DNA of 37,583 nucleotides from Helicobacteraceae bacterium (GTDB lineage: Bacteria > Campylobacterota > Campylobacteria > Campylobacterales > Sulfurimonadaceae), in assembly GCA_027023805.1 (NCBI GenBank), contig JALVUF010000026.1, positions 1 through 37,583 on the forward strand, in the 5' to 3' direction. The position numbers and the translations under genes are program-made. The notes beneath the pieces are model-generated. The model did no database searches and was not told the origin of the DNA. It was given only the letters and a program-made list of their open reading frames with translations. Below, one piece after another: positions 1-37,583 of the stretch; the stretch's first letter is position 1, and every line of letters begins with the position of its first letter.

Positions 1-325
1 GTTCATCTTGGCTTATGCCGCAAATCAAAACAAAGTCATACTCTTTTAAAAGATTACTGTAATGCTCTATGATATTTTCTAAAAACAGTGATTCATCCGC
101 TGAAATAAGATCAGCCGCCTGATCTTTTGTGCAGTAAAACATATCCTCGTTTTTTATTTGCAAATGAAACATCTCTTTTATAAATGAAAGCTCATTTTCA
201 TCTGCAACAATAGGATTAAAATATGCAACTTTTTTAAATCTTGCTTTTAGTATCTCAAGAAAATATATGCTAAAAAGCGTTACTCCGGAACTTTTTTGAA
301 GCGGTGAAAGGTATATCGATCTCAT
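1..325 (-). CDS. pta: Phosphate acetyltransferase (N-terminal part, cut by window start)
   Basis: The visible 108 residues begin MRSIYLSPLQKSSGVTLFSI and continue through a Rossmann-like stretch (VAYFNPIV, later DFVLICGIS). This resembles the AAA_26/P-loop-like N-terminal regulatory domain of long bacterial phosphate acetyltransferases, with the nucleotide-binding loop degenerated to KSSGVT. The catalytic PTA_PTB domain would lie outside the window. Pta interconverts acetyl-CoA and acetyl-phosphate in the cytoplasm. The start ATG (325-323) lies 24 bp after the pgk stop, so it is probably the last visible gene of the pfkA-glgP-pgk operon. Other proteins with this domain (for example dethiobiotin synthase-like ATPases) are the alternative, because only the N-terminus is visible. 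Confidence 0.65.
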   Translation of the reverse strand, partial: MRSIYLSPLQKSSGVTLFSIYFLEILKARFKKVAYFNPIVADENELSFIKEMFHLQIKNEDMFYCTKDQAADLISADESLFLENIIEHYSNLLKEYDFVLICGISQDE

Positions 326-349
326 TTGAAACTCCTATATTTAGTAAAG

Positions 350-1555
350 TTATTTTTTATCAAGTACCTCAAAAGCCGGTAAAATCGAGCCCTCTAAAAG
401 CTCAAGTGATGCACCTCCGCCTGTTGAGACAAAACTCATATTTTCCGCCTCGCCCGCTTTATTTACCGCATTTACGGTATCACCGCCGCCTACTATGGTA
501 TAAGCATAACTATCGGCAACTCTGTGGGCTAGTTTTATAGTACCTCTTGAAAAACGCTCCTGCTCAAAAACACCCATCGGACCGTTCCAGATTATGGTAT
601 TTGACATATCCACCACTTCTTCAAACATCTGCAGCGATGCCGGCCCGATATCAACGGCAATCAAACCTTCCTCGATATCATAAATAGGCGTAATTTGCAC
701 ATTTGTCGGATTTTTAAGATTATCAGCCGCAACGACGTCAAAAGGCAGATATATCTTAACGCCTGCTTTTTTAGCATCATCTAAAATCTCTCTTGCTTTA
801 TCCAAATAGTCATCTTCAACTAAAGATGCTCTTGTGTCAATACCCGTAGCTTTTAAAAAGGTATTGCTCATAGCGCCGCCGATGATTATCCTATCAACTT
901 TTGGCAATATGTTTGTAAGCAGCGTAATTTTAGAAGAAACCTTAGCCCCGCCGATAATAAGCAGTATCGGTTTTATGGGATCATCAAGAGCTTTTGCAAA
1001 TGCATCAATCTCGCTTTTTAACAAAAATCCCGCAACTTTTACTCCCACATACTGCGCCACCCCGTATGTTGAGGCATGTTTTCTATGGCTTGCTCCAAAT
1101 GCGTCATTGACATAAACATCTGCAAATTTTGCCAGCTCTTTTGCCAAATCCGGAGAATTTTTTGTCTCGCCTTCATAAAATCTTATATTTTCAAATAAAA
1201 TCACCTGAGAGTTATCAGCCTTTAAAACCTCATCGCCCTCTTTTTCAAAATCCTCTATAAACATTACTTTCTCTTTTAAAAGCCTCTCTAAGCGTTTTGC
1301 CGCAGGTTTTAATGAGAGATTTTCATCTCTTTGTTTTGGACGGCCAAGATGTGAAACTAACACTATATATCTAGCTTTATGGTCTATGCAGTAGTCTATA
1401 GTTTTTAGCGCGTGTGTTATTCTGGTGTCATCTGTGATATTATGATTTTCATCTAAAGGAACATTAAAATCGACTCTGATTAAAACTCTTTTGCCTTCAA
1501 CATCTACATCTCTTAGACTTTTTGCCTTTTGCATATACTCTATACTGTTATTCAT
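350..1555 (-). CDS. pgk: Phosphoglycerate kinase
   Basis: This 401-residue protein has the full PGK length and signatures: RVDFNVPLD near the N-terminus, SHLGRP, the FENIRF motif, NDAFGASHRKHAS, and the C-terminal nucleotide-binding GGGDT and STGGGASLELLEG. It transfers phosphate between 1,3-bisphosphoglycerate and ADP in the cytoplasm. The start ATG overlaps the upstream phosphorylase stop as ATGA, with GGAGG about ten bases upstream, so the two are translationally coupled. The residues MNNSIEYMQKAKSLRDV before the core are a little longer than usual. Placed here it links sugar-phosphate flow from PfkA to lower glycolysis, although Campylobacterota usually also run it gluconeogenically. Confidence 0.97.
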   Translation of the reverse strand: MNNSIEYMQKAKSLRDVDVEGKRVLIRVDFNVPLDENHNITDDTRITHALKTIDYCIDHKARYIVLVSHLGRPKQRDENLSLKPAAKRLERLLKEKVMFIEDFEKEGDEVLKADNSQVILFENIRFYEGETKNSPDLAKELAKFADVYVNDAFGASHRKHASTYGVAQYVGVKVAGFLLKSEIDAFAKALDDPIKPILLIIGGAKVSSKITLLTNILPKVDRIIIGGAMSNTFLKATGIDTRASLVEDDYLDKAREILDDAKKAGVKIYLPFDVVAADNLKNPTNVQITPIYDIEEGLIAVDIGPASLQMFEEVVDMSNTIIWNGPMGVFEQERFSRGTIKLAHRVADSYAYTIVGGGDTVNAVNKAGEAENMSFVSTGGGASLELLEGSILPAFEVLDKK

Positions 1556-3243
1556 AACGATTCACCCTCCTCTAAAAATTTCTCCTCATCAATATGTTTT
1601 GCATGCGGATAATCGTACATGTACTCATAATACTCATGAGCCATTTTCCCCGAATCAAATGTCGGATTTACATCGCGCATGGAGTTTTTCATAATCTCCA
1701 TCCATTTGGCTTGATTATCATAATACATGGGAATTATAGTACGTTCCAAGATATCCATCATAGCTCTGTTGTCATCATTGTCCTGCGTAGTGACAGGCTT
1801 ATTTACATCTGAGGGGATAATAAATGAATTAACACCGTCTTGAGCAAATTCCGGAACCCAGCCGTCATCGATAGAAAAATTGATAGCGCCGTTCATGGCG
1901 GCTGTCATACCGCTTGTACCGCTTGCTTCATGCTTTAGTCTTGGAGTATTTAACCAGATATCGGCACCTTTTTTAAGCAAAGCCGACAAACTTAGTTCAT
2001 ACCCTATTAAAACAGCTACATTATCGTATTTTAAACTGATATGCACTAACTCATCAAATACATGTATAGAGTCCGTATCAAATGGATATGGTTTACCTGC
2101 CCATATAATTTGAACTTTTTGCTTTTTTCTTGTAACTAGCTTGTGAAACCTCTCAAAATCGTGCGTTAAAAGTCCCGCGCGTTTATAATCTGCAAAACGC
2201 CTTGCCCAGACTATCGTTAAAACATCAGGATCAAACAATTGTCCGGTCTGATCTGCCACAACATCAAACAAAACTTTCTTTAAGTGTTTTTTACGTGCCA
2301 TAAGCTCATAATCCTCATGCTCATCTAGTGCGCGTAAAAGAGTCTTGTCTATCCAAAATCTTCTATTTTGAGCATTGGTTATTGAGATGATAGGAGCTAT
2401 GTCTTTATATCCGTCCCACATCTGATTTGCTACCGTGTCATGAAGTTTTGACACTGCATTTGCCCGCTTTGAAAGTCTTAACGCTGCAAGCGTGAGACAA
2501 AATTTATCCTCTGTTATCTGTGTAATTGAGACCATCTCTTCTAGTGACAATCCGTTAAAAAATCCCATGCTGTAGAGTTTGTGAATATCATGTGTTTCAT
2601 TACCTGCCATCTCTGGAGTGTGCGTTGTAAAAACGATATGTTTTTTTAATTCTTGGAGTGTTTTGTACCGTTTATAAAGCTCAAACGCAAGAGGAATGGC
2701 GTGACCTTCGTTTAGATGATAAATCTCTATATTTTGATCAAGCGCATCTAAGACTTTCACGCCTCCAATACCCAAAACTATCTCCTGAGCTATTCTTGTC
2801 TCCTCATAAGCGTCATAAAGTTTATAAGATATAGTTCTTGCCAGATAATCATTTTTATCATAATCTGTTGTTAATAATATAACAGGAGCAGTCCCAAAAG
2901 TTTCAGGTTTTAAATAGTAGGCTTTTACCCATACCGTGTGTGAATTAACGCTAACAGGCACTTCTATGTTTAAGTCTTCTAAAAAATAGTAATGTTTGCG
3001 TATAAAATCGACTTTTAGATTTCTCTGCTCATCACGTGATTGGTCATAATATCCATAGCTCCAAAGCATTCCCACGCCTACAACATTTTGACCTAAATCA
3101 TGAACGCTTCGCATGTGCGAACCAGATAAAAATCCAAGACCTCCGGAGTATATCTTTAATGCCTGATGAATAGCGAATTCCATAGAAAAATAAGCAACTT
3201 TTGTTGAATAATCCTCGTTGATTTTATATGTGTGTAGTTCCAT
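1552..3243 (-). CDS. glgP: Alpha-glucan phosphorylase family protein (short type)
   Basis: The 563-residue protein matches the short bacterial alpha-glucan phosphorylase group (TIGR02094-like) rather than the 800-residue GlgP. Signatures are YFSMEFAIHQALKIYSGGLG near the start, EGHAIPLAFEL, TTHTPEMAGNE, WARRFADYKRAGLL and EASGTSGMTAAMNGAINF. The family releases glucose-1-phosphate from glycogen or maltodextrin using PLP. In GlgP-type enzymes the last motif reads GT(G/S)xMK, where Lys holds PLP; here that position is Thr447, so catalysis by the usual mechanism is uncertain. The ATG start follows AGGAG at good spacing. The gene sits 8 bp after pfkA and overlaps pgk, which supports a role in stored-glucan breakdown. 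Confidence 0.85.
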   Translation of the reverse strand: MELHTYKINEDYSTKVAYFSMEFAIHQALKIYSGGLGFLSGSHMRSVHDLGQNVVGVGMLWSYGYYDQSRDEQRNLKVDFIRKHYYFLEDLNIEVPVSVNSHTVWVKAYYLKPETFGTAPVILLTTDYDKNDYLARTISYKLYDAYEETRIAQEIVLGIGGVKVLDALDQNIEIYHLNEGHAIPLAFELYKRYKTLQELKKHIVFTTHTPEMAGNETHDIHKLYSMGFFNGLSLEEMVSITQITEDKFCLTLAALRLSKRANAVSKLHDTVANQMWDGYKDIAPIISITNAQNRRFWIDKTLLRALDEHEDYELMARKKHLKKVLFDVVADQTGQLFDPDVLTIVWARRFADYKRAGLLTHDFERFHKLVTRKKQKVQIIWAGKPYPFDTDSIHVFDELVHISLKYDNVAVLIGYELSLSALLKKGADIWLNTPRLKHEASGTSGMTAAMNGAINFSIDDGWVPEFAQDGVNSFIIPSDVNKPVTTQDNDDNRAMMDILERTIIPMYYDNQAKWMEIMKNSMRDVNPTFDSGKMAHEYYEYMYDYPHAKHIDEEKFLEEGESL

Positions 3244-3251
3244 CTTTTCTC

Positions 3252-4211
3252 CTAATAATCTTTTTTATACATTTGTATCAAATCATCATCAATCTGATAT
3301 TTATTTGAAGCGATATAATTTATATCTACAAACTCAAACTCCGAATCTTTATAAACTATTACATCTTTACAAATCTCTTTTGATAAGATCCTGTCAATTG
3401 ACTTCTCTACAAATTGGCTGGCCATAAGTCTATCAAAAACAGTCGGATTGCCGCCTCTTTGTATATGCCCCAGCACTGTCGCTCTTGTCTCCATGCCTAT
3501 CTCATCTTCAAGCCACCGAACCATCTGCTGCGTCATATCCATGCCTTCTGCTACAACGCAGATGACATACCTGCGTCCTTTTTGAAGCTCTGTTAATATC
3601 TGCTTTTTTTGATGCTTTAAATCATAAGGCATCTCAGGTATAAGACAAAGCTCAGCGCCTGAAGTGATAGCTGAGACAAGAGCTAAATATCCACACTCTT
3701 TGCCCATGGTCTCAACGACAAAAGCCCGCTTAAACGATGCGGCGGTATCTCTGATGCTGTCGATTGAAGATCTTATGATGTTTAATGCCGTATCAACACC
3801 CAAACAATACTGTGTCCCGTAAATATCGTTATCTATAGTCGAGGGGATGCCCACAAACTTCAGATCAAATTCGCCGCAAAAGATATCCATGGCTCTAAAA
3901 GAACCGTCGCCGCCTAAGACTATGATTTTATCAATTCCCACTTTTGTGAGATTTGAAAATGCTGTTTGTCTGTACTGTTTGTCAAAAAAACGCTTAGACC
4001 TTGAAGAGCCGATAATAGTCCCGCCTAAATGGATAATACCCGATACATCAGTAAATGTTGCCTCTTTTATATTGCCGTCGATAAGACCCTCTAGTCCGTC
4101 ATATATGAAGTACGGCTTCAAACCGCTAAAGATAGAGCGCTCAACAAAATACTTAATAGCAGGATTCATACCTGCGCAATCACCGCCTGAAGACATAATA
4201 GCTATCGACAT
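3252..4211 (-). CDS. pfkA: 6-phosphofructokinase (ATP type)
   Basis: The protein (319 residues) has PfkA motifs in order: SGGDCAGMNPAIK, LGGTIIGSSR, GGDGSFRAM, GIPSTIDNDI (the Asp of TIDND is the catalytic base), VETMGKECGYLA and GHIQRGGNPT. GGDGS rather than GGDDS points to ATP and not pyrophosphate as donor. It commits fructose-6-phosphate to glycolysis. An in-frame TTG at 4217 abuts the AGGAG Shine-Dalgarno, so the ATG at 4211, six bases from AGGAG, is the better start. It is first in the operon. A TATAAT element and a 17-bp palindrome lie in its leader. PFK is absent from several well-known Campylobacterota such as Campylobacter jejuni, so its presence hints at real sugar or glycogen catabolism. 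Confidence 0.93.
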   Translation of the reverse strand: MSIAIMSSGGDCAGMNPAIKYFVERSIFSGLKPYFIYDGLEGLIDGNIKEATFTDVSGIIHLGGTIIGSSRSKRFFDKQYRQTAFSNLTKVGIDKIIVLGGDGSFRAMDIFCGEFDLKFVGIPSTIDNDIYGTQYCLGVDTALNIIRSSIDSIRDTAASFKRAFVVETMGKECGYLALVSAITSGAELCLIPEMPYDLKHQKKQILTELQKGRRYVICVVAEGMDMTQQMVRWLEDEIGMETRATVLGHIQRGGNPTVFDRLMASQFVEKSIDRILSKEICKDVIVYKDSEFEFVDINYIASNKYQIDDDLIQMYKKDY

Positions 4212-4245
4212 AAACAACTCCTAATAATAAATTTACAAAGAGATA

Positions 4246-4262
4246 AGCAAGATAATCTTGCT
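4246..4262. promoter_or_regulatory. 17-bp palindrome in pfkA leader (candidate operator)
   Basis: AGCAAGAT-A-ATCTTGCT is a perfect 8+1+8 palindrome between the pfkA -10 box and its start codon. Its position fits a repressor operator for the pfkA-glgP-pgk operon. It lies downstream of the likely start point, so an RNA hairpin is also possible. The cognate regulator is not in the window. Confidence 0.4.
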
Positions 4263-4285
4263 CTTTAGTTGGGTTTGGTATAAGA

Positions 4286-4291
4286 ATTATA
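4286..4291 (-). promoter_or_regulatory. -10 element for the pfkA operon
   Basis: On the minus strand this reads TATAAT, preceded by GAGC, about 75 bases before the pfkA ATG. No convincing -35 exists at 17 bp; TTGCTA at 19 bp is weak. This is typical of sigma-70 promoters in Campylobacterota, which often lack a clear -35. Confidence 0.4.
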
Positions 4292-4324
4292 GCTCACAAA
4301 GGCAACCATTTAGCAACAATCAAT

Positions 4325-4342
4325 TATAATTTACGATATAAT
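4325..4342 (+). promoter_or_regulatory. Candidate -10 elements for the HlyD-type gene
   Basis: Two TATAAT hexamers (4325-4330 and 4337-4342) lie 44-61 bases before the ATG at 4386, in the 174-bp divergent gap with pfkA. No good -35 is seen. Apart from these sites and the palindrome, the gap shows nothing else. Confidence 0.35.
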
Positions 4343-4385
4343 AAAAAGTATTAAAATGCTTTTTAAAAAGCAAGGAGGCATAAAA

Positions 4386-5381
4386 ATGTTATATAAAGCG
4401 GGTGGTTTTTTAATCGTATTGTCTATTGTCTTCTTTGCGACTGGATGTGCAAAGTCTCAAGAGCAAAAGGAACTCTCCGTTAAAGACAACAGCGTTGATA
4501 TCCGTGTAGAGGGTGCCGTTTATCCGTTAAAGAAACAGACAATCATACCCTCCGTTACGGGCTATATAAATAATATTTATGTAAAAAATGGAGACAGAGT
4601 CAAAAAAGGCACTCTTATCTACACTATAAACAAACAGCCTCTGGCTCTTAGTATAAAAAGCCTGCAAACCCAAATAGCCGCTTTAAAAAATATCAGACGA
4701 CATATACTCTCAAGCCGCACGACAGACGGAAATATCTATGCGGTAAACATTGCAGCTAGAGAGCTTAAAAAAATAGCGCAGCTAAAAGCGCTAGGGTACG
4801 CAAACTCCTTTACACAAAACAAATACAAAAAAAATTATATCAATGCCATCTATTCAAACCGATTAGCAAGAGAAAATAGTTACAAAAATCTAAAAGATTT
4901 AGACACAAATATCAAAACCAAAGAGCTTGCACTGCAAAAACTCCAATTTCAATATAACCATGCTGATATGCGCGCACGAATAGATGGATTTGTAGCAGGC
5001 TTACATGTAAGCGTTGGCGAACAAGTTAGCGCAAACTCCAAACTAGGCGCTATTGTAAATATTGACAAAGTTATCGTAAAAGCGGGCTTTGCCACGGGAC
5101 TTTTACCATTTATCCATCTTCACCAAAGAGTTCATGCCGATTTCATAACTACGCCGCCATACGGCGCTACCGCTTATATATCACAAATCAACCCTGTGGT
5201 AAACCCAAAATATGGGAGAATGACAATAGAAATGATAATCAAAAATCACAATTATCAACTGCAAGAGGGCACAAGAGCACTAATTACCATTAAACTCTCC
5301 AAAAAAGGGCAAGCTGAGGTTAAAAAATATTTTTTAAACAACAAGCGCAATAAAATGCTTGAGATAAAATCTAAAATTTAA
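4386..5381 (+). CDS. HlyD/RND-type periplasmic adaptor lipoprotein
   Basis: This 331-residue protein has a lipoprotein signal (lipobox ATGC near residue 20), then a barrel-sandwich (lipoyl-like) half motif VTGYINNIYVKNGDRVKKGT, a helical hairpin of about 90 residues, the second lipoyl half ADMRARIDGFVAGLHVSVGE, and a C-terminal beta-barrel. That is the layout of membrane-fusion adaptors that join an inner-membrane pump to a TolC channel. No pump gene adjoins it. A TolC-family gene lies at the far end of the facing polysaccharide locus. The ATG at 4386 is chosen over one at 4356 because AAGGAGG (4372-4378) sits seven bases before it. It converges with the glycosidase gene, and the two stop codons overlap by two bases, so no terminator separates them. 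Confidence 0.82.
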   Translation: MLYKAGGFLIVLSIVFFATGCAKSQEQKELSVKDNSVDIRVEGAVYPLKKQTIIPSVTGYINNIYVKNGDRVKKGTLIYTINKQPLALSIKSLQTQIAALKNIRRHILSSRTTDGNIYAVNIAARELKKIAQLKALGYANSFTQNKYKKNYINAIYSNRLARENSYKNLKDLDTNIKTKELALQKLQFQYNHADMRARIDGFVAGLHVSVGEQVSANSKLGAIVNIDKVIVKAGFATGLLPFIHLHQRVHADFITTPPYGATAYISQINPVVNPKYGRMTIEMIIKNHNYQLQEGTRALITIKLSKKGQAEVKKYFLNNKRNKMLEIKSKI

Positions 5382-6805
5382 TTTTTATACAGATATACTC
5401 TTCCAAGAGGGAGATATTCTTTTGTGAATTGGTTTTGAATAAAATGCAGTTTAACGGTTAATCTTCTATTTCTATCTTTTAGCCATACCTTATTATACGC
5501 ATCGTATATATCTGTATTTTGCGGTAAAAATTTTGAAGAAATACTCAGATATACATCATGCTTGTAAGCTTTACATGTAAGAACAAAACCGTTTTTATAA
5601 AATCTTACATATCCGCCTATATTTTTAAGTATAAGATAACTTTTTCCGAGCACTCTGCCAAGCTTATAAAAATAGATATTATCACGCTCTAGTTTATGGT
5701 TTTGCGGCACCTCGGCATAAACCAAATTATTTGTTAATTTTGCCATAGCATAACTAAAATATATACCGTTTTTTGGCTTTGTCTCACGGTAAAGAAGTCC
5801 GCTGCTATAAACCTTTTTATAAACAGGAGCCAGATAGTTCATATATATAAAATTTTTAAAACCATATTTTTGATACTCTTTTTTGTAGTTGGTAAGCAGG
5901 TTTATAAAGGCAAGAGAATCGTTTAATATATGAGAATCATCATATATTGGGTAATAGTTTGTTATCTCTACGTTATTAACCCAGCCCACACCCTGCACCT
6001 GAATCTTTTTTTGAATTTGCTTTGTATCTGTGATATAGCTCTCAGTCATGTCATATGAGACAAAAGGAAGCAAATAGGCATGTTTTCTAAAAGCCTGATT
6101 GGTTACGACAAACACTCCTCTTTGCCTGAGAATTTTATAAAATTTTGCCACTAAAGAAAAGTAGTTTTTATGAGGATTTAATTGTTTAAAACGGGCAAAA
6201 ATAGACTTATACTCTTTTTGCAAAATATATCCCCCTGATGCCCAGTCAAAAAATACTCCGTTAAAACCTTTTTGTTTAATGGTATGGATTAAATTATCTA
6301 CTCTGTGTCTAAATACCTCTTTGTTACCAAGATTATAATAATAGTCTTTGCACCAGTCATAATGGTTCTCTTTACAGTGAATAAATGGGCCGTTTGGATT
6401 TAGTGTTGCAAACCTGCGGTGCTTATACAGCCACGACACAAAACCGCTGTTGCCCCCATCTGTGTAATAATAAAAAGCCGGCATCCAGTCATATGCGATA
6501 TGGCGCTTTATGGATAAAATCCCATCTTTTTTTAACCTCTTATATGTCAACTTATCATCATTGATGTCTCCGAGTTCCACGATACTAAACTTCTTTGCCC
6601 ATCTAATCGCACTCTCTCCCTCAAAGAGCGAAGATGTCGCATATCCGCCTTTTTGTTTTAATATAGTTAAATTTTTTGTGTTATCTATAATTTTGTATTG
6701 GTTTTTACCGACAATGTTAGCATGAAGATTATCGGCAAAACTACTTACATGTAAAAATGATAAAATCAGGAGATATTTAAACAATGAAGAGATATTTTTT
6801 GTCAT
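5378..6805 (-). CDS. Secreted TIM-barrel glycoside hydrolase-like protein (PelA hydrolase analogue?)
   Basis: The 475-residue protein starts with a signal peptide (KYLLILSFLHVSSFA). A GH114/PelA-hydrolase-like barrel pattern follows: RHIAYDWMPAFYYYTDGG, then KGFNGVFFDWASGGY with Asp187 at the end of a strand, VFVVTNQAF, and YDMTESY with Glu255. Asp187 and Glu255 are candidate catalytic acids. The C-terminal 130 residues look like a beta-domain with several Tyr and Lys. It would act in the periplasm or outside on the polymer made by this locus. It overlaps the flippase-like gene by ATGA and ends the operon. In canonical Pel, PelA carries both a hydrolase and a deacetylase; here the deacetylase is a separate gene. 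Family assignment is by motif pattern only. Confidence 0.6.
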   Translation of the reverse strand: MTKNISSLFKYLLILSFLHVSSFADNLHANIVGKNQYKIIDNTKNLTILKQKGGYATSSLFEGESAIRWAKKFSIVELGDINDDKLTYKRLKKDGILSIKRHIAYDWMPAFYYYTDGGNSGFVSWLYKHRRFATLNPNGPFIHCKENHYDWCKDYYYNLGNKEVFRHRVDNLIHTIKQKGFNGVFFDWASGGYILQKEYKSIFARFKQLNPHKNYFSLVAKFYKILRQRGVFVVTNQAFRKHAYLLPFVSYDMTESYITDTKQIQKKIQVQGVGWVNNVEITNYYPIYDDSHILNDSLAFINLLTNYKKEYQKYGFKNFIYMNYLAPVYKKVYSSGLLYRETKPKNGIYFSYAMAKLTNNLVYAEVPQNHKLERDNIYFYKLGRVLGKSYLILKNIGGYVRFYKNGFVLTCKAYKHDVYLSISSKFLPQNTDIYDAYNKVWLKDRNRRLTVKLHFIQNQFTKEYLPLGRVYLYKN

Positions 6806-7701
6806 TTAATAAGCTCCTTAAACTTAATATTTTTTACCAATAAAAATATATACAATAACACAAAATCAACAAAAAAAAGTAAAAAATGATATATCATAGC
6901 AGCGACTAATGCATCCTCCTTGCTTACTCCATGATGATGCAACAGCAACACGACAGCCCCCTCATATGTCCCAATGCCGGCGGGAGTAAGCGGAAGAGCC
7001 AAAGCAATGGTAGAAAAAATAAAAAGCTCGATGATATCTTGTAAATTAAGCCCGAAATGTACGGCATACTTATAAAAAAAGAGAGTATCCATAAAGTAGC
7101 TAAACCACACAAATAGTGTATATAAAAGGATATACCATGGACTCGTAAGAAGATGATTGATGTTGCTAAAGATCTTTTGAGAATATATACGCACACGCTT
7201 GAATGGAATCTTTTTTAAGAGCAGCAGTGTCTTTTTATATCTAAGCAGAGCTATAATAAGAGTGATAGAAATAATCAAACCCACAAGAGAATACTTAATA
7301 GCATCATTTGTAAAATAGTAATATGCCCATAAGCAAAGAAGTAAAAAAAGCACTATCGCATCAAAAAATCTCTCCACAAATATCACGGACACACTCTTAT
7401 GATAACCATACTTGTAAAATTTTTTCAGATACAGAGCTTTTGATAATTCACCGAGTCTAGCCGGCAAAATCATATTTAAAGCACTCGAGACGATGATCGT
7501 CTCAAGCGATATCTTAAAAGAGAGACTTGTCATCTGTGCCCATCTTAGACTAAGCATTATGTCACTAATTAACATAACAAAAATAGCTACAAAAATCCAA
7601 AAAAAGGAAAACTGTCCAAAATCTATACTGCTAAAACTAAATCCATGGAATATATAAACAACAATAGCAGATAAGACGGTTATTTGGATGATCTTATTCA
7701 T
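6802..7701 (-). CDS. UPF0104 / lysylphosphatidylglycerol synthase TM-region family (flippase-like)
   Basis: This 299-residue polytopic membrane protein has about eight hydrophobic segments. Family-like motifs are SLRWAQMTSLSF, SALNMILPARLGELSKALYL, SVSVIFVERFFDAIVL and the C-terminal LPLTPAGIGTYEGAVVLLL. This matches the UPF0104/AglD-like family, members of which are implicated in moving lipid-linked molecules across the inner membrane. The protein overlaps the deacetylase gene by eight bases and the glycosidase gene by four, so it is firmly in the operon. Together with the PelG-like protein it gives the locus two candidate lipid- or polymer-handling membrane proteins. Its substrate cannot be told from the sequence. 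Confidence 0.8.
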   Translation of the reverse strand: MNKIIQITVLSAIVVYIFHGFSFSSIDFGQFSFFWIFVAIFVMLISDIMLSLRWAQMTSLSFKISLETIIVSSALNMILPARLGELSKALYLKKFYKYGYHKSVSVIFVERFFDAIVLFLLLCLWAYYYFTNDAIKYSLVGLIISITLIIALLRYKKTLLLLKKIPFKRVRIYSQKIFSNINHLLTSPWYILLYTLFVWFSYFMDTLFFYKYAVHFGLNLQDIIELFIFSTIALALPLTPAGIGTYEGAVVLLLHHHGVSKEDALVAAMIYHFLLFFVDFVLLYIFLLVKNIKFKELIK

Positions 7702-8446
7702 GATTTAAAATACTCATCAATTTATCTTTGGTACGGCCTGTTGAATAAAAAGCAAGAATATAATCTATATTAAAAGAAGCATATTTTCTTAACAAAAATA
7801 ACATATTTCTATCTTCGAGCTCATAAGGATGTATGTAGATAATAGGATTTTTTGTATGCCTAAATAGTATCTTAAGTAACCATAAAGGTAAGACTCTTAG
7901 ATAAAACCCACCGCTAAAAGGGATAATATTCTTAGCAATAGGACGCTCTTGGATGACTCCTGATGATGTGTATATATTAAAATACTCTTTTTTATTTATA
8001 CTGTTACCGTACATGTAGTTTTTCATAGGAAAATATGAAGATGAATAAGAAAATCCAAGCTTTGCCAATTCTGTGTAATATATTTTATCAAAAGGCATAG
8101 ACCAACTAGGACTTCTATACCCATAAACACATTTGTCGGTTATCTTTTGTAGTAACTCCTTAGCCCTAACAAGTTCATCTCTCCATTGCTCTAAGCTCTG
8201 TTTATATACCAATGTATGGCTGTATCCGTGACATGCTATCTCCACGCCATTATCTGATAATTTTCTAACAAGTTCGGGATATTTGTTTGCAAAACTCCCA
8301 AGAACAAAAGCAGTCGCCTTGCGGTCTTTGACAAACTTGATAAATGTGTCAATTCGCTGTTCATAATCTATAGCCGGAGATTTTTTCCATTTGATATTAA
8401 AATTCATATCAGTTATCTCCTCGACATCAATCGTAAGCCAAATCAT
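7694..8446 (-). CDS. Polysaccharide deacetylase, NodB fold (XrtA/DUF3473-like)
   Basis: With the start chosen here the protein is 250 residues. NodB motifs in order: LTIDVEE (Asp7 and acidic partners), HGYSH (His73 and His77, metal ligands), YGYRSPSWS (Arg111) and IYIHPYEL (His206). This pattern, together with SGGFYLRVLPLWLL, resembles the deacetylases of exosortase/XrtA exopolysaccharide loci. It should remove N-acetyl groups from polymer or precursor. An ATG 69 bases upstream (8515) is open, but the ATG at 8446 overlaps the preceding stop as ATGA and begins just before motif 1, so it is preferred. No signal peptide is visible, suggesting cytoplasmic action or an undetected export route. Confidence 0.88.
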   Translation of the reverse strand: MIWLTIDVEEITDMNFNIKWKKSPAIDYEQRIDTFIKFVKDRKATAFVLGSFANKYPELVRKLSDNGVEIACHGYSHTLVYKQSLEQWRDELVRAKELLQKITDKCVYGYRSPSWSMPFDKIYYTELAKLGFSYSSSYFPMKNYMYGNSINKKEYFNIYTSSGVIQERPIAKNIIPFSGGFYLRVLPLWLLKILFRHTKNPIIYIHPYELEDRNMLFLLRKYASFNIDYILAFYSTGRTKDKLMSILNHE

Positions 8447-9372
8447 AGATCTATCAAATATCTGCAAAGTTTCGGACCGATGTAATCCACCACACTCTTT
8501 GGCAATTTTTTCCATATCTTTGACGCCAAGGCATATTTGGAGTATATATCCTCTTTTTCAGAAGATATTGTATCTATCTTGACGGGATATGCTCCAAAGT
8601 GAATCTTATAATTATAAGTACCGCCTTTAAATGGTGAACGTCCAAAATCATATATTTTTATATTTTTGTAATTATCACAAAGAAGTTTTATGATTTCCCA
8701 ATCTGCAAAATATCCTGCATTTTTATCTCTATAGTACATATCCACTCCTCCCCAAGCTGCCCAAGCTATCTCTTTATCAAGTAAAATGCAAGATGATGCA
8801 ATAATTTTTTTTTCATCATACGTATTGCAAAATATTATATTATCTTCAAATTCTTCTGCTAGATAGATAAAAAATCTTTTATCTATCACTGGAGTCCCAT
8901 GCATACACATCGTATTTGAAAAAATAGTATAAAAGTCATCTATATCTTTTTTACTATTACCATAAGAAAAAGTGAAATTGTTTTTATTTGACTTTCTGAT
9001 ACTCTTTCTGCACATTCTTTTTACGGAAGTTTTAAATACTTCATCACTAGATCTATTTTGTATATCTATACGCATTGTCACCGTATCATCTGGTAAAAAA
9101 TCGGTATATGTAAAGTCTAAAACCCTTATCTGATACTTATTTCCTTTTGCAAGTTCCAAAAGATCCTCGACTTGATCGTGCTTTTTGTCAGTATAGTTCA
9201 TAAAAGGTAAGTAACTTAATGTTTTTTTACCAAGCAACGAGGGAACAATCAAAAAATCCATATACTCTTCATAACCGTACAGTTTTTTAACTACGGCTTT
9301 GAATTTTGTTATAAAATCATGTGATAGAACAATTTCTTCATCTCTTGCTTTACTGTTTACATCTTTTTGCAT
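8443..9372 (-). CDS. FemAB/GNAT-like transferase (Acetyltransf_6 type)
   Basis: The 309-residue protein has the N-terminal FGF-poor half and the GNAT-like second half typical of FemAB-related proteins in exopolysaccharide loci: VKRMCRKSIRKSNKNN, FYTIFSNTMCMHGTPV, AAWGGVDMYYRDKNAGYFADWE and YDFGRSPFKGGTYNYKIHFG. The family transfers an acyl or aminoacyl group to an amino group of sugar or peptidoglycan precursors. Placed next to the NodB deacetylase it could re-acylate or aminoacylate the amines exposed by that enzyme, which is inference. A GTG at 9375 directly precedes the ATG at 9372; ATG is chosen, though the ribosome site is weak. It overlaps the DUF2304 gene by 23 bases. Confidence 0.75.
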   Translation of the reverse strand: MQKDVNSKARDEEIVLSHDFITKFKAVVKKLYGYEEYMDFLIVPSLLGKKTLSYLPFMNYTDKKHDQVEDLLELAKGNKYQIRVLDFTYTDFLPDDTVTMRIDIQNRSSDEVFKTSVKRMCRKSIRKSNKNNFTFSYGNSKKDIDDFYTIFSNTMCMHGTPVIDKRFFIYLAEEFEDNIIFCNTYDEKKIIASSCILLDKEIAWAAWGGVDMYYRDKNAGYFADWEIIKLLCDNYKNIKIYDFGRSPFKGGTYNYKIHFGAYPVKIDTISSEKEDIYSKYALASKIWKKLPKSVVDYIGPKLCRYLIDL

Positions 9373-9682
9373 CACGTTTCGCCTGCTCCCTTATGATCTT
9401 TGTAATAGTTACGTTGTTATTTTTAAATCCTATATACAAAACTATGTTTACTAAAGCCGTTAACGGCACAACGATGTATATTATCAGCCTTGCCCCACTT
9501 TGGATCGAAAAAAAACTGGCAATATAGTCAGCATATTTCGGATAGGCGATAAATAGAAAAAGTATTAGATAACCACCGATAACGCTTACTTTTTGAAGAA
9601 CTTTTAATCGCGATGAAAATGCAAAAATGAAAAAAGCACTTGTTAAAATAAGAAGTAAAAAAAGCTTAACTATAATAATCAT
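9350..9682 (-). CDS. DUF2304 small membrane protein
   Basis: This 110-residue protein has three hydrophobic segments (about residues 2-22, 32-50 and 64-86), then a basic tail ending in KRDAKRCKQ. Size, layout and position directly after a dolichol-phosphate-mannose-synthase-like GT2 fit DUF2304, a family commonly found beside such glycosyltransferases. Its presumed role is anchoring the GT2 or helping the lipid-linked sugar across the membrane, by analogy with GtrA partners. It starts by an ATGA overlap with the GT2 stop. No biochemical function is established. Confidence 0.75.
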   Translation of the reverse strand: MIIIVKLFLLLILTSAFFIFAFSSRLKVLQKVSVIGGYLILFLFIAYPKYADYIASFFSIQSGARLIIYIVVPLTALVNIVLYIGFKNNNVTITKIIREQAKRDAKRCKQ

Positions 9683-10368
9683 TTTATCATGTTTCCAATC
9701 AAGTAATCTATCACTATATTAATACTGTTCCACATAGACTGCCCCTTACTAAGACTATACTCGGTATAACGTATATTGCAGGGCATCTCTACGTGGCGCA
9801 TCTTTAAATTTTTGATGATACTGATGATCTCGGAGGCATGTGCCATCCTGTTTTGCGTGATCTCAAAATGGGGAAATTTACCAAGATTAAATGCCCGCAA
9901 TCCATTATGAGAATCAGTAAGCCACAAACCGGTGCTCATCCACGTAAAAACCCTTGAGAGTTTCAAAAGGTATTTTTTTTTAACAGGCATATTTTCAGTT
10001 TTACCCAAAAACCTTGAACCTAAAACTATATCTGCTCTGTTTTCATGCAAAACTTCTACAAATGGTGCAATATCACCAGGGTCATGTTGTCCATCAGAGT
10101 CAAACATAACGACATATTTACAGTCAAGCTTTTTTGCAAATTCGATACCGGTCTGCAAAGCTGCTCCCTGTCCAAGATTAACCATATGCTTCAATATATA
10201 AACACCGCCCAAGCATGCCGCCTCATAACTCTTATCGGTTGAGCAGTCATCCACTACAATGATTTTGTATTCGCTGTATTTTTCTCTTAACTCTTGCAAA
10301 ACCTTACCTACAACCATCTCTTCATTATAAAGAGGAACAACTATCGCTACGCAAGCATCTTTACTCAT
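9679..10368 (-). CDS. Family 2 glycosyltransferase (polyprenol-phosphate sugar synthase-like)
   Basis: The 229-residue GT-A protein has IVVPLYNEE at the N-terminus, VVDDCSTD (Asp40/Asp41), NLGQGAALQTGI and MFDSDGQHDP (DxD at Asp90 and Asp92), then SRFLGK. It lacks long membrane segments. This is the DPM1/GtrB-like pattern that makes polyprenyl-phosphate sugar from a nucleotide sugar on the inner face of the membrane. The next gene encodes a DUF2304 membrane partner, and the gene two upstream encodes a GT-C-like protein that could use the lipid-linked sugar. It overlaps both neighbours by ATGA. The sugar transferred is unknown. Confidence 0.9.
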   Translation of the reverse strand: MSKDACVAIVVPLYNEEMVVGKVLQELREKYSEYKIIVVDDCSTDKSYEAACLGGVYILKHMVNLGQGAALQTGIEFAKKLDCKYVVMFDSDGQHDPGDIAPFVEVLHENRADIVLGSRFLGKTENMPVKKKYLLKLSRVFTWMSTGLWLTDSHNGLRAFNLGKFPHFEITQNRMAHASEIISIIKNLKMRHVEMPCNIRYTEYSLSKGQSMWNSINIVIDYLIGNMIK

Positions 10369-11867
10369 TTTTTCTCCTCAAACGCACTAGATGTAATCTT
10401 TGCAATTTTTATTTTTATCGATTGCTCTACATCCAAAAAAGCATCAACTACAGCTTTGCCAAACATTTTATTAGAAGCTTTTTTTATCTCTAAAACAGCC
10501 TCTTTGTGAGTTTTGCCTTTTTTGTATGACCTAGCACCCGTAATGCCCGAATAAAACTCACCCACTGCAACCACTTGAGCTTCTATAGGAATCTGCGCAC
10601 CTTTAAGCCCAAACGGGTAGCCTTTTGCGTCAAATCTCTCATGATGGTATTTGATAATATCGGATATCGGATAGATATGACAAATCGGCTCCACTATAAT
10701 ACTCCCAATTAGCGGATGCTCTTTTATAAGATCCATATCTTTTATCTCTAGCTTATCTTTGTTTAAAAGTGCTAGCAAATCACCAATCATGCCAATATCA
10801 TGAAAAGATGCACCCATAGCAATCGCATCAATCTGCTCCTGCGATAAAAAAAGTGATTTTGCCACTTCCACTGAGATAGTTTTAACTATAAGAGAATGAT
10901 TTTTATAATACACATTCTCCAACTCTACAGCTTGATTGGTAAACTCCAGCAGTTTCAAATAATTTTGAACCATTTCGCTGTTTTTATTCAAATTTACCAA
11001 AAAACTGCCTGCCATATCTAAAAATGACCCGACTTGAGCCATTGTTTCACTCTTTAAAGGTTTATCGTCATAAAATTCAAGCTTAAAAGGAGTGTTTCTT
11101 ATAAAAAATATCTTTTGAAGTGGCGACTCTGTTAGGTGTTGAAAAACAGGCTTATCATCTTTGGTAAGAAGCTTAGCTCCTTTGGCTTTTGTAATTTTTA
11201 GTATTAATGCCGTAAAAAATTTGAAAAATTCATCTTGATCCATCTGCAGTTTCATAAGTGAAATTGAAGTGTCTTTGCTCACATTTAAAAGAGCTTCTCC
11301 ACTTTTTGATTTAAAACCAATTACACTTTGTTCGTAAAATCCAAGCATTATCTCGAAAAAACCACTATATGCTCTAAATTTAACATTAGGTTTTAAGTAA
11401 AAAAGCATAAGCATATCTTTTGAACTGCTAGTAAAATACTCTATAACGTAATTTCCACTTTTTTTAAATCTGATAAGCTCTTTTTTTGCCAGTCTAAGCG
11501 GTGTGGCAATATCTTTTACATTGTTTGTATTTGATTCTACAAGAATATATGTTTCACCCCTAAGGGCATATAAGGCGGCGTATTTTGCGCCCACAAGGGC
11601 AATGCTCTTTAATAAGGAAAGCTCAATATCTCTAATCTCTTTCTTGCTGCTTAAATCTTTAAAAAAATCATCAAAGATCTGAGCTTGATACTTAAGGCTT
11701 ATACTTTTTCTAAAAGATTTTAATGCCATAATAAACAAGACTGCTACAAAGATAACAAAAATCCACCAAATATTGCTAAAAAAATGATTTACCGCAGCTA
11801 AATCAGACGTTAGTTCACTGGGCAATACATAGTTAAAAAAATATCTGCTTTGCTCAAAAATCCCCAT
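10365..11867 (-). CDS. Membrane-anchored GAF-like/HD-GYP protein (possible c-di-GMP component)
   Basis: The protein (500 residues) has a hydrophobic segment at about 33-50, two GAF-like regions (about 60-190 and 200-295) and a C-terminal HD-GYP domain. HD-GYP features are His324, HD at 356-357, His384, HHE at 408-410 and GYP at 416-418. Deviations are HDIGM instead of HDIGK, HERFDAKGYP instead of DGxGYP, and VAVGEF with Glu437 where VADxxD normally supplies a metal-binding Asp. The family hydrolyses cyclic di-GMP; the changes leave activity open, and binding only is possible. Canonical Pel uses PelD, a membrane GAF plus degenerate GGDEF receptor of c-di-GMP, and this protein occupies a comparable place. 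It overlaps the GT-C-like gene by 14 bases. Confidence 0.82.
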   Translation of the reverse strand: MGIFEQSRYFFNYVLPSELTSDLAAVNHFFSNIWWIFVIFVAVLFIMALKSFRKSISLKYQAQIFDDFFKDLSSKKEIRDIELSLLKSIALVGAKYAALYALRGETYILVESNTNNVKDIATPLRLAKKELIRFKKSGNYVIEYFTSSSKDMLMLFYLKPNVKFRAYSGFFEIMLGFYEQSVIGFKSKSGEALLNVSKDTSISLMKLQMDQDEFFKFFTALILKITKAKGAKLLTKDDKPVFQHLTESPLQKIFFIRNTPFKLEFYDDKPLKSETMAQVGSFLDMAGSFLVNLNKNSEMVQNYLKLLEFTNQAVELENVYYKNHSLIVKTISVEVAKSLFLSQEQIDAIAMGASFHDIGMIGDLLALLNKDKLEIKDMDLIKEHPLIGSIIVEPICHIYPISDIIKYHHERFDAKGYPFGLKGAQIPIEAQVVAVGEFYSGITGARSYKKGKTHKEAVLEIKKASNKMFGKAVVDAFLDVEQSIKIKIAKITSSAFEEKK

Positions 11868-14031
11868 GCTTTGCCTTTTGTGTAAGATAAGAAATATACT
11901 TATCGTTGTCTATCTCATAAACAGTCATTGTTCCAGTTTTGTCATAAATTTTTATGTTATTGTGATACATGCCATATATAGCTATCCAGCTTTTTAAACT
12001 CCTTTGTATCCTGCCTCGCCATCTATAGTACCACTGGTCCATCCCCATGTAAGGTACAGGATAATTTGGTACAAAAATAAATATTTTTTTAGTAGGTACT
12101 TTAAGATATTTATTTTGCGGCGAATATCTTAATAAAAAATTTTGCGTATTTATATGATACCCTTTATTTTTTACTTTGGCAAGCGCTTGGATATATGCTA
12201 CGGCAGTCCAGGTAAACGGTTGATTTTGTTTTTCTATTTTTAAGATTATATAAGATAGTGAAGAGTATTGATTGCCGTTAAGACTTATCCAAAAAACTTT
12301 GGAATTTATCCATTTTGGAGCCGTTAGGACTAAGAATATAAAAATTGCATAACTGAAAAATAACATAATATTTTTTGCATACACTTTTGGTAACATGACG
12401 ATTGGTTTATAAAAAAAGTAAAAAAAGTAAAAAGTAAAAAGTAAGGTTACAGCAAAGAAATAATACTCAGCAAGTCTGTCTTGTTGTGTTAAAAGCGGCA
12501 ATCCGGCATTTGGACCAAAATATAAAATAAATATACCCAGTACAATTGATAAAAATGCAATATTTAAAAATTTTCTTTTTGTAAACAATGAAAACAGCAG
12601 CGCAAAACCCAGCATAGCAAACAATGCCATATCCAAAGTGCCTATCGTTACTATATCAACTGTATCTATGCCCAGCGTTACAAGATTATGAAGATAATGC
12701 TTTGTATGCAAAAGTTTATCTAAAACAGGAGCTGCGGCGCCAAAATCTTGAGGAATGCCATATTTTATCATAGAAAGTATCCACATATTTCCAACAATGG
12801 AAGCGATAAATATAGCAATTAAGCCTTTTTTTAGTATTTTAAAATCTACTACTTTAGCGACAATTGCCACCAATGCCACTATAATACTAATAAACATCAA
12901 TACAATAGCGCCTCCTCCATGAAACGTAAAAACAAGTATCAAAGACAGTGCATACAAAACTAGATATCTATTTAGATGCGTTTTAAATATTTTAATTAAA
13001 AAATAGGCATTTAATAAAACAAAAATAGATGAATGTTCATATGCCATACCCGAGATATATCTTAAGTACGGTATCTGACCGATCAAGTTACCGTTATGCA
13101 GTGCATCAGCTATTTTAGGCAGATAAAATTTCAAGCCATATAGATTAACGATAGAAGGAAAATTCGTTGTAACAGTTTTTCCTAAAAAAAAATTTGAAAG
13201 TGGGCTCATCATCACTAAGCCGTAAATCATAACCGCAAACAATGCTATATATTTTGAATTTGTAAAATCTTTAACAACATAATAAATAGAAAAATATAAC
13301 GCCAGTAACAGCAATATGGGATACAGGCTAAAGAGTGGTATAACATTTATATTTGTAAAAAGATTTACAAAAAAGATAAGTATGGATATCCCGTAAAAAT
13401 CAGCGCCGGTAGCTTTGTTGTTTGCATAGAGTATATTATGTTGCAGATTATCGACCCACATAATAAACTGAGCCGTATCAGGTGCAGGATTGCTATAGCT
13501 GTACATTCCCCTTACCATAAGCAAAGTTATAATAAAAGCAAATACGAAAAAAAATAAAAACTTCTGCAAAACACCGTAAAAAGTAATTGACTCTTCAAAA
13601 TCTAGAATTTTTTTATGCAAAGCACTTTGTAATTTAATTTTTAAAGCAACAGAATTTTCCATGGCTCCAAAAACAGATACAACAATATTTATTCGTATTT
13701 TATTCATCATTTGATAGATATTTTTTTTATAATACCACTTTAAAAATGCCAATTTTGTCAAAATGAGTACCACAAAAAAGAGTATCAGGCTAAATATTTT
13801 TATAAAAACCATAAAGGTTACGACAATTTCAACATACGCCACCATATATACAAAATTAAATACAATCTTTTGTACACCCGCGCCTGTATGCTCTTGCGGA
13901 AACAATTTAACGGGCAGCCAATAAAAAACGGCATAAGCAACTATTAGCAGTCTGGATAGATACCAGATATTTTTTAAAAAGATATCGTGAATTACATGTA
14001 GATCAATAAAATATACATAATGGGCAAACAC
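11854..14031 (-). CDS. Large polytopic membrane protein, GT-C-like
   Basis: This 725-residue protein has about 14 hydrophobic segments and a C-terminal soluble tail of roughly 120 residues. An early extracytoplasmic loop carries SNPAPDTAQFIMWVDNLQH, an acidic first loop of the type that holds the catalytic residue in GT-C glycosyltransferases. Later come FHGGGAIVLMF and LPLLTQQDRLAEYYFF. I do not recognise a named family. A GT-C enzyme using polyprenyl-phosphate sugar, or a polymerase-like component replacing PelE, fits the neighbouring GT2/DUF2304 pair, but this is inference. The start is a GTG four bases past the lipoprotein-gene stop, with AAGAG/AAGG just before it; there is no in-frame ATG nearby. 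Confidence 0.6.
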   Translation of the reverse strand: MFAHYVYFIDLHVIHDIFLKNIWYLSRLLIVAYAVFYWLPVKLFPQEHTGAGVQKIVFNFVYMVAYVEIVVTFMVFIKIFSLILFFVVLILTKLAFLKWYYKKNIYQMMNKIRINIVVSVFGAMENSVALKIKLQSALHKKILDFEESITFYGVLQKFLFFFVFAFIITLLMVRGMYSYSNPAPDTAQFIMWVDNLQHNILYANNKATGADFYGISILIFFVNLFTNINVIPLFSLYPILLLLALYFSIYYVVKDFTNSKYIALFAVMIYGLVMMSPLSNFFLGKTVTTNFPSIVNLYGLKFYLPKIADALHNGNLIGQIPYLRYISGMAYEHSSIFVLLNAYFLIKIFKTHLNRYLVLYALSLILVFTFHGGGAIVLMFISIIVALVAIVAKVVDFKILKKGLIAIFIASIVGNMWILSMIKYGIPQDFGAAAPVLDKLLHTKHYLHNLVTLGIDTVDIVTIGTLDMALFAMLGFALLFSLFTKRKFLNIAFLSIVLGIFILYFGPNAGLPLLTQQDRLAEYYFFAVTLLFTFYFFYFFYKPIVMLPKVYAKNIMLFFSYAIFIFLVLTAPKWINSKVFWISLNGNQYSSLSYIILKIEKQNQPFTWTAVAYIQALAKVKNKGYHINTQNFLLRYSPQNKYLKVPTKKIFIFVPNYPVPYMGMDQWYYRWRGRIQRSLKSWIAIYGMYHNNIKIYDKTGTMTVYEIDNDKYISYLTQKAKHGDF

Positions 14032-14035
14032 TACC

Positions 14036-15403
14036 TTACTCTTTAATGGCCATAAACTCTACTCTTCTATTTTTTGCTCTGCCTTTTGGTGTGCTGTTTG
14101 TTGCTATTGGGTACAGTTTGCCATGCCCCTCTGTCTGTATCTGATTTGGATTAACTCCCATTTTAACCAATGCGTTCTTGACAGCTTTTGCTCGTTTTAC
14201 TGACAAAGTTTTATTGTATCGCTGAGAACCTATATCATCAGTGTAGCCGCTGATTTGTACAATAACTCTTTTATTACGTTTTAAATACCTAGCTATCGGC
14301 TGTAAGCGCATTAAACTCTTTGCGGTTAAGGCATAAGACTTATATGCAAAATCCAAATTACTCAACACAACCTTTTTATGATGATTAAATTTATCTAAAA
14401 TATTTTGGCTTGTAACATTTGTATCAAGTTTTGTTTGAATCACTTTAAACTTGCTGCCTGTCTGCGGTGATACAGTTTTTTTATCATACATTCTCTCTAG
14501 CAAAAAATAAAGAAGCCTCCATCTTAACAGCTCCCCGTCATATCTTGTGTTTTGAAACTCAAAAGGATATAAAAACACAACTCCCCCCTTACCATATCTT
14601 ATAAATGATACTAAAGGCTTTTTATTTTGCCCTGTTAAAAGGTACTCGCCGCGGGGCATAAAATCTGCCTGCAGATAATTGTCCGTTTTTATTTCAAGAT
14701 TTTTTATATCACTAAAATAAGACAGAGTGCTTGCTGTTTTAAATCTGATTTTCATAGGAGTATAGTTGATAAAATCTATCTTTTTACTCTTATAGATTGT
14801 AGTATGGACTTTAGAGTCAAAAAAGTATAGGTTTTTACTTTTTTGTAGAAGTTTTTTCTTTATGGCTCTTTGATTTATCTCTCCATTTTTCTTGAATGTA
14901 TCATATCTAGTTGAGTAGATACCGCCCTCAATCCAAAGTATTCCCCCTTGCCCTATCCACCATTTGAGTATCTCCTGCTCTTTTGATGAAAGATTGTAAC
15001 TGTAACCTATATCTTCAAAAAGATTATTAGATACTTTTTTAAATCTATTTGCCCAAGTCGGCAAAACATATATAAAATCCAAATAAAAAGGATTTGTCCT
15101 TAGCTTCCAAAAATCAACATCTTTAAGTGATGCAAATTTGTATCTATAATCCAGTTTATCGTAAAACTGATTTGAAAATTTACCTTTAAAATCTATGATA
15201 GGCGTATTTGAGACAAAAGGAAAACCCCTTAAGAGTTTTCTGCCGTTATTGACATTGGCAAAAATATTATTTACGCCAATATCATAGACCAAAACCGACT
15301 CAGGCGATAAAATCCTTTTTTGTAACAAAACATCATTGTTGCTAGTTGCGCATCCGCTGATAATAAAGGCTAAAACAATCAAGCTTAAAATGTATTTTTT
15401 CAC
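14036..15403 (-). CDS. Lipoprotein with GATase-like domain and C-terminal OmpA domain
   Basis: The 455-residue protein starts with a lipoprotein signal ending ISGC (Cys18). The middle has a flavodoxin/GATase-like look: YVLPTWANRF, EQEILKWWIGQGGILWIEGG, RYGKGGVVFLYPFEF, reminiscent of DUF4159/DUF4350-type folds. Residues about 350-455 form an OmpA-like peptidoglycan-binding domain (SGYTDDIGSQRYN, LSVKRAKAV, GHGKLYPIATN, AKNRRVEF). It is probably anchored in the outer membrane and touches the cell wall, perhaps as a scaffold for polymer export in place of PelC. The start is GTG with AAAGGA seven bases upstream; that AAAGGA abuts the end of the MITE-like repeat. The GATase-like assignment is tentative and the OmpA domain is clear. 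Confidence 0.75.
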   Translation of the reverse strand: MKKYILSLIVLAFIISGCATSNNDVLLQKRILSPESVLVYDIGVNNIFANVNNGRKLLRGFPFVSNTPIIDFKGKFSNQFYDKLDYRYKFASLKDVDFWKLRTNPFYLDFIYVLPTWANRFKKVSNNLFEDIGYSYNLSSKEQEILKWWIGQGGILWIEGGIYSTRYDTFKKNGEINQRAIKKKLLQKSKNLYFFDSKVHTTIYKSKKIDFINYTPMKIRFKTASTLSYFSDIKNLEIKTDNYLQADFMPRGEYLLTGQNKKPLVSFIRYGKGGVVFLYPFEFQNTRYDGELLRWRLLYFLLERMYDKKTVSPQTGSKFKVIQTKLDTNVTSQNILDKFNHHKKVVLSNLDFAYKSYALTAKSLMRLQPIARYLKRNKRVIVQISGYTDDIGSQRYNKTLSVKRAKAVKNALVKMGVNPNQIQTEGHGKLYPIATNSTPKGRAKNRRVEFMAIKE

Positions 15404-15412
15404 AACAAATCC

Positions 15413-15687
15413 TTTAAGTACCTATCCAAAAATAAAACCAACTAACAGCGATAAGTAAAAGGTGCAGATACAAGGCAGATTTTTGCAGGGCTAGCCGTAG
15501 CTAATTCAATAAAATCTAACGAAGCAGATGCACTTTTTGCATATCGCCCGTAGGGAGTTTTAAAATAATACCTATTACTGCGTTAAAAACTCTTGAAGCT
15601 ACTAGTAGCTCCTGCCTGTTTTTGCCTTGTACTAGGCATTATTTTAAAGCTCTGTTAGTTGGTCTTATTTCTGGATAGGTACTTAAA
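15413..15687. mobile_element. MITE-like palindromic element with 36-bp terminal inverted repeats
   Basis: Bases 15413-15448 and 15652-15687 are inverted repeats matching at 34 of 36 positions, both starting TTTAAGTACCTATCCA and ending ACCAACTAACAG. The interior is also largely self-complementary: ACAAGGCA..GCAGG..GTAGCT near the left matches its complement near the right, and TTTAAAATAATACCTA pairs with a copy near 15633-15648. There is no ORF of size inside. TTAA at each end could be a target duplication or part of the repeat. The right end overlaps the pelG stop (TAA) and the left end touches the ribosome site of the lipoprotein gene. It fills the 279-bp gap between those genes; nothing else is seen there. 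Confidence 0.75.
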
Positions 15688-17263
15688 ATGACGAATAATA
15701 ATAAAATTCCAGTTTTTTTAACATATTTGTAGTATAGCTAAAACTATACCACCAAAACACTACACTCCCCGCAAATAATCCAAAAACTGCATACTGCAGT
15801 CCAAATATTCTGCTTAAAATCAATCCAACTAAAATATTGACAACTGTTGCTATTAAAATTGATTTAACGGCAAGCCCCTGTCTTGAGAATGAAAAAATAA
15901 ATAGTGCATTCATAAGCCCATTTACCATAAAAGCATATGAAACAGCCGCAATCCAGTAAACAAAAGGGGTAAAACTGTTAAAAAAATTCTTAATAAAGAG
16001 ATAATCCGTATTTTTATAAATATAATATATAATATAATATACAAGAAATATAATAATTATCGACAAGATAAGATATATCGTATTGAATTGTTTAAAAAAC
16101 AGATGTATCTTTTTATTAAACAGCTCATACTCTTTATACTTATATTTTACGACCATGTCATTAATGCGGTACATAAATTCATGAATACTGATCTCCGTAA
16201 AACCCATCAGTAAAACAAGAGCAATCAGTGCCCAGTCCAGACCGACTTCGTAAGGTACGTTAAACCAGATAAAATATGGTTTTGCAGGCACGTTGGCACT
16301 CCAGGCCACGATCCTATCAGTCACTAAAAAGATAAAGAAAAAAAGACCATAAAGATAAAACGGCATCAAGGAATAAAACAACATTGACATCCTGGGTGCT
16401 ACTTCCCCCTCTGAAGCCGTATCGTTTTTTTTAAGATTATATATCTTCTTATATACAAAAAAAGCAAGTACTCCATCTAGCGCAACCAAAGCCATAAATT
16501 GCGCCTCAGGAAGCCTTACATGTAAAAGGCTATGCGTTATATATACAAATACCATGCCTGCTAAAAAATAATATAGTATTTTAAGATACTCCTCAAACAT
16601 ATAATAAACAGAGATTGATAAAAATAAAAAAGAAAGCAGCAGATAAAACATAATCAAAATAAAAAAATAATATGCAGGTAGTACCTCAAAAAAAAGATTA
16701 AACAATATTAAAACAACTCCAACAACCAACACTATAACAAAGCCTATGATAAGCAGCAACTTAGTCACATTTGCAGCTAATGTCATCTCCTGCTGCTTTA
16801 GATAAAAAAGACCCTTTCTGCCTATCGCCTGAGCAGATGTTCCAGTCATTATAAGGGCTAAAAATGTACCGATTGCAATCACTGTGGCTTTTGTTTGATC
16901 CAAATTGATGCCCGACCATATCGCATACCCGATGGAGAGTGTAAAAAATATCTGAACAAACATGGGCATGGCAAATGCCAAGCCTCTTATATAGTTTTTA
17001 AATATACGCTTGCCCAGAGGGGGCAGCTCTTCCCATGTGTTAAGGGACTTAACGGGATACTCTTTGACCTCTTTGTACCTATGCATATATTTTGCCATAT
17101 CAAAGACATTATCAAAGCCAAACTCTTTTTGCGCGTCTATATCTCTGATACCATATATCTCCAAAAGTGCCGCTATCTCCCAAAAATCTAGCGGTTTTCC
17201 TCTGTCTTTTGTTATCTCTAAGTACAGAGGTTCGAGGTTATTACCATTATCTTCCTCTTGCAC
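15683..17263 (-). CDS. pelG: PelG-like polysaccharide transporter with N-terminal cytosolic extension
   Basis: The 526-residue protein has a charged soluble N-terminus of about 95 residues (EIAALLEIYGIRDIDAQKEF), then about 12 hydrophobic segments in a Wzx/MATE-like arrangement, with GTSAQAIGRKGLFYLKQQ after the second. The stop lies in the MITE-like repeat. PelG is the usual inner-membrane partner of PelF, and the 17-base overlap with pelF supports that assignment, but sequence likeness to classic PelG is weak, so the name is tentative. The start is GTG with AAGG about eight bases upstream and no in-frame ATG close by. It would pass the PelF product across the inner membrane. Confidence 0.55.
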   Translation of the reverse strand: MQEEDNGNNLEPLYLEITKDRGKPLDFWEIAALLEIYGIRDIDAQKEFGFDNVFDMAKYMHRYKEVKEYPVKSLNTWEELPPLGKRIFKNYIRGLAFAMPMFVQIFFTLSIGYAIWSGINLDQTKATVIAIGTFLALIMTGTSAQAIGRKGLFYLKQQEMTLAANVTKLLLIIGFVIVLVVGVVLILFNLFFEVLPAYYFFILIMFYLLLSFLFLSISVYYMFEEYLKILYYFLAGMVFVYITHSLLHVRLPEAQFMALVALDGVLAFFVYKKIYNLKKNDTASEGEVAPRMSMLFYSLMPFYLYGLFFFIFLVTDRIVAWSANVPAKPYFIWFNVPYEVGLDWALIALVLLMGFTEISIHEFMYRINDMVVKYKYKEYELFNKKIHLFFKQFNTIYLILSIIIIFLVYYIIYYIYKNTDYLFIKNFFNSFTPFVYWIAAVSYAFMVNGLMNALFIFSFSRQGLAVKSILIATVVNILVGLILSRIFGLQYAVFGLFAGSVVFWWYSFSYTTNMLKKLEFYYYSSF

Positions 17264-18749
17264 TTATAGCCCTTTCTTGCAAAACTTCATTATACATATC
17301 TTTATATGTTTTGGCATAATTATCAACCATATCTTCTATAGTAAAGCCATTAAGCACCCTTTGCCTTGCATCTGCTCCCATATCACTAGCAATATCCGGA
17401 TTTTTTAAGATATACATAACTTTATCGGCAAACTCTTGATAATCTTTAGGTTTTATAACATAGCCATAGCCTTCAAGCACCTCTTTGGTCCCGCCCACAT
17501 CTGATGAGATAACAACACACTCACATGCCATAGCTTCCAAGACTACAAACGGAAAAGCTTCAGAAATACTTGTTAACATAACAACATCACCCTCATTATA
17601 GGCGCTCTCAGGACTGCTTGTAAGCCCTGCAAAAGTAAAATTGCCCTCTATGCCCAACTTCGCTACCAAAGCTTCGCATTCTTTAAAATATTTTTTCTCA
17701 TTAACCGGACCATACAGCTTAAACAGCACATCAGGCATCTCTTTTGATACAAGTTCGGCAGTTTTTATATATGTTTGTATATCTTTTAGCGGGTCTATCC
17801 TTGCAACCATAACAACAGTCGGTCTGTTTTGTTCTTTTTTAACCTCAAACTTTCTAAACTTATTTACATCTATGCCGTTATAAATAGTATCTATTTTTGC
17901 TTCATCAACGCCCCACTTTGTCTCCCATCTTGCGTTATAGTTACAAACCGGAGAGACGATATCCGCAAAATGAAAATTTAATTTTGAAACCAGTGTTATC
18001 AACCCCATTAAAAACTCTTTGGTTCTGTATGGCATCTGCGCTCTTGATGCGGCTAGATACTGCTCTCTTACATAAACACCGTGCTCTGTCAGCAAAAATT
18101 TACTGCCAAACTTTTTTTTCGCGATTATACATGGCAAGCCACAAAAAGCCGCGGCAGATGAGTGATATATATGTGCATCAGGAAGTGTCGGAAGCATTGA
18201 GATAAAAAACCTGTACAGATATCTAAGCCCTTCTATCATATCAAAGACTGTCGGTATATCATCATTTTCATCTTTATAATGTTGTAAAATATATTTTTTA
18301 TAGATATGCCACAGTTTTTCATTTCTAAAAGTTTCATAATAATCATAAATATGAAAATACTCATAAAACTCATACAGCGCATCACCGACTGCGTCTAAAT
18401 CTTCTTTTTTTCGGTATATATGATCTAGTATTAAAATCATGATGGAATTAAGCACATCAAGACTGTCATTTTCACTTGTTTTAAGTTTAGACTCATAAAT
18501 CTTGGCAAATGCAATCTGTCTTATATATTCTATGGGTTCTTCTGTACCCCAAAGAGGAGTATTAATGATATCTGTTACATTTGGCGGGATATCAAATTTA
18601 AGTTTTACATATGGATGCATCTGAATGGGAATAAGCACAAAATCGATATTTTTAAGCTCATGCATAAGTATATCCGCCCATGTGCTAACTCCGCCTGTAA
18701 CGTAAGGATATGTTCCCTCTCCCGTCCACACAACTTTAATACGACTCAT
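17247..18749 (-). CDS. pelF: PelF-type GT4 glycosyltransferase
   Basis: The 500-residue protein begins with the DUF3492/PelF signature EGTYPYVTGGVSTW (about 11-24), followed by HIYHSSAAAFCGLPC, FLLTEHGVYVREQYL, IYNGIDVNKF, MVARIDPLKDI and the GT4 acidic pair EAFPFVVLE (Glu397 and Glu405). PelF is the soluble polymerase of Pel polysaccharide, using UDP-GalNAc or UDP-GlcNAc at the inner membrane in Pseudomonas. The sugar here is unknown. An ATG with AAAAGG upstream overlaps the TolC-type gene by 14 bases, and the end overlaps the pelG-like gene. This is the best evidence that the locus makes a Pel-related polymer. Confidence 0.92.
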   Translation of the reverse strand: MSRIKVVWTGEGTYPYVTGGVSTWADILMHELKNIDFVLIPIQMHPYVKLKFDIPPNVTDIINTPLWGTEEPIEYIRQIAFAKIYESKLKTSENDSLDVLNSIMILILDHIYRKKEDLDAVGDALYEFYEYFHIYDYYETFRNEKLWHIYKKYILQHYKDENDDIPTVFDMIEGLRYLYRFFISMLPTLPDAHIYHSSAAAFCGLPCIIAKKKFGSKFLLTEHGVYVREQYLAASRAQMPYRTKEFLMGLITLVSKLNFHFADIVSPVCNYNARWETKWGVDEAKIDTIYNGIDVNKFRKFEVKKEQNRPTVVMVARIDPLKDIQTYIKTAELVSKEMPDVLFKLYGPVNEKKYFKECEALVAKLGIEGNFTFAGLTSSPESAYNEGDVVMLTSISEAFPFVVLEAMACECVVISSDVGGTKEVLEGYGYVIKPKDYQEFADKVMYILKNPDIASDMGADARQRVLNGFTIEDMVDNYAKTYKDMYNEVLQERAISARGR

Positions 18750-20391
18750 AAAAACCTTTTGTCTCTCCTGTGAGTGAGCTCAGTATTGCCATCTCTTTTA
18801 TATAGGTTTGCTGCAGTGATAACAGTTGTAATTTGTATCTTAAAAAACTCGCAACAGCGTTTGCATATACTCTATAAGGTAAAACCCCTTGAAGAAAATT
18901 TGCGCGTGTTACTCTCATCTTTAGCGCCTGCAAAGATACTTGATCTTGAGTTATTAACATCTGTTTCTTTATCATTTTGAGATTGTTGTAGGAATGATCT
19001 ACCTGCAGCAGTATATTTTTTATTTTTGATGAAAGAACCCCTTTCTGCTTTAGTGCGTCATATATGCTTTTTTGCTCACCTAGACGTATATCTCCTTTAT
19101 TGTAAATTGGCAAATTAACAGTTAACCCTAGCTGCCAAAAGACCCCTGTGCCTGCACTGTTTACCATAAATATATTATTATTACTAGCCCCGTAACCAGC
19201 GTATGAAGTAAAGCGAACTGTTGGATAATATCTTCGTTTTTGAGAAATCATATCCGTTTGTCTAAGTTTAAATATATTTGACTCTATGGCAATAGCGCTA
19301 TTGTTTCGTATAGCCTCTTTTTTAAAAGTATTTAACGATTTTAACTTCCAATCAATCTTAACAGGTAATAGTTTATATCTATTTTTAGCTCCTGAGTTTA
19401 TACTGTGTCTTAATATATAATCGTCATCTACAAATCTGGTTTTAAGATTTAAGATATTGCTTTTTAGACTCAAAAGCGAGCTTTTGGCATCTATATACTC
19501 AACGATAGAATTTGTTGATTTTTTATACCTCTGTTTTACAATTAAAGTTATATGTTGTTGTGTTTTATATATCTTTTTAAATAAAGTCAGCCTCTGCTGA
19601 TCAAAGTACATATTTGCATATATGGAAGTAGCCAAAATAGTTAGTTTTTCTTTTGAGTTTAGTTGCTTTATATCTGCCAATCTTTGATTTAAGACGGCAT
19701 ACTGGTTGTGTATAAGTCCATATTGCCCATCATAGAGCAATTTATCTGCATGTATTGAGACACCTGCACTGGTCTGATCATAATTACCGTTAATAATAGG
19801 CGGGGTTGAAGAATATGGAGACAAATATGAGCCGGTAGTTGCCTGCGCTGTTGCATATACATTAAAATTGTATCTGTCTTTTTTGATATATGTCAAAATA
19901 TAATCTATCTTTTTTTGATAAAAATTTATATCTGTCTGGTTGCTGGATTTAAGCAAAGTATTTATATACCTTCTAAAACTCAAAATATCATAATCAATAT
20001 TTGCGTCACTAAAGCCGGGCATCGGCATCTGATATGAGCGCAAAAGTTTTGGCTCGTTTAAAGACGGTATTTTATTGTTTTTAAAATCAGCGCTATGTGT
20101 TGTGAGAGTTTTGGGTTTTTTAAAGGCGCAGTTGACTATAAATGCAGAGTTATAATATTTTTTAACATCAGTTAGTTTTTTATCGGCATTTTTATAAGTA
20201 TCAAATCCCCGAAGTTTAAAAACATAATATCTGTTTTCTTTTTTAACTATACCTGAGGGGTATCTGTTTAAAAATAGATTTTTGTATGTTTTATTTAATG
20301 ACTTTGAAGATGAAGCTATAATGCAAAACTGACTTGCATATACAGCTTGTGAGACTAAAAGCGACAATAAAATAAATATAGTAAACTTCAT
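18736..20391 (-). CDS. TolC-family outer-membrane protein with SPOR-like N-terminal domain
   Basis: The 551-residue protein has a signal peptide (FILLSLLVSQAVYA), then a 70-residue SPOR-like domain (residues about 21-95, with YYVFKLRGFDTYKNADKKL), and then a TolC/OEP region with long coiled helices (two repeats, about 160-340 and 350-545), a proline/glycine beta segment (GSYLSPYSSTPPI) and NLPIYNKGDIRLGEQ. TolC proteins form outer-membrane and periplasmic exit ducts. It is first in the polysaccharide operon with GAGG before the ATG, so it is a candidate replacement for the PelB porin. The SPOR-like fusion is unusual and resembles the N-terminus of the pilus TPR protein at 25010-26146. Confidence 0.82.
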   Translation of the reverse strand: MKFTIFILLSLLVSQAVYASQFCIIASSSKSLNKTYKNLFLNRYPSGIVKKENRYYVFKLRGFDTYKNADKKLTDVKKYYNSAFIVNCAFKKPKTLTTHSADFKNNKIPSLNEPKLLRSYQMPMPGFSDANIDYDILSFRRYINTLLKSSNQTDINFYQKKIDYILTYIKKDRYNFNVYATAQATTGSYLSPYSSTPPIINGNYDQTSAGVSIHADKLLYDGQYGLIHNQYAVLNQRLADIKQLNSKEKLTILATSIYANMYFDQQRLTLFKKIYKTQQHITLIVKQRYKKSTNSIVEYIDAKSSLLSLKSNILNLKTRFVDDDYILRHSINSGAKNRYKLLPVKIDWKLKSLNTFKKEAIRNNSAIAIESNIFKLRQTDMISQKRRYYPTVRFTSYAGYGASNNNIFMVNSAGTGVFWQLGLTVNLPIYNKGDIRLGEQKSIYDALKQKGVLSSKIKNILLQVDHSYNNLKMIKKQMLITQDQVSLQALKMRVTRANFLQGVLPYRVYANAVASFLRYKLQLLSLQQTYIKEMAILSSLTGETKGFYESY

Positions 20392-20436
20392 CTTATCGCC
20401 CTCTATTTGTTGCAGCTTTTAGCAAAAACAATATAT

Positions 20437-20465
20437 TTATGTCATAACACTATATTATGACATAA
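20437..20465. promoter_or_regulatory. 11-bp perfect inverted repeat between pilin and pel operons
   Basis: TTATGTCATAA, a 7-base loop, then TTATGACATAA lie between the last pilin gene and the TolC-type gene, the only gap (88 bp) between the two operons. It may be an operator of the polysaccharide operon, since it lies 46 bases before its first ATG. It could instead be the pilin terminator; the stem is AT-only apart from one G/C pair per arm and is followed by a short T run, so it would be weak. Confidence 0.4.
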
Positions 20466-20479
20466 TATATTACGATATA

Positions 20480-21055
20480 TTAAAACGCCCACCAATACAA
20501 ATACGTAGCAGAATTAACCGTAGCATTTGTTGTTGTTGGATAAGCAACATTGTCTTGGATGGTACCTGTATTATAAATGTCATCATCATATTTTCTGTCT
20601 AATTCCTGTACAACGTCATTTGGTATAGGATATGTTGTAACCATGGTGCCTGATTGACCATTTCGATTATTATAGTAAAAATTATAATAACCACCGTATG
20701 GGGAGTGTTTTGCAACAGTTGTCAATGTTGTTCCATTTACATTTCCTGAGATAAAACCTGATGCAATCAAATCTTTCCATGCACAAAGCTCTTCCGCACC
20801 TCCTTGTATCAAGCCATTGCCATTACCCGTACAACCGCCGCTACCTGGAATAGGATTTGGATCATCTCCCGGCAAATAACCATATTTATTTTGAAAATCA
20901 TAAACCGCAGCTACAATGCCATGAACATCAGATGCCACTCTGTTTACTTTTGCCTGCTCTATCATCGCGCGACCTTTTAAAACAGTACCTATCAAAAGTC
21001 CTATAATGACAAGAGCTATTGCCAATTCTATCAATGTAAAGCCATTTCTTTTCAT
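20480..21055 (-). CDS. Type IV prepilin, probable major pilin (MshA-like)
   Basis: This 191-residue prepilin has leader MKRNG cut before FTLIELAIALVIIG; Glu5 of the mature protein is present. A hydrophobic helix follows, then AKVNRVASDVHGIVAAVYDFQNKYGYLPGD, typical of MSHA/PulG-like pilins. Two Cys (in GGCTGN and ELCAWKD) could form a disulfide. The C-terminus is aromatic (YLYWWAF). It sits last in the pilus cluster but has its own near-consensus promoter in the 59-bp gap upstream and an inverted repeat downstream, as expected for an abundant subunit. AAAGGA precedes the ATG. No prepilin peptidase is in the window. Confidence 0.85.
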   Translation of the reverse strand: MKRNGFTLIELAIALVIIGLLIGTVLKGRAMIEQAKVNRVASDVHGIVAAVYDFQNKYGYLPGDDPNPIPGSGGCTGNGNGLIQGGAEELCAWKDLIASGFISGNVNGTTLTTVAKHSPYGGYYNFYYNNRNGQSGTMVTTYPIPNDVVQELDRKYDDDIYNTGTIQDNVAYPTTTNATVNSATYLYWWAF

Positions 21056-21081
21056 CTTTTTTCCTTTTTACAGTTTTGTAT

Positions 21082-21110
21082 ATTTTACTCTTCTTGAGCC
21101 TAAATGTCAA
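21082..21110 (-). promoter_or_regulatory. Near-consensus sigma-70 promoter of the distal pilin gene
   Basis: On the minus strand, TTGACA (21110-21105), a 17-base spacer and TAAAAT (21087-21082) lie just after the MshG stop and 27-55 bases before the pilin ATG. A full -35 is rare in this AT-rich genome, so it is a strong candidate for separate high-level pilin transcription. Confidence 0.7.
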
Positions 21111-21114
21111 GAAT

Positions 21115-22326
21115 CTATTTAACTTGTGAGATAAGGTCATACATAGGCGAAATCAATCCGGCGATAATAAGCGCCATAAACCCGCCTACAAATATTAAGA
21201 CGGCAGGTTCGATAAACTTACCCATATTCTCAGCGTAATAATCGACTTTTTCATAATAATATGTAGAGATTGTTTCAAATTGCGCGTCCAAATCGCCCGT
21301 TGATTCGCCAACGGCTACCATTCTTATGGAAAACGGCGTAAACATCGTGGTTTTGCCTAATGCTTGAGATATTTGAGAACCTTTACTTACTTCATCTGTA
21401 GCCTCGATTAATGCTTTTTTAAACAGCTCGTTTGATACGCTTGTCTTAAGTGTCTGCAGTGCATCAAAAATAGGAACGCCTGAGATTAATGCCAGTCTTA
21501 AATATTCAATAATAAATGCTATATTAAAACCTGATATTACCTGTTTTATTGCCGGAATCTTTAGCAACATCTTATCTGTAAAAAAACGCACTTTTTGATA
21601 CTTTTTATGCAAAAATATAAAAGTGATTATCAAAGTTACAATTGTGATTAAAATATACCAGATATAATTTGTCAAGAAATCAGATACGCGTATTATCCAT
21701 ATTGTCAGGGTAGGAAGCTTCACATCCATATCTTTAAAAAGCGATGTCATCTTAGGAAGCACATACAAAAGCCAAACCAGCATCGCCGCTGTTGTGGCAA
21801 CCAGAGCAAAAGCCGGGTAAATTAATGCACTTTTTGCTTTTTTCTTTAAATCCCTTACCCGCTTCAAAAACTCGGATGCACGCTTTAATGTCGTCTCAAG
21901 TTGCCCTGTTTGCTCACCTATTTGAATAAGATTTAAAATGATTTTGCCTACTACTTTTTCGTAAGACTTAAATGCATCATAAAGCGACCCGCCTCCGTCT
22001 ATCACATCTGCTATATAATAAAGCATCTCTTTAAACCGCTTGTTGTCACTGTCTTGGGCAAGATCTGCTAGACCCTGATGAATGGGAAGATTTGACCTTA
22101 TAACAAGATGCAAGCTATCCATAAGTTCTATCACCTCATCAGCTGATACCCGTTTGCTAACATCAGGCAATATCATAGATATCATTTTGGGCATCTGAGT
22201 AATTTTAAGAGGCACCTCCTTATCACGTTCAAGCCGCTTTATCAGCTTGTCATATCCCTCAGATTGCAAAAAATAAAACTTTCTCCTGCCGTTAGTTGCA
22301 ATGCTTTGAATAAAAAAATGCGCCAT
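21115..22326 (-). CDS. mshG: Type II secretion/type IV pilus inner-membrane platform protein (GspF/MshG)
   Basis: The 403-residue protein has the two tandem GspF domains. First: ELMDSLHLVIRSNLPIHQGL, IGEQTGQLETTLKRASEFL, then membrane segments. Second: FNIAFIIEYLRLALISGVPI, MVAVGESTGDLDAQFETIS, ending in FIEPAVLIFVGGFMALIIAGLISPMY. Three membrane helices are seen (about 172-195, 215-240 and 375-395). It is the inner-membrane anchor driven by the MshE ATPase. The ATG overlaps the mshE stop by one base (TGATG). It is recognised with confidence at the family level, and the MSHA name rests on gene order. Confidence 0.93.
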   Translation of the reverse strand: MAHFFIQSIATNGRRKFYFLQSEGYDKLIKRLERDKEVPLKITQMPKMISMILPDVSKRVSADEVIELMDSLHLVIRSNLPIHQGLADLAQDSDNKRFKEMLYYIADVIDGGGSLYDAFKSYEKVVGKIILNLIQIGEQTGQLETTLKRASEFLKRVRDLKKKAKSALIYPAFALVATTAAMLVWLLYVLPKMTSLFKDMDVKLPTLTIWIIRVSDFLTNYIWYILITIVTLIITFIFLHKKYQKVRFFTDKMLLKIPAIKQVISGFNIAFIIEYLRLALISGVPIFDALQTLKTSVSNELFKKALIEATDEVSKGSQISQALGKTTMFTPFSIRMVAVGESTGDLDAQFETISTYYYEKVDYYAENMGKFIEPAVLIFVGGFMALIIAGLISPMYDLISQVK

Positions 22327-23978
22327 CAGTCTAAAACTCTGTTTACTTCATCAAATGTCGTATCACCATTTAGTATCTTTAAAAATCCATCCTCTTTCAT
22401 GCTTTTCATTCCATTTTCTCTTGCTTTATTAAGCAGATCAAATGTACTAACACCTTGAGTTATCAAGCTTTGCAGCTCTTTATCAAGTTCTAAAATCTCT
22501 ATTATGGCCTCTCTGCCTATATATCCGGTATTATAGCAATGCTCACACCCCGCTGCTTCATAAATCTTATACTCTTTGCCCTCTTTTACAATATCTTGCA
22601 TGCCCATCTCTTTTAACTCTGAAGATGACTTAATAACCTCTTTTTTACAGCTTGGACAGAGTTTTCTAACAAGCCTTTGTGCAATAACAGCCAAAAGTCC
22701 CGAAGCTATCAGATAAAGCGGAATATCTAGATCAGCCAATCTTGGAATTGTGCTTATGGCATCGTTTGTATGAAGTGTAGATAAAACAAGGTGCCCTGTG
22801 ATAGATGCCCTTATAGCCAGCTCTGCTGTTGTATGGTCGCGTATTTCACCGACTAAAATAACATCAGGGTCCTGCCTCATAAATGCACGTATAGCAGCAT
22901 CAAACGTATAGCCCGCTTTTTCGTTTAATTGCGTCTGTTTTATAAATGTAAATTTGTACTCTATCGGATCTTCCACAGTTAAGACATTTTTATGGAGTGA
23001 GTTTATCTTTCGCAGCGCTGAGTAAAGCGTAGTTGTTTTACCGCTTCCCGTGGGTCCGGTTACTAAAACAACCCCATACGGTTTTAAAAAATATTTTTCT
23101 ATCTTTTTGCTGTTTTGCTCTGTAATACCTAAAGAAAGCAGGTTGTAAAGCGAAGCAGTTTTTCCTAAAAGTCTCATAACAATATTTTCACCATAATTTG
23201 TCGGCAAAGTTGAAACTCTAAGGTCAAACTCTTCATTTAAAAAAGTATAACTAAAAGAGCCGTCTTGCGGTATTCTTTGATCAGAGATATTAAGACTGCT
23301 TACTATTTTGACTCTTGCTATCATCTGCTTATGCAACTTTTTAGGAAGCGAATAGTAGTGATGTAAAACCCCGTCAATCCTATAAAACACATGCGAAGCC
23401 GAATGTTCTGGCGTGATGTGAATATCTGTTGCCCTGTCTTTTATGGCGTTATTTAAAAACAGATCCACTAAATGCGCGATATCTATCTCTTTATTGTTTA
23501 ACGTATCTTTTACAAGTTGTTGTACCTCTGCTTCTATCGGATTTTTGAGCTGATAATAAAACAGTTCGATATGTTTAGCGATAGATTTTTTATCATCTAC
23601 GACGTATCTAATTTTTGTTTTGGATATACTTTGCAGATAATCCAATAAAACCACATCATTTATATCCGCAGTAGCAACGGTTAATACCCCGTCATCCAGA
23701 CTGATAGGCAAAATAGTTTTATTTTTAGCTATATCAAACGGGATAAGTTTTAATGCCTCCTGTGATGGAATAATTTTATTTAAATCAATATATTGCAAAT
23801 TATTTTGCATAGCGATAGCCTGCGCTATCTCGGCTGATGTCACAAAATCAAGATCTTCTAATATCTCTCCAAAATACATGGGGCTTGCTTTTTGTGCATC
23901 AAGAGCAACTTGTATCTGCTCCTCATTTATAAAGCCGGCTTCTTGCAGGAGTTGTCCTAACGGTTTGTTTTGTGCCAT
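22326..23978 (-). CDS. mshE: Pilus assembly ATPase, GspE/MshE type
   Basis: The 550-residue secretion ATPase has an N-terminal MshEN-type domain (PLGQLLQEAGFINEEQIQVAL and a second copy from Tyr35), a central GspE N2 domain, Walker A GPTGSGKTTTLYSAL at about 306-320, Walker B DPDVILVGEIRD at about 367-378, and the zinc tetracysteine (CPSC near 440, CEHC near 479). It powers pilus extension. In c-di-GMP-binding MshEN motifs the first residue of RLGxxL is Arg; here it is Pro6 and Tyr35, so binding is doubtful. AGAGG precedes the ATG, 12 bases after the prepilin stop. Confidence 0.95.
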   Translation of the reverse strand: MAQNKPLGQLLQEAGFINEEQIQVALDAQKASPMYFGEILEDLDFVTSAEIAQAIAMQNNLQYIDLNKIIPSQEALKLIPFDIAKNKTILPISLDDGVLTVATADINDVVLLDYLQSISKTKIRYVVDDKKSIAKHIELFYYQLKNPIEAEVQQLVKDTLNNKEIDIAHLVDLFLNNAIKDRATDIHITPEHSASHVFYRIDGVLHHYYSLPKKLHKQMIARVKIVSSLNISDQRIPQDGSFSYTFLNEEFDLRVSTLPTNYGENIVMRLLGKTASLYNLLSLGITEQNSKKIEKYFLKPYGVVLVTGPTGSGKTTTLYSALRKINSLHKNVLTVEDPIEYKFTFIKQTQLNEKAGYTFDAAIRAFMRQDPDVILVGEIRDHTTAELAIRASITGHLVLSTLHTNDAISTIPRLADLDIPLYLIASGLLAVIAQRLVRKLCPSCKKEVIKSSSELKEMGMQDIVKEGKEYKIYEAAGCEHCYNTGYIGREAIIEILELDKELQSLITQGVSTFDLLNKARENGMKSMKEDGFLKILNGDTTFDEVNRVLD

Positions 23979-23990
23979 AATAGCTGCCTC

Positions 23991-25013
23991 TTAAGGGAAA
24001 AATTTATTAAACCACTGGGAAAAAGGTGAACCACCTGAACCACCTGAACCACCTGAACCACCTGAACCACCTGAACCACCTGAACCACCTGAACCACCTG
24101 AACCACCTGAACCACCTGAACCACCTGAACCACCTGAACCACCTGAACCACCTGAACCAGTGCTAGAACTTGCATTTACGGTAATAGCAAATATCTTTTT
24201 AGCAACTTGCTGGTTTGGCGAACCTCCGTTAACAGTAACGCTGCATGTAACACTCACGGTTGTTGATGTAACATTTTTACCGCTATTTGTTATCTTAAAA
24301 GTTTGCGAATTATAAGCAAATCCGTCAGTCGGATTAAAGTTACATGCGCTTGATGTCGGGGTAGTATAATTTCCATCTATTACGATACTAGCGCTATAAT
24401 TTTTAGCATTTAGCACATTTGTGCTTGGAAGCGAGTTATTAACAATGCGCAAAGGATTGTCCGAGCACTGAAGTTTGTCTTGCAACTGGGACAATGTAAC
24501 CCACTGCACGGCATCATCGTAATTTTCTTTGATATTTACAGGCGTTGGGTCATTATCGACTTTTGTTGAATAGTTATAAGTTTGTATATATTCACTATTG
24601 CCGTTTTTTTGTACTGCTGTTTGCATGTTATCGTTTGGACCTGCGGACACAACGGCAAAAGCTACATTTTTGATCGTTTTGTTAGGTGTTTTTATACTTA
24701 GATTTGTAACTTTAAAATTACATATATTTACATTTTGTAACTCTGAATCATCTGCATATAAAAGAGGAGTGTGCTCATTATTTTTCAAAGGCGAAAGATT
24801 TTTTTGAAAAAAAACATTAGTCGGCAAAGTGTTATTATTTAGTCTTGCATTTCCCATAACTGCCTCTACCGCGGCTTTTGTATTTTGATTACTTGACGCG
24901 ATTAAACTGTTATCACGCATCACTTTTAAAATCTTAAAAGAACCTCCCGCTAAAAGACCGATAATTAGCAAAACAATAGCTAACTCAATTAATGTAAAAC
25001 CGTTTTTTTTCAT
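23991..25013 (-). CDS. Prepilin-like protein with C-terminal (SGG)14 linker and aromatic tail
   Basis: The 340-residue protein has leader MKKNG cut before FTLIELAIVLLIIGLLAGG, with mature Glu5. A pilin-like region follows (SLIASSNQNTKAAVEAVMGNARL), then a larger globular part with Cys residues (VNICNFKV, KLQCSD, SACNFNP, VSVTCSV) and a beta-rich, Ig- or cadherin-like stretch (DGFAYNSQTFKITNSG). The end is 14 SGG repeats and then SPFSQWFNKFFP. Its size suits a minor or tip pilin carrying an adhesive head. It overlaps the TPR gene as ATGA. What the flexible linker and aromatic tail do is unknown. Confidence 0.85.
   Translation of the reverse strand: MKKNGFTLIELAIVLLIIGLLAGGSFKILKVMRDNSLIASSNQNTKAAVEAVMGNARLNNNTLPTNVFFQKNLSPLKNNEHTPLLYADDSELQNVNICNFKVTNLSIKTPNKTIKNVAFAVVSAGPNDNMQTAVQKNGNSEYIQTYNYSTKVDNDPTPVNIKENYDDAVQWVTLSQLQDKLQCSDNPLRIVNNSLPSTNVLNAKNYSASIVIDGNYTTPTSSACNFNPTDGFAYNSQTFKITNSGKNVTSTTVSVTCSVTVNGGSPNQQVAKKIFAITVNASSSTGSGGSGGSGGSGGSGGSGGSGGSGGSGGSGGSGGSGGSGGSGGSPFSQWFNKFFP
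24031..24156. repeat. 9-bp tandem repeat, 14 perfect copies, in the prepilin gene
   Basis: The plus-strand unit is CCACCTGAA, repeated 14 times without a single change. On the coding strand it is TCA-GGT-GGT (Ser-Gly-Gly). The unit is a multiple of three, so slippage alters linker length without a frameshift. Identical codons in every copy point to recent expansion. Confidence 0.97.
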
Positions 25014-26146
25014 AAACTGCCCCCCAATTCTATTATTCTTCTTCTATCCGCCTTATACAAAAGTGTCCCGATTTTAAGTCTTGGCAACAATAACTTATAA
25101 AGTTTTAACGCCTTGCTAACCTCTCCTATTATATCATAAGAGCGGGCAAAAGCAAAAAATATATACTTATTATCAGGGTTGTTGTCGTATGCCATTTTAT
25201 AAAATTTAACAGCTTTTTTTAACTGATGATTGTTTTCAAAATAATACCCCGCCAGTAGCTGCAAATCTCCATTATTGTCATTTATTATAAAAGGCTTTAA
25301 CTCTTTATAAAAAGTGCGTCTGTTGCTTTTTGCCGCACCGTAAGCGTAAGCGTAAATCAAAGAGGTATCGTTATGATACATTTTAAGTATCTTTTTTTCT
25401 TGAAAAAACTCTCCCGTCATTCCGTATAAATAACTAAGATTATCCAGTAATCTGCTATTTTTATAGCCACTTAAAAGAAGTTTTTTATAATACTTTGCGG
25501 CCAGCTCATACTCAGCATTGCCATAAGCTTTATTGGCTTTTACAACCAAGTTTGACTGCATATAAGCAGATATTTTTTTATGCTTAACCTGGTTTTTCTG
25601 TATGATAGTAAAATGGTATATAACAATAAAGGCACTTTTGTATCTATTTGAGCGTGCCTTCTCCAACTCTTTAAATGCTTCTTGTTTTGAATTTGTTTTT
25701 CCGTAATATCCTACAATCCATCTCTTTAACCGAACCACATCTGTTTTATTTCGCAGGTTTTTAGGAATATACTTTAATATATCTCTTATCTTTTTAGTCG
25801 GCAAAGCAGAAAACAGCTGTACGGCATACATTTGTTTATCGGTAATGTGAATATCTCTTTTAAATCTGGATTTATATGTAGGCAATATAACGGCGCCTTT
25901 ATATTTTTTGGAAAATATCTTTAGCATATTGTGTGCCTTTGAATAATCATCAAAACATCCACATCTGACACTAAGCATATTTGAAATATCTAAAATTTTA
26001 CATGAAGGAGGATACATGGAGCTTTTAAGCACATAACTGCTACTTTTAGGTATGCTTAACAGCGCCACGCTGTAACAGGTATCTTTAGCGTATAAAAAAA
26101 GCGGCAGAAATAAAATTGTTACCGCAACAACTATATATCTTTTCAT
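25010..26146 (-). CDS. Secreted TPR protein of the pilus operon with SPOR-like N-terminus (MshN position)
   Basis: The 378-residue protein has a signal peptide (VAVTILFLPLFLYA), a SPOR-like domain (about 22-95, MLSVRCGCFDDYSKAHNMLKI), then helical TPR-type repeats (AYGNAEYELAAKYYKKLLLSG, AVKFYKMAYDNNPDNKYIFFA, EVSKALKLYKLLLP). TPR proteins serve as assembly scaffolds. In Vibrio MSHA operons the TPR protein MshN sits at this place, between MshL/MshM and MshE. This one has a cleavable signal and an added SPOR-like domain, so it is at best an analogue. AAAGGGAG precedes the ATG, eight bases after the secretin stop. Confidence 0.7.
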   Translation of the reverse strand: MKRYIVVAVTILFLPLFLYAKDTCYSVALLSIPKSSSYVLKSSMYPPSCKILDISNMLSVRCGCFDDYSKAHNMLKIFSKKYKGAVILPTYKSRFKRDIHITDKQMYAVQLFSALPTKKIRDILKYIPKNLRNKTDVVRLKRWIVGYYGKTNSKQEAFKELEKARSNRYKSAFIVIYHFTIIQKNQVKHKKISAYMQSNLVVKANKAYGNAEYELAAKYYKKLLLSGYKNSRLLDNLSYLYGMTGEFFQEKKILKMYHNDTSLIYAYAYGAAKSNRRTFYKELKPFIINDNNGDLQLLAGYYFENNHQLKKAVKFYKMAYDNNPDNKYIFFAFARSYDIIGEVSKALKLYKLLLPRLKIGTLLYKADRRRIIELGGSL

Positions 26147-26154
26147 ATCTCCCT

Positions 26155-27687
26155 TTACTTGATAACCCGAAGTCTAAGCAAAATAACCAGCTCTTTTTTT
26201 TCCGTTGTATCAATTGTCTGAGTAAAGAGTGAACCCACAAACGGCAATTTATCCAAAAACGGTACAGACTGTTTTTGTTTTGATATGGAATTGCTGATTA
26301 AGCCGCCTATAAAAACCAAAGAGTTATTATTTGCATAAATCGTAGTACCTAGCTCTTTTATATCGATAACCGGCGCGCTGGCAACTACTACTCCATTGTT
26401 GTCATACTGCTTTTTAACACTTACTATAGTAGAAGTGATTGGAATGATATTTAGCATAATCTTTCCGTTTTTCATAACCGTCGGTGTAACGCCCATGGTA
26501 ACTCCGTTTAAGATGTTGCTCTGCGTATATGTTATTTGACTGTTACTAAGTGATGTTCCTTGTGTAAATTGTATATATTTACTAAAAAATGGCACCAGTT
26601 TACCAGATGAGATGATTGCTGACTGGCCGCTTAATACCGTAATGCGCGGGTTTGAAACCGTATCTATCTTGCCTGCTTGATTTAGCGCATTGATTACAGC
26701 TTGAAAACTGTTTGAATTATACGACGCGCTGCCTGCGGTAGTACCCGGTAATCCAAGTGTTTGATTTAGCGTAAAACTATCACCTGCCTTTAAAATATCT
26801 TTACCTACCAAGTTCCAATTCACTCCGAGTTGATGAGAATGGTTAAGTGTGACTTCTAAGATTTTTGCTTCTATCAAAACTTGTTTATCCGCTTGTTTTA
26901 AAACATCTGTAATCATACGCGATATAGCTAAAATATTTTTTCTTTTATCGTAAACGCTTAGTACTCCACTAAAGCGGTTTAATGTATAACTGCCATGTTT
27001 ACTTAGAAGTGCTTTGATGTTATTTTGTAAGTCATTATAAAAGTTATTCTCTTTTTTTGAATTTGTAAAATTTAACCTATAGGCTCCTTTTACTCCGATG
27101 CCTCCACTGCCCGAGCTGCTGCTTGAGCCACCGCCGCCGCTAGAGCTGCCGCCGCTACTGCCAGAAGTATTGGCAGAGCTTAACATATTTCCGCCTAGTT
27201 TTGTGTCTGACGAACTCGTAGTATGAACATAAGGAATTAAAAAAACTTTTCTCATATATTCTTTTACATGTAAGATATTGCCCCGAACAACATAATAACA
27301 TCCCGACATATTTGAGACAATATTGAGCACGTCTTTTAAATTGGCGTCATGCACCGATAAGGTTATAGGCGTTTTGGTATCAACGTCTTTATCTATAACA
27401 AGGTTTACTCCTGAGATTTTAGATATTGAATATAAAACATTCGCCAAACTTGCATTTTTTGCCGAAAATGTAATCGTTTTATTATCAAAAATAGATAACT
27501 TGTGATAAATAGGAGGAAGCACAAGAGCCGGAGGCGGAGTTTTTTTAACTCCCAAATCCTCAAAAGCTTTAATCTGCTGTGACGCTGTTTTTATGTGATT
27601 TTTTGGCGACGGCGTTAGATTTTGATTATCCGTACAGCCGCTTAGTATAATAAGCAAAATCCCGATTAATGAAACAAATATACCCAT
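26155..27687 (-). CDS. mshL: MshL/PilQ-type outer-membrane secretin lipoprotein
   Basis: The 510-residue protein has a lipoprotein signal (LIILSGC, Cys18), a secretin N0/STN domain (TFSAKNASLANVLYSISKIS and NLVIDKDVDTKTPITLSVHD), a Ser/Gly-rich linker at about 170-200, an N1 domain, and the secretin core (QVLIEAKILEVTLNHSHQLGVNW, SNPRITVLSGQSAIISSG, NGVTMGVTPTVMKNGKIMLNI, VFIGGLISNS, PFLDKLPFVGSLF). It forms the outer-membrane pore for the pilus. AAGG is six bases before the ATG, which overlaps the MshK-like gene by 22 bases. Confidence 0.93.
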   Translation of the reverse strand: MGIFVSLIGILLIILSGCTDNQNLTPSPKNHIKTASQQIKAFEDLGVKKTPPPALVLPPIYHKLSIFDNKTITFSAKNASLANVLYSISKISGVNLVIDKDVDTKTPITLSVHDANLKDVLNIVSNMSGCYYVVRGNILHVKEYMRKVFLIPYVHTTSSSDTKLGGNMLSSANTSGSSGGSSSGGGGSSSSSGSGGIGVKGAYRLNFTNSKKENNFYNDLQNNIKALLSKHGSYTLNRFSGVLSVYDKRKNILAISRMITDVLKQADKQVLIEAKILEVTLNHSHQLGVNWNLVGKDILKAGDSFTLNQTLGLPGTTAGSASYNSNSFQAVINALNQAGKIDTVSNPRITVLSGQSAIISSGKLVPFFSKYIQFTQGTSLSNSQITYTQSNILNGVTMGVTPTVMKNGKIMLNIIPITSTIVSVKKQYDNNGVVVASAPVIDIKELGTTIYANNNSLVFIGGLISNSISKQKQSVPFLDKLPFVGSLFTQTIDTTEKKELVILLRLRVIK

Positions 27688-28133
27688 TTTAAGCCTTCAA
27701 AAGTTTTGATTAAAACACTGTTTTTTTTGATTTTAATAATTTTAGCATCTTTTATATGCGAACCCTGATGAACAATTTCTGAATTAATTATAGCAGTATT
27801 GTACTTTGCAAATACTGCACTCAAACGCCATTTGAGTTGATATTTATGTTTTATCTGTTTATTTGCCACATGATATAAAACATTTTCACATATCCAGTTT
27901 ATCTGTTTTTGATCATTTAAAAAATCTATACTGCTCTTTTCATATTTGGGAATATAATTCTCTATATCTCTGTAAAACCGTGTTTTAAGATTTATATTGT
28001 TTAAAGGGTACTGTTGAACGGTTGGAAAAGTTTGTTGAAGATAATTTGTAATATTTTGTTGAAAATATAATACCGACGCAACAAATAAAAAAGGCAACAC
28101 AAGCTTTATTAATTGATAATTATTTAGATACAT
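27666..28133 (-). CDS. PilP/MshK-like small pilus protein
   Basis: This 155-residue protein has one N-terminal membrane segment (about 9-25), a variable middle part, and a C-terminal beta unit (AIINSEIVHQGSHIKDAKIIKIKKNSVLIKTF, interrupted here only by reading) that is typical of PilP/GspC homology regions, as in MshK. The family links the inner-membrane MshI/J proteins to the secretin. Overlaps of 14 and 22 bases with its neighbours and its place just before mshL support the assignment. Similarity is by pattern and position only. Confidence 0.7.
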   Translation of the reverse strand: MYLNNYQLIKLVLPFLFVASVLYFQQNITNYLQQTFPTVQQYPLNNINLKTRFYRDIENYIPKYEKSSIDFLNDQKQINWICENVLYHVANKQIKHKYQLKWRLSAVFAKYNTAIINSEIVHQGSHIKDAKIIKIKKNSVLIKTFEGLKWVYLFH

Positions 28134-28611
28134 TTTTATCCTCGTTTAAAGTCGGTACAATTAGACTCATGCTGCCTATTAACAATTTAGGAGTAAACTC
28201 AAAACTATTAAACTTTATAAAACCGGCTTTAAAATCAAGATGCATAAAACTCTTAAGCAAAACCATGTTATCAAGTTTAAGCCTGTAGCTTACAATCATA
28301 CTTTTTATATTTTGTTTTTTAATAATAAATTTAACAATTTTCAGATGATATTTTTTATAGTTTTTATCAAAAAATGAGATGATTTGTAAGTTAGCCTCAT
28401 CACTATTTTTTGGCAAACTGTATAAATTTGGCATTATATATCTGTTTAACCAAATATTTGTTTTTGAGATTTGTGCTAATTGTCTAATGCTTTGCAAGTG
28501 ATTTTGATTTATCTGCACGATAATGTTGTCTTGTTGTTTATACCAGGATATTAAAACGTATATACAAACCGACAAAGTTAGATTTATAGTGATTAAAACT
28601 ATTTTTGTCAT
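28120..28611 (-). CDS. PilO/MshJ-like pilus assembly protein
   Basis: The 163-residue protein has one N-terminal membrane helix (about 4-22), a coiled segment (NQNHLQSIRQLAQISKTNIWL), and a ferredoxin-like C-terminal half (YHLKIVKFIIKKQNIKSMIVSYRLKLD, then LKSFMHLD). This is the PilO/GspM/MshJ layout. It overlaps the MshI-like gene as ATGA and the MshK-like gene by 14 bases. It should pair with the PilN part of the upstream protein in the periplasm. Sequence likeness to known families is low, and position gives most of the support. Confidence 0.65.
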   Translation of the reverse strand: MTKIVLITINLTLSVCIYVLISWYKQQDNIIVQINQNHLQSIRQLAQISKTNIWLNRYIMPNLYSLPKNSDEANLQIISFFDKNYKKYHLKIVKFIIKKQNIKSMIVSYRLKLDNMVLLKSFMHLDFKAGFIKFNSFEFTPKLLIGSMSLIVPTLNEDKNVSK

Positions 28612-29987
28612 ATTTTTCGTCTGCTTCTAATAATTTTTGACGGCTGTTTTAATATAACAACAGCCTTAAATGTCATAGTCGTATAATCGGGCAAAAATTT
28701 ACTTATTAGCTTGTCACTGCTTTTTATCGCCTCTAATGCGTGATTGAAACTATTTTCAAACTTATACATCGCCATAAGTGTTGTAAAATGTTTTATAAAA
28801 AATAGTTCCAGATGAATTTTTCCACCACTGTTTTTCCATTTCATTCCTGCGGGCCTTAGCATTAAAACCAGCGGTTTTATGCTAATTAACAATGAAACGG
28901 GAGTTTGATTTAGATATTTATCTCTTATTTTCATCTCATAATAACTTTTTTTCAATTTGCTTGATGATAATGTTTTTGTATGATTTAACTCAAACTCAAG
29001 TTTAGATTTTATAGCACTATATCTTTGAAGAAGATTCTCATGAGTCTCGTATGAATTATATCCCAAGTATAAAAAGGCAAGCAAGATGGCGCTTGAGAAA
29101 ATAAGCATTATATTTACAATATATTTAAACTGAATGTTTGCAAGAAGCGAGTCAGGCATAAACCGTGATTTTTTTGGTGTAAAATATGCACCTATGGAGA
29201 TTATAAATGTTTGTATTTTTTCATTTGGAAAATTTTTGATATTTGGAGTCAAGACAGATATTGCAAGATTATAAAGCATATTTAACTGCGCGGCTATATC
29301 CTCATCTGTCGCCAAATTTCCGCACATCACGATATTTGTAAATTTTATATCTCTAAATTGTTGCCGGATATAAGAAATCGTTTGATTTATAAATGAATCT
29401 CTATCTGATTTATAAGTCTCATCAGAGCCGGCTTCAATACTAACAGAGCGTGAAAAGAGAAGCTCTTTTTGACTAATGGCCAATGTCGTTACTGTTTTTT
29501 TATTTGCGTATATACATATATACGATTTTTTATCTATACAGCTGTTTGCAATGCCGGCAAGAGCATATTTATCAACAGTTACGCTTTTGATAATATCGGT
29601 ATTGCCAAGCAGTGACAAGGTTTTCATAAGCGACTGCTCATCTATCGCATCTACCTTATACTCTGTATTTTTATCATCATTTTGTTCAAAGAGTTTGTCA
29701 TAAACAAAAAGAGGCTTTTGTTTGTTTGAATTTGTTGATATTTTGTGTGAAATATATTTTTTTATTACAGATTTATTTTTAATAGCCGTCGGAACTTTTA
29801 TCTGATCGCTTACAATAAACGGTAACTTGGCACATAAAAATAAAGGATACTTTTTTTTAAAAAATATGGCTAGTTCTTCAGATGGGAGACTCCAACAATC
29901 AAGAAGCGTCAACGTGCCTTTGTTTAAACGTTGGTAAGTGACATAAACCGTATCATCTTCAATAGATACTGTATAAAATTTTTCCAT
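28608..29987 (-). CDS. MshI-like protein: PilM-like cytoplasmic part fused to PilN-like membrane part
   Basis: The 459-residue protein has an N-terminal actin/PilM-like cytoplasmic half (about 1-280; IKSVTVDKYALAGIAN, YICIYANKKTVTTLAIS, ELLFSRSVSIEAG, FTNIVMCGNLAT) that ends in a membrane helix (about 298-315), followed by a coiled coil (NLLQRYSAIKSKLEFEL) and a small PilN-like domain (TPVSLLISIKPLVLML). Such PilM-PilN fusions (MshI) typify MSHA-type systems and join the ATPase to the periplasmic complex. The start overlaps the chemoreceptor stop as TAATG. The basic tail IIRSRRKI is odd for a PilN end. Confidence 0.8.
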   Translation of the reverse strand: MEKFYTVSIEDDTVYVTYQRLNKGTLTLLDCWSLPSEELAIFFKKKYPLFLCAKLPFIVSDQIKVPTAIKNKSVIKKYISHKISTNSNKQKPLFVYDKLFEQNDDKNTEYKVDAIDEQSLMKTLSLLGNTDIIKSVTVDKYALAGIANSCIDKKSYICIYANKKTVTTLAISQKELLFSRSVSIEAGSDETYKSDRDSFINQTISYIRQQFRDIKFTNIVMCGNLATDEDIAAQLNMLYNLAISVLTPNIKNFPNEKIQTFIISIGAYFTPKKSRFMPDSLLANIQFKYIVNIMLIFSSAILLAFLYLGYNSYETHENLLQRYSAIKSKLEFELNHTKTLSSSKLKKSYYEMKIRDKYLNQTPVSLLISIKPLVLMLRPAGMKWKNSGGKIHLELFFIKHFTTLMAMYKFENSFNHALEAIKSSDKLISKFLPDYTTMTFKAVVILKQPSKIIRSRRKI

Positions 29988-31654
29988 TAGTCCGTATCAA
30001 ATTGCTGAAGTTTCTCATCAAGCACGGTTGCCACGCCAAGCAGTGTTGCAGATAGCTCTCCTATACCTTTTACATGAGCTAGATTTTCATTTGACGCTTT
30101 ATCAATTTCCACTACTTCATTTATAATCTCTTTTGTTTGGGCAGCTACGTTTATTATGTTGTTTATAGAAGCGTTAACACTGTCATTCATCTTAGCCATC
30201 ACTCTGTTCATCTGCTCCATTGTAACGCCGACATGATCCGTTTTTTGTGATATCTCGTTTAATGCGATGATGCTATCATTCATCTCTTGACTCGCTTCTA
30301 TAATGCCTTGCACTATCACGCCCACTGTGCCGTTGATCTCATTTAAACTTTTTTGCGTACGTTCTGCAAGTTTTCTAACTTCATCGGCAACAACTGCAAA
30401 ACCACGCCCGTGCTCACCGGCACGCGCCGCTTCAATAGCGGCATTTAAAGCCAAAAGGTTGGTTTGTTCCGCAATATCAGAGATAATTGTAAGTACATTT
30501 TTTACCTGTTCGGTATTTTGAGTAAGATTTGAAAGTTTATCTGCAAGCTCTTTTTGACTAATAATATTTTTTTCATTGGATGCAACCATCTCCCGTGTTT
30601 CATGATTGATGTTTACTATCTGTTTTTCAACATTTAAAATATTTTCACTGCTTTTTTTAGCATCGGTGATTGAAGCCTCAAGATGAGCATTAACCAGCAT
30701 TCCTGTTTTTTGCGCATTTTTCAATCTCTCTTGCTCTTTTTTAACTTCAGCGCCAACCATATCTGAACTTCGTTTTATTGATGATGCAAGTTCTTTGTTG
30801 TTGTTTGATCCATGTTTTGCGTCTGCAACAACATCTGCAATATCACTAAAAAAGTGTGATATGTCAGAAACAGCCACGCCGACATCATCTCTTGTTGTGA
30901 TAACTATCTCTTTTTTAAGATTGTTTTTATCTTTTGAAAACACGTCTATTATAATTTTTACCGGTTGTGTAGTCTGATTTATTACCATTAAAACATTAAT
31001 TAAAGCTATAATAATTGCCACAATACCGGCAATTATGTTCATAAAAATTACACCCTCAACACCAATGGGTCTGTAATACTTTGCCAAAGAGACATTAAAA
31101 GCCGCAAAAAAGACAATAAGACCTATCATAGTGCTCAAAATTACCAAAAGCATCTTTCCTTTTAAGGAAATAAACCGATATGTCTCGCTAAGAGGTACAT
31201 CTTTCGTCCATGCTTCAACAGTCATTATAAATTTGATGATATAGGGCATAGAAAACAGCAGCGGATATGAGATGCTAAGTACAATAGATAGCACCGTCAT
31301 CTCAAATGTGGAAAAAGACTGGGTGCCTGTTACGATTAAAGCGCCCGAAACACAATAAACTAAAGAGCCTGCAAAGATAGCTCTTGGCAGAGAATTGATA
31401 GTTTGCAAAAGCTTTGGACTATTATATTCATGTGCAGTTAAAGTCTTTTGGATAAATGAGAGTTTTTTATAAAAATATATAAATGCTATGGATGTACTAA
31501 TTATCATAAAAAGTATCATAGACGGTGAAATGATAATTTCAAGAAGCTGGCTAAAAGTAATCGTTTGTGTAGAAAAAGTTATAACAAGCCATACCATTGG
31601 TGGTACCATAAAAGAGATAAAGAAAAAAATCAACAGACGCTTTTTGTAACTCAT
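29987..31654 (-). CDS. Methyl-accepting chemotaxis-like protein without periplasmic sensor
   Basis: The 555-residue protein has six hydrophobic segments in its first 230 residues with only short loops, an HAMP-like or linker stretch, and a long coiled coil with the receptor hairpin tip [20 protein letters not shown] (about 400-419), followed by [17 protein letters not shown]. The tip binds CheA/CheW. No periplasmic ligand domain is seen, so it may sense membrane or internal signals. It is first in the pilus operon, with AAGG eight bases before the ATG and a good promoter upstream, suggesting control of pilus-linked behaviour. No che genes are in the window. Confidence 0.92.
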
Positions 31655-31682
31655 GCTAATACCTTATTATTCATAATAGATT

Positions 31683-31711
31683 ATTATAGCACTAATTTTA
31701 CTGATTATCAA
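31683..31711 (-). promoter_or_regulatory. Sigma-70 promoter of the pilus operon
   Basis: On the minus strand, TTGATA (31711-31706), a 17-base spacer and TGC-TATAAT (-10 at 31688-31683, extended -10) lie 29 bases upstream of the chemoreceptor-like ATG. This is the best-formed full promoter in the window. Confidence 0.75.
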
Positions 31712-31753
31712 CCAAAAAAACTATAATGGAGAAATTCTTTTAATTTATTAAAC

Positions 31754-31771
31754 TTACCCCAAACGGGGTAA
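31754..31771 (-). terminator. Stem-loop after rpsU
   Basis: TTACCCC-GTTT-GGGGTAA forms a 7-bp perfect stem with a four-base loop, five bases past the rpsU stop. It is followed by GTTTAATAAATT, so the T tract is weak. It is probably the rpsU terminator and separates it from the pilus operon. Confidence 0.55.
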
Positions 31772-31775
31772 AAAA

Positions 31776-31988
31776 TTATAAACGAGATTCGTAGCGTCTC
31801 ATCATATAAAGACGTTTAAGCATCTTTTTACGAGCACTAATCTTATCTTTTTTGCGCTTTTCTGTCATCGTTTCATGGAAACGGCGAGCACGAGCTTCAG
31901 TTACAATCAGATTTCTATCTGTTTGTTTTTTAAAGCGTCTGTAAGCAGCATCAAAGTTTTCATCATGACGAAGCATAACACCAGGCAT
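31776..31988 (-). CDS. rpsU: 30S ribosomal protein S21
   Basis: The 70-residue basic protein has the S21 pattern: [20 protein letters not shown] at the start, [20 protein letters not shown], and a [17 protein letters not shown] tail. It is part of the small subunit near the anti-Shine-Dalgarno sequence. It stands alone, with an extended -10 element before it and a stem-loop after it. The length and motif are normal for Campylobacterota. Confidence 0.95.
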
Positions 31989-32022
31989 TCACATCACCCA
32001 CTTTCTTTTAATTTAGGGTGAA

Positions 32023-32031
32023 ATTATAACA
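32023..32031 (-). promoter_or_regulatory. Extended -10 promoter of rpsU
   Basis: The minus strand reads TGT-TATAAT, about 35 bases before the rpsU ATG and inside the 47-bp gap after the helicase gene. No -35 is seen, which is acceptable for an extended -10 promoter. Confidence 0.55.
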
Positions 32032-32035
32032 CACT

Positions 32036-34798
32036 TTATCTTCTTTTATACTTTTTTCTAAAACAACTCTGGCAGATTTGATATTTTGAATCAAGCGGCA
32101 GAACTTTTGAACATATTTTACACCTTGGCACAAAATGGCTCTGCTGAAGTGATTTTTCTATATATCTGTTTAAGAGCACTCTAAAATCTCTAGCACCCTT
32201 AACGCCAATAAAATACTCATCAAATCTATAACTAAGCCACAAATAAAGAGATATCTCCTTAACCATATCTTCAGCTCTTAACAGATCTTCCATACTTTTT
32301 GCAAACTGCCCCTCAATGTTGGGAGGTATATATTCTATAGTCATTTTTTGCTCTATTAAAGATACATATCTCTCAAACGAAGCGACTATATAGGGTGATT
32401 TTAAAGTAAGCGGCGCGCATGAGAGATGATATTTTGTAGCAATATCCAAATCATAACCGTCAACAATCTTAGCGACTTCTAACATAGTCTCTATGTTAGC
32501 GGCGCGAAACGGACCGTTAAACTGCATATTTTTAGCAAAAAACTCTAAAATATCTGCGAGAGAGTTTTCCTCCAATATAGAGCCGACAAGCCTAATGTGA
32601 TCAAGATTTGCCATAACTTTAAAAGGCATAGCAATATCTTCTGCTTTTTTATTTAATCCATTGGCTATTACATGTAAAGCATCATTGTTAAAAGCACCTA
32701 CATATCCGACATCTTGCATATTGTATCTTCCTGCCCGTCCGGCTATCTGCTGCATTTCCGATGGGCTTAGCACTCTGTCTGTTCGTCCGTCATATTTTGT
32801 AACTTTATAAAAAAGTATAGTTTTAATCGGAAGATTTAAGCCCATGGCAATGGCATCTGTTGCTATTAGGATATCTGTTTGCTTTTCTCTAAAACGCCTT
32901 GCTTCTTCACGTCTTACTTCAGGAGAGAGATTACCGTAAACCACGCTTACTTTGAAATCTTTGGAAAATTTTTGCTTTAGCCTTAAAACATCTTTTCTAG
33001 AAAATGCAATAATTGCACTGCCGGATTCAATCTGCTCAATCGGCGTAGCCTTTACATGTAAACGCAGAGGATTTTTACGCTCAAACTGAACAACTGTTAA
33101 TTTTTCGCCAAGATAAGCGGCAAGTCCGCGTACAACCTCAAGCGCGTTTAATGAACCTGTCATAATCACTTTTTTTGCAGGCGCACCTATAATGGCATTT
33201 GCCCATGCCCACCCTCTGTCTGCATCATTTATCATCTGTACTTCATCTATAACGCAGACATCAACATCCGCGTCAAAATTTAACATTTCAATTGTTGAAC
33301 TTATATGCGTGGCATCTTCATCCGTTATCTGCTCTTCACCCGTTATCAAAGAAGCCTCTATATTGCTTGAGCGAAGATCTTCATATCCTTCAAGTGCTAG
33401 CAGTCTAAGCGGAGCTAGATAATAACCCGTATCTGCTGATTTTAAAGCTTCCATCGCCTGATATGTCTTACCGCTGTTTGTAGGGCCTACATGAAAAACA
33501 AGCTCCCGTTTTAACTGCCTTGCAAGCGCGAAGAGATCTTTAAATTCCCGAATAGTCCTAGCTAAAAGCATCTGTCTTTGCTTTTTTTGCAGTTGTAGTT
33601 GTATCGATTTGTTAAAAGTATATATAACTTTTCTATGAATCTTAGGCGTAATATGCAGATTGTCATCTATATACGCCCTTAATATATCATAAATACTTTG
33701 TCTTATCTGATCTGCAGTGTAATGCAGCAAAGCGGCGTTTTTACCGCACTCATTCACAAGTGATTCAAATTCACTGACAAACTGTTTTTGCTGCTCTTTG
33801 TTGGTCTGGCGTACTTTATCTTCAAGTCGCAAATCATCTGAATTATAAATCTTTTTTAGCACTTTAGCGGTATCTAACTGTAAATAGATATCATAATGGA
33901 GTTTTTCATTAAAAAATTCAAAAACTTCATTTGTGCCAAGAGTTATAAAATCATCATCTACATGTAAGCTTGTAATATTTAAGATTTTAGAAAATATCTT
34001 ATGTAAAATATCCTCACTAAGTTTTGGCACTCTTAAATCATCATCAACTGAAGCGGTTTTAAACATTTGAAGGATATCATCATCACTTAAATATCTATTG
34101 GGTTTTTCTAAATCATCTACAAAAGCATTAACTTGTTTTTGATAGGCTGATGCCTTCTCATGTTTTAGAGATTTTATATACTCAATCAAATCTTCTATAT
34201 CTTGATCTTGTAATTTTTGTATATCTATAATATTAGTTTTTAACGTGACAATTTTTTTAAATCTGCTTTGTTTAAAATTAATCTCAATTGCCTCATAAAA
34301 TTCAAATCTGTCATCTATATCAAAAATCCCCTCAAGTGCTTTTTGAATCTTCTGTTTTTTCTTTTCAAATCTTAAATGTTTTAATTTTGATTCAATTTTT
34401 GCATAAGTTATTTTTCTTGCTCTGATGTTTAAAAATTCACCGAAGATTTCCGCTTTTTCATCAGGTAAGATATCTTCAAATTCATCTAAAATAGCATTTA
34501 GTTTATCTTCCTTCTCAAGTCCCGGCTGCACTGAAATGGGCGGATAAACTCTTTTATTTGCTATAAAAAAATCCAGCATATCTGATCTAATTGAAATATC
34601 GTTGGCAGAGTAAAGCTGACGAAACGCACGCACAAGCTCCGGTTTTTTAAATTTCACATCATAAAGCCCTATAGTATGAGCAAGCTCTGCCAGCGTCTTT
34701 TCTTCAACTCTGTCAATCCCCACATCAAAAGGATCACCGCCAAAAAAATTACGCATTTTAATATTTATTTTTGCTATTTTCTTATTTTTTTTTGCCAT
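32036..34798 (-). CDS. SUV3-like DExH RNA helicase
   Basis: The 920-residue protein has a long helical N-terminal region (about 430 residues, rich in Lys and Asp), then an SF2 helicase core with Walker A GPTNSGKT (about 436), YYLAPLRLLALEGYEDL, TGEEQ, DEVQM (motif II, about 516), MTGS, and motif VI MQQIAGRAGRY. This pattern is that of the mitochondrial SUV3 family, which unwinds RNA for decay. The end has a Cys4 zinc-finger-like tail (CKIC and CQSC). The ATG at 34798 is chosen; a TTG two codons upstream lies inside the TATAAT box. It is a likely RNA-decay or RNA-handling enzyme, and the N-terminal region is unrecognised. Confidence 0.9.
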   Translation of the reverse strand: MAKKNKKIAKINIKMRNFFGGDPFDVGIDRVEEKTLAELAHTIGLYDVKFKKPELVRAFRQLYSANDISIRSDMLDFFIANKRVYPPISVQPGLEKEDKLNAILDEFEDILPDEKAEIFGEFLNIRARKITYAKIESKLKHLRFEKKKQKIQKALEGIFDIDDRFEFYEAIEINFKQSRFKKIVTLKTNIIDIQKLQDQDIEDLIEYIKSLKHEKASAYQKQVNAFVDDLEKPNRYLSDDDILQMFKTASVDDDLRVPKLSEDILHKIFSKILNITSLHVDDDFITLGTNEVFEFFNEKLHYDIYLQLDTAKVLKKIYNSDDLRLEDKVRQTNKEQQKQFVSEFESLVNECGKNAALLHYTADQIRQSIYDILRAYIDDNLHITPKIHRKVIYTFNKSIQLQLQKKQRQMLLARTIREFKDLFALARQLKRELVFHVGPTNSGKTYQAMEALKSADTGYYLAPLRLLALEGYEDLRSSNIEASLITGEEQITDEDATHISSTIEMLNFDADVDVCVIDEVQMINDADRGWAWANAIIGAPAKKVIMTGSLNALEVVRGLAAYLGEKLTVVQFERKNPLRLHVKATPIEQIESGSAIIAFSRKDVLRLKQKFSKDFKVSVVYGNLSPEVRREEARRFREKQTDILIATDAIAMGLNLPIKTILFYKVTKYDGRTDRVLSPSEMQQIAGRAGRYNMQDVGYVGAFNNDALHVIANGLNKKAEDIAMPFKVMANLDHIRLVGSILEENSLADILEFFAKNMQFNGPFRAANIETMLEVAKIVDGYDLDIATKYHLSCAPLTLKSPYIVASFERYVSLIEQKMTIEYIPPNIEGQFAKSMEDLLRAEDMVKEISLYLWLSYRFDEYFIGVKGARDFRVLLNRYIEKSLQQSHFVPRCKICSKVLPLDSKYQICQSCFRKKYKRR

Positions 34799-34803
34799 AC
34801 GCA

Positions 34804-34809
34804 ATTATA
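34804..34809 (-). promoter_or_regulatory. -10 element almost touching the helicase start codon
   Basis: TATAAT on the minus strand ends five bases before the ATG at 34798, so transcription would begin at or next to the A of ATG. This predicts a leaderless mRNA, in line with the lack of a clear Shine-Dalgarno there. The rest of the 100-bp gap to mcrC shows nothing notable. Confidence 0.4.
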
Positions 34810-34898
34810 CCGAGTCCAATTAAGCCACATATAATGCATACCCGTTCATACAGTGTTTCTGGCAATAATTTTATTTATTTCTATCCATATTTTAGAGT

Positions 34899-36188
34899 TT
34901 ATAATGTTCCCAGAAGAGCAAACCACTTATGCTTATGTTCTGTACATGCATCATCTTGCATATAAAATGTTGGTTCTTTTTGTGTTAAATCAAAAAACAA
35001 TACATTTAAAGCCAGCTTGTCTGTTTCTTCTGCCTGATATAAATATCTCAAATCTAGATATTTATTATTATAGGGATATATCAAGTAGAGTTTTGAACAT
35101 TCTTTGTACTTTGTGCCATAAGCATACAACTGGTACATATCAGCTTGAGAAATATCTTTTTCGTCTTTAATCATTTTCCATTTTGTATCTGCTATAAGCT
35201 GTTCATCTTCATTAATAACTATATCTGGTCGTAATGCAAATTTATTTGGTTCTTCTACAAGATATTTTCCTTTATCCTGTAAACTAACATTCAAACCTTT
35301 TTTCTTGAGATAATTCCCTACATATGATTCAAACAGTAAGTTCATATCAAAAAGCAATGCAAAAGCTATATCACCCCCTTTATAAGGAGTAAACGAATTT
35401 TCTAGTAAAAATGTTTTACACCAAAGAAGTGTTTGTTCATAGTCCTTCATATGTCGATTGAGTTTTATGTTTACAAAGTCATTTTTAATATTACGGAATA
35501 CCCCTATGGCATCAAAGACAAATAGAAATTCTCGTATTCTCTGTTGGTTGTGATTTGAGCCCGATTTTTTATACAAAAACTCTAAAGTGGTTTTAATAAG
35601 CCTGTTCTCTACTCTATCACTCAAAAATTCTTGGTACTCCACAAAGAATCTCTCTTTGTGGATGTAGTTCATTTGGATTTGTTTGCTTATCTTTAGCTTA
35701 CCTTTTAAAAACTTGATATTTTCTTCTTTGGTAATATAATCAGCCTTGAGACCTTTTTTTAAGAGTTTAGTCAACTCATCGAGGAACATTGTTATAAAAA
35801 TTTCAAAAAGTGGCATCTTTGAGCTTTTTAGATGTGCCATATTGAAGTTTTTAAATGGGGATTTTTTTAATGTTTTGAGCATCTTAATCAAGATTTTTTT
35901 AGATGCATCTGTATTAAGATTTTGTATCTTTGGCAGTATTTCAATGGTTGTGCCATCTTTTGTTTGGATTACACCAACATAATTTTGAGCTTGCAATGTT
36001 TCACCCAGCCCTTTTTTATAAGATGGCTTCAAAAAGAGTGTTTGTTCATTGTTTTTTAAAACAAATTGTTTTAAATCATCAAACACTTTTTTAGGAACAG
36101 CTAGGTTCTTCTGTGCATCAAGACTATAGCTATCATCTTTATTGTAGTATATAGATCGATACTCTAAAATTGAAAAATTATTTTTCAT
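34899..36188 (-). CDS. mcrC: McrC-type nuclease subunit of type IV restriction system
   Basis: The 429-residue protein has the McrC layout: an N-terminal DNA/partner-binding part ([20 protein letters not shown]), a long helical middle, and a C-terminal PD-(D/E)xK nuclease with LRPDIVI, then IADTKWK (Asp and DxK residues), and [10 protein letters not shown]. With McrB it cleaves modified DNA. The start overlaps mcrB by 11 bases, so translation is coupled. Motifs are intact, suggesting an active protein. The 5-methylcytosine or other specificity lies in McrB's missing N-terminus. Confidence 0.93.
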
Positions 36189-37583
36189 ATACTTTTATGT
36201 AACTCTCTGGGATATTAAAAGCTTCTTCATTTATTTCGTACACAATTGGTTCATCATCAATATCTAAAGCGTCTAAGCCCTTTTCTCCAAACAGCTCTTT
36301 CATGCTATAGTTGGATTTTACTGTAATAAATTGAAAAGTTTCATCCTCTTTTTGATTATCACCAAGAACTAATCTAATTTTCTCCCAGTCATCGTAAAAA
36401 TACTCTTGCAGTAGCGGAATGATTTTATTTTTAAAAATATTGCTTAAAGTGTTTATATCGCTATCATCTTTTTTCAGCTCCATAAAATAAGCATGACCAA
36501 TAGTATGATCTCTATCATATAGATACTCTACTCTTTTGTTTATTGCTTCAAGCAGTGCGTATATATCTATTTCTTCAACTTCTACACCTTGCAGAGTTTC
36601 TAAATTAGGCATCATCTCTACAAATTCAAATCTTCGCCTAAGTGCAGTATCCATCAGTGCTATGCTTCTATCTGCTGTGTTCATTGTACCAATAATATAC
36701 AAATTTTTAGAAACTCCAAATTTTCTACCACTGTAAGGAAGAGCAACTTGAATCTCTTCAGGCTCTCCAAGTCTTTTGCTATCTTCGATTAGAGTAATAA
36801 GTTCTCCAAAAATTTTAGAAATATTTCCACGATTGATTTCATCTATAAAAAGAGCATATTTATAATCAGGATTGTCTCTTGCTTTATCAGCTATTTTTTT
36901 GAAAATCCCATCTGTAACTTTATAAATTATCTCCGTGCCATCTTCGTTGCCAACTTCACCTGCTGGTATAGCTTTTATACCCTCTACAAACTCCTCGTAG
37001 CCATAGCTTTGATGAAATGTGATAAACTCATAGTTATGCAATTCTTGTGATAAAGGTTTTTGATTTTTATACTGCTCATAAAGTTCGATAAGTTCAGGCA
37101 TTTTTTCATCAAATCCATCTATAAACTTCCAAATAGAATTTTCTGTTTTGTCAAAAATTAAAGGCTCAATTCTAGTTTTATAGTTAACTGTCTTTGAATC
37201 TTCAATGGTATGTGTTTGCAAAGCAGCCCAGATTTGCTGAGGGATACCTTTTTCTTTATTTAAAAGTTTTGCTTTTGCCGCAACGAGTTCATGTTTTGCA
37301 ATTTCAGGAACTTTTGCCTCTTTCTCTAAATCATACAAGCAAAGAGCTACTACCTCGAACCAAGTGAGATTCTCAACTGCCTTTGTAGCCCACTCAAAAT
37401 CACTTATGCTTTTTTCTCTGTATATAAATTGCTCTTTAAGCTTATTAATATAGTAGGTTTTCCCTGTACCGGGAGGTCCATATAAGATTTTATTCAATGG
37501 AAAATATATACTAGATTGATTTGGATTGCTATTTGCAGCAATAAGGTTTTCGTCTTCTTTTGTAATATTGAAAAAGTTATCAA
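36178..37583 (-). CDS. mcrB: McrB-type AAA+ GTPase (N-terminus cut by window end)
   Basis: The reading frame stays open to the last base, so the gene enters from beyond the window; a TTG at 37497 is not its start. The 467 visible residues carry Walker [13 protein letters not shown] near the window end, [14 protein letters not shown], Walker [21 protein letters not shown], and the McrB signature [21 protein letters not shown]. McrB is a GTP-driven hexameric motor that moves on DNA and recruits McrC. The specificity domain that reads modified bases would be upstream of the window. Overlap with mcrC confirms the pair. Confidence 0.95.

Follow-up and report, generated by a model that had tools for sequence, protein, structure and literature searches.

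A Campylobacterota PelF–PelG locus with TolC, HlyD-type and GT-C-fold partners suggests a variant Pel-type exopolysaccharide system

Results

Gene content of the locus

The window analyzed here is a 37,583-nucleotide stretch of DNA on contig C26 of the source genome (G000; 1.64 Mb, 99.96% complete). Positions 5378 to 20391 hold a series of twelve long, mostly overlapping open reading frames on the minus strand, interrupted only by gaps of 4 bp (14032–14035) and 279 bp (15404–15682). All twelve genes reported in the initial annotation were recovered, but the set proved to be one gene larger, because a plus-strand gene for a HlyD/RND-MFP lipoprotein adaptor (4356–5381) had been left out. This gene is convergent with the hydrolase gene that ends the series (5378–6805), overlaps it by 4 bp, and is counted here as part of the locus. 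The core order is TolC-PelF-PelG-lipoprotein-GT-C-HD-GYP, with the HlyD gene and an accessory module (GT2-DUF2304-FemAB-NodB-flippase) nearby. The assignments made at the outset for the OmpA, HD-GYP, GT2, DUF2304, FemAB-like, NodB deacetylase and flippase-like proteins were all backed by Pfam matches.

PelF and PelG

The gene at 17247–18749 encodes a GT4 glycosyltransferase that had been called a clear PelF, and the call held: the protein scored 179 bits against the curated NCBIfam PelF model NF038011 (cut-off 100) and matched Pfam DUF3492 at 8e-39. It is the only PelF copy in G000. In a maximum-likelihood tree of 61 rows, all 23 PelF sequences of the window's type formed one divergent clade (support 100/99), which was joined to PelF of Deinococcus, Streptomyces, Thermus and Kocuria (Deinococcota/Actinomycetota); canonical PelF from Campylobacterota, Caballeronia and Pseudoalteromonas stood apart (support 100/100), and, as the branches are long, the exact sister group is to be read with care.

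Following PelF is a PelG-like MOP-family exporter (15683–17263) with an extra N-terminal domain (approximately residues 1–95). The window copy itself matched PF16933 with an E-value of 0.0027, below the cut-off, but 14 of 24 aligned relatives match the PelG model (best 2e-9). Direct profile comparison of window-type with canonical PelG gave no match. The PelG-like proteins of Deinococcus, Streptomyces, Thermus and Kocuria share the N-terminal domain, and nearly all columns that are invariant across 24 sequences, these included, fall within it. Enzymes of the GH114 and/or spherulin-4 families accompany PelF-PelG in the loci of these four genera, with GH114 adjoining the sister PelF in Deinococcus, Streptomyces and Kocuria. 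Unlike the locus described here, however, the stretches read from these organisms contained no TolC, HlyD, GT-C, lipoprotein or HD-GYP protein.

Search for canonical Pel and exosortase components

PelA to PelE of the usual form had been reported as missing. This is correct for PelB, PelC, PelD and PelE, none of which was recognized among the families of the locus, while PelA is only partly missing, since the locus has a PelA-like hydrolase that stands alone and a deacetylase in a gene of its own. Searches of G000 returned no PelD and no bifunctional PelA, the hydrolase and the deacetylase being separate genes. A Campylobacterota PelB query found PelB in genomes G004 and G008 and none in G000, G070, G107 or G138. 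Classic pelA, pelB and pelD, whose presence elsewhere in the genome had been named as evidence against a variant system, were thus not found there. As a separate observation, G070 carries a PelA fragment on another contig.

Each protein family of the locus was also compared with canonical PelA to PelG by hhalign, a check proposed with the initial annotation. Only PelF matched its namesake, with a weak match of the hydrolase to PelA; alignments to PelC were limited to short N-terminal (signal or lipobox) segments. The idea that canonical Pel components are hidden by divergence was rejected on these profile-profile comparisons together with the genome searches. A fast-evolving canonical Pel, in which TolC, the lipoprotein, the GT-C protein and the HD-GYP protein would be unrecognized PelB, PelC, PelE and PelD, would share the overall logic of the locus and some parallel roles (an outer-membrane lipoprotein, a membrane-anchored c-di-GMP-type protein); the hhalign result and the GT-C fold of the 725-aa protein make it very improbable.

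Some of the families had been described as typical of exosortase-linked EPS loci. The FemAB-like protein and the deacetylase do show this family resemblance, but scored far below the cut-offs of the XrtA-type models (111.6 against 260 bits for pepcterm_femAB, 137.8 against 276 bits for the XrtA deacetylase), and no exosortase (PF09721) was found in G000. We therefore rejected an exosortase-linked EPS locus.

The hydrolase and the HD-GYP protein

The secreted hydrolase (5378–6805) can now be described as PelA-hydrolase-like. Its profile aligned with the hydrolase domain of canonical PelA at 55% hhalign probability, and residues Asp-187 and Glu-255 aligned with the Asp of FFDTLDS and the Glu of ESY, the catalytic Asp/Glu pair thus being kept. 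These residues correspond to positions 135 and 193 of chain 5TCB, which we take to be Asp-160 and Glu-218 of PaPelA, the offset of 25 being derived by counting. Asp-160 and Glu-218 are the pair mutated to inactivate PelA (PMC12022489; PMC9894940 for Glu-218). The window protein matched GH114 only at an E-value of 0.11, and direct hmmsearch of the family against PDB sequences found nothing.

The PelA-hydrolase-like gene is restricted to the subgroup of the window, apart from some Nitratiruptor MAGs in which it accompanies a solo GT-C gene. Sister loci that lack it encode a spherulin-4 (5e-47 to 2e-30) or GH114 (1e-9) protein beside TolC. Linkage to PelA-like, GH114 or spherulin-4 hydrolases fits a polymer of the alpha-1,4-galactosamine type, as far as sequence relationships can suggest one.

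The membrane-anchored HD-GYP protein (10365–11867; HD_5, 5e-20) matched the HD-GYP structure 4mcw at 2e-29. The HD, HHER-D-GYP and Glu columns are invariant in 14 relatives. The last metal-binding Asp is replaced by Glu (Glu-437) in all relatives, so the protein is a putative enzyme or receptor, either role being possible.

TolC, the HlyD-type adaptor and the lipoprotein

The first gene of the series (18736–20391) encodes a TolC-family outer-membrane protein (OEP, 9e-21) with an N-terminal SPOR-like domain (residues 20–90). It had been annotated as a TolC-SPOR protein; TolC is clear, while SPOR in the window copy lies below Pfam detection and is recognized through the family, as a profile of the TolC N-termini matched Pfam-validated SPOR repeats of sister lipoproteins. 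The lipoprotein (14036–15403) combines a conserved N-terminal core (approximately residues 50–305) with an OmpA peptidoglycan-binding tail (3e-24), which in relatives can be OmpA, one SPOR repeat, four SPOR repeats, or absent. For the core, a structure search was filled by matches to the OmpA tail, and 19 members scanned with Pfam yielded nothing beyond weak matches to unrelated families. The SPOR-like domain is found on TolC only where the lipoprotein has none, and never on both, a pattern that speaks for the two proteins acting together.

The HlyD/RND-type periplasmic adaptor (4356–5381, plus strand; HlyD_D23, 1e-15) carries a GCAKS lipobox. TolC and a periplasmic adaptor thus occur together, as in tripartite TolC/MFP exporters. 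No ABC, RND or MFS inner-membrane pump is conserved in these loci, which leaves PelG or the GT-C protein as the only candidate partners of the adaptor.

TolC and HlyD proteins of other systems serve proteins and drugs. Given these many other jobs of TolC and MFPs, the polymer of PelF-PelG could instead be secreted through the lipoprotein or an unlinked secretin, with TolC-HlyD a co-located efflux or accessory unit; the core of G428, which has no HlyD on its contig, would agree with such an arrangement. We consider it quite unlikely for three reasons: every locus long enough to show the gene has TolC immediately upstream of PelF, the HlyD subfamily does not occur outside these genomes, including cases where its gene is unlinked, and the SPOR domain alternates between TolC and the lipoprotein.

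The GT-C protein and the putative lipid-linked sugar module

The signature gene of the system (11854–14031) encodes a 725-aa membrane protein without Pfam or NCBIfam matches, and hmmsearch of its family against PDB sequences found nothing; its fold was therefore assigned through structure prediction. The AlphaFold2 model (pLDDT 85.6, pTM 0.88) matched STT3/OST, PglB, ArnT, DPY19 and AftA, with a Foldseek E-value of 2.8e-5. Superposition on STT3 (7oci_F) gave a VIA Z of 19.4 over 439 aligned residues (rmsd 7.3), and on ArnT a Z of 17.7 over 432 residues (rmsd 5.9). The predicted fold is thus GT-C (STT3/PglB/ArnT), in line with the earlier label of a GT-C-like membrane protein. Asp-185, present in at least 90% of 26 aligned rows, sits in the loop that follows helix 1 of the GT-C part and is a candidate for the acidic residue expected in the first periplasmic loop of this superfamily. 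Enzymes of the GT-C fold use polyprenyl-linked sugars.

The five genes of the accessory module lie downstream. The GT2 protein (9679–10368) is of the polyprenyl-phosphate-sugar synthase type; its closest model was PpgS (polyprenyl-P-GalNAc synthase), below cut-off (NF058614, 1.3e-60, 204.6 bits against 370), and its structural relatives are dolichol-P-mannose synthases. Beside it is a DUF2304 membrane protein (9350–9682; PF10066, 1.5e-7), followed by a FemAB/GNAT-like transferase (8443–9375; PF13480 [Acetyltransf_6/FemAB], 3e-8), a NodB/CE4-type polysaccharide deacetylase with DUF3473 (7694–8515; PF01522, 1e-16; PF11959, 2e-12) and an LPG_synthase_TM/flippase-like membrane protein (6802–7701; PF03706, 3e-37). 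Most relatives of the deacetylase are approximately 20 residues shorter at the N-terminus, and no signal peptide was evident by eye.

These genes also raise the option of a lipid-linked glycan or protein-glycosylation system, in which PelF and GT2 would build a polyprenyl-linked glycan, PelG would act as a Wzx-like flippase, the GT-C enzyme would transfer the product to protein or lipid, and TolC/HlyD would export something else. The closeness of the GT-C fold to STT3/PglB oligosaccharyltransferases and the lipid-linked sugar route implied by GT2, DUF2304 and the flippase speak for it, as does a type IV pilus-like cluster that adjoins the locus in the window. However, with a Z of 17, ArnT and DPY19 come close to STT3 although they use single-sugar donors, so that the fold does not imply OST chemistry; the loci showed no initiating phosphoglycosyltransferase; and PelF/PelG are known as a synthase-dependent pair. 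TolC, HlyD and the matrix-type hydrolases, moreover, fit export. The pilus-like cluster is not adjacent to the locus in relatives and was rejected as a part of the system. Taken together, we judge a glycosylation system unlikely.

Conservation and co-occurrence in Campylobacterota

A PF11997 search found PelF in 38 of 150 related genomes, in two clear score classes: 28 genomes with canonical pel and ten, G000 included, with pel of the window's type. In the seven canonical genomes whose neighborhoods were read, the loci were PelC-D-E-F-G-A, mostly with PelB. PelD_GGDEF matched 27 of the 28 canonical genomes, the remaining one having a PelD homologue by blastp, and none of the ten window-type genomes. 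No genome carried both pel types, against approximately 1.9 expected by chance, a difference too small to be significant as mutual exclusion. Window-type loci keep TolC-PelF-PelG-lipoprotein-GT-C wherever the contig reaches; this recurrence of the core in every relative with a sufficiently long contig argues that the gene set did not arise by chance. Relatives with a PelF of this lineage keep the partner genes, which genomes with canonical pel lack; neighbors not conserved with pelF in relatives had been named at the outset as evidence against a variant system.

The GT-C profile matched 11 of the 150 genomes, namely the ten window-type genomes and G034, which is 80% complete and whose contig ends inside PelG. 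A profile of the HlyD subfamily (E 1e-25) matched the identical 11 genomes, which span eight of 54 genera. If the two genes were independent, the odds of this exact coincidence would be approximately 7e-17, a figure that kinship among the genomes makes weaker. In G070 the adaptor lies on a different contig from the locus, so the co-occurrence is not merely physical linkage.

Scanning a collection of 84,980 species genomes with the GT-C alignment revealed 28 loci, all in Campylobacterota (Sulfurimonas, Nitratiruptor, Sulfuricurvum and unnamed MAGs); because the scan requires exact matches to short patterns, distantly related loci outside the phylum would escape it. Isolate names and genera point to hydrothermal or sediment settings for some of the carriers. 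PelF was present in 18 of the 28 loci, and the order TolC-PelF-PelG-lipoprotein-GT-C was kept in all 18; HD-GYP was present in 13 of them, and HlyD in 12 whose sequence is long enough to include it. Loci of the Sulfurimonas-like kind have the accessory set GT2-DUF2304-FemAB-flippase-NodB on the same strand, those of the Nitratiruptor-like kind on the opposite one, and it stays linked in both. G070 and G428 lack most of the set at the locus; the module is absent from loci L038 and L101, the latter also having no HlyD on its 13 kb contig.

Discussion

The earlier reading of a variant Pel-type system with partners from other families is supported, after three changes: the tie to exosortase loci is one of family resemblance only, the HlyD adaptor joins the set, and PelA is partly represented. 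We regard it as probable, on the strength of gene content and relationships, that the locus encodes a Pel-family exopolysaccharide system made up of a PelF-PelG synthase core, a TolC-HlyD conduit, a lipid-linked decorating module and an HD-GYP regulator. Polymerization by PelF and translocation by PelG are the known roles of these families. In the order of steps that we propose, PelF would polymerize an amino sugar in the cytoplasm, probably of the N-acetylgalactosamine type, and PelG would pass the chain across the inner membrane. Coupled to PelG, the lipid-anchored HlyD-type adaptor and TolC, in place of PelB/PelC, would provide the exit through the periplasm and outer membrane, with the OmpA/SPOR lipoprotein and the SPOR domain tying this conduit to peptidoglycan. 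The GT2-DUF2304 pair would make a polyprenyl-phosphate sugar, which the NodB and FemAB enzymes may modify and the LPG_synthase_TM protein may flip, and, on the periplasmic side, the GT-C enzyme would transfer the lipid-linked sugar onto the polymer or onto its acceptor. Chain trimming could be carried out by the PelA-hydrolase-like, GH114 or spherulin-4 enzyme, and the HD-GYP protein could serve as the c-di-GMP control point in place of PelD.

Compared to canonical Pel (pelABCDEFG of Pseudomonas aeruginosa), the locus shares PelF, a PelG-like exporter, the Asp/Glu pair of the PelA-type hydrolase, a deacetylase, a lipoprotein and a cyclic-dinucleotide-type protein. In contrast, it has TolC and HlyD instead of PelB, PelC, PelD and PelE, adds the GT-C and lipid-linked sugar genes, and differs in its separate PelF clade and the extra N-terminal domain of PelG. 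The Gram-positive pelDEA(DA)FG operon of Bacillus cereus is alike in its PelF/PelG core and in a modification enzyme that is reduced or split relative to bifunctional PelA; it keeps PelD and PelE, neither of which occurs here, and has no outer-membrane parts (PMC7112168). With XrtA/exosortase EPS loci, the system has relatives of the FemAB-like protein and the DUF3473 deacetylase in common, but the scores of both are roughly half the curated cut-offs, and no exosortase was found in the genome.

The nearest published idea to PelF-PelG export through TolC-HlyD is the XcsAB-TolC model for cyanobacterial cellulose (Maeda et al. 2018), in which, as reviewed in PMC12430437, the synthase is joined to TolC via a HlyD-like adaptor. 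The model differs from our locus in having a cellulose synthase rather than PelF/PelG and a TolC encoded outside the operon; the review calls it experimentally unvalidated. Pel loci that are rearranged or consist of PelFG only were described in a 2020 survey, whose main text makes no mention of TolC, Campylobacter or Epsilonproteobacteria (PMC7112194); the Gram-positive Pel paper is likewise silent on TolC (PMC7112168). The open-access literature searched yielded nothing on PelF in Sulfurimonas, on Pel in Campylobacterota or on such a locus, and a prior mention elsewhere is possible.

These comparisons suggest that the locus is a variant within the Pel kind and an undescribed way of making and secreting a biofilm sugar. 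More tentatively, and in our judgment with somewhat less than an even chance, it may represent a new secretion class, so far found only in Campylobacterota, in which PelF-PelG feeds a peptidoglycan-anchored TolC-HlyD conduit and an OST-like GT-C enzyme adds lipid-linked sugars en route. If true, this class would be a fusion of synthase-dependent and lipid-linked glycan chemistry.

In well-studied Gram-negative Pel systems, the polymer exits via PelB/PelC. Their replacement by TolC and a HlyD-type adaptor in a conserved operon would mark PelF-PelG as a synthase module able to move. Whether TolC conduits export polysaccharide is a question raised for cyanobacterial cellulose (PMC12430437), and the locus would offer a test case encoded in one operon. 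Finally, it would link Pel-type synthesis with lipid-linked sugar transfer and offer a candidate c-di-GMP input other than PelD.

A stand-alone hydrolase/GT-C pair and multicopy GT-C genes

Three loci from Nitratiruptor-like genomes (L065, L066, and L102; about 6195-12118) carry a second, stand-alone pair made up of a homologue of the secreted PelA-hydrolase-like protein (identity about 30%) and a GT-C gene, encoding a membrane glycosyltransferase of that fold. The pair is flanked by housekeeping genes in all three, which suggests that the two genes constitute a functional unit. The GT-C gene is also repeated within single loci, occurring three times in L059 (7783-15771) and twice in L057 (6511-10544), as well as in two nearly identical, frame-broken copies in L045 of genome G107 (4420-9010).

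Genes adjoining the locus

In the window, genes for phosphoglycerate kinase, alpha-glucan phosphorylase, and 6-phosphofructokinase are clustered next to the locus (350-4217, minus strand). Directly upstream lies a type IV pilus/MSHA-like cluster (20480-31654, minus strand) encoding T2SSF, T2SSE, a secretin, a TPR protein, two prepilins, a methyl-accepting protein, and additional small membrane proteins; this cluster does not adjoin the locus in the relatives. Its second prepilin-like protein (23991-25013, minus strand) has a long (GGS)n repeat near the C-terminus, a low-complexity tail unusual among pilins. An McrBC-type restriction pair occupies 34899-37497 (minus strand). In Sulfurimonas-like MAGs, a PAP2-family phosphatase adjoins the locus (L051, 13741-14364; L053, 3473-4105), fitting a role in polyprenyl-phosphate recycling.

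PelG-like protein and PelF-PelG cores elsewhere

The PelG-like protein (15683-17263) has an N-terminal domain that it has in common with Deinococcota and Actinomycetota homologues and that is not seen in canonical PelG; the pattern EIAALLExxGIxD...FGFxxVFxxAK falls at about residues 25-60. Genome G070, which has a new-type locus, also contains a canonical PelA fragment (contig C24, 30961-32478; query residues 8-518), yet the genome has neither PelD nor a second PelF. The fragment may be what is left of a pel operon that was displaced, or it may reflect a break in the assembly. On a Sulfitobacter indolifex plasmid (L086, 4810-10885), PelF-PelG is adjoined by an OPX-type polysaccharide biosynthesis/export protein where canonical Pel has PelB/PelC, which could represent a further export swap for the PelFG core.
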